From Bacteroidales bacterium (GTDB lineage Bacteria; Bacteroidota; Bacteroidia; Bacteroidales; UBA932): a stretch of DNA of 56,579 bases. The notes beneath the pieces were generated by a model that did no database searches, was not told the DNA's origin, and saw only the letters and a list, made by a program, of their open reading frames with translations. The translations under genes and the position numbers were made by a program. Every line of letters starts with the position of its first letter. The stretch's first letter is position 1. Below are positions 1 through 56,579 of this stretch, one piece after another. The stretch spans positions 1-56,579 of the forward strand of contig JAFYZX010000002.1 in NCBI GenBank assembly GCA_017548505.1, given 5' to 3'.

Positions 1-903
1 AACCGCTGCATCCAGTATGCAGTCAAGCACAAGATGGACTATATGGAGTTCCTCGGCGAGGTGATTGACCTTGTTCACAAGGTTCAGCTGGCTTATAACG
101 AGAACCTTAAGGATCTCCAGGCAAAGGGAATGCTTCCTCTGTTCGATGCCGGTTACATCAACATCGGAAGGCAGTACCTGACAGTCGGAATCAACGGTCT
201 GGTAGAGGCTGCTGAATTCCTGGGCTACAAGATTGACGACAATCCTGAGTACGCAAACTACGTTCAGGAAGTTCTCGGACTGGTTGAGAAGTACAACAAG
301 AAGTACCGCACCAAGGACACAATGTTCAACTGCGAGATGATTCCTGCAGAGAACGTTGGAGTAAAGCACGCAAAGTGGGATCGCGAGGACGGATACTTTG
401 TACCGAGAGACTGCTACAACAGCTACTTCTACATCGTTGAGGACAAGAATCTCAATATCGTGGACAAGTTCAAGCTCCACGGAAAGAAATATATAGAGCA
501 CCTTACCGGCGGAAGCGCCCTTCACATGAACCTGGAAGAGCATCTTTCACAGGCCCAGTATCGCCAGCTTCTGAAGGTAGCCGCAAAGGAAGGCTGCAAC
601 TATTTCACCTTCAACATTCCTAACACAATCTGCAACGATTGCGGACATATAGACAAGCGCTATCTGAAGGAGTGCCCTCACTGCCACAGCACCAACGTGG
701 ACTATATGACACGTATCATCGGCTACATGAAGAGGGTTAGCAACTTCTCGGCTCCAAGGCAGAAGGAGGCAGCCCGCCGCTATTATGCCAAGAATCACGG
801 AGAGATAGCTTCCGCCCTGACAATGGCTGACGTTGAAAAGCTGGAGCAGACCGCAAAGGCAGAGCAGGTGGCCAGGGAAGAGAAGGCTCACGTTGAAGTT
901 TAG
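1..903 (+). CDS. nrdD: Anaerobic ribonucleoside-triphosphate reductase, C-terminal part
   Basis: Class III (oxygen-sensitive) ribonucleotide reductase that makes dNTPs under anaerobic conditions. The reading frame is open from base 1, so the gene begins before the window and only about 300 C-terminal residues are seen; an ATG at 34 is internal. Near the end are two CxxC pairs (CNDCGH and CPHCH) that form the zinc site of this family. They are followed by RIIGYMKRV, whose Gly is the expected glycyl-radical residue. The stop TAG overlaps by one base the GTG start of nrdG, so the two are translationally coupled. Family assignment is firm; the length of the missing part cannot be judged. Confidence 0.95.
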   Translation, partial: NRCIQYAVKHKMDYMEFLGEVIDLVHKVQLAYNENLKDLQAKGMLPLFDAGYINIGRQYLTVGINGLVEAAEFLGYKIDDNPEYANYVQEVLGLVEKYNKKYRTKDTMFNCEMIPAENVGVKHAKWDREDGYFVPRDCYNSYFYIVEDKNLNIVDKFKLHGKKYIEHLTGGSALHMNLEEHLSQAQYRQLLKVAAKEGCNYFTFNIPNTICNDCGHIDKRYLKECPHCHSTNVDYMTRIIGYMKRVSNFSAPRQKEAARRYYAKNHGEIASALTMADVEKLEQTAKAEQVAREEKAHVEV

Positions 904-1370
904 TGATCAAGTGTTATAATTTTGATATCGTATGTCAGGAGATTCCTGACCAGATAACCCTTGCACTCAACATTTCGGGTTGTCCCAACCGGTGCCCCGG
1001 CTGCCATAGCCCGTGGCTCTGGAAAGACGAGGGTGTGCCGCTTGACAACCATTTCCTCTCACTTCTGATAGAAAAGTATTCCTCAGGCATAACCTGCGTC
1101 TGCTTTATGGGCGGAGACCAGGCTCCGGAGCAGGTAAATGCCCTTGCATCGTTTGTCAGAGAGAAGTTCCCGCACCTGAAAACTGCCTGGTATTCAGGCT
1201 TTGAGGATATACATAAGGCTATCAGCATCTCCAACTTCGACTTCATAAAAGTAGGCCCTTACGTGGAAGAGAAAGGAGCCCTCCGTTCCGCTTCCACCAA
1301 CCAGAAATTCTACATCGTTGAGCCTGACGGCAGACTTACCCTCTATCATTTTCCTCCAAAGAACGGCTAG
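903..1370 (+). CDS. nrdG: Anaerobic ribonucleotide reductase activating protein (radical SAM)
   Basis: Radical SAM activase that installs the glycyl radical on NrdD. The 155-residue protein has the cluster motif GCPNRCPGC (Cx3Cx2C binding the 4Fe-4S cluster and SAM) near residue 27 and the FMGGD motif near residue 69, as in NrdG. The start is GTG at 903, fixed by the one-base overlap with the nrdD stop codon and by the conserved N-terminal strand. Length is normal for the family. It ends 50 bases before an unrelated secreted protein gene. Confidence 0.94.
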   Translation: MIKCYNFDIVCQEIPDQITLALNISGCPNRCPGCHSPWLWKDEGVPLDNHFLSLLIEKYSSGITCVCFMGGDQAPEQVNALASFVREKFPHLKTAWYSGFEDIHKAISISNFDFIKVGPYVEEKGALRSASTNQKFYIVEPDGRLTLYHFPPKNG

Positions 1371-1420
1371 AGCAAAGGTTTAGCATAATTTTTGTACTTT
1401 CATATCCTGAAAAGCATTTA

Positions 1421-2635
1421 ATGGTTATGAAAAGGTTGTTTTTATTTTCAGCGATGGTTTTGTCTTGCGCTCTTTGCCTTGCCCAGAACAAGACTTCATA
1501 CGCCGGGATATATTACTATGACTCATCGTCTTACGGGGTGATGGACCGAGACTCGGCAGACTATTACAGGGTTGTTGAAAACAACAACACTTTCAACGAC
1601 TATTACGCCAAGGACAATGCCTTGAGGGCAAGCGGAGCTCTTTCGTACGCAGACCCTTCCGACGACAGCAAGACGGTTTTTGAAGGTGCTTTCATAGCCT
1701 ATTATCCTTCCGGAAAGGTTTGGATCAAGCAGTTCTTCAAGGGCGGAATCAACGACGGGGAATACACCGAGTATTTCGAGAACGGCCTGATGAAGCAGCA
1801 CGAGTTCTACAAGATGGGAGTGCTGGACGGTGTGAAGACCGTGTTTGAAGAGGACGGCAAGACCTGCAAGCAGTGGGAGTACAGGGACGGAGAACTGGTC
1901 AACGACTACTACACGGAGAGTGGCGGAGGTTATTCCGTTGACTATAACTCCACTACCAAGGAACCAGTCTGGAGGGACGTTACAACTTCAGACCTTAATG
2001 TAATCAAGGACAAGAAGGGCAATACAATCCAGGCATACGCCATCAACGGACTGTATGTTTCCCTGGATGTTGCCTACAGGCATTACTTTGGAAAGTATTA
2101 TGTTCTTCAGCTTTTCATACAGAACAACTCTCCGGAGGATGCCTATTTCACCTTTGACGATGTCTCCATTGACAGCCCTAACGGAAAGATCAAGTTCTTC
2201 TCCAGGAGCGATTTCGAAAGGCGTATGAGCAGCCGCCAGGGATGGGCAAACTTTGGACTGCAGGCGGCAAGCATTGCTACGGCCATTACTCTTGAAGCGG
2301 TAACCGACGAGGCTTTCTACCGCCAGAACAGAAGGCATCACCGCACCTTCGGAAGAGACTTCGCCCAGGATATGTCCGCCTTCCTTATCCGCCAGAGTGC
2401 GGTTGTTGGAAGTGTCCTGGTATCAGGGCTTTTCAACGAGGAGAACATGAAGGTCAGGAACGAGAATATCGGCTATCTGAGAAACTACCAGATCAAGCCT
2501 CATTCTTCAATCACCGGCTTTGCCTACGCCAAGTACAGTCCAAGTGCAAAGATGATAATGGTGAACCTTCCTATCAACGGCAAGATTTACCAGTTCCCGG
2601 TGGATGTGACTCGTCTGAAAAATATCGACGACTAG
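1421..2635 (+). CDS. Secreted protein with MORN-like repeats, function unknown
   Basis: The 404-residue protein begins with a Sec signal peptide ([17 protein letters not shown], cleavage near LAQ); ATG at 1427 is as likely a start as 1421. Residues about 85-160 hold three imperfect repeats of the form '[20 protein letters not shown]', the MORN_2/YwqK-type repeat. The rest, with strands such as [21 protein letters not shown], is not recognised, although a predicted-membrane stretch around residues 285-345 is glycine- and alanine-rich. Expected in the periplasm or at the cell surface. Its TAG stop shares the bases CTAG with the stop of the convergent copA gene. Substrate or partner unknown. Confidence 0.7.
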
Positions 2636-4758
2636 ATCTTCCTGAAATTCAGCAGCAGCGAGTTGCTGACAACGCATACGCTGGAGGCGGCCATAGCTGC
2701 GCCTGCAATCATCGGATTAAGCATAAAACCGTTAACCGGGAATAGAACACCTGCTGCTACAGGTATTGCAATCACATTATAGACAAATGCCCAGAAAAGG
2801 TTCATTTTAACGGTCTTCACCGTTTGGCGGGATAGTCTTATCGCTGAGGAAAGTTTCCTTAAATCAGAGCCCGTGAGGGTGATTTTTGCGGCATCCATAG
2901 CAATGTCGCTGCCGCTGCCCATCGCGATGCTGACATCCGCTCTTGCAAGCGCAGCGGAGTCGTTGATGCCGTCTCCAACCATAGCAACCTTTTTGCCCTT
3001 TGCCTGAAGCTCTCTTATGAACTTTTCCTTGTCTGCAGGAAGCATTGAAGACCTCACTTCCCTGATGCCGCATTCCTCAGCGATAGCCTTAGCGGTCAGA
3101 GGATTATCTCCTGACAGCATCACCACTTCCATTTCCAGATCCTGAAGTTCCTTTATGGCCTGCTTAGATGTTTCCTTAACCTTGTCCGCTACTGCAATAA
3201 CAGCCAACAGTTCTGTATTGAGTTCATTGTGTTCTGTCTGTTTTTCGCTGTTTATTTCACTCAAATTCTTGGCAGAGAAATAGACAACGGTCTTTGCCTG
3301 AGTTTCATACTCTTTGGCCTTTTCAAGAATTGACGCGGAAATTTCTATGCCTTCATTTTCCATCAGGGCAAGATTGCCTGCAAGGAATTTCTTTCCTTCA
3401 TAAACGCAGCTTGCTCCCTTTCCCGGGAAGTTCTTCACGCCGGTAACTTCCGTATGCGGATAATGCCTTGCAATTGCATCAGCAACAGGATGCTGGGAAA
3501 GGGCTTCCATTCCGCCCAGAATACCACTCAGCAAATTCTTTGCATCTGTATTCAGCTCTTGCAGACCGCCTATGTCAAACTTGTCATTCCAGTATACATC
3601 TGTGACTTCTGGATGTCCTGAAGTAAGAGTTCCAGTCTTGTCCAGTGCCACTACATCTGTTTTGCGGAAATTCTCCAGGGCCTCGGCATCTTTGATCAGT
3701 ATGCCGTTCTGCGCTCCCTTTCCGATGCCCACCATAATGGCGGTAGGGGTGGCAAGCCCCAGGGCGCAAGGGCAGGCGATAACCAGCACCGTTACCAGAG
3801 TTAAGATGGAATGTATCAGATAGTTGTTGCCGGTTGCCATACCGCAGACGTTCCAGACTATGAACGCCAGAACTGCTATGCAGATAACCGCAGGAACAAA
3901 CACAGATGCAATCTTGTCTGCAAGCCTTTGGCTAGGGGCGCGGCTTCCCTGCGCCTGACGGACAAGCTCTATTATCTGGGCCAAAGATGTTTCGGCTCCT
4001 ACTTTCTCTGCCTTGAAGGTGAAGCTTGCTGTCTGGTTGATGGTGCCTGCAAACACCTTGTCTCCAGCCTTTTTCTCAACCGGTATGCTTTCTCCGGTAA
4101 GCATGCTTTCATCCACATAACTTTCTCCTTCCACAACAGTTCCGTCCACTGCAATCTTCTCCCCCGGCTTCACCACCACAATATCTCCAACCGCCACATC
4201 CTCAATGCTGACTTCAATGTAACTGCAAACGCTCTTACCCTCCGGATTTTCCGCAGGCTGGGAGCAAAAACCCTCCAAAACGCTCTTACCCTCCGGATTT
4301 TGCGCAGGCTGGGCGCACTCCTTGCGCTGGAGGATCGTAACTTTCTTGGGCTGGAGACCTGCCAGGCGCCTTATCGCTGAGGAAGTTGAAAACTTGGCCC
4401 TTTCCTCCAGCAGCCTTCCCAGAAGAATGAAGGCGATGATAACCGCGCAGGATTCAAAGTACACGTGGCTTTCAAGGCCGCGGCTGGTCCAGACAGAAGG
4501 GAACAGTGTATTGAACACGCTGAAAAGATATGCCACTCCGGTTGAAAGCGCTATCAGCGTATCCATATTGGCGTGGCCGTGCTTTGCCTGTTTCCAGGCA
4601 TTTACGTAGAAGTCCCGGCCAAAGAAAACAATGGAGATTGTGGCCAGCACCCACATTATGAGATTTGCAGTAATTGTTGAAAGGTGAAAACCGCCTATGG
4701 ATAGACCTGTGGAATGACTGGCAGATGAAAAGTCGCTGAGACTTCCCATTGAAGACAT
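2632..4758 (-). CDS. copA: Copper-translocating P1B-type ATPase, main part
   Basis: Exports Cu(I) across the inner membrane. Visible family motifs in order: [10 protein letters not shown] (M2), [10 protein letters not shown] (actuator domain), [13 protein letters not shown] (CPC metal site in the membrane), [11 protein letters not shown] (phosphorylated Asp), SQHP (nucleotide domain), [11 protein letters not shown] (hinge), and a C-terminal YN plus MAASS region typical of Cu+ pumps. The ATG at 4758 lies inside the first membrane helix, so it is unlikely to be the real start: the same frame continues upstream as [20 protein letters not shown], which completes that helix, back to the A10 tract at 4825-4834. 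The HMA domain is encoded upstream in another frame (see the slippery site). A duplicated insert disrupts the region before the actuator domain. Its stop overlaps that of the convergent gene. Confidence 0.95.
4227..4320. repeat. 51-base tandem duplication inside copA (in-frame insert)
   Basis: Two copies of about 37 nearly identical bases start at 4227 and 4278, period 51 bases (17 codons). On the coding strand both give the peptide C[AS]QPA[QE]NPEGKSV. The insert separates KKVTILQ from [17 protein letters not shown], positions that are nearly adjacent in other Cu-ATPases, so about 30 residues have been added without breaking the frame. The added peptide has cysteines just before each QPA. 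It looks like an intragenic repeat element rather than a functional domain; that is an inference. Confidence 0.8.
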
Positions 4759-4779
4759 TCCGATGAAAACTATGGGTAT

Positions 4780-4795
4780 GGCGATGATTATCGCC
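4780..4795 (-). other. Hairpin spanning the copZ stop codon
   Basis: On the minus strand GGCGAT-AATC-ATCGCC forms a six-base-pair stem with a four-base loop. The 0-frame UAA of the HMA ORF (4788-4790) lies in the loop and first paired base. It starts 28 bases after the slippery heptamer, farther than the usual 5-9 bases for a frameshift stimulator, so its role is uncertain. Confidence 0.4.
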
Positions 4796-5078
4796 CAAAC
4801 AGTTTTCCTAAGAAGCCTTTTGACTTTTTTTTTTCGTCTTCGGAGTTGTCGGACGCTGCAGAAAGGGGAGTCGTGTCCATATCATATCCGGCGGCAACTA
4901 CGGCTTCCCTTATCTGCTGAGGGGTAATTTTGCTTTCGTCAAACTCAATGAGTGCGCTGTTAGACGCGAGGTTAACGTTCACGTCCTTAACCCCATCCAG
5001 CCCTTCAATAGCCTTCCTTACATGCGCCACGCACATAGCGCACATCATATTCCTGATATGAAAACTCTGCTTTACCAT
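4788..5078 (-). CDS. copZ: Copper chaperone / HMA domain of CopA (0-frame product)
   Basis: A 96-residue HMA-domain protein that binds Cu(I) through the CxxC of MMCAMC (residues 11-16), followed by the usual helix and GYDMD end of the ferredoxin-like fold near residue 68. A charged linker SEDEKKK follows; in frame 0 the ORF then stops after [11 protein letters not shown]. One base back, the frame runs straight into the first membrane helix of copA. The same gene could therefore give a free chaperone (frame 0) and an 815-residue HMA-ATPase (-1 frame), as known for E. coli copA. A TAnnTTTG box at 5104-5097 lies just upstream. Alternatively the A10 tract hides a single-base error and only the fusion exists. 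Confidence 0.85.
4824..4830 (-). promoter_or_regulatory. Candidate -1 frameshift site (A AAA AAG) joining copZ to copA
   Basis: On the coding strand a run of ten A is followed by G. In the copZ frame the codons read GAA AAA AAA AAG TCA, which contains the heptamer A AAA AAG, the same slippery word as E. coli dnaX. A -1 slip gives ...[17 protein letters not shown], and that is the copA frame, giving residues 1-85 of copZ plus 730 of copA. Polymerase slippage on A10 would have the same result. The frames were checked codon by codon. Confidence 0.65.
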
Positions 5079-5096
5079 ATTTTAGTATTCCCAATC

Positions 5097-5104
5097 CAAA
5101 GATA
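5097..5104 (-). promoter_or_regulatory. Promoter -7 box of the copper operon
   Basis: Minus strand reads TATCTTTG, an exact match to the Bacteroidota -7 consensus TAnnTTTG, 18 bases before the copZ ATG. No convincing TTTG -33 box is seen. No copper-sensor operator is recognised. Confidence 0.6.
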
Positions 5105-5121
5105 CTAATCTATTTTGAAAT

Positions 5122-5958
5122 TTATTTACCCAACTCCTTCGGAGATTTATGAGACTTTAGAGATTTGGCATTCTGCTTTGTAACAACACTTCGCCCAAGC
5201 TGCTTCTCTAATGCCTTGCGTGCCGTTGCTGCAACATTACCTCCTTTCTTTGCGATAACAGTTTGCTCTTTGAAGCCTCTCGGATCTTCTTTCTGAGATA
5301 GTTCTGTAGTTGCAACCTCTGCAAGAGTATTCAAAACACTTTCAGTACGTGTCAGATGGTCTCTAAGATTCTCTTTCTTGAGTCCCTTATAATTCTTGTA
5401 CTGCTTAGTTGTCATCCCAGACCATTCTTTGGTAATGATATCAGTCAGGGATGCATATTGTTGTCCAGCCACTCCAGTCCGTTGCCACTCATCTGTAAGT
5501 GCTTTTCTTGCTTCTTTGCCCTTCATCCTCTCGTTTATCCAGGCTTCTGAATATCCCAGCCGACGGTAATACTCATAACCTCGGTCTATCGCCAGTTCCG
5601 GATCTTGGATTTCATCAACTCTCTCACTAGCCACTTTGGCCATCCACAACTTGAATGGTTCTGCTTTTGGAGATGGTATTGACTGAATAATCCTAAAGAC
5701 GCCCTCTTGATCTGAGCAATTAACATTTTGAGTGCCTCCAGGAGTCTTCATAGGAAGGGGGGTGACAATTTGTCCCCACCCTTTTGCAAGTTCTGGATCT
5801 CTTGAACGTAATTTTTTAAGATAATCCGACGGATTGCTGCTGTCTGTGAGAACAGCTACAACATCAACCACGGAGAAATACCATTTCTCCTCTTTTTCAT
5901 TCCACGCAGTGCGGATCTTTCTGTCACCGAACAACTGCAATGCTTCTTTCTTGCTCAT
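5122..5958 (-). CDS. BRO-N domain protein (phage antirepressor-like)
   Basis: A 278-residue protein with an N-terminal BRO-N domain (about residues 8-110: KIRTAWNEKEEKWYFSVVDV, then NCSDQEGVFRIIQSIPSPKA), as in phage antirepressors and DinD-like proteins. The middle (KEARKALTDEWQRTG, then YASLTDIITKEWSGM) matches the extended family often found outside phages. The C-terminus is Lys-rich (SLKSHKSPKELGK). ATG at 5958 is preferred to GTG at 5964. No phage genes lie nearby; the flanks are AT-rich. The BRO-N fold suggests DNA binding, but the target and role are unknown. It may be a mobile-element relic or part of a stress response. Confidence 0.8.
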   Translation of the reverse strand: MSKKEALQLFGDRKIRTAWNEKEEKWYFSVVDVVAVLTDSSNPSDYLKKLRSRDPELAKGWGQIVTPLPMKTPGGTQNVNCSDQEGVFRIIQSIPSPKAEPFKLWMAKVASERVDEIQDPELAIDRGYEYYRRLGYSEAWINERMKGKEARKALTDEWQRTGVAGQQYASLTDIITKEWSGMTTKQYKNYKGLKKENLRDHLTRTESVLNTLAEVATTELSQKEDPRGFKEQTVIAKKGGNVAATARKALEKQLGRSVVTKQNAKSLKSHKSPKELGK

Positions 5959-6156
5959 ACGCACATGTCTTTACAGAAGTAAAGGTATGAACAATCATCC
6001 TAAAAAACGAATGTTTTTAACAATTTCTTGCCATCATATCAAAGACCGCAATTAACTAAAATTCTGCCATATACATAATGCTCATAGTATATCTTATATG
6101 TATATACTACTTAGAGTATGTTATATGTAATATCTTATATATTTCTGCGAAATAAA

Positions 6157-6187
6157 GAAACGCGGGTGGTTGTTCCGCCCGTGTTTC
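6157..6187 (-). terminator. Terminator after the aldo/keto reductase operon
   Basis: Inverted repeat GAAACGCGGG / CCCGTGTTTC (ten pairs, one G-T) with an 11-base loop, 33 bases past the stop of the reductase gene. On the minus strand it is followed by an A/T-rich stretch. The 100 bases further left (6060-6150) are very AT-rich with two copies of ATATCTTATAT and no gene. Confidence 0.7.
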
Positions 6188-6219
6188 TCTTATCAACCGC
6201 GTCCTTTTTTATTGGTTAG

Positions 6220-7542
6220 TTAAAACTCTTTGTGGATTCTTTCCATCAGGTCTGGGATAGGGAGGTGCTGAGGGCACTTTGCAAGGCATTCCTGGCAGCC
6301 AACGCAGGTTTCTGGGCCGCCGCCCTGGGCGAATTCCTTGCGGAAAGCATCGGCGAACGCGGCCTTCTTCTTTGCGTATTCGCTCTCGCTCTGAGTCTCT
6401 TTGTTAGGAACGTTTCCGTCCATGACAAGCTTATTGTAAGTTGCGAATACTGAAGGGATTTCAACCTCGAATGGGCAAGGCATGCAGTAGCGGCAAGCGG
6501 TACAGTTGATTCTCTTGTAGCTCTGGTATTCCAGGATGGCCTTCTGGAGAGTTGTCTGCTCGTCAAGACTCAGAGGCTTGAAGTTGGTGTAGCTCTTGAG
6601 GTTATCCACCAGATGCTCCATATAGGTCATTCCGCTCAGCGATACCAGCACATTTGGAAGGCTTCCAAGATACCTGAAGGCCCAGGACGCTATGCTGAGA
6701 TCCGGATTCTTGTCCTTGAGGATCTTGTTGGCGCTGTCAGACAGGCTGGCGAGCCTTCCGCCCAGCAGAGGTTCCATGATTATGGCCGGAATCTTCCTTT
6801 CAGCCAGGGAGTTGTAAAGGTACTCCCCATCCTCTTTCCAGTCTATGTAGTTGAGCTGGATCTGCACGAAATCCCACGGATGCTTGTCAATGACATAATC
6901 CCAGCAAGCACGGTCTGAATGGAAGGAGAAACCGAGGTTCTTGATCCTTCCCTTGCGCTTCTGCTCAGCCAGATACTCGTATCCGCCAAACTCCTCGTAC
7001 ACCTTTTCGTAGCTGCTCTGCTTGGAGATGGAGTGCAGCAGATAATAGTCGAAGTAATCCACCCCGCATCTCTGGAGCTGCTCTTCAAATATTCTCGGAA
7101 TATCCTCTTTGCTGTTGATTGCAAACGTAGGCATCTTGTCTGCAAGCAGCCAGGTGTTTCTCGGATATTTTTTGAGAGCATTGCCGATAACGCCTTCGCT
7201 CTTTCCTCCGTGGTAAATGTATGCGGTATCGTAGTAGTTGATGCCGTGAGCGTATGCATAGTCCACCAGCTCTTCTGCCTTAGGCACATCTATAGGAGCG
7301 GTTCTGCCTTTTCCGATAGTAGGGAATCTCATGCAGCCGAAACCGAGCATGGAAACCATCTCTCCATTCTTGTAGTTTAGCCTTTTGTCAACAGGGGTGA
7401 TGTCTCCGTCCAGGGCCTTGGCCTGGAGGTTGGTCAGGAACGGGTTGTTCTTGAAGGAAACGGTGCTGGCCGCCAGTGCGGCTGCTCCCAAGCCCATAAG
7501 TTTCAAAGCCTTTCTTCTGCTGATGTCTTTGTTGTCTTTCAT
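6220..7542 (-). CDS. Tat-exported aldo/keto reductase with C-terminal 4Fe-4S domain
   Basis: 440 residues. The N-terminus carries a twin-arginine signal (SRRKALKLMGLGAAALAAS), so it is exported folded, with cofactor. Then an AKR barrel: GFGCMRFP (about 68), NYYDTAYIYH with the catalytic Asp/Tyr (about 100), and YYLLHS (about 168). The C-terminal part has CTACRYCMPCP and CVGCQECLAKCP, which bind two 4Fe-4S clusters. This is a common anaerobe architecture, likely a periplasmic or membrane-associated electron-transfer reductase; substrate unknown. Last gene of an operon with the L,D-transpeptidase (48 bases upstream); a terminator follows. Confidence 0.9.
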   Translation of the reverse strand: MKDNKDISRRKALKLMGLGAAALAASTVSFKNNPFLTNLQAKALDGDITPVDKRLNYKNGEMVSMLGFGCMRFPTIGKGRTAPIDVPKAEELVDYAYAHGINYYDTAYIYHGGKSEGVIGNALKKYPRNTWLLADKMPTFAINSKEDIPRIFEEQLQRCGVDYFDYYLLHSISKQSSYEKVYEEFGGYEYLAEQKRKGRIKNLGFSFHSDRACWDYVIDKHPWDFVQIQLNYIDWKEDGEYLYNSLAERKIPAIIMEPLLGGRLASLSDSANKILKDKNPDLSIASWAFRYLGSLPNVLVSLSGMTYMEHLVDNLKSYTNFKPLSLDEQTTLQKAILEYQSYKRINCTACRYCMPCPFEVEIPSVFATYNKLVMDGNVPNKETQSESEYAKKKAAFADAFRKEFAQGGGPETCVGCQECLAKCPQHLPIPDLMERIHKEF

Positions 7543-7590
7543 GGTGGATTATGATATTGGTGCTTATCTGTTGCAATTTAGCAAAAAAAA

Positions 7591-8148
7591 TCAATCGGGG
7601 AGGATGGTTACAGGCATTCCCACCCAGGCATAGTTTTCCTTGAGGTGGATAATGTCCTCGTCGCGGAGGCGGATACAGCCCTCGCTGCCCCTTCCCGGCA
7701 CGCTTTCCTCGTTATTGGTGCTGCCGTGGATACCTATGCCGCTCCATTTGTAGGTATTGAGCCTGAGAAACCACTTGCCGTATGAAAGGATGCTGCCCCT
7801 TCCGTCTCCGAAATCGTGCTTCCAGTAGCCGGAAGGCTGGATCTGGGAAATCTTGAAAGGCTTTCCCTCAGGCGATTCGGGAGTTCTCATATCTCCTTTC
7901 TTCTGTTTGTTGCCTGGGTTCTTTCCCACACATACAGGATACTCGGCGATGAGGGTTTTCTCTCCCTTGACCTTTGCATACACGTAAAGTTTAAACTCCT
8001 TTTTGGAGATCACGATGTATGAAGTGCTTTTTGGGAACGTGCCGGTAAAATGGACTATCCTTTCCACTTTCTTGTCCTGGGAAAAAGCGTTAAGGCTGCA
8101 GCACAGAAATGCCGCAGCCATAACGAACGCTTTTGCAATGAATTTCAT
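7591..8148 (-). CDS. L,D-transpeptidase (YkuD family), exported
   Basis: 185 residues with a signal peptide (MKFIAKAFVMAAAFLCC, cleavage near AFSQ). The YkuD domain starts at YIVISKKEFKLYVYAKV and ends with the active-site signature HGSTNNEE...SEGCIRL, with Cys as nucleophile. Such enzymes form 3-3 cross-links in peptidoglycan or attach proteins to it, in the periplasm. It lies 15 bases after the DUF4890-like gene and upstream of the reductase, apparently in one operon. Length is at the short end of the family and no LysM or PG-binding module is present. Confidence 0.9.
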   Translation of the reverse strand: MKFIAKAFVMAAAFLCCSLNAFSQDKKVERIVHFTGTFPKSTSYIVISKKEFKLYVYAKVKGEKTLIAEYPVCVGKNPGNKQKKGDMRTPESPEGKPFKISQIQPSGYWKHDFGDGRGSILSYGKWFLRLNTYKWSGIGIHGSTNNEESVPGRGSEGCIRLRDEDIIHLKENYAWVGMPVTILPD

Positions 8149-8163
8149 TGATTGTGAATGACT

Positions 8164-8730
8164 TTAGTTGGCAGGCTGCTGAGGAGGACGCTGGCCCTGA
8201 GGAGGGCGCTGTCCGCCAGGACGGTTACCGCCGTTTCTCATCTTCCTCATGCGGTCCATCATCTCTTTCTGCCTCTGCGCTTCCAGTTCCTCGTACTTTG
8301 CATACTGCTCGTCGGAGAGAACTTTCCGGATTTTCTTGTCGCATCTTTCCCTGGAGGCCTTGACCTGTGCCTGGGTGCCGCTCATCTCGGTCTTTGTTTC
8401 CCTTCTGCCGTTCATTCCCTCAGGAGGTCTCACGCCGCCGCTGCCGCCCGGTCTCATTCCACCGGGACGCATTCCGCCAGGTCTTCCCTGAGGCATAAGG
8501 TTGGCCACTTCCTTTTCCCTGTTGAGGATGGCTTTGTAAACCTTCTTGAACTGCTTTTCAGTAAGGTTGAGTTCCTTGTTGAGCCTGTCTGTCTGCATCT
8601 GGGCCCTTTCTTTTGGAGTAGTCTGTTTAGGACGTTCTCCACCTGGTCCAGGTCCCTGAGGTCTGTCCTGAGCCATTATCGCCGAGAAAGACAATACCAG
8701 GGCTGCTGCCATCAATAAAAATCTTTTCAT
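8164..8730 (-). CDS. Exported DUF4890/Spy-like protein, Pro/Gly/Arg-rich
   Basis: 188 residues. Signal peptide MKRFLLMAAALVLSFSAIMAQ, then two LTxxQ-like helices (LNLTEKQFKKV near 55 and LSDEQYAKYEEL near 140), the pattern of Spy/CpxP-type periplasmic proteins and of DUF4890. Between and after them are low-complexity stretches (GGMRPGGMRPGG, GQRPPQGQRPPQ). A role as a periplasmic chaperone or stress protein is inferred from the fold only. Sits 11 bases after the CCA-enzyme fusion gene and 15 before the L,D-transpeptidase, on the same strand. Confidence 0.75.
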   Translation of the reverse strand: MKRFLLMAAALVLSFSAIMAQDRPQGPGPGGERPKQTTPKERAQMQTDRLNKELNLTEKQFKKVYKAILNREKEVANLMPQGRPGGMRPGGMRPGGSGGVRPPEGMNGRRETKTEMSGTQAQVKASRERCDKKIRKVLSDEQYAKYEELEAQRQKEMMDRMRKMRNGGNRPGGQRPPQGQRPPQQPAN

Positions 8731-8741
8731 TGTTTTTTTGT

Positions 8742-10568
8742 TTATGTGTTTATGTGCTTAAGTCCGAGTTCCGCACCTTTTTCCTTCATCAGTCCAAAGG
8801 CCTGGTCAAAGTTGTTTTCAATCTTTCCGTCCAGTATGGCTTCCTTCACGTATTCCTTGATTATACCGATTTCTTTCCCTGGGCCTATCCCGTAGTACTC
8901 CATCACAAGTTCTCCGGTAATCGGGTTCTTGAAGTTGCGGATGGCATCCTTTTCCTCCACCTCCACGAGTTTCTGCCTTACCAGCTGGAAGTTGGATTTC
9001 AGGCGGCGCACCTTTGCCTCGTTCTTGGAGGTTATGTCCGCATTGCAGAGAATCATCAGGTCATCGATATCGTCTCCCGCATCAAACAGAAGCCTCCTAA
9101 CCGCGGAATCCGTTACGGCATCTTCCACTAGGGCTATTGGTCTCAAATGCAGTGCCACAAGTTTCTGAACGTACTTCATCTTCTCGTTCAGAGGCATCTT
9201 CATCTGCTTGAAAATGCCGGGCACCATCCTGGCTCCCACCACTTCGTGGCCGTGGAATGTCCAGCCGGCTGTGCTCTCGTATCTTTTGGTTGCAGGCTTT
9301 CCGATGTCGTGCAGCAGTGCTGCCCACCTGAGCCAGAGGTTATCTGACTGCTCCGCGACATTGTCAAGAACCTGGAGGGTATGCGCAAAGTTCTCCTTGT
9401 GGCCCCGGCCTTCCATAGTCTCCACTCCCTGAAGCGCGGAAAGCTGCGGCAGGAACTCTTCCAGAAGGCCTGTCTGCTGCAGAAGATTCAGTCCGATAGA
9501 AGGTTTTGGAGCAAGAAGAATCTTGTTCATTTCCTCGGCGATCCTTTCTCTGCTGAGTATCTCCAGCCTTCCTTTGTTTCTCTTTATGCTCTCGATGGAT
9601 TCCGGAACGATGGTGAAGTTAAGCTGGGTGGCAAACCTTATTGCGCGTATCATCCTCAGCGGATCATCGGAATAGGTGATATCCGGATCCAGAGGAGTCC
9701 TGAGCAGGCCTTTCTGAAGGTCAGCCACTCCCCCGAACGGATCCACGAGGTTTCCGTAGTCTTCTTTCTGCAAGGAGAATGCAAGGGCGTTGACGGTGAA
9801 GTCCCTCCGCTTCTGGTCATCTTCGAGCGTTCCGTCTTCCACAATCGGCTTTCTGGAATTGCGGTTGTAGGATTCCTTCCTTGCTCCCACAAATTCTATC
9901 TCCACGCCGTTATGTTTCAGCATCGCGGTGCCGAAGTTCTTAAACACGCTGACCTTGCTTCCCACTTTTTCTCCAACCGCCTGGGCTATCTCTATGCCGC
10001 TTCCTTCCACCACCACATCTATGTCGTTCCTCGGCCTCTGGAGGAAGCAGTCACGCACAAAGCCTCCGATCACAAAGGCCCTGACACCGTGCTCGGCGGC
10101 TGTCTCTGATATTACCTTGAATATCTTGTCTTTCAGGAATATGTCGTTTCCTCCTGTCATCTTTTCCTCTTTCTTTTCTTCATCGTAAGCAGGTATGTCG
10201 CCGATGAAGACATATTGCTTTTTCTCCTCATCATAGCGGCAGGCAAAAGTTTCCTTGCCGTTTGTCGCCACAATGTATTCCACCTTGAGTATCAGGGCAT
10301 AGTTCCATATCTGCTCAAAGGTCTTGGAAGAAATCTTGACATTCGGCCTCTTGCACTCCACAATCATCTTAGGACTAAGGTCCTTCCCGTAGCATACGAT
10401 ATCGCAGCGCAGCTTTACATCTCCGATGGAGATTTCCGTCTCGCTGCCTATCATGTGCATCGGCCAGCCCCGCCTCTCGTTCAGGTAGCGGATAAACTGC
10501 TGGCGGACATTTTCCTCCGGCGTAAGGGCCACGTATTTCTTCCTCAGCGGGTCAAATACTTCTTCCAT
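8742..10568 (-). CDS. cca: HsdR_N nuclease-like domain fused to CCA tRNA nucleotidyltransferase
   Basis: 608 residues with two parts. Residues 1-135 are an HSDR_N_2-type PD-(D/E)xK domain: LRCDIVCY then MIVECKRP supply the D...ExK core. From about residue 150 (DIFLKDKIFKVISE) it is a class II CCA-adding enzyme/poly(A) polymerase: FVIGGFVRD, RNDIDVVV (metal Asp pair), RRDFTVNALA, DDPLRMIRAIRFA, then an HD domain (LLHDIGKPAT, HEVVGA). It adds or repairs the CCA end of tRNA; the role of the first domain is unknown. ATG 10568 is preferred because a TATATTTG box ends 10 bases before it. An internal ATG (MTGGND) at the junction could also give a separate CCA enzyme. Elsewhere in Bacteroidota I know the HsdR_N gene as free-standing next to holA, as it is placed here. 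Confidence 0.85.
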   Translation of the reverse strand: MEEVFDPLRKKYVALTPEENVRQQFIRYLNERRGWPMHMIGSETEISIGDVKLRCDIVCYGKDLSPKMIVECKRPNVKISSKTFEQIWNYALILKVEYIVATNGKETFACRYDEEKKQYVFIGDIPAYDEEKKEEKMTGGNDIFLKDKIFKVISETAAEHGVRAFVIGGFVRDCFLQRPRNDIDVVVEGSGIEIAQAVGEKVGSKVSVFKNFGTAMLKHNGVEIEFVGARKESYNRNSRKPIVEDGTLEDDQKRRDFTVNALAFSLQKEDYGNLVDPFGGVADLQKGLLRTPLDPDITYSDDPLRMIRAIRFATQLNFTIVPESIESIKRNKGRLEILSRERIAEEMNKILLAPKPSIGLNLLQQTGLLEEFLPQLSALQGVETMEGRGHKENFAHTLQVLDNVAEQSDNLWLRWAALLHDIGKPATKRYESTAGWTFHGHEVVGARMVPGIFKQMKMPLNEKMKYVQKLVALHLRPIALVEDAVTDSAVRRLLFDAGDDIDDLMILCNADITSKNEAKVRRLKSNFQLVRQKLVEVEEKDAIRNFKNPITGELVMEYYGIGPGKEIGIIKEYVKEAILDGKIENNFDQAFGLMKEKGAELGLKHINT

Positions 10569-10578
10569 ACTCAACATA

Positions 10579-10586
10579 CAAATATA
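10579..10586 (-). promoter_or_regulatory. Promoter -7 box of the cca-fusion operon
   Basis: Minus strand TATATTTG, exact TAnnTTTG, ten bases before the preferred ATG. Back to back with the holA promoter; no good -33 box is visible. Confidence 0.55.
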
Positions 10587-10607
10587 ACGAATCTCAACGT
10601 ATATTCT

Positions 10608-10639
10608 TTTGGAAGATTGGCTAAAAGGGGTTAATTTTG
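10608..10639 (+). promoter_or_regulatory. Promoter of holA
   Basis: TTTG at 10608-10611, then 20 bases, then TAATTTTG at 10632-10639: a full match to the Bacteroidota -33/-7 consensus. The ATG of holA begins only four bases later, so the transcript is predicted to be leaderless. Confidence 0.75.
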
Positions 10640-10643
10640 AAGT

Positions 10644-11684
10644 ATGGCACAGAAAGTGGACAAGGAAGCGTCGGTAAGGAAGTTTTCCGAGATTATGGAC
10701 AATATCCGCAACAAAAAGTTTGCACGGATGTATGTCCTTGCGGGTGAGGAGCCTTATTACTCCGATGTAATCATAGATGCCCTCAACTCTACAGTTCTGG
10801 ACGAGAGCCAGAAAGATTTCAACCTGAGCATTGTCTATGGCAACGAGACCGATGCCGGGCAGATTGTCTGCCTGTGCCGAAGGTATCCTGTTGCCAGTCC
10901 TTATCAGCTGATTATCGTCAAGGAGGCTCAGCAGCTTTCCAGCCTTCAGCCTTTCGAGTATTACCTGAAAGTTCCTGCTCCGGATACTATTCTGGTCCTG
11001 AGTTTCACAGGCAAGAATCTGGACAAGCGTACAGGTTTCTACAAAAGCCTGAAGGACAAGGCGGAGGTACTGGAATCCTATCCTCTGGACGAGTGGAAGG
11101 TTCCGCAGTGGATTACAGATTATGTGAGGGAAAAGGGCTATTCCATCGATCCTGACGCAGCCCAGCTTCTGGCCCAGAGTGCTGGTGCATCTCTGAGAAA
11201 GATAGTCCTTGAGATAGACAAGCTCTTCAAGGGCACGGACGGCACTGTAATCAAGGTCAAGGACGTTGAGGTGAATATCGGCGTTTCCAGAGACTACAAC
11301 CCGTTCGAGCTTTGCAAGGCAATCAGCGAGAGGAACATGATGCGTGCTTTCTCAATCGCTGAGGTATTTGCTTCCAATCCCAAGAAATACCCGATTCAGG
11401 CCACTCTCGGCGCCATGTTCTTTTATTTCAACCAGCTTCTTACGGTCGAGGCGGAACTTAGCGCAGGGGAAAGAGACTTCTACTCCGCCTGCCAGAGGGC
11501 CGGAGTCTTCGGAACCCAGAGAGTCAGGGAATACCAGACTGCAGCCAGAAACTTCCCGCTGAAAAAGACCATGGGCGTAATTTCCCTGATCAAAGACACG
11601 GACCTCAAGTCCAAGAGCAACTATGGCGGCAACTCCACAGACGGAGCCCTTCTGAACGCCCTTCTGACAAAGCTTTTTGTATAG
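10644..11684 (+). CDS. holA: DNA polymerase III delta subunit
   Basis: Clamp-loader subunit that opens the beta clamp during replication. The 346-residue protein has the expected N-terminal YVLAGEEPYYSDVIIDAL, the P-loop-less AAA fold with ...TILVLSFTGKNLDKRTGFYK (about 112-131), and the C-terminal collar helices (NPFELCKAISERNMMRAFSI). Length is typical. The start is fixed by the promoter, whose -7 box ends four bases before the ATG. Convergent with the DUF4143 ATPase, with only two bases between the stop codons. Confidence 0.92.
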   Translation: MAQKVDKEASVRKFSEIMDNIRNKKFARMYVLAGEEPYYSDVIIDALNSTVLDESQKDFNLSIVYGNETDAGQIVCLCRRYPVASPYQLIIVKEAQQLSSLQPFEYYLKVPAPDTILVLSFTGKNLDKRTGFYKSLKDKAEVLESYPLDEWKVPQWITDYVREKGYSIDPDAAQLLAQSAGASLRKIVLEIDKLFKGTDGTVIKVKDVEVNIGVSRDYNPFELCKAISERNMMRAFSIAEVFASNPKKYPIQATLGAMFFYFNQLLTVEAELSAGERDFYSACQRAGVFGTQRVREYQTAARNFPLKKTMGVISLIKDTDLKSKSNYGGNSTDGALLNALLTKLFV

Positions 11685-11686
11685 GG

Positions 11687-13036
11687 CTATAGTTTATTTG
11701 GATGTTCTTTTAGAAATCGCTTTACCATAAACGTCAGGAAATAGGGAAATGTGTAGAACTTGCCATTCCAGCCGATGTTTTTGTAGCCCAGTTTGATGCC
11801 ATAGTGAATATCAGAATAGGAATTCCAATCAATTAGATGATTCAGAGATGCTGTAGCGCCATCGTTGGATTTCACTTCAACAGGGATCAAGGTATTTGCA
11901 TCCCGAACAAAGAAATCCATTTCCAGAGCGGGGTTGTCTTTCTTGAAAAAGTACAGGTCTTTGTACCCTGATTTTACGAGCATTTCTCCAACGATATTCT
12001 CATATATGGCACCTTTGTATGTGCCAAAGTTCTTGTTAGCCCTGAGATCTTCTTGGGCTTCCTCATCAAGCGATGCAATGAGAAGCCCTGTGTCATGGTA
12101 ATAGATTTTATAGTTATTGGCTTCATAATTGCCCTTGAGTGGAAGCTCTGCCTTGTCAAGACAGTAGGCAACATTAATAACCCCAGCTTCTTTCAGCCAA
12201 TCCACACAGCCTACATACTCGCGGTTGCGAGCTCCTTTTGCCACCTTCGTTACCTGGAATTTTTTGTTGTCCTTGGCAAGAAAGGTGGAAATATGATTAT
12301 ATATAGCCAGTATCTTCGCCTTGTCAGTTTCTTTGGCATATTTCGTAATATCTTCCTCGTAGTCTTTAAGGAGTTGCCGCTGGATTTTTAAAGTTCCTCC
12401 AAAATGGCCGTTGCTGATATAGGTCTTAATTACCTCAGGCATTCCTCCAAGTGTCATATAGTCTCGGAAAACATCCATCATAGTGTCCATTTCTAGCTTG
12501 GAAAAAGGCATCAGGTAAAGCATGTGAGTATAAAGATCCTCTATTTGGGCGGGGGAATATCCCTTTGCCCAAAGGAATTCCTCAAAGTCCATAGAATACA
12601 TCTCATAATCATCTTTAAAGCCGACGGCATTAGATTCAATCTCTTCATAATAAATACCCATCAAAGAGCCAGAACAGATTACGTCAAACCTCTTGTCTTG
12701 GCAAAAGGATTTAAGTGAAGTAGCACAGTCTGGGCATTTCTGAAGCTCATCAAAGAAAATAAGTGTTTTGCCAGGGATGAACTCCCAAGATGGCTCAAGA
12801 AGTGAAATGTTCTTGATAATGGTATCTACCTCATACCCGTCATCGAAAATACCCCTGAATTTCTTCTGGAGCACAAAGTTTATTTCTAGGACAGACTCAT
12901 AGTTTGCCTTGCCGAAAGCCCTTACTGACTCTGTCTTTCCAATTTGCCTGGCACCCTTGATGATAAGAGGTTTGTGGTTAGGGTTCTGTTTCCAAGCTTC
13001 TAGATAGCTATCTATCTTTCTTTTAAGTAGTTTCAT
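11687..13036 (-). CDS. AAA ATPase of the DUF4143 family
   Basis: 449 residues. Walker A is IIKGARQIGKTESV near residue 26, Walker B is TLIFFDELQKCP near 95, followed by ICSGSLMG. The C-terminal half is DUF4143, with MEVKSN-like VEVKSNDGATA and FFVRDANTLIPVEVK resembling a PD-(D/E)xK fold. Members are widespread, accessory and of unknown role; some are thought to act in defence or toxin-like systems. ATG 13036 (MKLLKRKIDSYL) is chosen over 13114: it lies 23 bases after a TATATTTG box and starts the conserved domain. Codon use is visibly more A/T-rich than the neighbours, which suggests transfer. Confidence 0.85.
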   Translation of the reverse strand: MKLLKRKIDSYLEAWKQNPNHKPLIIKGARQIGKTESVRAFGKANYESVLEINFVLQKKFRGIFDDGYEVDTIIKNISLLEPSWEFIPGKTLIFFDELQKCPDCATSLKSFCQDKRFDVICSGSLMGIYYEEIESNAVGFKDDYEMYSMDFEEFLWAKGYSPAQIEDLYTHMLYLMPFSKLEMDTMMDVFRDYMTLGGMPEVIKTYISNGHFGGTLKIQRQLLKDYEEDITKYAKETDKAKILAIYNHISTFLAKDNKKFQVTKVAKGARNREYVGCVDWLKEAGVINVAYCLDKAELPLKGNYEANNYKIYYHDTGLLIASLDEEAQEDLRANKNFGTYKGAIYENIVGEMLVKSGYKDLYFFKKDNPALEMDFFVRDANTLIPVEVKSNDGATASLNHLIDWNSYSDIHYGIKLGYKNIGWNGKFYTFPYFLTFMVKRFLKEHPNKL

Positions 13037-13059
13037 AGTTATAATCACAAAATCCGGTA

Positions 13060-13067
13060 CAAATATA
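13060..13067 (-). promoter_or_regulatory. Promoter -7 box of the DUF4143 ATPase gene
   Basis: Minus strand TATATTTG, exact match to TAnnTTTG, 23 bases before the preferred ATG, and downstream of the alternative ATG at 13114, which it argues against. Confidence 0.55.
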
Positions 13068-13157
13068 GGCACTTTTTCACATATTTTGGAATAAATATGG
13101 ATATTTTTCCACATTTTAAGTCTATTCCTGCTCTATTTTGCCCGACAACTACAAAAC

Positions 13158-13195
13158 AAAAGCTCCCGGCTTCAGCAACGAGGCCGGGAACTTTT
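13158..13195. terminator. Terminator between the secreted-paralogue cluster and the ATPase
   Basis: AAAAGCTCCCGGC / GCCGGGAACTTTT: 12 of 13 positions pair, loop of 12 bases, with A-rich and T-rich ends on each side. It follows the stop of the 13221-13787 gene on the minus strand; its near symmetry would also let it work on the plus strand. Confidence 0.8.
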
Positions 13196-13220
13196 ATAAC
13201 GCCAATAAGGACAGTTTGCT

Positions 13221-13787
13221 TTAATTATAATAATTCGGATACATTGTAGGGCTTACAGGTACATTGTCTCTGTCCGTAGCAGGATTATAAACCCAGCGGC
13301 CTTTGTCTTTAAGACGCTGGAGCCACATTTCTCTTCTTATTGCATCATTCTTTGGATCATACCCCCCGGACTTGCTCAAGCAAGAAGCAGGTATTTCTAT
13401 AGACATTGTAAAGTCAACAGGTTCTCCCGATGAATTATACGCAGGAGAAATGTGTTTAGATTTGAGTTCACTCATTCTATTGATTGCGGTAATGACAGAT
13501 TGATCCAGAGTCTCGTTTCCGCAGGATTCTTCAATTTTCAAGTTCTCAAACTTGCCGTCTCTGGCTACAGTCATAGTCAATATGATATCCTTTAGTGATT
13601 GCGTGTCCTCTTTTTGTTTCGGATACTTTATGTTCTTTTTTAATTGTTTAAGAAAACCTGTAGATGTGAGAGAATGGTTTTTATAAGAAGGTAAAGACTT
13701 AATATCTGATTCTTGAGCCCAAACAGTTTCTCCTATCAGGCATAATAACAAAAGAAGAAATGTAATCTTCAGCGTATATGCTTTCAT
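13221..13787 (-). CDS. Exported TonB_C-like protein
   Basis: 188 residues starting at MKAYTLKITFLLLLLCL, a signal peptide with cleavage near VWAQ. Upstream ATG (13877) would lie inside the previous gene. The segment DIILTMTVARDGKFENLKIE (about 77-96) with GNETLDQSVITAINRM resembles the C-terminal domain of TonB: a strand with a [DN]G turn, then a helix ending before a strand. No TonB membrane anchor or proline-rich spacer is present, so energy transduction is unlikely. Paralogue of the next gene upstream (13811-14332). Last of four co-directed secreted-protein genes; the cluster's function is not known. Confidence 0.65.
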   Translation of the reverse strand: MKAYTLKITFLLLLLCLIGETVWAQESDIKSLPSYKNHSLTSTGFLKQLKKNIKYPKQKEDTQSLKDIILTMTVARDGKFENLKIEESCGNETLDQSVITAINRMSELKSKHISPAYNSSGEPVDFTMSIEIPASCLSKSGGYDPKNDAIRREMWLQRLKDKGRWVYNPATDRDNVPVSPTMYPNYYN

Positions 13788-13810
13788 AAAACTAACTATA
13801 TATAAGATAT

Positions 13811-14332
13811 TTATGGATGGTAATATCCAGAACGGTCTCCAAAGAAAGGATCCTTGCCGGAGACAGCCGGATTCCAATAATGATTGTAATAATATGTCCT
13901 GTATCCCAAATCTTTATTCTCTGTGGGTTCCTTGAAGTCTCTCGGGGTTATCCAGCGGAAGTCGAACCTTACTGTCACGGTACAAGGTATAGGGCCTTCT
14001 TCCGAATAAGCGGGAGTCATGAATTTTTTGCGGGTGAAATTCTTGCACAGGTTCAAAAGACGACTGTCAACAGTATTGCTTCCTGAAGTCTCCACAACTT
14101 CCGCTTTTTTCAATGAACCGTCATCGTTAAAAAGAAAACTGACTACCGGATGATACTCTCTTTCTCTGGTAGGGCTGTTACGGAATTCATATTGGATGTA
14201 TTTGTATACAGCCTGCTGAAAAACCTCACCTTTGAACTTCGGGAAATCAGTCAGGGAGGAATCGCCTGCCTGGGCCGAAACATTCAACGGCACCAACAGG
14301 GCTAATGCAAACAAATAGAATAACTTCTTCAT
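13811..14332 (-). CDS. Exported TonB_C-like protein, paralogue
   Basis: 173 residues, signal peptide MKKLFYLFALALLVPLNV with cleavage near VSAQ. The core HPVVSFLFNDDGSLKKAEVV then SGSNTVDSRLLNLCKNF follows the same TonB_C-like pattern as the 13221-13787 product, and both end in Asn/Tyr-rich tails (NHYWNP, YYHP). It lies 23 bases upstream of that gene and 12 bases downstream of the 14345-15412 gene, on the same strand, so co-transcription is likely. Periplasmic; role unknown. Confidence 0.65.
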   Translation of the reverse strand: MKKLFYLFALALLVPLNVSAQAGDSSLTDFPKFKGEVFQQAVYKYIQYEFRNSPTREREYHPVVSFLFNDDGSLKKAEVVETSGSNTVDSRLLNLCKNFTRKKFMTPAYSEEGPIPCTVTVRFDFRWITPRDFKEPTENKDLGYRTYYYNHYWNPAVSGKDPFFGDRSGYYHP

Positions 14333-14344
14333 GACTGTATGTTT

Positions 14345-15412
14345 TTAGTTCAATCTGATGTCGGTCAGGGCCTCAATTGTTTTTTCAGGTTTGTTTTTCT
14401 TGGAAAAGAAGATGTCAAAACTCTGGAAGTCTTCTCCGTTTACAGGAAAGACCAATGTCAGGAAACGGGAGAACTTTACAGGGCGCACATCGTAGAAAAC
14501 CTTGGAACTGTTAATTGTCTGGTCACCGATTTTTATAGCTGCACTGTAATTCTTGTGCTTTAAGTCTATAGACAGCAAATTATTGTCCTCTACCAGGCAA
14601 ACCAGCCCTTCCTCCGATTTCTTTACTAGGAATACGTTGAGATTATTGTCTGTAGACTGGCAATAAGGCAAGAAATGGATATCATCAGGCATACTGGAAT
14701 TCGCAAACAAGGCGTAATACGAGTCTTCGTCAGATATTACGCATTTGCGCATTTTAATATCGTTTCCATAAGCCCTCATCATTAGGTAAACCATAGCGCA
14801 GTCAGGAGCAAGAAACTTGAAATCACCTCTGCTGTCCAGAGCTTGGGTTATCCACAGTTTGTTTCTGGTTCCGTCTGCCAGTTCATAGGCTTCCACAAGT
14901 ATTGCCTTGAAACAGTTTTTGGAGGTCTTTGGATACTTCATCTTGCCGTCGACAACATATGTCTTGCCTTTATAAGTTTCTGTAACTGTTATAATGTCTG
15001 ACTTGCTGTCTGAAGAAGAACCTGATGGATTGAAGAGGTAAGTTGAGTTTAAGGGGTCTCTGCTTTCCAGCTTCTTGTTTGTCAAATTGAAGTGTTCATA
15101 AGATTCGTCGCCATAGTTTACTTCGGCATTTACTAAGAAATCCGCATTAAGGCTATCTGTTGCAGGAGTTGCGCCTCTCAAAACCAAAGACTCTTCCAGA
15201 TAACGTACAAAGGCTTCCTTTTGCGCATTGTAATCAGAAGGAAGAATGGTATTGTAGTTAACTTGGGAGATATAAAACTTCTTGCCGGTTAAATCATAAT
15301 TCCCGGAAGCGCTAATGTCTGAATACAAATATGGCGGCTTGGAATAAGGCTGCGCGATCAAGCTGCCACCCAGACATATTATAAGAGCTAAAAGATAAAG
15401 TTTGGTTTTCAT
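14345..15412 (-). CDS. Exported protein of unknown function (GNYDLxGKKFYI family)
   Basis: 355 residues. Signal peptide MKTKLYLLALIICLGGSLIA. The segment SGNYDLTGKKFYISQV (about 36) followed by YLEESLVLRGATPA recalls DUF4136-like lipoprotein domains, but I cannot assign it with certainty. It is clearly a paralogue of the 15425-16441 product: same opening motif, same order of strands, and a shared C-terminal '..SF(D/K)' segment. No catalytic motif is seen. Part of the four-gene secreted cluster with spacers of 12-37 bases. Confidence 0.6.
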   Translation of the reverse strand: MKTKLYLLALIICLGGSLIAQPYSKPPYLYSDISASGNYDLTGKKFYISQVNYNTILPSDYNAQKEAFVRYLEESLVLRGATPATDSLNADFLVNAEVNYGDESYEHFNLTNKKLESRDPLNSTYLFNPSGSSSDSKSDIITVTETYKGKTYVVDGKMKYPKTSKNCFKAILVEAYELADGTRNKLWITQALDSRGDFKFLAPDCAMVYLMMRAYGNDIKMRKCVISDEDSYYALFANSSMPDDIHFLPYCQSTDNNLNVFLVKKSEEGLVCLVEDNNLLSIDLKHKNYSAAIKIGDQTINSSKVFYDVRPVKFSRFLTLVFPVNGEDFQSFDIFFSKKNKPEKTIEALTDIRLN

Positions 15413-15424
15413 AATATGTATGTA

Positions 15425-16441
15425 TTAGCAGTTAATATTCTTGAATGATAGTATTTCCTTGTCGTTCTTCCTGAATATCAGATCAGGAGAGCCGGAAAGG
15501 TCTATATCGTCGTTGAATTCAAAATACAGCGTGTTCTTTCCCCAGGCTTTTGCAAAAGTAAAGCCATTGACAGAACTGTGCTGTTTTCCGCCGCTCACAA
15601 AAATGGCGCGGTGGTCTTCTATTCTGTAAAACTTGAACAGCTTCTTCAGGTTGGTAATTCCCACAAATGTTTTTCCCGATGATTTGATAATGAATCTGAG
15701 GCTCTCGTTTTTTGAGGCGGAGCACTTCGGATTAACATATAATTGGTCATCACCTGAACCGAGATTGCAGAAGACCTTAAATGCAGGCTCGTCGTCAGAG
15801 ACGGCAAAATCCTGGTTGTTGACACGAGTTCCCAGCCGTCCCAAAGAAGAAAACATCATTACAGGCACCATATCTGAAAACAGTGCGTCGGATTTGAGGG
15901 AAATCGCTGAGGACCAAAGAAGCGAACCGTTTGAATCCTTTGCCTTGATATTCAGGTCTGCAGATGAAACTGTCACCTGTCTGTGATCGTAAGTAAAAAT
16001 CTGGGAAACAACCCTTCCGTTTTGGAAAGTGACAGGTGTTACAGGATCCATATTCTTGTTTCTGCTTATGGTCAAGACTCCGCCGGTATAAGGAGACTTG
16101 GCTGTATAGCTGCCGCCGCTTATAGGCCACTCGTCTTTCATTGTAGCGTCAAAAGCATATTCAACGATAAAGTCTGAAGACTCTTGGGAATTGGCCTTAA
16201 CAGCTCCCTGCAATTCAAGAGCCCTGGAGATAAACATTGCGCATTCCAGGTAATCCTCGTATGAAGCCTGCAGGACAGATTCATCTTTGTTTATTTCAGA
16301 CGAGTCCTTTATCGCGATATAAAACTTCTTGCCCTTTAGATCGTAGTTTCCATTTGATTTGATGAAGACGCGATATGACGAAGAATAGAGGCAAGTGCTC
16401 GCAAGCAACATCAAAAGAAATAAAATCCGTTTCATCTTCAT
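15425..16441 (-). CDS. Exported protein of unknown function, paralogue
   Basis: About 338 residues from ATG 16441 (MKMKRILFLLMLLASTCLYS, signal peptide); ATG 16435 or 16459 are possible. Residues about 30-45 read SNGNYDLKGKKFYIAI, matching the next gene's product, then YLECAMFISRALELQGAVKA. First gene of the cluster: a TATATTGC sequence, one base off the -7 consensus, lies at 16461-16468. One copy of the ATCGCTGAGGA word lies in it at 15903. Role unknown; periplasmic or outer-membrane location inferred from the signal peptide. Confidence 0.6.
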   Translation of the reverse strand: MKMKRILFLLMLLASTCLYSSSYRVFIKSNGNYDLKGKKFYIAIKDSSEINKDESVLQASYEDYLECAMFISRALELQGAVKANSQESSDFIVEYAFDATMKDEWPISGGSYTAKSPYTGGVLTISRNKNMDPVTPVTFQNGRVVSQIFTYDHRQVTVSSADLNIKAKDSNGSLLWSSAISLKSDALFSDMVPVMMFSSLGRLGTRVNNQDFAVSDDEPAFKVFCNLGSGDDQLYVNPKCSASKNESLRFIIKSSGKTFVGITNLKKLFKFYRIEDHRAIFVSGGKQHSSVNGFTFAKAWGKNTLYFEFNDDIDLSGSPDLIFRKNDKEILSFKNINC

Positions 16442-16589
16442 TTGTTTTTTGTTCGCCAACGCAATATAATGAAAAGAATTTTAAAATGAAAGTTTTTGCT
16501 TTTTTTTTCTAAAAATTTTGAATTTGAAGGGCTAAATTGTTTGCGTTGTGAAACACAGATGTTACAAAATTGACAATTTTTAAATAAAA

Positions 16590-16620
16590 AAGCATCCTGC
16601 ACTGAAAATGCAAGATGCTT
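16590..16620 (-). terminator. Terminator of the envelope-sugar/alr operon
   Basis: AAGCATC-CTGCA / TGCA-AGATGCTT with a 6-7-base loop, 22 bases past the alr stop; on the minus strand the following bases are T-rich (TTTTTATTTAAAAA). The region 16470-16590 is otherwise A/T-rich with no gene. Confidence 0.75.
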
Positions 16621-16642
16621 CTTGTCTTGAAGTGATAATATG

Positions 16643-17749
16643 TTACTTTACAACCACTCTCTTTACTCGTCTGGCAATGGAGGTGTAGACCTCGTAAGGG
16701 ATGGTCTGGAGGACCTTGGCCTGGTCTATGGCGGTTGGCTTGTCGCCGAAGACGGTCACGATGTCTCCAACCTTTACATCCTTTACATTGGTAACGTCTA
16801 TCATGCACATGTCCATGCAGATGTTGCCGATGGTAGGAACCAGCTTGCCGTTCACGCAGAACTTGGTGGCTCCTCTACCGAAGTGGCGGTTGATGCCGTC
16901 TGCATATCCGAGAGGCAAGGTGGCTATCTTAGAAGGGCGGGTTATCTTGCCGTGGCGGCCGTAGCCTACGGTGCCGTCTTCCGGAACGAGTTCCTTTATC
17001 TGGAGGATGCGGCACTTCAGGCTTGCAACAGGCATTACATTCTTCTGGTTTACAGCACTTACGCCGTAGATGCCGATGCCGAGCCTGACCATATCCTTCT
17101 GGAACTGGGAGAAACGCTCGATTCCTGCAGAGTTGAGGATGTGGTGGATAGGATGGTATCCGACAGCCTCGTCGATCTGAGGGGCCATCTTGTCGTAGAG
17201 GGCAACCTGGCCAAGAGTGAACTTGTCCCACTTCTTCTCGTCTGAAGCGGCAAGGTGGGAGTAGATGCTCTGGACCTTGATTTCCTTGTGGGACTTGAGG
17301 AACTTGAGGAGTTCCGGAAGCTCCTTCTCCATAAAGCCCAGGCGGTGCATGCCGGTATCCAGCTTGATGTGGACAGGATAGGTGTCAACGCCGAGTTTCC
17401 TGACCATTGCGTCAAACTTTTTCAGGGAGTAAAGGTTCGGGATGCCCGGCTCCAGTCCGTTTTCTATGATTTCCTTGTAGTAGTCTGTTCCGGTGGTGAG
17501 CACAATGATAGGGGTGGTGATTCCCCCTTCGCGGAGCTCGATGCCCTCGATCGGATGAGCCACTGCAAAATAGTTGGCTCCGGCCTTTTCCATCAGACGA
17601 GCGAAGTCAACGGCTCCGTGTCCGTAGGAGTTGGCCTTGATGAGGATGAGAAGTTTGGTTTCTTTCTTGAGATAGCTTCTGAAATACTTGAAGTTATGGA
17701 GAGCAGCCTTTGTGCTTATCTCCATCTGTGCAAATGTCTCTTTTTCCAT
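16643..17749 (-). CDS. alr: Alanine racemase
   Basis: PLP enzyme that makes D-alanine for peptidoglycan. The 368-residue protein starts at MEKETFAQMEISTKAAL; the longer frame from 17878 overlaps the epimerase and is not homologous. The PLP lysine is in LIKANSYGHGAVDFA (about 36), the second active-site region is GYGRHGK...LPLGYADGINRHF, and GNICMDMCMIDVT near 315 is the conserved C-terminal strand. It lies one base after the stop of the epimerase gene, so it is translated as the last gene of the LPS-type sugar operon, an unusual partner. A terminator follows. Confidence 0.95.
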   Translation of the reverse strand: MEKETFAQMEISTKAALHNFKYFRSYLKKETKLLILIKANSYGHGAVDFARLMEKAGANYFAVAHPIEGIELREGGITTPIIVLTTGTDYYKEIIENGLEPGIPNLYSLKKFDAMVRKLGVDTYPVHIKLDTGMHRLGFMEKELPELLKFLKSHKEIKVQSIYSHLAASDEKKWDKFTLGQVALYDKMAPQIDEAVGYHPIHHILNSAGIERFSQFQKDMVRLGIGIYGVSAVNQKNVMPVASLKCRILQIKELVPEDGTVGYGRHGKITRPSKIATLPLGYADGINRHFGRGATKFCVNGKLVPTIGNICMDMCMIDVTNVKDVKVGDIVTVFGDKPTAIDQAKVLQTIPYEVYTSIARRVKRVVVK

Positions 17750-17750
17750 T

Positions 17751-18734
17751 TTACTGTATCTTATAAAATGCTTTGTACCAGTTATAGAACTCGGCGATGC
17801 CCTTTTCAAGCGGAGTATCCGGGCGGAAGGCGTAATCCTCTTCCAGAGCCTGAGTGGAAGCAAATGTAGTGTAAACATCTCCCCGTTGCATCCCTTTCAT
17901 GATTTTTTTAGCCTTTTTGCCGGTAGTTTTCTCTATGGTGGAAATAAAATCCATAAGCTGTACCGGACGGCTGTTGCCGATGTTGTAGACAGGACGCTTG
18001 GATTTGTTCGGGCCGTCAATTATCTCCGCGATGCCTTTGACTATGTCGTCCACATAGCTGAAATCGCGGCTGAGGTTGCCTCGGTTATAGACCTCGATAG
18101 GCTCATCGCCGAGGATTTTCTTCATGAACTTGAAAGGAGCCATATCCGGCCTTCCCCAAGGGCCGTAGACAGTGAAAAATCTCAGGCCTGTGCAGTTGAG
18201 CCCCCTCTGGTGCATATAGACGTGGGCCATCAGCTCGTTGGATTTCTTGGTGGCGGCATACAGGCTCTGGGGATCGTCCGTGCGGTCATCCTCGCTGAAC
18301 GGAACCTTGGCGTTGTTGCCGTAAACGCTGGAGGAACTTGCATAGACAAGATGCTTGACCTTGTACTTGGTGCAGAGTTCCAGGATGTTGAAGAATCCTA
18401 TTATGTTGCAGTGGATGTAGCTGGCAGGATTCTCGAAGGAATACCTTACTCCGGCCTGGGCGGCAAGGTTGCAGACCTTGTCGAACTTTCCAGCCTTGAA
18501 AAGTTTTTCCATTGCGTCCAGGTCCGCGATGTCCTTTTGGGTAAAGGAGAAGTTCTTTTCCTTCCCAAGAGCTTTTGCCGTTTTCCTTATGTGTGCCAGG
18601 CGGCCTTTTTTAAGAGCTGGATCGTAGTAGGAGTTCATATTGTCCACGCCCAGTACCTTATGGCCTCTTCTCAGAAGCTCTATAGCCGTGTGGGAGCCGA
18701 TGAATCCGGCAGCTCCGGTCAAAAGTATCTTCAT
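17751..18734 (-). CDS. NAD-dependent epimerase, UDP-glucuronate 4-epimerase-like
   Basis: 327-residue extended short-chain dehydrogenase. GAAGFIGSH (residues 8-16) binds NAD(P); SSSSVYG and YAATK (about 134-165) are the catalytic Ser and YxxxK pair; RFFTVYGPWGRPDMAPF is the signature of the UDP-uronic-acid epimerase branch, and RGNLSRDFSYVDDI follows. It likely interconverts UDP-glucuronate and UDP-galacturonate for envelope polysaccharide or lipid A decoration. Its ATG overlaps the stop of the upstream ArnT-like gene by four bases (ATGA), so they are coupled. Confidence 0.88.
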   Translation of the reverse strand: MKILLTGAAGFIGSHTAIELLRRGHKVLGVDNMNSYYDPALKKGRLAHIRKTAKALGKEKNFSFTQKDIADLDAMEKLFKAGKFDKVCNLAAQAGVRYSFENPASYIHCNIIGFFNILELCTKYKVKHLVYASSSSVYGNNAKVPFSEDDRTDDPQSLYAATKKSNELMAHVYMHQRGLNCTGLRFFTVYGPWGRPDMAPFKFMKKILGDEPIEVYNRGNLSRDFSYVDDIVKGIAEIIDGPNKSKRPVYNIGNSRPVQLMDFISTIEKTTGKKAKKIMKGMQRGDVYTTFASTQALEEDYAFRPDTPLEKGIAEFYNWYKAFYKIQ

Positions 18735-20389
18735 TGCTGTATGTTGTTATCTTCTGTCTTGTTGTCTTCTGGAATAGAGAAATCCGCATAGCAGACATTG
18801 TCTCCGAGCCTTACATATTCCTTTCCCTCGAGGGCGGTGCGGAGAACGGAATCCCTTTTTATCCTTCTTTCCTTGAAAAACAGGATGCCGTTTCCTATGC
18901 ATTTGAGACTTTCCTTGTCTATCTGTGTGATATGAAGTCCTTCCTGCTTGAAGTAATAGTCCAGGTTAGGGGCGGCGCTGAAATCGTAGTAGAGCAGCGG
19001 ACTGTCCTTTTCCCGGGAAAGCTTCATCGCTTCAAGGCACCCGTCCTTGACACCTGTCATATTGTTGATCTTGTTCATGGAGAAGCTGCCGAGGAAAACG
19101 GTCACGAAGATGGAGGCTGAAATCACGGAAATCGCAAGCGGGGTGTGCTTCTCCTTCAGGGCCTTTAGTGCAAGCAGTCCGCCCAGGACAATCGGCAGCA
19201 GGATCACCCAGTACGGAGCCCAGAGTTCAGGCAAGGTCTCTGCGATTTTGTCAGGAATAATGAACTTCTTGAAGATTGCTGCGATTCCGATGATTATGAA
19301 CAGCCAGGCGATTAGGGCCACAATTCCCTTGACCAGCCTGTCATCCTTGAAATATGGCAGCAGAAGCGCTCCGCTGTAGATGAAGAACGGAATGGCAGGA
19401 AGAAGGTATATCGCGATCTTGGAACTTACCAGAGAGAGCATTATGAGTATGGTCAGGGCTGTGGTGATCATCAGCTTGATTCTGATGCCTCCCAGGAAAC
19501 GGTTCCTCCATCCCTTGATTATCAGAACCACGCAGAGCAGGCTCCATACGGCAACTATCCACCAGTAGCCGGCAAGATAATACCAGAACGGAGCCTTGTG
19601 GTGGAATGAGTTTACTCCACGGTCTACGGTCTGGTGGAAGAGGAGGTTGTTAAGATATGGCTTGCCGCCCTCAAGATAGACGCCTGTCCACCAGAGGCCG
19701 CAGAGGATAATCAGAATTAGCCAGAACCTCCAGCCCAGATATTTTCCTATTCTCAGATCCTTGTCAGCGATAAGGTAAACTATTATGCAAATGACAGGGG
19801 CCAGGAATCCAACGGCTCCCTTGGAGAAAATGGCAAAGAACACGTAAACAGGAAGAAGGATGCGGTCTCTGCGGAAAAGCGCGGCTTCGTGAGACTGGAT
19901 TTTCATCTTGGCTTCACGCGCGCCTTTCTTGTTGGCGTGCATCTTGCCGAAAGTGTACAGGGCCAGGACAATGAACATGCACATAAGCATATCCATCCTC
20001 AGCACGATGGATGCGGCCAGGAACATCACGCTGGAGTGGAGCATCAGAAGTGCTGCAGTGCTTTCCTCTCCGTCCAGTTTGTTTTCTGTCCATCGGTCCA
20101 TAATCCAGCCTGTTATAAAGGCGGGAACAAGGCTGAGGAGTGTGGCCAGAAGGAACATCGAATGGGCTCCGAAAATTTTCTTAAGCAGCATTGCCACCCA
20201 GAAATACAGAGGCGGCTTGTCCGCGTAGACCTGTCCGTGGTCGTAGAAAGTGAAGAAGTTGCCATTCTGGAGGGCGTCATCCACGATATTCAGATACCTC
20301 AGCTCGTTGCTCGGGGTAAACTCCCTCATAAGCAGCAGAGGCAGCATCATCGCGAAGATGAAAAGGAATATGACGGTTCTCCTTGTCAT
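18731..20389 (-). CDS. ArnT/PMT-like glycosyltransferase (GT83)
   Basis: 552-residue integral membrane enzyme with about 11-12 hydrophobic segments. The first periplasmic loop has NELRYLNIVDDALQNG and YADKPPLYFW, the ArnT motif in which the acidic residue pair is here N-E rather than D-E. SKGAVGF and FHHKAPFWYY are further family segments. Members move a sugar from undecaprenyl phosphate to lipid A or a similar acceptor on the periplasmic face. The donor is inferred to be made by the GT2 protein and the sugar by the epimerase of this operon. Four-base overlaps link it to both neighbours. Confidence 0.85.
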   Translation of the reverse strand: MTRRTVIFLFIFAMMLPLLLMREFTPSNELRYLNIVDDALQNGNFFTFYDHGQVYADKPPLYFWVAMLLKKIFGAHSMFLLATLLSLVPAFITGWIMDRWTENKLDGEESTAALLMLHSSVMFLAASIVLRMDMLMCMFIVLALYTFGKMHANKKGAREAKMKIQSHEAALFRRDRILLPVYVFFAIFSKGAVGFLAPVICIIVYLIADKDLRIGKYLGWRFWLILIILCGLWWTGVYLEGGKPYLNNLLFHQTVDRGVNSFHHKAPFWYYLAGYWWIVAVWSLLCVVLIIKGWRNRFLGGIRIKLMITTALTILIMLSLVSSKIAIYLLPAIPFFIYSGALLLPYFKDDRLVKGIVALIAWLFIIIGIAAIFKKFIIPDKIAETLPELWAPYWVILLPIVLGGLLALKALKEKHTPLAISVISASIFVTVFLGSFSMNKINNMTGVKDGCLEAMKLSREKDSPLLYYDFSAAPNLDYYFKQEGLHITQIDKESLKCIGNGILFFKERRIKRDSVLRTALEGKEYVRLGDNVCYADFSIPEDNKTEDNNIQQ

Positions 20390-21090
20390 TGCTCATCCTC
20401 CTTTTCCGCTTCCCTTTTCTTCTGCTTCTGCAGAATCATCAGATTCCTTGTGTATGAGATGAATCCGGTGCTCTGTCCAAGGGCCAGAACAGGGTCTTTT
20501 CTTATGATGGCGTAGGAAACTATGCAGGCGCTGCCGATCAGGCTGATAATCCAGAATCCTGCAGGAAGGTGGCTCTCGTTACGTTTCTTTGAGTAGAAGA
20601 ACTGGTAAACGAATCGCAGAGTAAAGATTACCTGACCCAGAGAGCCGAATATCACCAGCCACATTGGTATGTCGCTATTCTGGAAAACCTGCTGCTTGAA
20701 GACTTCCAAATCTGTGAGTATGTATCCGATTCCCACCACCGGAGTTATCAAAAGAATGGTTAGCAGCGGGGCCTTCCACCAGATGTTTCCCTTTGAACCC
20801 TCGATCCGGCCGTCTTTGGAGATACTCCATACCCCCTTGATTTTCAGGTTCCACATATAGATGTAGTAGGAAATCACCTGGCCGAACATTATGGCAAAGT
20901 CATTCCTTAGCCATCCGTAAATGAAGAACAGGTAGGAAGCTATAAGGCTCAGCACCCAGAAGATGGTAGGGGAAACCACCTTCTTCTTTCTCTCGGACAT
21001 TATCCACTGGACCAGTATCCTGGCGGAGAAAAGCCCCTGCGCCAGAAAGCCGATGCCGAATATGATCCATTGGCTGAGTGTCCGTTCCAT
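20386..21090 (-). CDS. Membrane protein with LAB_N (lipid-A-disaccharide synthase N-terminal) domains
   Basis: 234 residues with about six to seven membrane helices. Two copies of the LAB_N pattern are visible: FLAQGLFSARILVQWIMSER with PTIFWVLSLI, and VIFTLRFVYQFFYSKKRNES with PAGFWIISLIGS. This small family sits beside lipid A glycosyltransferases in many Bacteroidota and probably helps flip or carry lipid-linked sugars; that is inference. Lies between GT2 (6-base gap) and the ArnT-like gene (4-base overlap). Confidence 0.85.
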   Translation of the reverse strand: MERTLSQWIIFGIGFLAQGLFSARILVQWIMSERKKKVVSPTIFWVLSLIASYLFFIYGWLRNDFAIMFGQVISYYIYMWNLKIKGVWSISKDGRIEGSKGNIWWKAPLLTILLITPVVGIGYILTDLEVFKQQVFQNSDIPMWLVIFGSLGQVIFTLRFVYQFFYSKKRNESHLPAGFWIISLIGSACIVSYAIIRKDPVLALGQSTGFISYTRNLMILQKQKKREAEKEDEQ

Positions 21091-21096
21091 CTTGGG

Positions 21097-21831
21097 CTAG
21101 AGGTTATTGTCTTTGAAGGAGTAGTTGATGTATCTCTTTTTCATCCAGCGATAGGCAAAGCAGTCCTTCATAGGGCCTATGAGCCTGTTCCAGACATTGT
21201 ACTTGGAAACTCCTGCGACTCTAGGGAAGTGCCTTACCGGAACCTGCTTCATCCGTCCGCCTTCCTGGAGCTGGATGAGGGCCGGGAAGAAGCGGTGCAT
21301 ACCCGTGAACATCGGGACTCTCTTGGCGTAATCCGTGTGGAGAATCTTCAGGGGACATCCCGTGTCCGTTGCGCCGTCGTGGGTGAACATCTTGCGGAAA
21401 CCGTTTGCGAACTTGCTCTGGAAGTTTTTCCAGGCGGAATCCTTGCGGTTAGCCCTGATTCCCATAACCAGAGGGTATTCGTCTGCGTATGGGAGCAGAA
21501 GGTCAAAGTCCTCCGGAGTTGTCTGAAGGTCCGCGTCTATATATCCTACAAGAGGGGAGAAGGTGTTGTCGAATCCGGCCTTGATGGCTCCGCTGAGGCC
21601 TGTGCGCTTTTCAAGGGAAAGATAGTAGAAGTTCTTGCGCCTTGAGCATTCTTCCTTTATCAGTTCCAGAGACTTGTCCGCACTTCCGTCGTTGACGAAA
21701 AGCACGCATGCGCTCTTGTCCTCTGCAGAATTTATGTACTTGTCCAGGGTTTCTGCCAGCCTTGCGATGTTTCCCTCCTCGTTGAATACCGGAGAGATTA
21801 TGGTAAATCTGTAATTTGCCGTCTTGTTCAT
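21097..21831 (-). CDS. GT2 family glycosyltransferase (DPM1/ArnC-like)
   Basis: 244 residues. N-terminal FTIISPVFNEEGNIARLAET, VNDGSADKS, and YIDADLQTTPED (DxD metal/nucleotide site) place it with polyprenyl-phosphate sugar synthases, but it lacks the C-terminal membrane helices of ArnC, so it acts at the cytoplasmic face. It would load a sugar onto undecaprenyl phosphate for the ArnT-like enzyme. ATG 21831 is chosen over a TTG at 21840, because the TATATTTG box (21845-21838) ends six bases before it. First gene of the operon. Confidence 0.88.
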   Translation of the reverse strand: MNKTANYRFTIISPVFNEEGNIARLAETLDKYINSAEDKSACVLFVNDGSADKSLELIKEECSRRKNFYYLSLEKRTGLSGAIKAGFDNTFSPLVGYIDADLQTTPEDFDLLLPYADEYPLVMGIRANRKDSAWKNFQSKFANGFRKMFTHDGATDTGCPLKILHTDYAKRVPMFTGMHRFFPALIQLQEGGRMKQVPVRHFPRVAGVSKYNVWNRLIGPMKDCFAYRWMKKRYINYSFKDNNL

Positions 21832-21837
21832 AACCCA

Positions 21838-21845
21838 CAAATATA
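21838..21845 (-). promoter_or_regulatory. Promoter -7 box of the envelope-sugar operon
   Basis: Minus strand TATATTTG, exact consensus, six bases before the ATG of the GT2 gene; near-leaderless arrangement. Confidence 0.6.
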
Positions 21846-21872
21846 AGAATTCTATTCAAAAACACCCATAAA

Positions 21873-21900
21873 AAAAGGATGGCCGTTTGACCATCCTTTT
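21873..21900 (-). terminator. Terminator of the histone-like gene
   Basis: Perfect ten-pair stem AAAAGGATGG / CCATCCTTTT with an eight-base loop and A/T tracts on both sides, 19 bases past the stop of the histone-like gene on the minus strand and just before the next operon's promoter. Confidence 0.85.
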
Positions 21901-21919
21901 TGATTTTCAGTTCAGTTGA

Positions 21920-22096
21920 TTACTTCTTTGCAGCCTCAACGGAAGCCTTTCTGAAGTCCTTCATCAGCTTGGTGATTTCCAAAGCAGCCTTTCTTGCGCG
22001 GGTTCCGGCAGCCTTGTTGCCCTTTACGATCTGTGCCTCAGCGTCCTTGTTGAAAGCCTCAAACTGAGCCTGAATGTTCTTGAATATTTTTTCCAT
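21920..22096 (-). CDS. Histone H1-like nucleoid protein (Hc1 family)
   Basis: A 58-residue Lys- and Ala-rich protein, MEKIFKNIQAQFEAFNKD at the start and RARKAALEITKLMKDF in the middle, ending in EAAKK. This is the short Hc1-type histone H1-like protein common in Bacteroidota, likely a DNA-binding nucleoid protein. It has its own promoter (22174-22144) and a strong terminator, so it is a single-gene unit, as expected for an abundant small protein. Confidence 0.9.
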   Translation of the reverse strand: MEKIFKNIQAQFEAFNKDAEAQIVKGNKAAGTRARKAALEITKLMKDFRKASVEAAKK

Positions 22097-22143
22097 AATA
22101 AAAATGTTAAAAATTAATTATTGTGTTAAATAGTCATCAAATT

Positions 22144-22174
22144 CAAACATAAAAGTAGCAATAATTATTTCAAT
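22144..22174 (-). promoter_or_regulatory. Promoter of the histone-like gene
   Basis: Minus strand ATTG (one base off TTTG) at 22174-22171, 19 bases, then TATGTTTG at 22151-22144, which matches TAnnTTTG exactly. The leader would be about 40 bases and A/T-rich. Confidence 0.6.
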
Positions 22175-22207
22175 GTCCAAATAATTCCCCAAAATCTTAA
22201 GAAAAGG

Positions 22208-23557
22208 CTATTTTTTGATGTATGCACCGATAAATCCGTCGTCAATGTGAATCTCTCTGCCCTGGGAAGCCTTGGTTGCCTTTGTTCCCGGGAGTTCCGG
22301 GTAAGTGCCTGTTGCGATGTAGGTAAGACAGGCTTTAATGAGGTCTTCCTCCCCTGAGAAATCGTGATAAAGATCGTCGTATCTCTTGTTCTTCGGAGCG
22401 ATGCCGTTGTCAAAGTCTGCCTTGCCGTCCGAGTTCATGCAGTAGAAGCAGATTGGCAGAAAAGCGTAGTCTATGTCCTTTTCCTTGGCTTTCTGAGGAT
22501 AGAGGAAGACATACATCCCGTTAGGCTTGCCGTAGGTCTGGCCTCCCACGTTCTGAATATCCATATAAGGAGAGAGGCAGTTTACCATGCTCTCTGAAGC
22601 GGATGCAGTGCCCTTTCCGGTGATGATGAAAAGTCTGCCCAGATTCAGGGAGTTTCCTGTTCTCTTGATATTGTAGCTCTTGTCTTCCTTCTTGTTTGCA
22701 AGGTTATGGGAGAGGGTTACAAACACCTTTCCGTCTGCAGTTGCCGGAGCCAGGTAACTGGCTATCTCTGCACAGAGATCAAGGTCTCCGCCGCCATTGT
22801 ACCTGAGATCCAGGATGAGGTCCGTTATTCCATCGGACTTCATCTTGTTAAGTGCGCTTAAGATCTCGTTCTTCATGTTGGAATTGAAGGAGGTGTAGAG
22901 GATGTACCCGACCTTGGCGCTCTTGGAGAGCTTGTCGCAGTCTGCCGCCGTGAAAACCTTGGACAATGTTACCGAATTGCTCTGGAAGGAAGTCTGGGAG
23001 AGGTTCATATCCGCGGATGTCCCGTCCGGCTTCTTGAAGGTGAAGCTGTTGGAGGTCTTTCCAATCTCATCGTAGAACCTGTCGTTCTTGATCAGAGTAG
23101 CCACGTCTGTTCCGGCAATGTGTGTCAGCTGCCAGCCTCTTGTGACTCCGGCCTTTGCCAGAGGGGAATTCTTGTCTACGTATGTGATATACACGTCATA
23201 GTCCTTGAAATAGTCTATCGGCTGGGCCAGGTGGAATCCGTATGATGTGGAAATGCCGGTTTCCATAGAGTTGTAGGACAGGCCGTTCATCATCCAGCTC
23301 CAGCGGTCTTTCTTTACCAGATGGGCAGTGAAATACTCTTCCACGCTCTTGTTGTTCATCGTAACGGATGAAGGCATCTGGTCTGCCCAGTAGTAGAATT
23401 GTTTCATCATCTGGTCCACAAAGTTTTTCACCACAGTGGAATCCTTGTCTATCTTTTCTTCCTTGCTGTCGCTGTCAAAGATGCAGGAGGAAAAGGCAAA
23501 GGCCGCAAGACAAACCAGAGAAACGGCTATGAGGGAACTGCTGAAAAATTTTTTCAT
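22208..23557 (-). CDS. S41-family C-terminal processing peptidase lipoprotein
   Basis: 449 residues from ATG 23557; the frame from 23605 adds an unlikely N-terminus. Lipoprotein signal: MKKFFSSSLIAVSLVCLAAF then SSC as the lipobox. A PDZ-like segment (KNSPLAKAGVTRGWQLTHI) precedes the S41 core LILDLRYNGGGDLDLCAEIA, with GTASASESMV giving the catalytic Ser and GGQTYGKPNG the likely Lys. It probably processes or degrades exported proteins at the outer membrane. Divergent from agcS. The tail (SQGREIHIDDG) is not recognised. Confidence 0.88.
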   Translation of the reverse strand: MKKFFSSSLIAVSLVCLAAFAFSSCIFDSDSKEEKIDKDSTVVKNFVDQMMKQFYYWADQMPSSVTMNNKSVEEYFTAHLVKKDRWSWMMNGLSYNSMETGISTSYGFHLAQPIDYFKDYDVYITYVDKNSPLAKAGVTRGWQLTHIAGTDVATLIKNDRFYDEIGKTSNSFTFKKPDGTSADMNLSQTSFQSNSVTLSKVFTAADCDKLSKSAKVGYILYTSFNSNMKNEILSALNKMKSDGITDLILDLRYNGGGDLDLCAEIASYLAPATADGKVFVTLSHNLANKKEDKSYNIKRTGNSLNLGRLFIITGKGTASASESMVNCLSPYMDIQNVGGQTYGKPNGMYVFLYPQKAKEKDIDYAFLPICFYCMNSDGKADFDNGIAPKNKRYDDLYHDFSGEEDLIKACLTYIATGTYPELPGTKATKASQGREIHIDDGFIGAYIKK

Positions 23558-23614
23558 AACAATCTGTTTATTCAACGATAGGCAAAGTTGCAATAATGAG
23601 GCCAACTTCTAAGG

Positions 23615-23622
23615 CAAAAATA
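23615..23622 (-). promoter_or_regulatory. Promoter -7 box of the S41 protease gene
   Basis: Minus strand TATTTTTG, exact TAnnTTTG, giving a leader of about 50 bases. No clear -33 box. Confidence 0.5.
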
Positions 23623-23634
23623 CGCTATTTTTAT

Positions 23635-23642
23635 TAAATTTG
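23635..23642 (+). promoter_or_regulatory. Promoter -7 box of the AgcS gene
   Basis: TAAATTTG, exact consensus, 19 bases before ATG 23662. It overlaps the upstream half of the divergent S41 promoter region, so the two may compete for polymerase. Confidence 0.55.
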
Positions 23643-23661
23643 TAAAAATGTTAGAGTGTTT

Positions 23662-25095
23662 ATGGAAGCCTTAGACCAAATTTCCGCCGCCGTCAGTTCT
23701 TTTATCTGGGGGTGGCCGATGATAATCCTACTTCTTGGAACCCACATTTTCCTGACCATCCGCCTGCGGTTTCCTCAGAAATCCATATTCAAGGCAATAG
23801 GGATTTCTTTCCGCAGAGACAAGAATGCGGCCGGAGACGTGAGCCAGTTCGGCGCTCTTACGACATCTCTTGCCGCTACTATCGGTACGGGAAATATCAT
23901 AGGCGTGGCTACAGCCGTTTCCCTTGGAGGTCCGGGGGCTGTGCTGTGGTGCTGGCTTACAGGCCTTCTGGGTATTGCCACCAAGTACGGAGAGGGGCTT
24001 CTGGCCATCAAATACAGGGTTAAGACAGCAAAGGGCACTATGCTGGGAGGTCCGATGTACGCTCTGGAAAGGGGACTGGGAAGCAAATTCCTGGCTGTGC
24101 TGTTCTGCATTTTCGCCGCCCTTGCCGCCTTCGGAATCGGAGACACGGTTCAGGCAAATGCCATCTCCACCCTTTTGGACCAGGAAGGGCTGTTCGGGCC
24201 TTCATTTACCGGCATTCCAAAGGAATACACCGGTCTTGCGGTGGCTTTCCTTGTGATGCTGGTAACCTTCTTCGGCATCAAGGGAATCGCCAGGGTTTGC
24301 GGTCTTCTTGTGCCGTTTATGGCAATATTCTACATACTGGGATGCCTGATAATCCTGGGAATGAACTGGAGTGTTCTCGGCGATACCATTTCTCTTATCT
24401 GCCAGTCTGCCTTCTCGGCTAAAGCCGGGCTCGGGGGACTTGCCGGTGCCACTGTGATGATGGCTTGCCGCTACGGTATTGCCAGGGGACTGTTCTCCAA
24501 CGAGTCCGGTATGGGATCGGCTCCGATTGCAGCGGCGGCCGCCCAGACCAAAAATCCTGTTCGCCAGGCTCTGGTTTCTTCCACGGGAACGTTCTGGGAT
24601 ACTGTTGTTGTTTGCGCCCTTACCGGCCTGGTGCTGGTTTCCAGCATCATTTCCAACCCGAGCATCGACTACAAGGACGGGGCTAAACTCACTCAGCTGG
24701 CATTCGGCCAGATTCCTTACGTGGGCTCCATTGTCCTTACCGTGAGCCTTGCAACATTTGCATTTTCCACCATCCTTGGCTGGAGCTATTATGCGGAGCG
24801 CAGCGTGGAGTACCTTGCAGGAAGAAAGACAGTTTTCCTGTACCGCATAATCTGGGTTGTGCTTGTGTATGTGGGTGCCGTGATGAACCTTACGGTTGTA
24901 TGGAATTTTGCGGATATCCTGAACGCCCTGATGGCTATTCCGAATATCATCGCCCTTATACTGCTTAGCGGAGTGATAGTATCGGAGACGAGGAAATACC
25001 TTTGGAGCAACCAGCTGGATCTGGAGTCGGACGAGGAGATACCGGTAATTACAGGCAGAAGGGCTGAGCGCGCGGACCTCACCAAAGAGGCCTAG
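23662..25095 (+). CDS. Alanine/glycine:sodium symporter (AGCS family)
   Basis: 477 residues and about 11 membrane helices; imports alanine or glycine with Na+. Family motifs: LTTSLAATIGTGNIIGVATA (about 70), GGPGAVLWCWLTGLLGIATKYGE is split over two helices, GGPMYALERGLG, and NESGMGSAPIAAAAAQT (about 275). ATG 23662 is chosen; GTG 23656 in the same frame is an alternative. The C-terminus is a charged cytoplasmic tail. Followed directly by the DPP III gene, which has its own promoter. Confidence 0.92.
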   Translation: MEALDQISAAVSSFIWGWPMIILLLGTHIFLTIRLRFPQKSIFKAIGISFRRDKNAAGDVSQFGALTTSLAATIGTGNIIGVATAVSLGGPGAVLWCWLTGLLGIATKYGEGLLAIKYRVKTAKGTMLGGPMYALERGLGSKFLAVLFCIFAALAAFGIGDTVQANAISTLLDQEGLFGPSFTGIPKEYTGLAVAFLVMLVTFFGIKGIARVCGLLVPFMAIFYILGCLIILGMNWSVLGDTISLICQSAFSAKAGLGGLAGATVMMACRYGIARGLFSNESGMGSAPIAAAAAQTKNPVRQALVSSTGTFWDTVVVCALTGLVLVSSIISNPSIDYKDGAKLTQLAFGQIPYVGSIVLTVSLATFAFSTILGWSYYAERSVEYLAGRKTVFLYRIIWVVLVYVGAVMNLTVVWNFADILNALMAIPNIIALILLSGVIVSETRKYLWSNQLDLESDEEIPVITGRRAERADLTKEA

Positions 25096-25116
25096 CGTTC
25101 CTAAAATGAAAGACAT

Positions 25117-25124
25117 TATTTTTG
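25117..25124 (+). promoter_or_regulatory. Promoter -7 box of the DPP III gene
   Basis: TATTTTTG, exact consensus, five bases before ATG 25130. It lies downstream of the first in-frame ATG (25106), which argues for the later start and a leaderless mRNA. Confidence 0.6.
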
Positions 25125-25129
25125 AATAT

Positions 25130-27139
25130 ATGAACAAACTGACAATTATGTTGACTATCTGCGCTGCGGCACTTGCAGCAGGCTGTACGGAAGATAAAAA
25201 GGCGGAAAGCGACAAGCCTTTCACTTACATCGTGGATGAATTCGCGGACCTTCAGATCCTGCGCTACCAGATTCCGGACTGGGATTCGCTGAGCTTTGAG
25301 AACAAAGCCTTCCTTTACTACACATCGGAGGCTGCAAAATGCGGAAGGGACATCATGTTCGACCAGATGGGAAAATACAATCTCCGCATCCGCAAGGTCA
25401 TTGAAAAGATCATCGACGAGTATAAGGGAGACACTGAATGCCAGGACTATAAAGAATTTATTGTCTATGCAAAGAGGGTGTTCTTCTCCAATGGAATCTA
25501 TCACCACTATGCCGAGGACAAGTTCTATCCTGCCTGCGCTCCTGACTATTTCAGGAGCCTTATGGCGGCAACCGGCCAGAGCGAACTCTGCGATGAGCTT
25601 CTGCCTGTGATGTACGAGACCTGGATTCTCCCGATGAGGCGCTGCAACGACACCAAAGTCGATATGGTGGCAAATTCTGCCGTAAATTTCTACGAAGGAG
25701 GACTTACCCAGAAGGAGGTCAACAGTTTCTACGACAAGATGGAAGACCCGAAGGATCCGCATCCGATTTCCTACGGCCTGAATTCCAAGCTCGTGAAGCA
25801 TGAGGACGGAACAATTACCGAGGAGGTATGGAAAGTGGGCGGCCTTTACTCGAAGTCCATCGAGAAGATCATCGAGAACCTCAACAAGGCAAAGGAATAT
25901 GCAGAGACAGACGGCCAGAAGAAGACTATCGAACTTCTCGTAAAGTATTACACCACAGGAGATTTGCGGGATTGGGACGCTTATAACATCCAGTGGGTTG
26001 ATGACGGGGCAAAGGTTGTGGACTTCACCAACGGCTTCATCGAGGATTATGACGATCCTCTGGGAAGGAAGGCTACATGGGAAGGTATCGCAAACTTCAA
26101 GGATCTTGGAGCCAGCCGCAGGACCGAGGCCATCAGCGCCCAGGCACAGTGGTTTGAGGACAATTCCCCGGTGGACAAGCGTTTCAAGAAGGAGAACGTT
26201 AAGGGCGTAAGCGCAAAGGTTATCAATGTTACTGCCCTGGGCGGGGCCTGCTACCCTTCCACCCCTATAGGCATCAACCTTCCTAACGCCAACTGGATCA
26301 GGAAGGAATACGGTTCCAAGAGCGTAACCATCAACAACATAACCGAGGCTTACGACAAGGCTGCGGACGAGATGCCTAAGAGCATACTCACGGAATTTGC
26401 CTGGGACCAGGACGAGATTGATATGTGCAAGAAGTATGGGGTGATGACAGACAATCTGCATACCGATCTCCACGAATGTCTGGGACATGCTTCCGGCCAG
26501 CTTCTTCCAAACGTAAAGGAGAACGCCCTTAAGGAATTCAACTCAGCGCTGGAAGAGGCAAGGGCAGACCTCTTTGCACTCTACTATCTTGCAGATCCAA
26601 AGCTGGTTGAGATGGGCCTGCTTCCTGACAGCGAAGCCTACAAGGCAGAATACATGACCTATATCCGCAACGGCCTCTTCACTCAGTTCACCCGAATCGA
26701 ACTCGGAAAGAAGAACACCGAGGCCCACATGCAGAACCGCAAGCTCGTGGCAGAGTGGGTTTATGAAAAGGGAGCTGCCGACAATGTTATCGAGAAAAAG
26801 ACCAGGGACGGCAAGACCTATTTCGTAATCAACGATTTCGAGAAACTCAGAGGCCTGTTCGGAGAACTCCTGGCAGAGATCCAGAGAATCAAGTCCGAGG
26901 GAGACTACAAGGCCGGCAAGGCTCTGATAGAGAAATATGCCGTTGACATAGACCCTGTCCTCCACAAGGAGGTTCTGGAGCGCTATGCCGCTCTCAACCT
27001 CAAGCCTTACAAGGGATTCATCAACCCTGATATCGTGCCGGTTGAGAAGAACGGCAAGGTGGTTGACTACAAGATTGTCTACAACGACGACTACCTGAAG
27101 CAGATGATGGAATACGGCAAGAAATACTCCTTCGAATAA
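25130..27139 (+). CDS. Dipeptidyl peptidase III-like metallopeptidase (M49), lipoprotein
   Basis: 669 residues. Lipoprotein signal MNKLTIMLTICAAALAAGC. The M49 zinc site is HECLGH (about residue 445; most M49 peptidases have HELLGH) with EEARADL supplying the third ligand about 35 residues later. These enzymes release dipeptides from the N-terminus of peptides; being lipid-anchored, this one probably works in the periplasm or on the surface. TAA and the ATG of the AXE1-like gene overlap by one base, so the pair is coupled. Confidence 0.92.
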   Translation: MNKLTIMLTICAAALAAGCTEDKKAESDKPFTYIVDEFADLQILRYQIPDWDSLSFENKAFLYYTSEAAKCGRDIMFDQMGKYNLRIRKVIEKIIDEYKGDTECQDYKEFIVYAKRVFFSNGIYHHYAEDKFYPACAPDYFRSLMAATGQSELCDELLPVMYETWILPMRRCNDTKVDMVANSAVNFYEGGLTQKEVNSFYDKMEDPKDPHPISYGLNSKLVKHEDGTITEEVWKVGGLYSKSIEKIIENLNKAKEYAETDGQKKTIELLVKYYTTGDLRDWDAYNIQWVDDGAKVVDFTNGFIEDYDDPLGRKATWEGIANFKDLGASRRTEAISAQAQWFEDNSPVDKRFKKENVKGVSAKVINVTALGGACYPSTPIGINLPNANWIRKEYGSKSVTINNITEAYDKAADEMPKSILTEFAWDQDEIDMCKKYGVMTDNLHTDLHECLGHASGQLLPNVKENALKEFNSALEEARADLFALYYLADPKLVEMGLLPDSEAYKAEYMTYIRNGLFTQFTRIELGKKNTEAHMQNRKLVAEWVYEKGAADNVIEKKTRDGKTYFVINDFEKLRGLFGELLAEIQRIKSEGDYKAGKALIEKYAVDIDPVLHKEVLERYAALNLKPYKGFINPDIVPVEKNGKVVDYKIVYNDDYLKQMMEYGKKYSFE

Positions 27140-28425
27140 TGAAAAAAGCATTATGCACACTGGTTGCCACTCTGCTGGCAATAGCCTCCGTTTTTGGGCA
27201 GCCTTCCAAACAATACATAACTGTATATGCGGAACCTGACCACGCAGACTGGGTTTATTCCTGTGGGGAAAAGGCAGTGTTCACACTCTATGCCGTAAAG
27301 GAAAATGTCCGGATGCCGTTGACTGAAATCAGTTATAGCTATGGCCCTGAAAAACTTAAGGCGGAAAAGACCGGGACTGTAACTACCGGAAAGGACGGCT
27401 TTGCACGCATAACCGTACCGGGCCGCAAAGTTCCGGGATTTACAACGGTAAGTGTAAGCGTAACCTTCAACGGCAAGCGCTACAGCAGCCAGACCAATAT
27501 CGGCTTTGACCCTTTCAAGATAGAACCTACTACGTCACTTCCGGAAGACTTCGAGAGTTTCTGGGAAAACGCCAAGGAAAAGGCCGCTAAGGTGCCGATG
27601 CTTACCCGCGTAAGGCATTCTGAGGAAGAGAGCAACGACAGGGTGGATGTATATTATGTACGCATCCAGTCATACAGGGCCGGCAATTACGTTTACGGCG
27701 TGCTGACAGTGCCTAAGACGGAAGGCAGAAAACCGGCCATTCTCCGTCTGCCAGGCGCTGCAGTGCGCAAGTTCAGCGGACCGGATCCGCTGGCATACGA
27801 AGGATTCGTTGTTTTGAACATTGGAGTCCACGGCATTCCTGTTGACCAGGACAGCGAGATTTACAAACAGCTGGAAAACGGGGCGATGTCGGGATATGTG
27901 CTAAAAGGCCTTGAGAACCGCGACAGCTATTACTACAAGCGGACATATCTTGGATGCGTACGGGCTGTGGATTACCTGTGCAGCCGCGATGACGTGGACC
28001 AGTCCAGAATCGCCTGCTATGGAGGCAGCCAGGGCGGTATGCTCTCTATAGTTACAGCAGCCCTTGACAAGCGAGTGAGCGCCCTGTTCGCCTATTTCCC
28101 TGCATTCTGCGATGTAACCGGCTACTACTATGGCAGGAGCGGAGGCTGGCCGCATCTGTTCCTGGACAAGAGCGATCCTCTTATCGAAAAGAAAGTAGAG
28201 GTTTCCAAATACTATGATGTGGTCAATTTCGCCCGCTTCCTTACCCAGCCAGGGTTCTATGCCTGGGGGTTCAACGATATTGTCTGCTGCCCGTCATCCA
28301 CATTCTCCGCATACAATGTCATAACGGCTCCAAAGTCACTGTGCCTTGCACGCGATACCGGTCACTGGCTTTACCCGTGGCAAAGCGAAGAAGCCCTTAA
28401 ATGGCTGAAGGCTCAGTTCAACTAA
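27139..28425 (+). CDS. Acetyl xylan esterase family (AXE1) alpha/beta hydrolase
   Basis: 428 residues with signal peptide MKKALCTLVATLLAIASVFG. Residues about 20-130 are beta-rich and unrecognised; the AXE1 domain starts near SLPEDFESFWENAKEKA. YGGSQGGM is the nucleophile elbow, followed by WGFND and DTGHW for the Asp and His. Family members deacetylate xylan, oligosaccharides or antibiotics; substrate unknown here, and the periplasmic location follows from the signal peptide. Overlaps the DPP III stop by one base; its own stop shares CTAA with the convergent lipoprotein gene. Confidence 0.88.
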   Translation: MKKALCTLVATLLAIASVFGQPSKQYITVYAEPDHADWVYSCGEKAVFTLYAVKENVRMPLTEISYSYGPEKLKAEKTGTVTTGKDGFARITVPGRKVPGFTTVSVSVTFNGKRYSSQTNIGFDPFKIEPTTSLPEDFESFWENAKEKAAKVPMLTRVRHSEEESNDRVDVYYVRIQSYRAGNYVYGVLTVPKTEGRKPAILRLPGAAVRKFSGPDPLAYEGFVVLNIGVHGIPVDQDSEIYKQLENGAMSGYVLKGLENRDSYYYKRTYLGCVRAVDYLCSRDDVDQSRIACYGGSQGGMLSIVTAALDKRVSALFAYFPAFCDVTGYYYGRSGGWPHLFLDKSDPLIEKKVEVSKYYDVVNFARFLTQPGFYAWGFNDIVCCPSSTFSAYNVITAPKSLCLARDTGHWLYPWQSEEALKWLKAQFN

Positions 28426-28895
28426 TCTTTCGGATAGACATTTACCATCACAACCTTGGAGTTGCCAAAGGCATCCGCGGCTTTAAGGGAGTTCAAGCCG
28501 TCTGCAGTAGCATTAATCTTAAGCATTGTGGTGGCATTTGTGGTTGCGGAAGAAGTTCCGTAATCATAGCCCGCCTTTGTAAGGGGAGCTTCTCCCACAG
28601 TTTTCTGGATAGCGGAAAGAGACAGTGTTGCAGAACCGGTTGAAGTCCATTTGACAGGACCTCCAAAAATCTCCTTTGTAGAACCGTTGCCCACATAAAG
28701 GGATACAGTACCGCCAACACTCATATTAATGAATTCGGGTGCCAAAGTGGAATTGCCGTAATAGATTTTGGCGTTGATGGTCTGGAAGGTTTCAGACGCA
28801 TCCTCTTCTCCAGAAGAAGATTTCTTAGAGCAAGACATCAGAACTGGAACTGCTGCAATCAGCAAAATCGCTGAGAGAAAACGGAACTTATTCAT
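28422..28895 (-). CDS. Small lipoprotein of unknown function
   Basis: 157 residues. MNKFRFLSAILLIAAVPVLMSC is a lipoprotein signal. The rest is a Ser/Thr/Gly-rich beta-type domain (MSVGGTVSLYVGNGSTKEIF, LSLSAIQKTVG) that could be an Ig-like or Big-type domain; I do not recognise it. No family motif. The region before it has TATATTGC at 28930-28923, one base from the -7 consensus and the same variant as at 16461-16468. Confidence 0.6.
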   Translation of the reverse strand: MNKFRFLSAILLIAAVPVLMSCSKKSSSGEEDASETFQTINAKIYYGNSTLAPEFINMSVGGTVSLYVGNGSTKEIFGGPVKWTSTGSATLSLSAIQKTVGEAPLTKAGYDYGTSSATTNATTMLKINATADGLNSLKAADAFGNSKVVMVNVYPKD

Positions 28896-28960
28896 AAGGC
28901 TATTACTTTTTCTTTTCTAGGTGCAATATACAAAAATCGTGCGATTACCGGCGTGTATCC

Positions 28961-29524
28961 TTAGAATTGGTTGGCCTGATAGTTATCCTCTTCGTCTGTT
29001 TTTCCCTTGAAAATGTCGCGGATCTTGTCCACCACAAGGCCTACATAGTGGAGAGGATTGAGCATGTTCTTGAGCATCTGGTACTCGAGGGCGATATCCT
29101 CCTCCTTGTCCTTGATTTCAGTTTCCACAAACTGCTGCTTGAGGTTGAGTTCCTTCATGCTGGAGAGTTTGTCATCGCCGAGGAGCATCCCGGTGTAGAA
29201 CCTTGCCATCTGGTTGGCAAACAGCCTCTTGCGCAGAAGCCAGATAACCACTCCAATTATCAGAGCCAGAGCTGCGGCGCAAAGGAATCCCAATGCGTTG
29301 TTGCCGAAAAGTTCTCCGAGGAAAAAGCCTGCGGCAAGGCACAGCAGCATCAAAACCACAGTGCCGATAAGAAGAAGTATGGTTGTCGCGATTACCCTGT
29401 TAGAAACTACCGACATTTTTTCGGCGCCTTTGAGGGCGGCCCTGTCCACCTGCATATACAGATATTTCTTGATTGAAGAACCGAGGCCTTCATCCATTGG
29501 TTTTGAAAAATTGCTCTTTTCCAT
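28961..29524 (-). CDS. Holin_X / YqjE-like membrane protein
   Basis: 187 residues from MEKSNFSKPMDEG; longer frame start (29551) is less likely. Two adjacent membrane helices, VIATTILLLIGTVVLMLLCL and GFLCAAALALIIGVVIWLL, follow a short amphipathic helix (SSIKKYLYMQVDRAALKG), the Phage_holin_3_6 pattern. The rest is charged and helical and ends in EDIALEYQMLKNMLNPLHY, a second short domain found in Bacteroidota 'phage holin' fusions. Not evidence of a prophage: these are housekeeping inner-membrane proteins of unknown role. Confidence 0.75.
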   Translation of the reverse strand: MEKSNFSKPMDEGLGSSIKKYLYMQVDRAALKGAEKMSVVSNRVIATTILLLIGTVVLMLLCLAAGFFLGELFGNNALGFLCAAALALIIGVVIWLLRKRLFANQMARFYTGMLLGDDKLSSMKELNLKQQFVETEIKDKEEDIALEYQMLKNMLNPLHYVGLVVDKIRDIFKGKTDEEDNYQANQF

Positions 29525-29568
29525 TTTTAACAAATTAGTGGCGGTCTCCAAACCGCTTTCTTACTGCG

Positions 29569-29600
29569 CAAAGTTACTACTCGAGAAGCATTATTTCAAG
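29569..29600 (-). promoter_or_regulatory. Promoter of the Holin_X gene
   Basis: Minus strand CTTG at 29600-29597 (near TTTG), 20 bases, then TAACTTTG at 29576-29569, an exact TAnnTTTG. Leader about 38 bases. Confidence 0.55.
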
Positions 29601-29661
29601 CCCGCAAGCAGTTTTGGCACAATAAATGAGGTGTAAAAACAATATCTTAATGTAAAAATTG

Positions 29662-29669
29662 TAATTTTG
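29662..29669 (+). promoter_or_regulatory. Promoter -7 box of the clostripain gene
   Basis: TAATTTTG, exact consensus, ends seven bases before ATG 29677; another near-leaderless arrangement. Confidence 0.6.
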
Positions 29670-29676
29670 CTCTGTT

Positions 29677-31041
29677 ATGAGGATTAACAAGAGATTTAAT
29701 TCATATTGCTCAGCGATTGTCAGCTTATTTACGGTTGCGCTGCTGGCCCTGGCTTCCTGTTCCAAGGTGGAACCGAAGGACGTGGTGTATGAGGAAAAGG
29801 AAAAAACGATTCTTCTGTATTTTGCATCTCACAACAACCTTTCCACGGATGCTGCATCAAATATCAGCAAGATCATTCAGGGATATGTGCCTTCTGACGG
29901 CAACATTGTGCTGTACTGCAACAACTTCGACCTTTCCACCAAGCAGATGAAAGATACTCTTCCGGTTCTTGTCAACGTTTCCAGAAACAAGAAGGGCGAC
30001 GTTCAGATAGATACCATCTACAAGTTCCCGTACATTAATTCCTGCACCAAGAACCAGATGAAATCAGTCATGAACATAACCAAGACCATCTGTCCGGCCA
30101 AGCATTACGGCCTGGTTCTATGGTCTCACGGAACGGGCTGGCTTCCTGCCGGTTACTATACCTTGGATCCTTCAACATCCTCTGATGAGGGCAAGCGTAT
30201 GGCAGCATACGCTCCTGTTTTCGGCGGAGCGGCTTCTTCCAGGAATGCAGCAGGAGTATCATCGGGGCACTCGGCTTCTGGCGGCAGCAGGGGAAGCAGG
30301 ACATTGTTCCCTGAACCTGAAGGAGGAGTGGATCCTTATGCCCACATGGTAAAATCGTTTGGCAGTGAGCTTGGAACAGAAATGTCCATCTTCGACATAC
30401 AGGAAGCCATAGATGACAGTCATTTTGATTTCATCGCCCTGGATGCCTGCCTTATGGGCGGTATAGAGATTGCCTATCAGCTAAAGGACTGCTGCGACTA
30501 TGTAATATCCTCTCCGGCAGAGATTCTTACGGACAGTTTCCCTTATGACAAGGTCATAGAAAGAATGTTCAATGAAGATTACACCGGTGTGGCCAAGGAC
30601 TTCTACGACTACTACAACGCCCAAAGCGGAGAGTACCGCTCGGCTACAATATCGACAGTTAAATGTTCTGAACTGGAATCTGTGGCGGAAGAGGCCGCAA
30701 AGCTGTTTGAAAAGTACCGCAGCGGTATTCCAACCCTGGATGTTACTAATGTTCAGCGATATTTCAGGTTCAACGACCACTGGTTCTACGATCTCAAGGA
30801 TTACCTGGACAATCTCTGCGGTTATGCAGAGACCGTGGCCTTTGGCGAGGCTTTAAAGAAAGCCGTGATTGCAAAGTACACCACAGGCCAGATGATTTCC
30901 CTCGTAATTGATCCGGCAAAGTTCAGTGGCCTCAGCAGTTATATTAACAACCCTGAGGAACCCACTCTCACAACCTACTACCAGAAATATGCCTGGAACG
31001 AGAAGGTTGGGATGATAGTTCCAGCCACCTCATCGGAATAG
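29677..31041 (+). CDS. Clostripain-family cysteine peptidase (C11), lipoprotein
   Basis: 454 residues. Lipoprotein signal ending in LASC (residue 28). The C11 core has the catalytic His in YGLVLWSHGTGW (about residue 148) and Cys in FIALDACLMGGIEIAYQL (about 255), followed by SSPAEILTDSFPYDKVIE. Between them a Gly/Ser/Arg-rich stretch (about 185-210) looks like the activation or linker loop. Members cut after Arg or Lys and are often surface proteases of Bacteroidales. The start is supported by a -7 box seven bases upstream. A strong terminator follows. Confidence 0.9.
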   Translation: MRINKRFNSYCSAIVSLFTVALLALASCSKVEPKDVVYEEKEKTILLYFASHNNLSTDAASNISKIIQGYVPSDGNIVLYCNNFDLSTKQMKDTLPVLVNVSRNKKGDVQIDTIYKFPYINSCTKNQMKSVMNITKTICPAKHYGLVLWSHGTGWLPAGYYTLDPSTSSDEGKRMAAYAPVFGGAASSRNAAGVSSGHSASGGSRGSRTLFPEPEGGVDPYAHMVKSFGSELGTEMSIFDIQEAIDDSHFDFIALDACLMGGIEIAYQLKDCCDYVISSPAEILTDSFPYDKVIERMFNEDYTGVAKDFYDYYNAQSGEYRSATISTVKCSELESVAEEAAKLFEKYRSGIPTLDVTNVQRYFRFNDHWFYDLKDYLDNLCGYAETVAFGEALKKAVIAKYTTGQMISLVIDPAKFSGLSSYINNPEEPTLTTYYQKYAWNEKVGMIVPATSSE

Positions 31042-31081
31042 TCCGTGGCGGACAAATCGCTGAAAATAAGAGAAATATATA

Positions 31082-31114
31082 AATGAGGGGGTGCTGAATA
31101 CACACCCCCTCATT
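31082..31114. terminator. Bidirectional terminator
   Basis: Perfect 12-pair stem AATGAGGGGGTG / CACCCCCTCATT with a nine-base loop, between the convergent clostripain and rubrerythrin genes. T-tracts follow on the plus strand (TTTGTTTT) and A/T-rich DNA on the other side. Confidence 0.9.
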
Positions 31115-31154
31115 TGTTTTATACCCTGAGAATCAGGAGATTGTCCGTCACGCC

Positions 31155-31709
31155 TTACTTCTTGAACAGGCGGTTGTAAATGCCCTCGAAGCCCTGTCCG
31201 TGGCGAGCCTCGTCCTTGCACATCTCGTGAACTGTGTCGTGGATGGCATCATAGTTGAGCTGCTTTGCCTTGGTGGCAATCTTCTTCTTGCCCTCGCAGG
31301 CACCTCTCTCGGCCTCGATTCTCTTCTCGAGGTTGGTCTTGGTGTCCCATACCATCTCGCCGATGAGCTCGCAGAATCTTGCGGCGTGATCTGCCTCTTC
31401 AAAGGCGTACCTTCTGAAAGCGTCTGCTGCTTCAGGATAGCCTTCGCGGTCTGCCTGGCGGCTCATTGCCAGATACATTCCTACCTCGGTGCATTCTCCG
31501 ATGAAGTTGGCTTTCAGTCCTTCCCAGATTTCAGGATCACAACCTTTGGCAACGCCGATAACGTGCTCGTCCGCCCAGGCTTTCTTGTTCTCTTCCTCTA
31601 CAACCTCGACAAATTTCTCTCTCGGCTGCTTGCACTGTGGGCACCTCTCAGGAGGTTCCGGTCCTTCGTGGATATATCCACAAACGGTACATCTGAATTT
31701 CTTGATCAT
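31155..31709 (-). CDS. rbr: Reverse rubrerythrin
   Basis: 184 residues. The rubredoxin-like domain is at the N-terminus ([12 protein letters not shown], then [11 protein letters not shown]), the reverse of classical rubrerythrin, and the ferritin-like diiron domain follows ([49 protein letters not shown] with the ExxH ligands). It reduces hydrogen peroxide in the cytoplasm of anaerobes. Single-gene unit with a promoter about 105 bases upstream and the bidirectional terminator downstream. Confidence 0.92.
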
Positions 31710-31815
31710 AAAAAGGTAATTTGTAAGTGTTATTGTTAAATTCTTTTAATCGGGAAGATTTCTTTTCAGGCTCGAAATGTTCCCCGGCTGTTCAGAATGC
31801 CCTGAACAGATGAAC

Positions 31816-31847
31816 CAAAGATAAGAACATTTTTATGTAACTGCAAT
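31816..31847 (-). promoter_or_regulatory. Promoter of the rubrerythrin gene
   Basis: Minus strand ATTG at 31847-31844, 20 bases, then TATCTTTG at 31823-31816 (exact -7 consensus). It leaves a leader of about 100 bases before the ATG at 31709, in which I see no gene; a PerR- or OxyR-type site was not recognised. Confidence 0.5.
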
Positions 31848-31852
31848 ATGGC

Positions 31853-31863
31853 ATCGCTGAGGA
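31853..31863 (+). repeat. Copy of the recurrent word ATCGCTGAGGA
   Basis: Ten exact copies are found in the window: plus strand at 2840, 4373, 15903, 31853, 37655, 38470, 41825 and 43788; minus strand at 3074-3084 and 46604-46614. This copy is intergenic. Close variants include ATCGCCGAGGA at 9532 (minus), 18105 and 29174, and ATCGCTGAGGT at 11355. The copies fall in different codon frames, so protein sequence does not explain them. Confidence 0.8.
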
Positions 31864-31886
31864 ATGGAAGCAAATTTCTCCCCTGG

Positions 31887-31917
31887 TTTGCAGGAGATGC
31901 AAAAATGTTTATCTTTG
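31887..31917 (+). promoter_or_regulatory. Promoter of rplY
   Basis: TTTG at 31887-31890, 19 bases, TATCTTTG at 31910-31917: both boxes match the consensus exactly. The start would be near 31924, leaving a leader of about 80 bases. Confidence 0.75.
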
Positions 31918-31921
31918 CACC

Positions 31922-32002
31922 CGCATTTCGCCCGACCTGATCGGGCTCGGTGCAATGGGGTCCCCATAGCGGTGGACTGAGTAACACTTAAAACTTACAA
32001 TT
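31922..32002 (+). ncRNA. Candidate structured leader of rplY mRNA
   Basis: The leader contains GCCCGA-CCTGA-TCGGGC (31930-31946), a six-pair stem with a five-base loop, then ATGGGG-T-CCCCAT (31959-31971), which could pair with itself or with alternative partners, then an A-rich stretch before the ATG. Self-regulation of ribosomal protein genes through such leaders is common; no known Rfam class could be matched by eye. Confidence 0.4.
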
Positions 32003-32596
32003 ATGCAGATTATCACACTGAACGCTGCCGAGCGTAAAATCGGCACCAAGCAGGACCTTAAGAAGATCCGCAGAGCAGGAAACGTTCCTTGCATAATCTA
32101 CGGCAACGGAACCCAGCATCTGGACATCGCCATTCCACTGGCAGACATCAAGAAGATTACGGACACTCCTAAGTCTTACATTATCCACGTAAACCTCAAC
32201 GGTGAGATTCATCCTTGCATCCTTCACGATGCACAGTATGATCCTATCACCGACGATGCTATCCACATCGACTTCCTCGCCATTTCCGAGGACAAGCCGG
32301 TTGAGATAGCCGTTCCTGTAAACATTTTCGGTAACGCCGAGGGTGTAAAGCAGGGTGGCCGTCTGAGAATTGGCGTCAGAAAGGTTAAGGTTTGCGGTCC
32401 TATGGACAAGCTTCCAGACCAGATTGACGTGGACATCACCACTCTTGGAGTAGGCAAGGCTATCTATGCAGGTGAGCTCAACGTGGCAGACTGCAAGATC
32501 GCTTCTCCTAAGAAGCTGATGGTTTGCGAGATCAAGCGTACCCGCGCCGCCGCTGCCGCTGCCGCAGCAGAAGCTGAGAACGCCGAGGCAAAGTAA
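32003..32596 (+). CDS. rplY: 50S ribosomal protein L25 (CTC form)
   Basis: Binds 5S rRNA in the large ribosomal subunit. The 197-residue protein has the L25 N-terminal domain (KQDLKKIRRAGNVPCIIYGN and IIHVNLNGEIHPCILHDAQY) and the extra C-terminal beta domain of the CTC form (KPVEIAVPVNIFGNAEGV, ITTLGVGKAIYAGEL). It ends in an Ala/Glu tail. The start is clear: MQIITLNAAERKIG. Has its own promoter, a likely structured leader, and a terminator 42 bases past the stop. Confidence 0.95.
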   Translation: MQIITLNAAERKIGTKQDLKKIRRAGNVPCIIYGNGTQHLDIAIPLADIKKITDTPKSYIIHVNLNGEIHPCILHDAQYDPITDDAIHIDFLAISEDKPVEIAVPVNIFGNAEGVKQGGRLRIGVRKVKVCGPMDKLPDQIDVDITTLGVGKAIYAGELNVADCKIASPKKLMVCEIKRTRAAAAAAAAEAENAEAK

Positions 32597-32637
32597 TTTG
32601 ACTCTCGCAGTCATCCTGGTAGCAGGGTGTTTGAAAC

Positions 32638-32667
32638 AAGAGGATGGCCAAATTTGGTCATCCTCTT
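32638..32667 (+). terminator. Terminator of rplY
   Basis: AAGAGGATG-G-CCAAATTTGG-T-CATCCTCTT folds into a long near-perfect hairpin with a T-rich tail (TTTAACTTTC). The pth gene follows 47 bases later. Confidence 0.85.
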
Positions 32668-32713
32668 TAACTTTCTTATCTTGCAACTGGATTTTGGCTG
32701 TTTAGAAATTAAA

Positions 32714-33481
32714 ATGGCAGGAAAGTATCTCATAGCGGGTCTTGGAAATATCGGTGCAGAATATGAGGGCACCCGTCATAACATTGGGTTCATGGTTGTG
32801 GATTACCTAGCTGAGGAATCCGGCGCCGTGTTTACTGTTGGCAGGCTGGGAAGCACCGCGGAGATCTCTTACCGCGGAAGCAAGCTCTTTCTCCTTAAGC
32901 CTTCAACCTATATGAACCTCAGCGGAAGGGCCGTCAACTACTGGATGCAGGAGGAAAATATACCTTTGGAGCATCTTCTTGTCATCTGCGATGATCTTGC
33001 CCTCCCGTTTGGAAGCGTGCGTATGCGCAAGAAAGGCAGCGACGGGGGCCATAACGGTCTGGCGCACATTAACCAGACTCTGGGCAGTTCTGACTATTGC
33101 CGTATCCGTGTGGGCATCGGAAATGGTTTCCCTAAAGGCGGCCAGGTGGACTATGTCCTGGGTAAAATCGAGGGAGAGGAAAAGCAGCAGCTTCCGCCGA
33201 TCCTAAAGCGTGCCGCCCAGGGAGTCAAAGACTTTACCTTTATGGGGCCCGACAGGGCAATGAACATCTGCAACACAGATCCGAAGAAAGCCCAGCCAAA
33301 AGACCCTTCCGCCAAACCTTCAACGGATCAGCCATCAAACTCTTCAACACCAGAACAATCATCCCCATCATCTTCAGACAAGACTATTCCCGGAGGCCAT
33401 AAGCCAGATGGAGATGTTCCAAGTGAATCCAATGAAAAATCTTTCAAAGAAAAACTGCGTAATTTCTTCGGCATTAAATAA
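32714..33481 (+). CDS. pth: Peptidyl-tRNA hydrolase with an extra C-terminal tail
   Basis: Recycles peptidyl-tRNA released from stalled ribosomes. ATG 32714 gives MAGKYLIAGLGNIGAEYEGT; the longer frame from 32627 overlaps the rplY terminator. Catalytic and binding residues: Asn in GLGN, His in TRHNIGF, NLSGRAVNYW, Asp in VICDDLALPFG, and GGHNGL. The fold ends near residue 188 (MNICN), as in normal ~190-residue Pth. About 65 further residues follow: a Pro/Ser/Thr/Asp-rich disordered linker and a final basic amphipathic segment EKSFKEKLRNFFGIK. The tail is unusual and unexplained. Confidence 0.92.
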   Translation: MAGKYLIAGLGNIGAEYEGTRHNIGFMVVDYLAEESGAVFTVGRLGSTAEISYRGSKLFLLKPSTYMNLSGRAVNYWMQEENIPLEHLLVICDDLALPFGSVRMRKKGSDGGHNGLAHINQTLGSSDYCRIRVGIGNGFPKGGQVDYVLGKIEGEEKQQLPPILKRAAQGVKDFTFMGPDRAMNICNTDPKKAQPKDPSAKPSTDQPSNSSTPEQSSPSSSDKTIPGGHKPDGDVPSESNEKSFKEKLRNFFGIK

Positions 33482-33500
33482 CTTGTGATATTGCACGAGT

Positions 33501-33878
33501 TTAGAAACCGTCCATAAGGCGGTCGATATCGCGGCGCTCCTTCTTTGTAGGGCGGCCGCTTCCGCGTTCCCTTTTAAGGAATATCGTTTCAACAGGAGCT
33601 ATAAGTTTGTCCAGCTCGCTTTGCGGGGTGGTGTTTTCCGCGTACTGCTCTACGAGCTTGGCTCCCTGGCGCTTGTCGATAGGTTCAATTACCGTGTAGC
33701 TGAAATGGACAGCGCCTTTACGCACCTCGATGGAATCTCCGGCCTTGATTTCCCTGGAGGATTTGGCCTGTGCTCCGTTAACATAGACTTTGCCGGTGCG
33801 GCAGGCCTCGGCGGCTTCGCTTCTGGTCTTGAACACTCTGATGGCCCAGAGGTATTTGTCTATCCTGACAGATTCCAT
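33501..33878 (-). CDS. S4-domain RNA-binding protein (Hsp15-like)
   Basis: 125 residues from MESVRIDKYLWAIRVFKTRS, an S4 domain opening (RIDKYLW..R..KTRSEA, then GKVYVNG and IKAGDSIEVRKG). Hsp15 (HslR) binds stalled 50S subunits carrying peptidyl-tRNA; the convergent neighbour pth makes the same pathway plausible. The C-terminus has RGSGRPTKKERRDIDRLMD, typical of bacterial Hsp15. The longer frame from 34034 reads through the tail of the next gene and is rejected. Confidence 0.85.
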   Translation of the reverse strand: MESVRIDKYLWAIRVFKTRSEAAEACRTGKVYVNGAQAKSSREIKAGDSIEVRKGAVHFSYTVIEPIDKRQGAKLVEQYAENTTPQSELDKLIAPVETIFLKRERGSGRPTKKERRDIDRLMDGF

Positions 33879-33906
33879 ATCAATCGTGGTGGTGATGGTG
33901 ATGACC

Positions 33907-34875
33907 TCAGTGGCAGTCCTCGTCGTCGCAATCGTGATGATGATGTTCCTCTTCTTCCTCTTCTTCCTCTTTCGGAGGTTCCGGGATGTTGCACATATAG
34001 ATGCGTAGGAAGGATGAAGAAGGGTTGTCGCCATCCTGGCTCGGAGAGATTGTCAGTTCCTGGATGTCGTGAGGGATTAGGACGAGGCTTATAGGACCGG
34101 CTGCTAAATGGTTGCTGGTATTTGAGTGTATGCTGTCCAGGGTGATGCAGGTCTCGTCAGAGATTTCTGTATATCCCCTTAAGTCTTTTACCTTCAGAGA
34201 TGTCTGGTTGTCCAGGTTGAAAATGGCCATGAAGCTTTCCGTCTGGTCCGGAGCGATGGTCTGCGGTTTGGTGATGGCAACTCTCTCCATCCTGAAAAGG
34301 CATTCTTCCGGAGCCACATATTCCGGATTGGAGGCGTTGAGGTTTATGAAGTCAAGGGCTTCTACCAGCTGGTCCGTTTCCCCGATGTTGAAGTCACAAG
34401 GGGAGTTCTGGGCCACTTCCACATATCTTACGCCTTCTCCGACACGGAATGGGACGCCCGGGCGGATATAGAAGGTTTCTCCCTCTTCCGGTCCGATTTC
34501 GTTCATAGTCTCCAGAATGGTTCCGGAGATGCTTCTTTCATAGATGTCCGTTGCTGTAAGGTCTTTCTTGAAACCAATCCAGATGGACGAGTCTTCCTTT
34601 GCGGAAAGTATGTAGAGCATTCTCTCCTTTCCCCAGTTTCCGTAGCGTGGAAGGGCTGTCTCGTCATCAGGAGAAACAGTTATATTACCGGGTTCATCGC
34701 AGAGCTTTACCGTTATAGGCAGATTACCCTGGAAATAGCTGAATACCTTGTCGCCGAGCAAATTGCCCATATAGGTGTCTATGAGGTCTTCCAGGGAGTT
34801 GTCCTTGAGAAAGCCTTTGAGTGCGGTGCTCTCGGGGGTTATGCCGTCCAGCAGAAGGGGATATATCTTTTTCAT
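33907..34875 (-). CDS. Mannose-6-phosphate isomerase-like cupin protein with acidic/His tail
   Basis: 322 residues. GNWGKERMLYIL...IWIGF and GPEEGETFYIRPGVPFRVG, then VEVAQNSPCDFNI, follow the order of the class I phosphomannose isomerase cupin core (YIL, G-x-T-F-x-I-P-x-G, E-x-x-Q-x-S-D). The usual His of 'PAGTVHA' is Arg here, so the metal site may be lost. The last 22 residues are eight Glu, four His, then alternating Asp, Cys and His (ending CDDEDCH), a potential metal-binding tail. Overlaps the CPBP gene stop by one base (TAATG) and precedes the S4 gene by 28 bases. Confidence 0.5.
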   Translation of the reverse strand: MKKIYPLLLDGITPESTALKGFLKDNSLEDLIDTYMGNLLGDKVFSYFQGNLPITVKLCDEPGNITVSPDDETALPRYGNWGKERMLYILSAKEDSSIWIGFKKDLTATDIYERSISGTILETMNEIGPEEGETFYIRPGVPFRVGEGVRYVEVAQNSPCDFNIGETDQLVEALDFINLNASNPEYVAPEECLFRMERVAITKPQTIAPDQTESFMAIFNLDNQTSLKVKDLRGYTEISDETCITLDSIHSNTSNHLAAGPISLVLIPHDIQELTISPSQDGDNPSSSFLRIYMCNIPEPPKEEEEEEEEHHHHDCDDEDCH

Positions 34876-35831
34876 TACAACGTGGTGTTGTTCTCGTTTG
34901 CTGTGTCTGCCAGCAGGATCTCTTTTGGCTTGAAGCTCTGAGGGTTCTTAGGCAGGTACTTGTTGAGCAGGATGATGCCCGCGACAACAATCAGGGCTCC
35001 TGTGCCTACCAGTACCCAGTACCACATGTCTGTTCCGGTGAGCTGGACCATATTCTCCCTGGAGGAGGCGTCCGGATCCATTGTCGGGAATGCCCAGAAC
35101 AGCATGATCGAGGAGAAGTTGTTTACAAAGTGCATAAAGATCACTGCCCAAATGCTGTGGCTTCTGTAGTAAACCCATCCGAAGAGGCATCCCAGGACAA
35201 ATGCCGGAATCGCCTGCCAGAGATTCATGTGCATCGCTCCGAACAGAAGGGCGGACCAGAGTATGGCCACGGCCGCAGAACCCTTTGACAGCAAGCCTCT
35301 TTCTATCGTGCCTCTCATTATGAACTCCTCGAACAGCGGGGCCATTATGGCAACGGAAACTATGGTGTCCACAGGTCTGGCAGCTATGTTCTCGAACATA
35401 TCCTTGAAGTTTTCCGGCATAGGGAAGTTGTCGGTTACAGGATCAAGAGCCCAGCTGAGCCCCAAGGTAATAAGCATAAGCAAAATGCCCAGTGTCAGGA
35501 AATTGAATTTGCCAATATGCGGAGCGTCAACCTTTACCGGAGAGTTCAGCGGATTATGGCTATTGGCGTTGCCTACCAGCCAGATGAAAATCACCGGGAT
35601 AATCATCTGTGCAAAATATACAAGGCTCAGCCTTCCGGTCAGGATGCTGGCGAGTCCAACAGGATCGGATGATGCCTGCGCCACCTGCGACAATTCCCCG
35701 TTAATAGCGGCGGCAATGAATGCGGCGACTATGGAAAACACAGATCCCAGAAGGAACATTATGACAAGAATCAGGAGGCTGCCTCCGATTCCCGGCCTGT
35801 AGTATGCTGGTTTAGAGAAAAACTTGCTCAT
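34875..35831 (-). CDS. CPBP-family intramembrane glutamic endopeptidase (Rce1-like)
   Basis: 318 residues with about eight membrane helices. The CAAX-protease/CPBP motifs are EEFIMRGTIERGLL (EExxxR) near residue 183, FGAMHMNLWQAIPAF (FxxxH) near 213, and FMHFVNNFSS (HxxxN/D) near 248. Members cut membrane-buried peptides or mature exported signals; substrate unknown. Sits two bases after the nucleotidyltransferase gene and overlaps the following gene, so it is the middle of a tight operon. Confidence 0.9.
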   Translation of the reverse strand: MSKFFSKPAYYRPGIGGSLLILVIMFLLGSVFSIVAAFIAAAINGELSQVAQASSDPVGLASILTGRLSLVYFAQMIIPVIFIWLVGNANSHNPLNSPVKVDAPHIGKFNFLTLGILLMLITLGLSWALDPVTDNFPMPENFKDMFENIAARPVDTIVSVAIMAPLFEEFIMRGTIERGLLSKGSAAVAILWSALLFGAMHMNLWQAIPAFVLGCLFGWVYYRSHSIWAVIFMHFVNNFSSIMLFWAFPTMDPDASSRENMVQLTGTDMWYWVLVGTGALIVVAGIILLNKYLPKNPQSFKPKEILLADTANENNTTL

Positions 35832-35833
35832 GA

Positions 35834-36739
35834 TTAGAATAATGGTGATGGATAGGTTCCGTCATCTGACATTTCCTTGAGGCGGGCAACAACTTTCTCG
35901 CGATCTTCCTTGTAAGTTACTCCGAACCAAGCTGATGGGGTTGAGAGAACCTTAACGTTCGCCTTGCCTTCCTCTATCATCCGGCTTACAACTGACGGAA
36001 CGTAGAATTCCTTCTTTGGCTCGTCGATGTTCTGTTTGAGGAACTCCTTGAAGAGGACCTCTGACTCTTCCATATAATCCTGGGTAAAGCCCCACATATT
36101 CATTGATGTGCAGGTCTTTGCAGGGATGGAATGCTCAACTCCCATAAGGTTTTCTCCCAGAATCCTGCGGCCGCACTTGCGGATGTTGCCGTGCTCTTCC
36201 ACCTTTACCAGATGGTCCTTGCTGTCCAGGGTGCAGATTCCTCTGGATACGCTTCCGCTGTCGGACAAGGTGTTCTTCAGATAGAAACCTACCATGCAGA
36301 ACTTGCCCTTCTGGCCCTTTCTGATCTTGCCCAGGTAATCTGCCAGGCACTTGAAAGCTTCCCTTCCGTAGAAGTCGTCCGAGTTGATCACCGCAAACGG
36401 CCTGGTTATCACGTCTTTTGCGCTGAGGACAGCCTGTCCTGTTCCCCACGGTTTCTCCCTAGGAGTCTTTGGACGGAATCCTCTTGGAAGCTTATCCGGT
36501 TCCTGTGTAACTATGGTGTATTTGATTTTGCCTTTGAATTTGGAAGCAACCTTCTCCTCAAACTCCTTCCTGAACTTCTCCCTTACAACGAAAACCACGT
36601 CCGCAAACCCTGCCAGGATAGCATCGTAGATGGAAAAATCCATGATTGTCTCTCCCTTAGGCCCAACTCCGTCAAGCTGTTTGAGCCCTCCGTACCTGCT
36701 GCCCATGCCGGCAGCCATAATCAGAAGTGTAGGTTTCAT
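35834..36739 (-). CDS. Nucleotidyltransferase (NDP-sugar pyrophosphorylase-like)
   Basis: 301 residues. LLIMAAGMGSRYGGLKQL (residues 5-22) is the nucleotide-binding signature of sugar-phosphate nucleotidyltransferases; PWGTGQAVLSAKDVI and FAVINSDDFYGREAF (with the metal Asp) follow. It likely activates a sugar-1-phosphate with UTP or GTP; the product is not defined by sequence. The gene opens a tight operon with CPBP, the PMI-like protein and probably the S4 gene, and its promoter lies in the palindromic element at 36777-36842. Confidence 0.85.
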   Translation of the reverse strand: MKPTLLIMAAGMGSRYGGLKQLDGVGPKGETIMDFSIYDAILAGFADVVFVVREKFRKEFEEKVASKFKGKIKYTIVTQEPDKLPRGFRPKTPREKPWGTGQAVLSAKDVITRPFAVINSDDFYGREAFKCLADYLGKIRKGQKGKFCMVGFYLKNTLSDSGSVSRGICTLDSKDHLVKVEEHGNIRKCGRRILGENLMGVEHSIPAKTCTSMNMWGFTQDYMEESEVLFKEFLKQNIDEPKKEFYVPSVVSRMIEEGKANVKVLSTPSAWFGVTYKEDREKVVARLKEMSDDGTYPSPLF

Positions 36740-36776
36740 TTTATTTTATAAATTTGTACAGTTTTATTTCGAGGGG

Positions 36777-36842
36777 CAAAGATAGTGCAAGCCGAGCGAA
36801 AAGCAAACAAAGTTTGCTTATCCGAGGCGCCGCCTATCTTGA
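36777..36842. promoter_or_regulatory. Palindromic element with divergent promoters
   Basis: Imperfect 66-base inverted repeat. Left end CAAAGATAG, right end CTATCTTGA; centre AGCAAAC-AAA-GTTTGCT (a perfect 7-pair palindrome). Leftward: CAAA (36804-36807), 19 bases, CAAAGATA (36777-36784) is a full -33/-7 promoter for the nucleotidyltransferase gene. Rightward: TTTG (36813-36816), 18 bases, TATCTTGA (36835-36842) gives a near-consensus promoter for divIC. The arms are only partly complementary; a smaller palindrome AGGCG-C-CGCCT lies in the right arm. Confidence 0.65.
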
Positions 36843-36871
36843 CGAGCGAAGCGAGAAAATTTTGTGTTAAC

Positions 36872-37204
36872 ATGAGCTTCTTTGGCAGACTAAGTGAAAA
36901 GCCCGGATTCAGGCAGGTCTTCAAGGTATTGAAGAACAAGTACTTCATAGTCACGGCTGCGTTCCTGATATGGATATTCTTCTTCGACACCAATAACCTC
37001 ATATCCTGGTACCGCGACCTGAAGCAGCTTGCATGGCAGAACCGCCAGAAGGTTTATTATCAGGAGGCTATACGCCAGGCTGACGAGAAGCTCCAGGAGC
37101 TCACCTCAAACAAAGACTCCCTGGAAAAGTTTGCCAGGGAGCAGTTCCTTTTCCACGAAGCGGGAGAGGATATCTATGTTGTTGACGACAAGTCAGAAGA
37201 CTAA
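36872..37204 (+). CDS. divIC: Septum formation initiator, FtsB/DivIC family
   Basis: 110 residues from MSFFGRLSEKPGFRQVFKVL; the frame from 36785 would translate the palindromic element and is rejected. One membrane helix (YFIVTAAFLIWIFFFDTN) is followed by a coiled coil (about 55-90, QNRQKVYYQEAIRQADEKLQ) and the short conserved KFAREQFLFHEAGEDIY. This is the divisome subcomplex protein that pairs with FtsL and FtsQ. Stop codon shares CTAA with the convergent purB. Confidence 0.85.
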   Translation: MSFFGRLSEKPGFRQVFKVLKNKYFIVTAAFLIWIFFFDTNNLISWYRDLKQLAWQNRQKVYYQEAIRQADEKLQELTSNKDSLEKFAREQFLFHEAGEDIYVVDDKSED

Positions 37205-38550
37205 ATTCCTGTATAATTCCCAGGCGTGACGGAAAGCATCTCTTTTTTTACGCTTTCCTTTATTTTCAGCCCCTTTACAAACTCCGCGATACTTTCCCTT
37301 GTGACCTTGGTGTTGACTCTGGTCAGTTCCTTAAGGGTTTCGTACGGATGCGGATAGCCCTCTCTGCGGAGGATTGTCTGAAGGGCCTCCGCCACAACGG
37401 CCCAGTTGTCTTCCAGGTCGGCGTTCAGTTTCTCTTTGTTGAGAATCAGCTTGCCAAGGCCTTTCTCCAACGATTTGAGAGCTATGATTGTATGAGCCAA
37501 AGGCACTCCCACGTTCCTTAATACGGTTGAGTCCGTAAGGTCTCTCTGCATCCTGGAAACCGGAAGTTTGGAGCTCAGATGCTCAAACACGGCGTTGGCC
37601 ACTCCGAGGTTTCCCTCCGCGTTTTCGAAGTCAATAGGATTAACCTTGTGAGGCATCGCTGAGGAACCCACTTCTCCTGCCTTGATCTTCTGCTTGAAAT
37701 ATTCCATCGAGATGTAAGTCCATACATCGCGGCAGAGGTCTATCAGTATTGTGTTGATTCTCTTGAGATTGTCAAACAGGGCGGCAAGGTTGTCGTAATG
37801 CTCGATCTGGGTTGTAGGATAGGAGCGTACCAGACCGAAGGCATCCTTCTGGAATGTGGTGGCGAACTTGTTCCAGTCGATTTCCGGATAGGCCACCTTG
37901 TGGGCGTTCATGCAACCCGTGGCGCCTCCGAACTTGGAGCAGTAAGGTACGGTCTTCAGGAGCTTGAGCTGCTTGTCCAGCCTTTCCACGAATACCTTTA
38001 TCTCCTTGCCAAGACGGGTAGGGGAAGCCGGCTGACCGTGGGTATGGGCCAGCATCGGAACGTCCTTCCACTCCTTCGCATAGTCTTCCAGAATCTTCTT
38101 TACTTCCAGAAGCTGAGGAAGATACACATTCTCCACGCCCTCCTTCAGGCTCAGAGGCACGGCCGTGTTGTTTATGTCCTGGCTGGTAAGCCCGAAGTGT
38201 ACGAACTCCTGGAACTTCTCTATCTTCAGCCTCTTGAATTCCTCCTTTATGAAGTACTCCACTGCCTTGACATCGTGGTTTGTGATTTTCTCGATATCCT
38301 TCACCTTCTGCGCCTGCTCAATAGTAAGATCCTTGTAAATCTTTCTCAGCGACGCGAACTTGCCCTTCGGGAAGCCCTTCAACTGAGGAAGAGGGATGCT
38401 ACAAAGAGCGATGAAGTATTCGATCTCCACCCTGACACGGTATCTTATGAGCGCATACTCTGAGAAAAAATCGCTGAGGATTTCTACTTTGTCGTGATAT
38501 CTGCCGTCGATTGGAGAAACGGCGGTAAGTGCCTGAAATGCCTTATCCAT
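37201..38550 (-). CDS. purB: Adenylosuccinate lyase
   Basis: 449-residue enzyme of purine synthesis: it splits SAICAR and adenylosuccinate to release fumarate. SPIDGRYHD at the start, LAHTHGQPASPTRLGKEI (His), and SSAMPHKVNPIDFENAEGN, the fumarase-superfamily signature, near residue 290. The start is 21 bases after a TAAATTTG box. Two copies of ATCGCTGAGGA lie in it (37655 and 38470), one overlapping the signature codons. Its stop overlaps that of divIC. Confidence 0.97.
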   Translation of the reverse strand: MDKAFQALTAVSPIDGRYHDKVEILSDFFSEYALIRYRVRVEIEYFIALCSIPLPQLKGFPKGKFASLRKIYKDLTIEQAQKVKDIEKITNHDVKAVEYFIKEEFKRLKIEKFQEFVHFGLTSQDINNTAVPLSLKEGVENVYLPQLLEVKKILEDYAKEWKDVPMLAHTHGQPASPTRLGKEIKVFVERLDKQLKLLKTVPYCSKFGGATGCMNAHKVAYPEIDWNKFATTFQKDAFGLVRSYPTTQIEHYDNLAALFDNLKRINTILIDLCRDVWTYISMEYFKQKIKAGEVGSSAMPHKVNPIDFENAEGNLGVANAVFEHLSSKLPVSRMQRDLTDSTVLRNVGVPLAHTIIALKSLEKGLGKLILNKEKLNADLEDNWAVVAEALQTILRREGYPHPYETLKELTRVNTKVTRESIAEFVKGLKIKESVKKEMLSVTPGNYTGI

Positions 38551-38561
38551 AAATATGATTT

Positions 38562-39413
38562 TTAGCCGTGCAAATTTAATGATTTTTCAAATAGCCTGAC
38601 CGTCTGGACGGCTTCCTTCACGTCGTGGACGCGAAGGATGGTGGCTCCTTTCTGCAAGGCCCTGTAGTTCAGAACGCAGGTAGCAGGCAAACTCTCTTCT
38701 GGCGTAATATCCAGAAGCTTGTAGATCATGGACTTTCTGGAAAGCCCAGCCAGAACCGGCCGTCCCAGGCTTTGGAACTGGTCCAACCCTTCCAGCAGCT
38801 CGTAGTTCTGCTCCACAGTCTTGGCAAAGCCGAATCCGGGGTCCAGAACCCAGTCTTCTATCCCGAACTTTTCAGCTTTTTCCGCAAATTCCTCAAAATA
38901 CCGCTTGACCTCAGCGGCAACTCCCTTGGGGTAATCCGTCATAGACTGCATCGTATCCGGTGTTCCCCGCTTGTGCATCGCAATGAACGGAAGTCCGTAA
39001 TCCGCCACAGTCTCGAGCATTTCAGAATCATCTTCCCCGGCGGAAATATCGTTGACAATAACAGGCCCCAGTATATCACAGGCCTTTCTTACTATCTCGC
39101 TTCTGAACGTGTCAATTGAGAATTCCGGAACGGTTTTCCTCTCGCAGAACCTTTCCGAGGCAATTTCCGCCAGCCTCTCCAGCGGCTTTTCCAGGTATTC
39201 CCATTCCTGCTCAAGGGTAACCGGAGTGCTTCCCGGACGGGTGGAGCAGGCTCCGATATCAATGATATCCGCCCCGTCCTCAATCATTTGCAGATAGGCT
39301 TTTTCAACATCTTCGACAGTTATCCTGCGGCTTTTTCCGTAGAAAGACTCGTTGTTGATGTTGATGATTCCCATCACACGGATGGGTTCTGATTCGCGTT
39401 TAATTCTTGCCAT
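38562..39413 (-). CDS. folP: Dihydropteroate synthase
   Basis: 283 residues from MARIKRESEPIRVMGIIN; it condenses p-aminobenzoate with dihydropterin pyrophosphate for folate (target of sulfonamides). Motifs in order: ININNESFYG, DIIDIGACSTRPG, FSIDTFR, NDISAG, FIAMHKRGTP, DPGFGFAKT, LAGLSRKSMI, and the C-terminal RVHDVKEAVQ. The longer frame from 39686 reads into the tmk promoter and gene and is rejected. The last codons contain the purB promoter box. Divergent from tmk with 84 bases between. Confidence 0.95.
   Translation of the reverse strand: MARIKRESEPIRVMGIININNESFYGKSRRITVEDVEKAYLQMIEDGADIIDIGACSTRPGSTPVTLEQEWEYLEKPLERLAEIASERFCERKTVPEFSIDTFRSEIVRKACDILGPVIVNDISAGEDDSEMLETVADYGLPFIAMHKRGTPDTMQSMTDYPKGVAAEVKRYFEEFAEKAEKFGIEDWVLDPGFGFAKTVEQNYELLEGLDQFQSLGRPVLAGLSRKSMIYKLLDITPEESLPATCVLNYRALQKGATILRVHDVKEAVQTVRLFEKSLNLHG
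38571..38578 (-). promoter_or_regulatory. Promoter -7 box of purB
   Basis: Minus strand TAAATTTG, exact consensus, overlapping the last codons of folP and ending 20 bases before the purB ATG. It implies that purB can be transcribed separately from folP. Confidence 0.5.
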
Positions 39414-39434
39414 GGGCTCTTGTTGCTTCAGCCA

Positions 39435-39466
39435 CAAAGATAATCTATGGGGGAAAGGAATGCAAT
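39435..39466 (-). promoter_or_regulatory. Promoter of folP
   Basis: Minus strand ATTG at 39466-39463, 20 bases, TATCTTTG at 39442-39435 (exact). The leader before ATG 39413 is about 15 bases. Confidence 0.6.
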
Positions 39467-39482
39467 ATTGAAAACAGATTCG

Positions 39483-39490
39483 TAAATTTG
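39483..39490 (+). promoter_or_regulatory. Promoter -7 box of tmk
   Basis: TAAATTTG, exact consensus; ATG 39498 follows seven bases later, so the mRNA is predicted to be nearly leaderless. Confidence 0.6.
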
Positions 39491-39497
39491 TAGAGTT

Positions 39498-40172
39498 ATG
39501 CTGATAGTTATAGAAGGACTGGACGGTGCCGGAAAGAGCACCCAGGTCAAAAAGCTCAAGGAATACATCGTTGAAAAGGGATATGATCTGGAATACCTCC
39601 ATTTCCCAAGGTATGAGGCTCCGGTATACGGAGATCTGGTAGGGGAGTTCCTGCGTGGAGGATTCGGAGACTTGAATCAGGTGCATCCTAAGCTGGTGGC
39701 GCTGCTCTATGCGCTTGACAGGCAGGATGCTGCAGTAGGGCTGAGGAAAGCCTTGAAGGCAGGAAAGACCGTTCTTCTGGACAGGTACGTATATTCCAAC
39801 ATTGCCTACCAGTGCTCCAAGATTACAGACAAGGAAGAAAGGGAAAAACTCCGCAGCTGGATATTCTCCCTGGAATATGAGTTCTACAAGATTCCCCGTC
39901 CGGACGTGAACATTTACCTTAATGTTCCGCTGGATTTTATCGCTTCCCGTCTGGCTTCTTCACGAAGCGAGGACAGTGACAGAGACTATCTTAACGGCCA
40001 GAGAGACATCCACGAAGAGAGAATCAGTTTCCAGGAAGGAGTTAGGAAGATGTATTTGGAAGAATGTGAGAGAGATGCTGATTTCCAGAAAGTTGAATGT
40101 ATGGCGGAGGATGGCTCCATGCTTCCTCCGGACGAGATATTTGAAAGGATAAAAGAGAAGCTTCCACTGTAG
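39498..40172 (+). CDS. tmk: Thymidylate kinase
   Basis: 224 residues. Phosphorylates dTMP to dTDP. The P-loop is IEGLDGAGKSTQ (residues 5-16); LLDRYVYSNIAYQ carries the DR(Y/H) motif, and the lid region is RSEDSDRDYLNG. The N-terminal LHFPRYEAPVYG belongs to the longer, Arg-in-FPRY type of family. First gene of a run with the DoxX-like (4-base gap) and NAGPA-like genes. Confidence 0.93.
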   Translation: MLIVIEGLDGAGKSTQVKKLKEYIVEKGYDLEYLHFPRYEAPVYGDLVGEFLRGGFGDLNQVHPKLVALLYALDRQDAAVGLRKALKAGKTVLLDRYVYSNIAYQCSKITDKEEREKLRSWIFSLEYEFYKIPRPDVNIYLNVPLDFIASRLASSRSEDSDRDYLNGQRDIHEERISFQEGVRKMYLEECERDADFQKVECMAEDGSMLPPDEIFERIKEKLPL

Positions 40173-40176
40173 TTTT

Positions 40177-41643
40177 ATGTTCTGGAAGTTGTTGAGAAAA
40201 GCGGCCCGTTACCTGGTTGGAATAGTGTTCATCGCTTCGGGTTTCCTGAAGGGAGTGGATCCGGTCGGCACATCGCTGAAGGTGAAGGAATATTTCCATG
40301 CTTTTCTGGGGATGGATCCGGGGCATTGGGCTCTTTGGCTTGGGATTGCGCTATGTGCTGTGGAGTTCCTGACGGGAGTCTGCATCCTCAAGGTTATCAA
40401 GTTCCGTTTCTTCTCTCTGATAGCCCTCCTTATGAGCCTGTTTTTTGCGGGAGTTACACTCTATTCCGCCATAACGGGCAAGGTGGAGGACTGCGGTTGC
40501 TTCGGGGATGTGATCCATCTGGAGCCTTGGCCGTCTTTCTACAAGAACGTTGTGCTTGTGGCGCTTACGGCATATCTCTACAGCCAGAGGCACAGGGCCC
40601 GTCCGATAGCCGGTAACTTCTGGCAGTGGGCCTTTATGCTGGGCTATGCTGTTTTCATTGTTGGCCTTGCGGTCTACTCGATGAGGGAACTTCCTCCGGC
40701 AGACCTGACTGATTTCCGCCCGGGAAGAGACCTTTTCAAGGGAGATTCCACGGCTCTTGTCAAATACAAGACAGAGATAATCTACTCCAAGGATGGAGTC
40801 CGCAAGTCTTTCAGCCTCAACCATCTTCCGGATTCAACCTGGAAATACGAGGAAACAATCTCCACAGTTGTAGAAGGCAGCGAGAAGGTTGCAAGGCAGA
40901 TGCCATTCCTCCTGAAGGATGCCGCAGGAGAAGATGTTACGGAATCCGTGCTCAAAACCGAGGCTCCGCTGGTTTTCATATCATTCTACGATGCTTCCAC
41001 GATAACTCCGGATGATCTTGGCAAGCTTAAAAATCTCGGCGATTCACTAAGCCAGGGGAGTTCTCAGCGATTGAGCCATACCATAAGCGCCTTGAACTCC
41101 GATGATGCTACAACCGCTCAGAAACCCGATTATTCTTCAAGTGCCCTGGGTTTTATTGATGCTTTCTCTTCCTCGAGTCTTGGAGCCCAGGTATATGTGC
41201 TAAGCGCAATGACTGAGGATGAAACTGTCAAAAGCCTCCAACCCATCGCTGATGCCATTGAAAAAGAGGCTATCTCAGATGTATTCTCTTCTTCCTATAC
41301 GCAAAGGAGCCTGCCGTTCAGAATAGTGTACTCGGATTTCAAATCCGTGATTACCTTCAACCGCTCCAACGGTGGGGCCACATACGTGAACAAGGGAATC
41401 ATCGTGAAGAAATGGAGTGCCGCCAAATACTCCAACACCAAGATCATCTCTGCCATAACCAAAAATCCATACATGCTCACCAAGGGCAGCGAGGAACACT
41501 CAAGAGTCTTCCTGATAGTTTCCCTGGCAATCATCATTGGTATGGCGCTGATTATAAGATTAATATTCAAAGCCATCTACAAGACCGTCAAAGGCACCGT
41601 GGATGTCCTCGAGAAGATAGGAGATGACGATAATCAAAATTGA
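40177..41643 (+). CDS. DoxX/MauE-like membrane protein (BT_3928 family)
   Basis: 488 residues. The N-terminal ~160 residues hold four membrane helices with GIVFIASGFLKGVDPVGT and VEDCGCFGD, the CxC-type motif of DoxX/MauE-like proteins thought to handle thiol redox. The middle and C-terminal parts form a large soluble domain, then a C-terminal helix VFLIVSLAIIIGMALIIRLI. This long form is common in Bacteroidales and of unknown role; a periplasmic disulfide function is a guess. It overlaps the first in-frame ATG of the next gene. Confidence 0.75.
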   Translation: MFWKLLRKAARYLVGIVFIASGFLKGVDPVGTSLKVKEYFHAFLGMDPGHWALWLGIALCAVEFLTGVCILKVIKFRFFSLIALLMSLFFAGVTLYSAITGKVEDCGCFGDVIHLEPWPSFYKNVVLVALTAYLYSQRHRARPIAGNFWQWAFMLGYAVFIVGLAVYSMRELPPADLTDFRPGRDLFKGDSTALVKYKTEIIYSKDGVRKSFSLNHLPDSTWKYEETISTVVEGSEKVARQMPFLLKDAAGEDVTESVLKTEAPLVFISFYDASTITPDDLGKLKNLGDSLSQGSSQRLSHTISALNSDDATTAQKPDYSSSALGFIDAFSSSSLGAQVYVLSAMTEDETVKSLQPIADAIEKEAISDVFSSSYTQRSLPFRIVYSDFKSVITFNRSNGGATYVNKGIIVKKWSAAKYSNTKIISAITKNPYMLTKGSEEHSRVFLIVSLAIIIGMALIIRLIFKAIYKTVKGTVDVLEKIGDDDNQN

Positions 41644-41647
41644 TAGT

Positions 41648-42766
41648 ATGAAATTCAACCTGAGAGTTTTTATTGTTCTGCTGGCATTATGCCCGGCGAT
41701 TGCATTGATTTCATCCTGTGGCACTTCCGTCAATGTTCCCCATACGGAAACTGTAACTCAGGTTTACGGCAGCCCGTTTGACGGTGCTCCTCAGATATTT
41801 TCCAGATATCTGCCTTCCTCAGGAATCGCTGAGGATTCAAAGATAAAGTTCCAGACCTCTTCTACCGAAAAGGGCCTGAAAGTGATGAATTACCACTTCG
41901 AGTCTCTGTTTGGCTCTCCCCAGGATATTTCTGTCATAGAGATAAATCCACGGATGTACAGGTTCAATGTGGCTAATCACGTTAAACTTGTCCGGACATC
42001 TGAGATTGCTTCGGAGGCCGGGGCCGTTGCCGCAATGAACGGAACGTTTTACGATATGAAGAAAGGCGGAAGCGTCTGCTATCTCCAGATAGATGGCGTT
42101 GTTGCGGACACTACCAAGGGCAAGGATATGAAAGTAAGGGCAAACGGAGCGGTTGTAATTAAAAAGGGGAAACTTTCCGTGGAGCCTTGGAACGCAGATA
42201 AAGAAAGCATCTACAAAGAGCGCTTTTTGAAAGGATTAAACAGAATCGGCTATCCAGAAGAAACAAGACATTCTGAATCGGTCAATGCAGTTCGTTCCGG
42301 TTATGGTTCTGGAGTCATACGTTCTCAGAAAAATGTTTCCATAATGGCTACCATGCCTCTTTTGATCAAGGATGGATATGCCGTTGAACTGCCTTATTAC
42401 AAAGGCTTTTCAGACAAGCGTCATCCTCGCAGCGTGGTCTTTGAGAAAGATGGCAAGATCTGCCTGATGGTAATTGACGGCCGCAGCAAGGGCAATGCAG
42501 CAGGTATGACTCTGGATGAAGTTCAGCGATACTTGCTTTCCATGGATGGAGGCAAGGGCTGCCAAAACGCTGTGAATCTGGACGGCGGCGGATCCTCCAC
42601 CCTCTGGCTGAAACCTTCATCTGGTGAAAAATACTCTAATGGAGCTATAGCCCCGGAAGCTTCAATACAGGGAACAGGGGTAATTAACCATCCATCCGAT
42701 AACGGCAAGTTTGACCATAAAGGAGAACGCCGAGTCGCCAACTCCATAATCGTTCTCCGCAAGTAG
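41648..42766 (+). CDS. Phosphodiester glycosidase family (NAGPA-like) lipoprotein
   Basis: 372 residues from MKFNLRVFIVLLALCPAIAL, whose ISSC is a lipobox; the earlier ATG (41624) lies inside the previous gene. The NAGPA domain follows: AAMNGTFYDMKKGG near residue 127, GVVADTTKGKDM, RSVVFEKDGKICLMVIDGRS, and NLDGGGSSTLWL near 315. Family members remove covering GlcNAc or act on phosphodiester-linked sugars of the cell envelope. A copy of ATCGCTGAGGA lies at 41825 (codons IAED). Followed by a strong hairpin that also starts the RAYT region. Confidence 0.85.
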   Translation: MKFNLRVFIVLLALCPAIALISSCGTSVNVPHTETVTQVYGSPFDGAPQIFSRYLPSSGIAEDSKIKFQTSSTEKGLKVMNYHFESLFGSPQDISVIEINPRMYRFNVANHVKLVRTSEIASEAGAVAAMNGTFYDMKKGGSVCYLQIDGVVADTTKGKDMKVRANGAVVIKKGKLSVEPWNADKESIYKERFLKGLNRIGYPEETRHSESVNAVRSGYGSGVIRSQKNVSIMATMPLLIKDGYAVELPYYKGFSDKRHPRSVVFEKDGKICLMVIDGRSKGNAAGMTLDEVQRYLLSMDGGKGCQNAVNLDGGGSSTLWLKPSSGEKYSNGAIAPEASIQGTGVINHPSDNGKFDHKGERRVANSIIVLRK

Positions 42767-42800
42767 TAAAAAAGCAGCGGTGCGTGTGTAATGGTAGGTG

Positions 42801-42906
42801 CTGCAACCTAAATCTCAGATTATTAGCTAAATAATAAAAGTCCCTCTCGTGTTTTTCGGGGAGGGACTTTTGATAACTCGCAGATTCTTAGGACTTTGGG
42901 TTGCAG
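42801..42906. repeat. Left REP-like element beside the RAYT gene
   Basis: Outer inverted repeat CTGCAACC (42801-42808) / GGTTGCAG (42899-42906) encloses a hairpin whose arms are AAAAGTCCCTC (42836-42846) and GAGGGACTTTT (42861-42871). The hairpin also works as a terminator for the NAGPA-like gene. Same plan as the element at 43924-44039. Confidence 0.65.
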
Positions 42907-43013
42907 GCGTTTTTCTCTTCAAAAAAACTTTTTAACTTTACGCCCAAAGAATGGATCTAAGCTCTGCTTTAGGTTCGATAATTCTAAGTTTCATCATTTT
43001 AAGAGGGGGCGGT

Positions 43014-43811
43014 ATGAAGGGCTTTCAAATAAATTCTTCCATTAGAAACAATTCCAATACTCGGCGATTAAACGGCTATGGAATTGCCCGGTCTGTTTAT
43101 TCAAGTTATCATATTTATCAGCGAAGTCACGACAAATCTAACATATTCCATTCAGGTAAAGACGCTTTGGTATTCATCTCTATAGTCAAGCTCAAGGCTA
43201 TGAAGTTGGGCGTTGCTGTCTATGCAATATGTTTGATGGATAATCATATTCACATGCTGGTTAAGGTGCGAGACAGGACCGCTTTGCGCAGGTTCGTAAC
43301 TGATTATACTTCCATGTTTGTCAAGGCCTACAACAAGAGATACAACAGGGAAGGTTTATTGTTCTCGTCTCCTTTTGGCAGGGCATACAAGAAAACAGAT
43401 AAATATGTCCGGAATTGCATTTCTTACATTAACAATAATCCGGTGGAAGCGGGCAAGACAAAGAGCATAGAGGAGTATATGTGGAACATGTTCTCTTTCG
43501 GAAGAACAAGCCACCCTCACTCAGAGGCATTGAATATGTCTAAATCAAGGTATTTTATGCGATGTTGTTGCCGAAGCTTGAGGTCAGAATATTCGAGAGG
43601 ACGTTACACGTCTTACGAGCTCTTGGATGAGTTGTTTTCGAGAACTGACAAAAAAGAAACTGAACAACTTCTTGATTATATCCTTGATTTATACAATCCG
43701 GTTGATTACTCTGCGATGTATAGATTGTTCGGAAGTTTTGACAAGGCTGCACTGGCTATGAATTCTTATACAGGATCTGAATATGATATCGCTGAGGATG
43801 ACAGGCTGTAA
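43014..43811 (+). CDS. REP-associated tyrosine transposase-like protein (Y1_Tnp, RAYT)
   Basis: 265 residues from ATG 43014; ATG 42951 (286 residues) adds a non-conserved N-terminus. The HUH pair is in MDNHIHMLVKV (about residue 78) and the Tyr is expected in the helix DYTSMFVKAYNKRYNREG (candidate Tyr about 105-118), followed by LLFSSPFGRAY as in RAYTs. It is a single-strand DNA transposase related to IS200/IS605, here flanked by two similar structured elements at 42801 and 43924, the arrangement of REP-RAYT systems. The C-terminal region (SRTDKKETEQLLDYILDLYN) is family-specific. The gene ends with a copy of ATCGCTGAGGA. Confidence 0.85.
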   Translation: MKGFQINSSIRNNSNTRRLNGYGIARSVYSSYHIYQRSHDKSNIFHSGKDALVFISIVKLKAMKLGVAVYAICLMDNHIHMLVKVRDRTALRRFVTDYTSMFVKAYNKRYNREGLLFSSPFGRAYKKTDKYVRNCISYINNNPVEAGKTKSIEEYMWNMFSFGRTSHPHSEALNMSKSRYFMRCCCRSLRSEYSRGRYTSYELLDELFSRTDKKETEQLLDYILDLYNPVDYSAMYRLFGSFDKAALAMNSYTGSEYDIAEDDRL

Positions 43812-43841
43812 GATATAAGTAAGAGAGCGGTAAGAATGGAA

Positions 43842-43885
43842 TAAGATAGGAGTAAGATAGGAGTAAGATAGGAGTAAGATAGGAG
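43842..43885. repeat. 11-base tandem repeat between RAYT and its right element
   Basis: Four perfect copies of TAAGATAGGAG in a row, with degraded copies (TAAGAATGGAA, TAAGGAAAAGGAG, TAAGAAAGGAA) on both sides from about 43820 to 43918. No coding sequence, and nothing that resembles CRISPR spacers. Confidence 0.85.
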
Positions 43886-43923
43886 TAAGGAAAAGGAGTA
43901 AGAAAGGAATAAGAGAGCAGAAA

Positions 43924-44039
43924 TAGTGCTGCAATGTAAGTTGTTTATTATGAGAGATATATAGAAACTCCCTCTTGCGATTTTCAAAGAGGGGGTTTTA
44001 GTAAGTGATTAAAAATAAGCGATTTAGATTGCAGCACTA
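43924..44039. repeat. Right REP-like element beside the RAYT gene
   Basis: Perfect 12-base outer inverted repeat TAGTGCTGCAAT (43924-43935) / ATTGCAGCACTA (44028-44039) encloses a hairpin AAACTCCCTCTT / AAGAGGGGGTTT (43965-43976 and 43987-43998). Compared with the left element, the hairpin core CCCTCTnGnG..TTTTC..GAGGG is the same and one stem pair differs by C-G to T-A, a compensatory change. Confidence 0.7.
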
Positions 44040-44050
44040 AAATGGAGAAA

Positions 44051-44076
44051 GGCGTGTAGCCAACAGCATACACGCC
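44051..44076 (-). terminator. Terminator of the nusA-infB operon
   Basis: GGCGTGT / ACACGCC with a 12-base loop, flanked by AAA and TT on the right sides, 27 bases past the infB stop on the minus strand. Confidence 0.65.
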
Positions 44077-44102
44077 CTTCCACGTTAGTTCTGAGATCCT
44101 TT

Positions 44103-46811
44103 TTACAAGGTTCTCTTGATTTCCTCGATCTTGTAGGCCTCGATTACGTCGCCTTCCTTGATATCGTTGAAGTTCTCGATACCAAGACCGCAGTCGTAGC
44201 CGGAAGCAACTTCCTTGACGTCGTCCTTGCCTCTCTTCAGGGAAGCCAGAACACCTTCCTTGATAACGATACCGTCTCGGATGACCCTGATCTTGGCGGT
44301 TCTTGTGATCTTGCCTTCCTTGACCATACAGCCGGCGATTGTACCGACCTTGGAGATCTTGAAGGTCTGCCTTACTTCCAGAGTTGAGGTGACAACCTCT
44401 TTCTCCACAGGGGCAAGCATACCCTCGATACCGCTCTTGACCTCGTTGATTGCATCGTAGATGACTGAGTAGAGGCGGATTTCGATTTCCTCCTTCTCGG
44501 CCATCTTCCTGGCGTTCATACTTGGGCGAACCTGGAAGCCGATGATGATAGCCTCGGAAGCCTCTGCCAGCAGAACGTCGCTCTCGGAGATTTCTCCAAC
44601 GGCCTTGTGGATGACATTCACCCTTACCTCTTCGGTAGAGAGTTTGATCAGGGAATCGGACAGAGCCTCGATAGATCCGTCCACGTCTCCCTTGACGATG
44701 ATGTTGAGTTCCTTGAAGTTGCCGATGGCGATTCTTCTTCCGAGCTCTTCCAGGGTGATGTGCTTCTGGGTTCTCAGGCCCTGGATTCTAAGAAGCTGCT
44801 CACGCTTGTTGGCGATTTCCCTTGCATCCCTTTCGTTATCGAAGATGTTGAAGGTATCGCCAGCCTGAGGAGCACCGTTCAGGCCGAGAACGGAAACAGG
44901 AACGGACGGGCCGGCTTCCTTGATCTTTTGTCCTCTTTCGTTGAACATAGCCTTAACCTTACCGGTATACATACCTGAGAGCATGATGTCTCCGGTGTGG
45001 AGAGTTCCGCCCTGGACCAGAAGGGTTGCAAGATAGCCTCTACCCTTGTCCAGAGAGGACTCGATAACTGTTCCTACGGCTTTCTTATGAGGATTTGCCT
45101 TGAGGTCAAGCATATCGGCCTCAAGCAGAACCTTGTCCAGAAGGTCGGAAACACCGATTCCCTTCTTAGCGGATATTTCCTGGCACTGGTACTTGCCGCC
45201 CCAGTCCTCAACCAGGATGTTCATCTGGGAGAGCTGTTCGCGGATCTTGTCCGGCATAGCGCCCGGCTTGTCTATCTTGTTGATGGCGAAAATCATCGGA
45301 ACGCCGGCAGCCTGGGCGTGGTTGATGGCCTCGATTGTCTGAGGCATCACTGCGTCGTCTGCGGCAACGATGATAATCGCAAGGTCAGTCATCTTGGCAC
45401 CACGGGCACGCATAGCGGTAAACGCTTCGTGGCCAGGGGTATCCAGGAAGGTGATTCTCCTTCCGTTAGGAAGCTTCACGTTGTAGGCGCCGATGTGCTG
45501 GGTAATTCCACCGGCCTCACCGGCAATCACGTTGGACTGGCGGATGTAGTCCAGCAGGGATGTCTTACCGTGGTCCACGTGACCCATCACGGTAACGATA
45601 GGGGCCCTTGGCTCCATATCCTCCGGCTTGTCCTCCTCAGTTTCCTCCTTGATTGCTTCCTGGATTTCAGCGGAAACGAACTCGATCTTGTAACCGAAAT
45701 CTTCGGCTACGAGAGTAAGTGCATCGGCATCCAGTCTCTGGTTGATGGAAACCATAAGACCGAGGTTCATGCAGGCGCTGATAACCTTGGTTACAGGCTG
45801 GTCTATCATCACGGCCAGATCGTTGACCGTAACAAACTCGGTGACCTTGAGGATGTTGCTCTCCAGGCCTCTGCGCTGGATCTCCTCCTCTCTCTTTTCC
45901 TCCGCGATTTCTCTCTTTTCCCTTCTGTACTTGGAGCCCTTGGTCTTGCCCTTGCCCTCTACCATTCTCTGGTAGGTTTCCTTTATCTGCTTCTGTACCT
46001 CGTCCTCATCTACCTCGTTGCGGATTGGCTTGAATCCCTTCTTGCCTTTCTTGTCCTTTGCCTTCTTGGCTGCCTCGCGGTTCTGGTTGGTTTCCTTGGT
46101 GATGTCCACCTTCTCCTTTGTGTTCTTCTTGATTCTCTCTCTCTTTCCGCCGCTCTTCTTCTTAGGGGTCTCAAACTTGGAAAGGTCTATCCTCTGGCCT
46201 GTATCCTTAGGACCCTGGAGCTGCTCCACCTTAGTCTCGATGAAGTTGCTTGGAGTCTCCTCTTTCTTCTGAGGCTCAGCCGGTTTCTCAACAGGTTCGG
46301 CAGGTTTTTCCACTTTTGGCTCGGCGACAGGCTTTTCCTCCTTCTTGACTTCCTCTTTCTTCTTGGCAGCAGCCTTTGGAGCCTTCTCCTCCTTCTTCTT
46401 CTCCGGAGCCTTTTCCTCAGCGGCCGGTTTAGGGGCTTCTTCTTTCTTAGGCTCTGCCTTTTCCTTCTTGCCGGAAATCTTGTCGAGGTCAATCTTGCCT
46501 ACGATAGTCGGTGCCTTAGGAGTTTCCACGGCAGTTTCTATGAAGTTGTCCTTAGGCTTTTCTTCCTTTTCCAGCTGGTATGTCTTCTTGTCGCTCTCGG
46601 AAATCCTCAGCGATCCTGCTATCTTCTTTGCGTCTTCCTTCACCTGCTGCTGCCCAAGGAATTCCTTCTGCACCAGGGCGAGGGTTTCCTCATCGAGCTT
46701 CGCATTAGGATTGGCCTCCACACTCTTTCCTTTCTTTTCAAGGAAATTGATGAGGGTGCTCATTCCTATGTTGTAGTCTTTGAGGACTTTACTAATTCTC
46801 ATTCCTGCCAT
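44103..46811 (-). CDS. infB: Translation initiation factor IF-2
   Basis: 902 residues; GTPase that brings fMet-tRNA to the ribosome. The start is [20 protein letters not shown], with the IF2_N helix bundle, then about 270 residues of Lys/Glu/Pro/Ala-rich linker. The G domain has [15 protein letters not shown] (G1), [15 protein letters not shown] (G3), NKIDKPGA (G4); domains II, III and IV follow to ...[12 protein letters not shown]. The Lys/Glu-rich linker makes long antisense frames that are not genes. 26 bases after nusA, with the terminator downstream. A copy of ATCGCTGAGGA lies near residue 67 (in codons GSLRI, not IAEE). Confidence 0.97.
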
Positions 46812-46837
46812 TTACTGTCTCCTTTTTTCTTTAAAAA

Positions 46838-48091
46838 TTATTCTTCCATCGGATCTTCGAACTCAGCCTGGAGTATCTTCTTGACTTCCTCCACGGTCTC
46901 GAGGTCAAGGTCTGCCCTTTCCATAATGTCCTCGTTGCTCATGCGGAGAACGTCCTTGGCGGTGTCGAAGCCAACCTTGCGGAGAGCGTCGATTACCCAC
47001 TGGTCGATCTCGTCGTTGAATGAGCTCAGGAGAACGTCGTCGTCATCGGCACCCTGGACATCCCTGAAGATTTCGATGTCCATTCCGATCATAAGCTCAG
47101 CCAGGCGGATGTTGCTTCCGTTCTTGCCAACTGCCAGGGAAACCTGGGATGAATCCATAGTGATGAGCGCCTTGTTTTCCTCCTCGTTGATCTTAATAGT
47201 GGAGATCTTTGCAGGGGAGAGGGCTCTCTGGATGAGGAGCTGGGTGTTTGTGGTCCAGCTGATTACGTCGATGCTCTCGTTACGGAGTTCGCGGACGATA
47301 CCGTGGATACGGCTACCCTTTACTCCAACGCATGCTCCTACAGGATCGATACGGTCGTCGTATGACTCGACAGCAACCTTTGCTCTGTCGCCCGGTATGC
47401 GGACAATCTTCTTGATGGTAATCAGTCCGTCGAAAATCTCAGGAACTTCCTGCTCGAACAGTCTCTCCAGGAACACGCTGGCGGTTCTGGAAAGGATGAT
47501 GCTCGGGTTGTTGTTCTTCATCTCGACCTTTGCAACCACAGCCTTGACTGAATCTCCCTTGCGGAAGAAGTCAGACGGAATCTGCTCGCTCTTAGGCAGA
47601 ACAAGCTCGTTGTCAGCGTCATCGCGAACCAGGACTTCCTTCTTCCAAACCTGGTAAACTTCACCGACTACAACCTCACCGATCTTGTCCTTGTAGTAGT
47701 TGAACAGATTGGCTTTGTCGATATCCATAATCCTTCCGGAAAGGTTCTGGCGGAGGTTCAGCACTGCCCTTCTTCCAAAGGAAGCCAGAGGAATTTCCTC
47801 TGTGTAATCCTCACCGATTTCGAAGTCGTTGTCAGGTTCCTTTTCGTCAACCTCTGCCTTGGAGATTTCCAGCATAGGATCCTCAACCTCCTCGACGATG
47901 GTGCGGTTGCGCCAGATCTGGAGGTCTCCCTTGTCGATGTTGATGATGATGTCGAAATTGTCAGCCGTTCCGTAAGTCTTGGCCAGCTGTGTGCGGAAGA
48001 TGTCTTCCAGCACGCTCATCAGGGTTGCCCTGTCGATTCCTTTGCCCTCTTTGAACTCAGCAAAGAATTGGGCTAAATTTAATCCTTCCAT
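46838..48091 (-). CDS. nusA: Transcription termination/antitermination factor NusA
   Basis: 417 residues from MEGLNLAQFFAEFKEGKGID. The NusA N-terminal domain (about 1-125), S1 (KIGEVVVGEVYQVWKKEVLV), and two KH domains (GACVGVKGSRIHGIVREL, VSLAVGKNGSNIRLAELMIG) are in order; the short C-terminus is acidic (QADEFEDPMEE-like). The frame is open upstream to 48724, but that part is antisense to lpxD. rimP, usually upstream of nusA, is not in the 216 bases between nusA and lpxD. Operon with infB. Confidence 0.95.
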   Translation of the reverse strand: MEGLNLAQFFAEFKEGKGIDRATLMSVLEDIFRTQLAKTYGTADNFDIIINIDKGDLQIWRNRTIVEEVEDPMLEISKAEVDEKEPDNDFEIGEDYTEEIPLASFGRRAVLNLRQNLSGRIMDIDKANLFNYYKDKIGEVVVGEVYQVWKKEVLVRDDADNELVLPKSEQIPSDFFRKGDSVKAVVAKVEMKNNNPSIILSRTASVFLERLFEQEVPEIFDGLITIKKIVRIPGDRAKVAVESYDDRIDPVGACVGVKGSRIHGIVRELRNESIDVISWTTNTQLLIQRALSPAKISTIKINEEENKALITMDSSQVSLAVGKNGSNIRLAELMIGMDIEIFRDVQGADDDDVLLSSFNDEIDQWVIDALRKVGFDTAKDVLRMSNEDIMERADLDLETVEEVKKILQAEFEDPMEE

Positions 48092-48193
48092 GATATTTTG
48101 TATTTTATATTTTTTCTGTTTATCCCTCGGCGATGCATATAACCGGACACCTTGTTCTCCGTACATCTGCCTGGCGTTCACTGCAATAAAGAA

Positions 48194-48211
48194 GGGAACC
48201 GCTTGGTTCCC
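48194..48211 (-). promoter_or_regulatory. Hairpin in the nusA leader (possible attenuator)
   Basis: Perfect stem GGGAACC / GGTTCCC with a four-base loop, about 20-36 bases after the predicted start of transcription on the minus strand, followed by TTCTTTATT. It could act as a weak attenuator or as a binding site for NusA itself; the leader is about 140 bases. Evidence is structural only. Confidence 0.4.
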
Positions 48212-48236
48212 TGTCTCACTTGCCTTTTCTGGAGTG

Positions 48237-48268
48237 CAAAAGTATGTATTTTCGGCCAGAATACCAAA
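48237..48268 (-). promoter_or_regulatory. Promoter of nusA-infB
   Basis: Minus strand TTTG at 48268-48265, 20 bases, TACTTTTG at 48244-48237: full -33/-7 match. Confidence 0.75.
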
Positions 48269-48276
48269 AAATTGAG

Positions 48277-48284
48277 TATATTTG
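48277..48284 (+). promoter_or_regulatory. Promoter -7 box of lpxD
   Basis: TATATTTG, exact consensus, 23 bases before the lpxD ATG; back to back with the nusA promoter, whose -33 box is only nine bases away. Confidence 0.6.
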
Positions 48285-48307
48285 AAAATTATTAGACATA
48301 ATGTGTT

Positions 48308-49312
48308 ATGGAAGTTACAGCGGAAAGAATCGCACAGCATCTTAAGGGAGAAATCATCGGCGATCCCAACGTGAAGGTCAGAATGGTAGCCAAGATTGAG
48401 CATGGCAAACCTAATGAGGTATGTATCCTTCACAACGACAAGTACAAGGAATATCTTCTTACATCCAATGCCGGAATAGTCATTGTCAGCCGCCATCTGG
48501 TTCCTGAGCAGAAGGTGAAGCCTACCCTGATTGTGATGGAGGATGCCCATCCTGCTTTCGCTTCCCTGCTGGAGCTTCTGAACACAATCAAGAAGAGCCA
48601 GAAGAAGGGCCACAGCCTGCTGTCCTACAGGGCCTGGTCCAGCAAGATCGGCAAGAAAGTCTATATTGGAAAGTTCAGCTACATAGGTTCCAAGACCGTT
48701 GTTGGCAACGGATGCCAGATTCATCCTCAGGTCTATATTGGAAACAATGTGAAGATCGGGGAGAATTGCATCTTATATCCTGGTGTAAAAATCTATGACG
48801 ACTGCAAGATTGGAAACAACTGCATACTTCACGCGAATGTGGTGATAGGATCTGACGGTTTCGGATTTGCCCCGGTAGAGGACGGAAGCTACAAGAAGAT
48901 TCCACAGACCGGAAACGTTATTCTGGAGGATGATGTGGAGATCGGTTCCAACACAGTTGTGGACCGTGCGGCAATGGAATCCACGATTATCCGCAAGGGT
49001 GTCAAGCTGGATAACCTCATTCAGATTGCCCATAATGTGGAAATCGGTGAGAATACGGTGATTGCAGCCCAGAGCGGCGTTGCCGGAAGCACAAGGATCG
49101 GAAAGAACTGCCAACTGGGCGGGCAGGTTGGAGTAGTGGGTCACATAACGGTTGGAGACGGAACCATAGTTAATGCCCAAAGCGGAATCCAGGGATCCGT
49201 CAAGAGCGAGCTCGGCCAGAAGGGACTTATGGGTAGCCCTGCAATTCTGATGAGCCAGTACCTGAGATGCTACGCCAAGTTCCGCCATCTGGCAGACCCG
49301 GAGAAGAAATAA
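48308..49312 (+). CDS. lpxD: UDP-3-O-(3-hydroxyacyl)glucosamine N-acyltransferase
   Basis: 334 residues. Adds the second acyl chain in lipid A synthesis. N-terminal uridine-binding domain, then about 25 left-handed beta-helix hexapeptides ([27 protein letters not shown], ...), with the catalytic His in [14 protein letters not shown] near residue 240. The C-terminal helix ([17 protein letters not shown]) is normal. Starts 23 bases after a TATATTTG box. First gene of the lipid A cluster. Confidence 0.95.
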
Positions 49313-49318
49313 TTTTCG

Positions 49319-49326
49319 TACATTTG
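49319..49326 (+). promoter_or_regulatory. Internal promoter -7 box of lpxC
   Basis: TACATTTG, exact consensus, 24 bases before ATG 49351 and just after the lpxD stop. No good -33 box; its strength is uncertain. Confidence 0.45.
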
Positions 49327-49350
49327 TCAAATACCAAAACCAAAGCCTAT

Positions 49351-50292
49351 ATGTACACAAACCAGCATACTCTCAAAGGCAGATATGAGTTCGAGGGAAA
49401 GGGTCTTCACACCGGAAAGAAAGTTCACATGATGGTGGAGCCGGCCCCGAAGAACTTCGGAATCCAGTTCAAACGTTCTGATTTGGGAGAAAGCGCTCCA
49501 CTGGTGGAAGCCTGCGTAGATTACGTAAGCGCTACTGCCCGTGGCACTACACTTGACAAACAGGGAGTTACGGTTCTTACACTCGAGCATCTGATGGGTG
49601 CGCTCTATGGAATGCACATAGACAACGCCCTTATCACCCTGGACGCTCCGGAAGTTCCGATACTGGACGGTAGCGCCAAGCCATACGCAGACGCATTCTC
49701 GAAAGACGGGCTCCAGGAGCAGAACGCTCCGAGGAAATATCTGGTGCTGGACCGCAAGGTGGTCTGCCGTAACGAGAAAGGAAGCGAGATGGTAGTCCTG
49801 CCGGATGATCATTTCTCCATAGACGTGATGATAGACTACAACTCCAAGGTGGTTGGCTGCCAGTACGCAAGATATGAGGCAGATACAGATTTTGTCAAGG
49901 AGATTGCCCCTTGCCGTACGTTTGTTTTCCTTCACGAGCTCGAGCCCCTTTTCAAGTACAATCTGATCAAAGGCGGAGACCTGGACAATGCGCTTGTAAT
50001 CGTTGAGAATCCTGTTCCGCAGGAGGAACTGGACCGCCTGGCCGGCATATTCAACGTGAAGAGGCTGGAAAGGGTTCCTGAAGGATATCTTTCACATACA
50101 TCGCTAAGATTCTCCAACGAGTGCGCAAGGCACAAATTGCTGGATGTGCTCGGCGATTTCTCTCTGGTGGGCTATCCTATCAAGGGAAAGGTAATTGCCT
50201 ACAAGAGCGGTCACTCCATCAATTCCACGATTGCGCGTGAACTCCGCACCCTGGCACTCAAGCAGTTCCGCCGCCGCTGGAACGAACAGTAG
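49351..50292 (+). CDS. lpxC: UDP-3-O-acyl-N-acetylglucosamine deacetylase
   Basis: 313 residues; zinc deacetylase that commits the cell to lipid A synthesis. ATG 49351 (MYTNQHTLKGRYEFEGKGLH) is preferred; the frame from 49267 lies in the lpxD gene. Key residues: LEHLMGALYGMHIDNALI (zinc His), LDAPEVPILDGSAKPYADAF, KGGDLDNALVI, HKLLDVLGDFSLVG (second zinc pair), and SGHSIN (catalytic His). In many Bacteroidota lpxC is fused to fabZ; here it stops at TAG (50290) and fabZ starts 19 bases on in another frame. Confidence 0.95.
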   Translation: MYTNQHTLKGRYEFEGKGLHTGKKVHMMVEPAPKNFGIQFKRSDLGESAPLVEACVDYVSATARGTTLDKQGVTVLTLEHLMGALYGMHIDNALITLDAPEVPILDGSAKPYADAFSKDGLQEQNAPRKYLVLDRKVVCRNEKGSEMVVLPDDHFSIDVMIDYNSKVVGCQYARYEADTDFVKEIAPCRTFVFLHELEPLFKYNLIKGGDLDNALVIVENPVPQEELDRLAGIFNVKRLERVPEGYLSHTSLRFSNECARHKLLDVLGDFSLVGYPIKGKVIAYKSGHSINSTIARELRTLALKQFRRRWNEQ

Positions 50293-50311
50293 AAACTTAA
50301 AATTGAACAAA

Positions 50312-50821
50312 ATGGATATTGAGAAAATCAAGGAAGTAAAACAGAGACTTTCCGTTGCTCCGAAGTATGATCCGGATGCAGAACCAGTTTATGACGTTCT
50401 TGGAATACAGAAGCTTCTGCCTCACCGCCCTCCTTTTTTGATGGTGGACAGGATTACTGAAGTTGAGTCTGATTCCATCGTCGGCATCAAGACCATTGGC
50501 GTTAACGAGTATTACTTCAGGGGACATTTCCCGACAGAGCCTGTTGTACCTGGAGTCTTGCTGGTGGAGGCTATGGCTCAGGTAGGAGGCATCCTGGTTC
50601 TCCGAAATGTGGACGAGCCTGAAAGGTACTCAACTTACTTTGCAAAGATAGACGGCTTCAAGTTCCGCCGCAAGGTGGTTCCGGGAGACGTGGTTACCTT
50701 CAAACTCATTATCACACAGCCGCTTGAGCACTCGCTGGTTTGCATGAGAGGAAAGGCTTGGGTTGGCAATTCCGTTGCCTGCGAGGGCGATATGGTAGCC
50801 CAGGTAATCAAGAACAAGTAA
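50312..50821 (+). CDS. fabZ: 3-hydroxyacyl-[ACP] dehydratase FabZ
   Basis: 169 residues; dehydrates 3-hydroxyacyl-ACP in fatty acid synthesis, competing with LpxA for the same substrate. ATG 50312 (MDIEKIKEVKQRLSVAPKYD) is preferred. Catalytic His in LLPHRPPFLMVD, Glu in VVPGVLLVEAMAQVGG. The N-terminal 40 residues resemble the linker of the fused LpxC-FabZ protein known elsewhere in the phylum (my recollection), which suggests fission of a fused gene. lpxA follows after 17 bases. Confidence 0.94.
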   Translation: MDIEKIKEVKQRLSVAPKYDPDAEPVYDVLGIQKLLPHRPPFLMVDRITEVESDSIVGIKTIGVNEYYFRGHFPTEPVVPGVLLVEAMAQVGGILVLRNVDEPERYSTYFAKIDGFKFRRKVVPGDVVTFKLIITQPLEHSLVCMRGKAWVGNSVACEGDMVAQVIKNK

Positions 50822-50838
50822 CATCAAAAAGATATAGA

Positions 50839-51633
50839 ATGGAAAACGCAAATGTCCATCCGAAAGCTAAAATCGGAAAGAACGTTGTCATAAGTCCTTT
50901 TGTCACCATCGCTGAACACGTTGAGATCGGAGACAATTGCTGGATAGGCCCTTGCGCCGCAATCAACGATTACGTGAAAATCGGAAACAACTGCAAGATT
51001 TTCAACGGCGCCGTTATCGGCGGACTCCCTCAGGACCTCAAGTTCCAGGGCGAGGAGTCCTGGGTTGAGATTGGAAACAACGTAATCATCAGGGAATACT
51101 GCACCGTCAGCCGCGGAACCGCAGCCAGCGGAAAGAACAAGACCGTAATCGGAGATGATACCTTCCTTATGGCATACGTACACGTGGCTCACGACTGCCG
51201 CATAGGAAGTCATTGTATCCTCGTTAGTTATGTAGGCCTTGCCGGAGAGACGGACGTGGACGACTGGGCAATTATCGGAGGTTCTTCCGCAGTTCACCAG
51301 TTTACCCATATCGGAACTCACGCTATGATTTCCGGAGGATCATTCCTGAGCAAGGACGTTCCTCCATACACAATAGTTGGAGACCGCCCTGTCACTTTCT
51401 CAGGAATCAATGTAGTAGGTCTTCGCAGAAGAGGATTCACAATGGAGCAGATAGACAGGATGAGAGACGTTTACAGGATAATCTACATGAACGGCCTGAA
51501 CGTGTCTGACGCCTGCCGTGCCGCTGAGGCCGAGCTTCCTGAATCTCCTGAGAAGAGGGTCATTCTGGACTTCATAGAGAACAGCAAGAGAGGTATCGTA
51601 AGGTACAATCCTCTCAAATCAACACAGGAATAG
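50839..51633 (+). CDS. lpxA: UDP-N-acetylglucosamine O-acyltransferase
   Basis: 264 residues, first step of lipid A synthesis. Left-handed beta-helix: NANVHPKAKIGKNVVISPFV, then VEIGDNCWIGPCA, with LMAYVHVAHDCRIGSHC holding the catalytic His near residue 120. The C-terminal GLRRRGFTMEQIDRMRDVYR is the standard helical end. ATG 50839 is preferred; the frame from 50740 lies in fabZ. Ends immediately before wbqC. Confidence 0.95.
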   Translation: MENANVHPKAKIGKNVVISPFVTIAEHVEIGDNCWIGPCAAINDYVKIGNNCKIFNGAVIGGLPQDLKFQGEESWVEIGNNVIIREYCTVSRGTAASGKNKTVIGDDTFLMAYVHVAHDCRIGSHCILVSYVGLAGETDVDDWAIIGGSSAVHQFTHIGTHAMISGGSFLSKDVPPYTIVGDRPVTFSGINVVGLRRRGFTMEQIDRMRDVYRIIYMNGLNVSDACRAAEAELPESPEKRVILDFIENSKRGIVRYNPLKSTQE

Positions 51634-52263
51634 ATGTGGCTGTTGCTTAGCAGCGCCTATCTTCCTCCAGTGGAGTATTTTGCGGCAATCGCAAAATACG
51701 GTGGAGCGTTGGTTGAGGCCTGCGAAAACTACCAGAAGCAGTCATACAGAAACCGTTGCACCATCCTTACGGCTAACGGAAAGATGAACCTGAATATCCC
51801 TGTCCTGCGTGGCGGGGATGATTGTACCCACAGCGTTCCCATAACCGAAATTGAAATAGATTACCAGGAGAACTGGCCGATCCGCCACGTCAGGGCAATG
51901 GAGGCCGCCTACCGGAACTCTCCTTTCTTCGAGTATTACATAGACGATATCTCGGCGATCCTTCTGAGGAAGGAAAAGTCTCTTTTTGCCCTTAACATGT
52001 CTTTGACAAATCTCCTTCTCCGATTCTGCGGGATTAAGGCGGAATTGGGCCTTACAGAGGATTTTGTCGCCGATTATAAAGACACTGCGGTTGATCTGCG
52101 TAACCGCATCCATCCAAAGAGCAAACTTCCTTCCATCTTGAAGGAATGGGGCATAGAAAAACCCTGGTGGCAGGTATTTGCTCCCCAGGGTTTTGTCTCA
52201 GGCCTCAGCGTCGTGGACCTTCTTTTCAACGAAGGCCCTAACGCCATTTCCTTTCTTGTCTAG
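51634..52263 (+). CDS. WbqC-like family protein
   Basis: 209 residues of the WbqC-like family: LLSSAYLPPVEYFAAIAKYG at the start, then YQKQSYRNRCTILTANG, PWWQVFAPQGFVSGLSVVD-type end. Role not settled; many members sit by envelope-polysaccharide or aminotransferase genes, and in Bacteroidota beside lipid A or signal-peptidase genes. The ATG begins directly after the lpxA TAG, so it is translated with the lipid A genes. The stop shares CTAG with the convergent FadL-type gene. Confidence 0.8.
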   Translation: MWLLLSSAYLPPVEYFAAIAKYGGALVEACENYQKQSYRNRCTILTANGKMNLNIPVLRGGDDCTHSVPITEIEIDYQENWPIRHVRAMEAAYRNSPFFEYYIDDISAILLRKEKSLFALNMSLTNLLLRFCGIKAELGLTEDFVADYKDTAVDLRNRIHPKSKLPSILKEWGIEKPWWQVFAPQGFVSGLSVVDLLFNEGPNAISFLV

Positions 52264-53816
52264 AATCTCCAGCCGAACGTAGCCAGAACCTTTACGTTTG
52301 AACGCTCCATTGTAGCGTACTTAGGGTCTCCCAGAACATAGTCTGCAGCAGGCTCGGAGTCCAGGAAAGGAACGGTACTCTTCTTCAGGCTGGCTGCAAC
52401 TGCAAGGTCCAGATAGAATCCGCCGCCGAATGTCATTCCCACACCGAAGCTTCCGGTGTAGTTCTGGATAGCGGTGTTCATCAGATCCTTCTTGATGCCG
52501 TTGTCCGCATACTGGAATCCGGCTCTCAGAGCAACATTCGGAACAGGATAAACCTCGGCTCCAACCCTGAGCTTGTTAGCCATCTTGAAGTTCTCTGTCA
52601 TCCATTCGTTTTCCGCCCTGTAGTCCGAGTAATCGATAGAATTGACGTCTTCACGGTTGCGGAGTCTGGCCTGTGAAGGGTTGCTTCCCTCATAGTCCAC
52701 GCTGAAGCTTCCGCCCTTGAATACGGTGGCAAATCCCAGATTGTAGTGGAAAGGAGTGTTTACGCGATAGTCATAAACTCCCTCAGGAGAATGCAGGCTG
52801 GCCTTGTAGCCGTCGTCAAAAGATACATCGGTATCCCAGTAGTACTTGTCTGTCAGAGAGTACCAGGTAGGTGTGGAAACGCTGGCTCCAACCCTGAAGT
52901 TGTAGCTTGGCGCCCAGATGAAACCGAACTTGAGGTTAAGGCCGGCTCCGGTAGTCCTCAGGTTATAGTACTGGTCCATATAGCCGAAATGGCCTTCAGT
53001 ATCTGTGTAGGAAGTGGTGTTGTCTTCTGAGTAAACCTCCTCAACCTTGTTCCATACAGTAAACATACCCAGGTTCATTCCAACATAGAACTGGTCGCTG
53101 AAATTTAAACCGAAGTTCAGGTCATACTCACCGATTGAGCCGTATGTTTTTCTGGAAAGCAGCTGTGAAGAACTGTAACCGTCAACATCTATGGAGCTTG
53201 TAGGCCTAAAGTCGCTGGCATTTCTAACAGTGTCCAGCAGGCTGCCGTTCCATCCCAGAACAACAGGCCAGTAATAACTTCCGTAGCTGAACGGATCCGG
53301 ATTGGCGTTGTCGTCAAAATCGTAGCCGGTCAATCCGCTGCCCCTTGCCATTGAGGCAAGTTTAGATGTGTAGCTGTCATCAACACCGTCTGCACCGGCC
53401 TTGATTTGAGCGTTGAAGTTATTGTGCTTGTTGTATGCGAAACCGAAGGATATGCTGCGCACTCCGCCTCTTGAGCCGGTAGGCATAACGGCAACTCCGC
53501 CAATGTTGGCAATACCGAAAGAAGCGCGGTTGGCGCTGGTGCCCACTCCAAGATACTTGCTGTCTGTCTTTACGCTGGTGACAGCAGGCGTGAAGGAGAA
53601 TTCGTTGAACTTGAACACGGCAGAAGCCGCAGGGTTGATGGCTATTGCGCCCATATCTCCGCCAAGGGCTGTCATGGCGTTACCCATCGCAACGCTTCTT
53701 GCCGTGCCCTCTCTCTGGAAGTCAGACAACTCGTATGCCGTGGATATGCTCTGGCCGAAAACCTGGCCAAGCGCAACCGTGCAAACAGCAATGGCTGTTA
53801 GAATAATTCTTTTCAT
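52260..53816 (-). CDS. OmpP1/FadL-family outer membrane transporter
   Basis: 518 residues. Signal peptide MKRIILTAIAVCTVALGQVFG; then STAYELSDFQREGTARSVAMGNAMTALG-type start (split) with GAIAINPAASAVF, the OmpP1/FadL hatch motif. The rest is beta-barrel-like and ends in NVKVLATFGWRF, with aromatic C-terminus as expected for BAM recognition. Substrate unknown; may be a hydrophobic solute. Second gene after the aromatic-rich lipoprotein (33 bases apart). Confidence 0.85.
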   Translation of the reverse strand: MKRIILTAIAVCTVALGQVFGQSISTAYELSDFQREGTARSVAMGNAMTALGGDMGAIAINPAASAVFKFNEFSFTPAVTSVKTDSKYLGVGTSANRASFGIANIGGVAVMPTGSRGGVRSISFGFAYNKHNNFNAQIKAGADGVDDSYTSKLASMARGSGLTGYDFDDNANPDPFSYGSYYWPVVLGWNGSLLDTVRNASDFRPTSSIDVDGYSSSQLLSRKTYGSIGEYDLNFGLNFSDQFYVGMNLGMFTVWNKVEEVYSEDNTTSYTDTEGHFGYMDQYYNLRTTGAGLNLKFGFIWAPSYNFRVGASVSTPTWYSLTDKYYWDTDVSFDDGYKASLHSPEGVYDYRVNTPFHYNLGFATVFKGGSFSVDYEGSNPSQARLRNREDVNSIDYSDYRAENEWMTENFKMANKLRVGAEVYPVPNVALRAGFQYADNGIKKDLMNTAIQNYTGSFGVGMTFGGGFYLDLAVAASLKKSTVPFLDSEPAADYVLGDPKYATMERSNVKVLATFGWRF

Positions 53817-53849
53817 AGTATCCGTATTGTTAAATGTTAACCGAATAAA

Positions 53850-55274
53850 TTACCTTCTGCTGGAAGATCCGCCAGAACGTCCGCCACCGCTTGAGTGAGA
53901 TCCACCGCTTGAGTGAGAGCTGCCTCCTGAACGGCTGCTGCCTGATGAGTAACTTCCGCTAGAGCGGCTACTGCTGCTTGAGGAATAGCTTCCGCTAGAA
54001 CGGCTACTGCCTGAAGAATAACTACCGCTGGAGCGTCCGCTTGGGCCTGAAGAATAACTTCTTCCGCTGTTGCCGGAACTTGAACGGGTTACGCTGGCCG
54101 GTCTGCCGGATGGCTTTGAACTCTGCCTGTAAACAGTTCCGTTGCTTCCGCCTGCTCTGGACATGGACGGTCTTCCGGAATGCCCGCTGCTTCTATAGTT
54201 TCCGCCTGAAGAAGGCCTGTTAGTTCCGCCGCTTCTGGAAACGGAGCCATTATGGTTGGACGGGTTCCCGTATCTTACGCCACCGTTTGAGCTGCGGTTC
54301 ATTGATGCATTGCGGTCAGGGGAAGAATGGCGGCTAACTGCTGCATTGCGGCCAGGAGCTACATTGCGGTTGCCGGTTGCGTGGCCTCTGGAAACGGTTC
54401 CTCTTGAGTGAGAGTTGTCTCTTGCATTGCCAATGGTAGGGGTTCTGCGGTATGAGCTGCCAACTGCCCTGCGGTCTGCTGAGCCTCTCGGGGTTACACC
54501 GGTAGCGCGACCCATATTCACACCTCTTCTCTCGTTTATGCCTCCTCTGCGGGTGTAGTAGGCTCCGTGTCCGCGATGATAGTCATAGTAAGGCCTGTGC
54601 CAGCTTCCAGCCCAGTGGTGATGGTGGTATGGACGGTAATATCCTCCGTAGTACCACGGATCGTGCCATCCCCATCCCCAGCTCCAGGAATACCAGTACC
54701 TGTCATACCAGTTCCAGCCATATCCCCAAGGGTCGTGCCATCCCCATCTCCAGTTGTACCAGTCGTTCCAGTAGATTGAACTGTGGTAGCCGTAACGGTA
54801 TCTGTAATAATGGTAGTTCCAGTTCCATGCAAACGGATTGTACCAGGCCAGGTCCCAAGGATCCACCACAACGTTTACCGTGTAGGTCGGGCTGTCGAAT
54901 TTTCTCAGTCTTGCCTCATAGCTCTCGTCGTCATCTGCAATGACGTAGGTGTTCTGAGGGTTGTATTCTACGTTTACAATGTTTTCGTCGCCGACAAAGA
55001 TTGTGTCTGTATAACCGGTGGAGGCGAATACGTTGCTGTTGGAGTTCAGTATCGCCGTAGTCCGGGTTTTGAGCTGATTGATGTCCTGACTGTTTGAGAC
55101 CGTCGTGTAGGTTGTAGGGCTCATCTGGTCAGACGCACCAGGAACTGCATCGGAGGAGGTGTAGTAGATACTGTTCATATATCCTCCGTTGCCGTTTGCA
55201 GAGTAGGTACCCGTTCCACAAGAAACAAGTGCCAGACTTACTGCAACTAAGATAGATACGCTAATGTTTTTCAT
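53850..55274 (-). CDS. Low-complexity lipoprotein rich in Trp/Tyr/His then Ser/Arg/Gly
   Basis: 474 residues. Lipoprotein signal MKNISVSILVAVSLALVSC. After an ordered region (residues 20-140, TDTIFVGDENIVNVEYNP), a segment (about 140-235) is dense in Trp, Tyr, His and Asn, with repeated WGWHDPW and YHYYRYRYGYH. The last 180 residues are Ser/Gly/Arg-rich with about nine SSGSYSSGSS-like units. Looks like a surface-exposed, repetitive adhesive or structural lipoprotein; no family assigned. Codes just upstream of the FadL-type gene. Aromatic plus basic low-complexity is an obvious phase-separation or matrix-like composition, but that is inference. Confidence 0.7.
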   Translation of the reverse strand: MKNISVSILVAVSLALVSCGTGTYSANGNGGYMNSIYYTSSDAVPGASDQMSPTTYTTVSNSQDINQLKTRTTAILNSNSNVFASTGYTDTIFVGDENIVNVEYNPQNTYVIADDDESYEARLRKFDSPTYTVNVVVDPWDLAWYNPFAWNWNYHYYRYRYGYHSSIYWNDWYNWRWGWHDPWGYGWNWYDRYWYSWSWGWGWHDPWYYGGYYRPYHHHHWAGSWHRPYYDYHRGHGAYYTRRGGINERRGVNMGRATGVTPRGSADRRAVGSSYRRTPTIGNARDNSHSRGTVSRGHATGNRNVAPGRNAAVSRHSSPDRNASMNRSSNGGVRYGNPSNHNGSVSRSGGTNRPSSGGNYRSSGHSGRPSMSRAGGSNGTVYRQSSKPSGRPASVTRSSSGNSGRSYSSGPSGRSSGSYSSGSSRSSGSYSSSSSSRSSGSYSSGSSRSGGSSHSSGGSHSSGGGRSGGSSSRR

Positions 55275-55302
55275 TGTTGCCTCCTGCGTTAAATAAATTT
55301 TG

Positions 55303-55310
55303 TATTTTTG
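55303..55310 (+). promoter_or_regulatory. Promoter -7 box of proS
   Basis: TATTTTTG, exact consensus, giving a leader of about 50 bases before ATG 55366. Minus-strand boxes TACATTTG (55337-55330) and TATCTTTG (55358-55351) for the divergent lipoprotein gene overlap this leader. Confidence 0.5.
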
Positions 55311-55359
55311 TGCGGTTCAATTTTAATAACAAATGTATCAAAAATTATTCCAAAGATAG

Positions 55360-56579
<1,220 letters not shown>

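Follow-up and report, generated by a model that had tools for sequence, protein, structure and literature searches.

In genomes of a rumen Bacteroidales genus, a short word is both over-represented and conserved at the level of DNA; its core is neutral in orientation and its density is about that of known uptake sequences. We read this word, with confidence just short of an even chance, as one clade's dialect of a self-recognition motif that is spread through the genome and resembles DNA uptake sequences. The window is the whole stretch of 56,579 nucleotides that was analysed, part of a 1.985 Mb assembly (genome G000).

The word and its core in the window and the genome

An earlier note on this DNA had reported ten exact copies of an oriented 11-mer, ATCGCTGAGGA, and all ten lie where and on the strands it had claimed:

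2840..2850, plus: exact word ATCGCTGAGGA; P-type ATPase gene 2632-4758 (minus), opposite strand
3074..3084, minus: exact word ATCGCTGAGGA; P-type ATPase gene 2632-4758 (minus), sense strand
4373..4383, plus: exact word ATCGCTGAGGA; P-type ATPase gene 2632-4758 (minus), opposite strand
15903..15913, plus: exact word ATCGCTGAGGA; ORF 15425-16459 (minus), opposite strand
31853..31863, plus: exact word ATCGCTGAGGA; intergenic, with a rubrerythrin ORF on one side and the ribosomal L25 gene on the other
37655..37665, plus: exact word ATCGCTGAGGA; adenylosuccinate lyase gene 37201-38550 (minus), opposite strand
38470..38480, plus: exact word ATCGCTGAGGA; adenylosuccinate lyase gene 37201-38550 (minus), in a frame that differs from the 37655 copy
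41825..41835, plus: exact word ATCGCTGAGGA; NAGPA-family gene 41624-42766 (plus), sense
43788..43798, plus: exact word ATCGCTGAGGA; 3' end of RAYT-like transposase ORF 42951-43811 (plus)
46604..46614, minus: exact word ATCGCTGAGGA; IF-2 gene 44103-46811 (minus), sense, third frame

One-mismatch forms do add to the count, as had been proposed: 19 matches with at most one mismatch were found, whereas 100 shuffles gave 0.98 on average and never more than 3. Across the whole assembly there are 90 copies (41 and 49 by strand) and none of the reversed word. In a 418 kb sample of G000 (21% of the genome, window included), 40 copies were counted where Markov models of orders 1 to 5 predict 0.2 to 2.4; the enrichment is thus genome-wide and the count is not near the Markov expectation. 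The window is rich in the exact 11-mer, holding 10 of the 90 copies within 2.85% of the assembly. The claim that copies fall in different codon frames was borne out, since the eight exact copies in called genes take four placements relative to the codons rather than a single frame, and the copy at 31853 does lie outside genes. The copy at 43788 falls in the last codons of the RAYT-like ORF, which was missed by the gene caller used.

The 11-mer is not the unit of enrichment. Single-position variants showed that positions 6, 10 and 11 are tolerant, and enrichment was lost on changes at T2, C3, G4, G7 or A8. The wider motif is a core, [A/G]TCGC[N]GAG, of which the exact 11-mer is the best form. 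This core has 42 sites in the window, an ordinary density for the genome (one per 1347 bp; in the G000 sample, one per 1446 bp). They include the following, given here with the palindromic variants:

4732..4740, plus: core site GTCGCTGAG
6635..6643, minus: core site ATCGCTGAG
7660..7668, plus: core site GTCGCGGAG
7942..7950, minus: core site ATCGCCGAG
8678..8686, plus: core site ATCGCCGAG
9351..9359, minus: core site GTCGCGGAG
9534..9542, minus: core site ATCGCCGAG
11355..11363, plus: core site ATCGCTGAG
17790..17798, minus: core site ATCGCCGAG
18024..18032, minus: core site ATCGCGGAG
18105..18113, plus: core site ATCGCCGAG
19238..19246, minus: core site ATCGCAGAG
20613..20621, plus: core site ATCGCAGAG
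24376..24384, minus: core site ATCGCCGAG
25586..25594, minus: core site ATCGCAGAG
28867..28875, plus: core site ATCGCTGAG
29174..29182, plus: core site ATCGCCGAG
29709..29717, minus: core site ATCGCTGAG
34696..34704, plus: core site ATCGCAGAG
34750..34758, plus: core site GTCGCCGAG
37282..37290, minus: core site ATCGCGGAG
38345..38353, minus: core site GTCGCTGAG
41035..41043, minus: core site ATCGCCGAG
41063..41071, minus: core site ATCGCTGAG
43060..43068, minus: core site ATCGCCGAG
43709..43717, minus: core site ATCGCAGAG
45900..45908, minus: core site ATCGCGGAG
46320..46328, minus: core site GTCGCCGAG
48126..48134, minus: core site ATCGCCGAG
50149..50157, minus: core site ATCGCCGAG
51951..51959, minus: core site ATCGCCGAG
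55915..55923, plus: core site ATCGCCGAG
2921..2928, no strand: palindromic variant ATCGCGAT
16310..16319, no strand: palindromic variant TATCGCGATA
19410..19417, no strand: palindromic variant ATCGCGAT

We sampled, besides the 21% of G000, 26 to 480 kb from each of 12 other genomes; G019, G020, G030, G031, G035 and others were sampled at short gene loci only. In counts of dispersed words, repeats of the same word within 400 bases were removed. The core occurs once per 1446 bp in G000, 1246 bp in G034 and 1053 bp in G010, exceeding a Markov simulation 21-, 62- and 9-fold, respectively, and some rumen bacteria appear to carry more than 1000 copies of the word per genome. Such an excess could arise from codon-pair use or protein composition, or from a mobile repeat of the REP or IS kind: the frames in which it occurs most often spell out common peptides (IAE, LSD), and the window contains the RAYT-like ORF. 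We nevertheless give either origin very little credence. The core is enriched in all six codon frames, whereas the control word GTCTATG, which is also high in A-dialect genomes (see below), lies mostly in one; the core is also present in intergenic DNA, and the excess within coding sequence persists after codon-preserving shuffles (5.3-fold for the G000 core, 11-fold for G034). A codon-pair effect was rejected on these grounds. A REP/RAYT element, with its intergenic hairpins and shared flanks, was likewise rejected, as most sites are intragenic and no flank is conserved beyond the word. Spacing between sites is near random (variance/mean 0.89 to 1.16), and no excess of close pairs was found in the spacing analysis.

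Site density increases with GC in G021, G034 and G010, and not significantly in G032 or G000. This GC dependence no more than suggests an avoidance of foreign DNA.

The earlier note had offered three types of word: Chi, KOPS and uptake. A KOPS-type polar word, which steers FtsK to dif, would fit the eight of ten exact copies found on one strand in the window. This bias proved to be a small-sample effect: core sites divide 19 plus to 23 minus in the window (n=42) and 66 plus to 58 minus on a 620 kb contig (56 with and 58 against genes), of which 16 of 19 sampled stretches have a positive GC skew. In a single-contig genome, 78 of 138 sites in total lie on the inferred leading strand (p 0.15), so that orientation did not follow the replichore, and no density gradient is visible along that genome. 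Since the strand bias is absent from the core motif, we consider KOPS excluded, its residual probability being negligible; Chi and uptake remain of the three.

Dialects within the genus

The core is spelled differently among the genomes of the genus. The A dialect is ATCGC[T/C]GAG, the B dialect is TGTCGGGA, which in G034 takes the form C[T/C][G/A]TCG[N]GA, and a third set of genomes uses chiefly TATCGCGATA; G034 bridges these forms. TCG and GA are invariant across dialects, and the spacer is one base longer in the A group. Among 37 genus genomes, the A word ATCGCTGAGGA occurs 38 to 126 times in 11, 3 to 11 times in five and 0 to 2 times in 21. Thirteen of 39 genomes carry the B word TTCCCGACA 80 to 498 times (reversed-word controls, 11 to 40). 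The threshold for counting a genome as B is arbitrary, as G022 (80 vs 40 for its control) shows no greater fold excess than G015 (47 vs 20). None of these 13 is among the 11 A genomes, in which the B word occurs 8 to 21 times against 18 to 34 for the reversed-word controls. The palindrome TATCGCGATA has 134 sites in G013, the only sample in which the palindromic form is dominant; the 11 A genomes have 19 to 50 each. A candidate third dialect in G015, GCATCTGAAC, was rejected as a local array of inverted pairs.

Dialects largely follow phylogeny. In a ComEC tree of 30 rows (30 loci excised from the 38 ComEC-bearing genomes), which carries long-branch uncertainty, 10 of the 11 A genomes cluster together with G033 (support 80/97), and all 10 included B genomes fall in one clade (support 99/95). 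Seven of the 30 reading frames were inspected; for G002 the row contains a wrong ORF, so that its placement is meaningless. The exception is G014, an A genome that stands apart from the others in the tree, and which we count against the uptake reading. Relative to control words, sites of the word are retained at orthologous positions about 1.8- to 3-fold more often: 256 of 413 A sites were kept, compared with 28 of 79 sites of permuted words, and 82 of 120 B sites, compared with 26 of 94, all at sites with at least 60% local identity. The dialect structure favours an uptake-type word over the earlier note's other options.

A dispersed word with dialects need not serve uptake. HIP1 of cyanobacteria is described in PMC4390886 as dispersed, at about one per kb, and as replaced in some lineages by alternate HIPs with matching methyltransferases. 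By analogy, the word could have arisen through methylation, mismatch repair or the organisation of the chromosome by a sequence-specific methyltransferase or other DNA-binding protein, with no role in uptake, and the enrichment of the palindromic variant would fit. We regard such an origin as improbable, because the main A and B forms are asymmetric, unlike the HIP1 palindrome, and close variants such as ATCGTTGA are over-represented instead of depleted. In addition, the published HIP1 ratchet requires a methylated GC step, which the A word has but TGTCGGGA lacks on either strand.

Recombination and competence genes

The word could instead be the Chi site of the genus's AddAB enzyme, read on a single strand by AddB, whereupon the nuclease would be attenuated and RecA loading would start. 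Of 39 genomes, 38 have an AddB-type PDDEXK_1 domain, in many cases accompanied a few kb away by a weaker match that we take, from its position, for AddA. Chi words are also short, dispersed and over-represented, and strand bias is not required of them, as PMC5959072 reports for Pseudomonas; the longer ATCGCYGAGG does show a mild leading-strand excess on one contig (53/81, p 0.026 against a background of 0.53), as Chi might. Moreover, of the 10 A genomes with an AddB match, nine have a best match that spans only the first ~150 positions of the profile, and 11 of 13 B genomes have a single unbroken one. However, G001 and G034 combine B words with an A-like broken match, and G014 the A word with an unbroken one. 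The AddB domain is kept in G008 and G035, which have none of the three words, and in G020, G031 and G015, where the B signal is faint at most; given the arbitrary B threshold (G022 vs G015), this part of the case against Chi is slightly weaker. No comparably enriched word turned up in 56 kb of G008 or 60 kb of G015 (best 8-mer in G008, 8 vs 0.6), though a shorter Chi could go unseen in samples of this size. Recognition would also have to shift inside a single genus, a true palindrome (TATCGCGATA, as in G013) is among the preferred forms, and the word is denser than Chi, for which PMC5959072 gives one site per ~3 to 4.5 kb. On balance Chi is the leading rival of the uptake reading, though rather unlikely. 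We know of no earlier Chi candidate in this order.

The uptake reading requires a route for DNA. Among the 39 genus genomes, ComEC is found in 38, DprA in 38, HHH_3 in 39 and a ComM-type gene in 38. HHH_3 matches are of several protein sizes, of which one was examined, and the domain is not specific to ComEA; the two ComEC proteins checked have the Competence domain alone. ComEC-like proteins occur in 89% of surveyed bacterial proteomes according to PMC6299819, so that the presence of ComEC proves little and these inner competence genes are not diagnostic. The type IV pilus motor T2SSE (PF00437) was above cut-off in none of the 39 genomes, compared with 13 of 14 control genomes. Consequently, the known type of uptake receptor is without its machine here, a ComP- or ComN-type protein is not expected, and the receptor would be some other protein. 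Riemerella, of the same phylum, transforms with ComEC, DprA, ComF, RecA, an HHH protein and further proteins that do not resemble known machinery, as reported in PMC8459023. Comparison of copy number with competence genes and AddAB, which the earlier note had proposed, found both present, and no tested gene tracks the word: genomes with few or no words keep competence genes, and none of six family searches (ComEC, T2SSE, DprA, PDDEXK_1, HHH_3 and Mg_chelatase_C) separates them from word-rich genomes. No receptor gene was identified.

A candidate uptake word in Bacteroidota

Like the DUS of Neisseriaceae and the USS of Pasteurellaceae, the word is dispersed, is based on a 9-12-mer and has clade-specific dialects around a constant core. 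A neisserial genome is about 2.2 Mb. The roughly 1900 DUS copies given in PMC3630211 therefore correspond, as here, to about one per kb; the same source describes DUS dialects that follow phylogeny and include a one-base insertion, a feature shared by this word, as well as Neisseriaceae genomes with no obvious DUS. The present word differs in its phylum, in the absence of a type IV pilus or T2SS motor above cut-off, in its tolerant central base (A dialect and G034) and in its palindromic variant. Neisserial uptake words also occur as terminator pairs, whereas close pairs are not in excess here. We found no uptake experiment on the word in the literature, and the close relatives seen are MAGs.

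If the uptake reading holds, a surface or periplasmic DNA-binding protein would prefer word-bearing DNA, and homologous DNA would enter through ComEC with a ComEA-like protein, DprA and ComM and then recombine. Biased import would spread new copies, which would track drift in the protein's preference and so give rise to dialects. It is conceivable, though we lean somewhat against it, that sequence-specific DNA uptake arose here independently for a third time, in a lineage of Bacteroidota lacking type IV pili in which a candidate receptor reads TCG(N)NGA and dialects isolate sister clades of one rumen genus.

Were the word instead Chi, it would be an unusually fast-drifting one. A dialect-forming uptake word with no detectable pilus motor would mean that such words evolved again with another machine, and its dialects would set recombination barriers among rumen bacteria. 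It would also offer a direct route to a putative DNA receptor of Bacteroidota, namely the protein whose sequence changes with dialect.

Copies and the unit of the word

All ten exact copies of the over-represented 11-mer that the earlier note had placed in the window were found at their positions, one of them within a transposase ORF:

42951-43811, plus strand: ORF of a RAYT-like Y1 transposase, whose final codons hold an exact copy of the 11-mer

The window, contig 115, belongs to an assembly of 1.985 Mb (115 contigs, completeness 85.8%) that carries 90 copies of the 11-mer and none of the same word spelled backwards. A NusA search placed the source in Bacteroidales, the closest relatives being MAGs, many of them rumen-derived (RGIG7951, RGIG10221, RUG13464, Tb.RUG.340). 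In 418 kb of this genome, G000, we counted 40 copies, against 0.2 to 2.4 expected under Markov models of orders 1 to 5. The flanks of these 40 copies have almost nothing in common outside the 11-mer, which rules out a mobile repeat as their origin.

The tolerance of each letter was read from neighbour counts pooled over three genomes rich in the 11-mer (G000, G021 and G032). Enrichment is lost on a change at T2, C3, G4, G7 or A8; position 1 is a purine (A or G), C predominates at position 5 and G at position 9, while position 6 accepts any base, with T favoured and C second, and positions 10 and 11 are loose. Given which letters matter in these counts, the true unit is [A/G]TCGC[N]GAG. This core occupies 289 sites in the 418 kb of G000, one per 1446 bp, which is 21-fold the expectation from simulation; extrapolation of this density gives roughly 1,400 core sites for the whole assembly. 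A palindromic relative, TATCGCGA(TA), is also over-represented in the genomes of this type that carry the core.

Dialects and descent within the genus

We counted the 11-mer across 61 genomes, 37 of the genus and 24 from other families of the order. Within the genus, 11 genomes (hereafter A) hold 38 to 126 copies, five (G013, G024, G026, G030 and G036) hold 3 to 11, and 21 hold 0 to 2; the genomes of other families hold 0 to 6. Samples of genomes without the 11-mer revealed a different word, TTCCCGACA or TGTCGGGA. TTCCCGACA reaches 80 to 498 copies in 13 of 39 genus genomes (hereafter B; controls 11 to 40) and 8 to 21 in the 11 A genomes, no more than the reversed-word controls there (18 to 34). 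The boundary of B is soft: G022 has 80 copies against a control of 40, and a faint signal (TTCCCGACA/control) is present in G015 (47/20), G031 (34/20), G002 (33/17) and G062 (19/9). TATCGCGATA has 134 sites in G013, 30 in G024, 19 to 50 in the 11 A genomes and 13 to 18 in G019, G026, G034 and G061; the B genomes have 0 to 3, apart from G034 (13) and G001 (6).

By neighbour counts, the B form is C[T/C][G/A]TCG[N]GA in G034 and [C/T][T/C][G/A]TCGGGA, with the central base fixed as G, in G010; the preferred form in G012 and the sampled loci L083-L087 is TGTCGGGAAG. TCG and GA are invariant across the A form and these B forms, the spacer of A is one base longer than that of B, and A tolerates TATCGCGA too. 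G034 bridges the two dialects, with counts observed (expected) as follows: TGTCGGGA 138 (3.0), TATCGGGA 47 (4.4), TGTCGCGA 42 (0.8) and TATCGCGA 26 (1.1). Because the A and B motifs can be aligned, we infer that both would descend from one ancestral motif. In the named relatives (L079-L082), ATCGCGGAG occurs 8 times against 0.1 to 0.2 expected. A forms are not enriched in pooled loci of other Bacteroidales families (1.03 Mb); TGTCGGGA occurs there 70 times against 25.7 expected (L093-L148), scattered at no more than 4 per locus, and the B word may have a weak relative beyond the genus.

In a tree of ComEC from 30 genomes, in which several rows are long-branched and that of G002 is a wrong ORF to be disregarded, 10 of the 11 A genomes cluster with G033 (support 80/97), and the A genome G014 stands beside G013 on a long branch. 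All ten B genomes included form one clade (99/95), which also takes in G008, G020 and G031, where the words are few or absent. In this tree the dialects largely track descent. In the nusA region of eight A species, the site was kept in 256 of 413 comparisons (random 9-mers 27%, 16779/62471; permuted words 28/79), and five B species kept theirs in 82 of 120 (controls 23%, 2413/10293; permuted words 26/94); these comparisons are non-independent, the species being of common ancestry.

G015 has a tandem array with a period of about 298 bases (L065:7610-8921 and 13620-14329), whose units carry inverted GCATCTGAAC pairs, 39 of the 40 copies lying outside called genes; similar sites occur at L068:465-1172. 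The array is possibly integron-like or another cassette array. In 80 kb of G003 (L057-L060), 11-mers such as ATCAAACCACA and CGATTTCTACA occur about 16 times; they disappear once close repeats are removed and are possibly a CRISPR array.

Codon frame and strand

Shuffling synonymous codons within genes, a control that leaves proteins and codon usage intact, lowered the number of core sites in coding sequence 5.3-fold in G000, 6.7-fold in G032 and 5.5-fold in G021, and that of B-core sites 11-fold in G034. The core is found in all six frames. With gene calls from a simple script based on codon usage, in place of a standard gene finder, 40 of the 289 sites in G000 are non-coding, about in proportion (coding fraction 0.88), as are 72 of the 321 B-core sites in G034, above their proportional share (coding fraction 0.91). 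The word acts at the DNA level. Another common word of A genomes, GTCTATG, has 124 coding copies in G000, of which 92 share a single frame, and, being mostly confined to one frame in this way, looks like a codon-pair preference; it stands 2- to 3-fold over the codon-shuffled expectation in the G000, G021 and G032 samples.

The core lies 19 times on the plus and 23 times on the minus strand of the window. ATCGC[CT]GAG is split 66/58 by strand in a 620-kb contig of G021 (GC skew positive in 16 of the 19 stretches sampled), and 56 copies run with genes and 58 opposite. In the single-contig G034, with origin and terminus placed by eye from GC skew, 78 of 138 TGTCGGGA copies (a hand sum of listed rows) fall on the inferred leading strand (p = 0.15). 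In the G021 contig, the longer ATCGCYGAGG has a 53/28 split (p = 0.026 relative to words of the same composition), a hand count from the site listing that is consistent with a separate count in three compared stretches; this split is evidence against pure orientation neutrality. The word is without strong polarity, and its polarity is at most weak.

Competence genes, recombination genes and the role of the word

ComEC, DprA, ComM-type PF13335 and an AddB-type nuclease domain are each present in 38 of 39 genus genomes, and HHH_3 proteins in all 39. The HHH_3 matches vary in protein size; one such protein, translated from G032, has a hydrophobic N-terminal stretch and two HHH_3 matches, as would a ComEA-like protein. 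The AddB nuclease domain gives an unbroken best match in 11 of 13 B genomes and in several genomes poor in the words. Of the 10 A genomes with a match, 9 have a best match limited to the opening ~150 positions (that of G014 is unbroken; G029 has no match), as do G001, G033, G034, G036 and G062, which suggests an insertion in the domain of these genomes. None of the searched families (ComEC, DprA, HHH_3, PF13335, AddB-type, motor ATPase) tells word-bearing from word-poor species.

A serious alternative is that the word is a Chi site, read by AddAB. The AddB domain is present, and a section of PMC5959072 indicates that strand bias is not obligatory for Chi sites. Against this, the domain persists in G008 and G035, which have none of the words, and in three more genomes with a trace only, and a palindrome is among the favoured forms; both points weaken the Chi reading. 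A possible origin by methylation or as a HIP-like word (compare extracts of PMC4390886) is likewise weakened, because TGTCGGGA lacks any GC step and the main forms are non-palindromic.

The preferred reading, a putative uptake sequence, is opposed by the absent pilus motor: the type IV pilus/type II secretion motor ATPase family was above cut-off in 0 of 39 genus genomes and in 13 of 14 control genomes, with sub-threshold matches in 31 of the 39. ComEC of G000 and G034, the two proteins checked, has the Competence domain alone, a profile that excerpts of a ComEC survey describe as dominant in Porphyromonadaceae (PMC6299819). According to portions of PMC8459023, transformation of Riemerella anatipestifer, of the same phylum, uses ComEC, DprA, RecA and ComF, together with further proteins that do not resemble known machinery, one of which has an HHH domain. 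Passages of PMC12616744 give discrimination of DNA by an uptake word as known solely in Neisseriaceae and Pasteurellaceae, and among open-licence PubMed Central papers, searched for uptake sequences and for Chi sites, we found no title on such a word in Bacteroidota. The uptake sequences of Neisseriaceae likewise occur in dialects, one of which, wadDUS, is set apart in an extract of PMC3630211 by the insertion of a single base. An uptake sequence would be expected to show what is seen here: dialects that drift inside one genus around a constant core, a density near one per kb, polarity that is weak at most, retention of orthologous sites and patchy loss.
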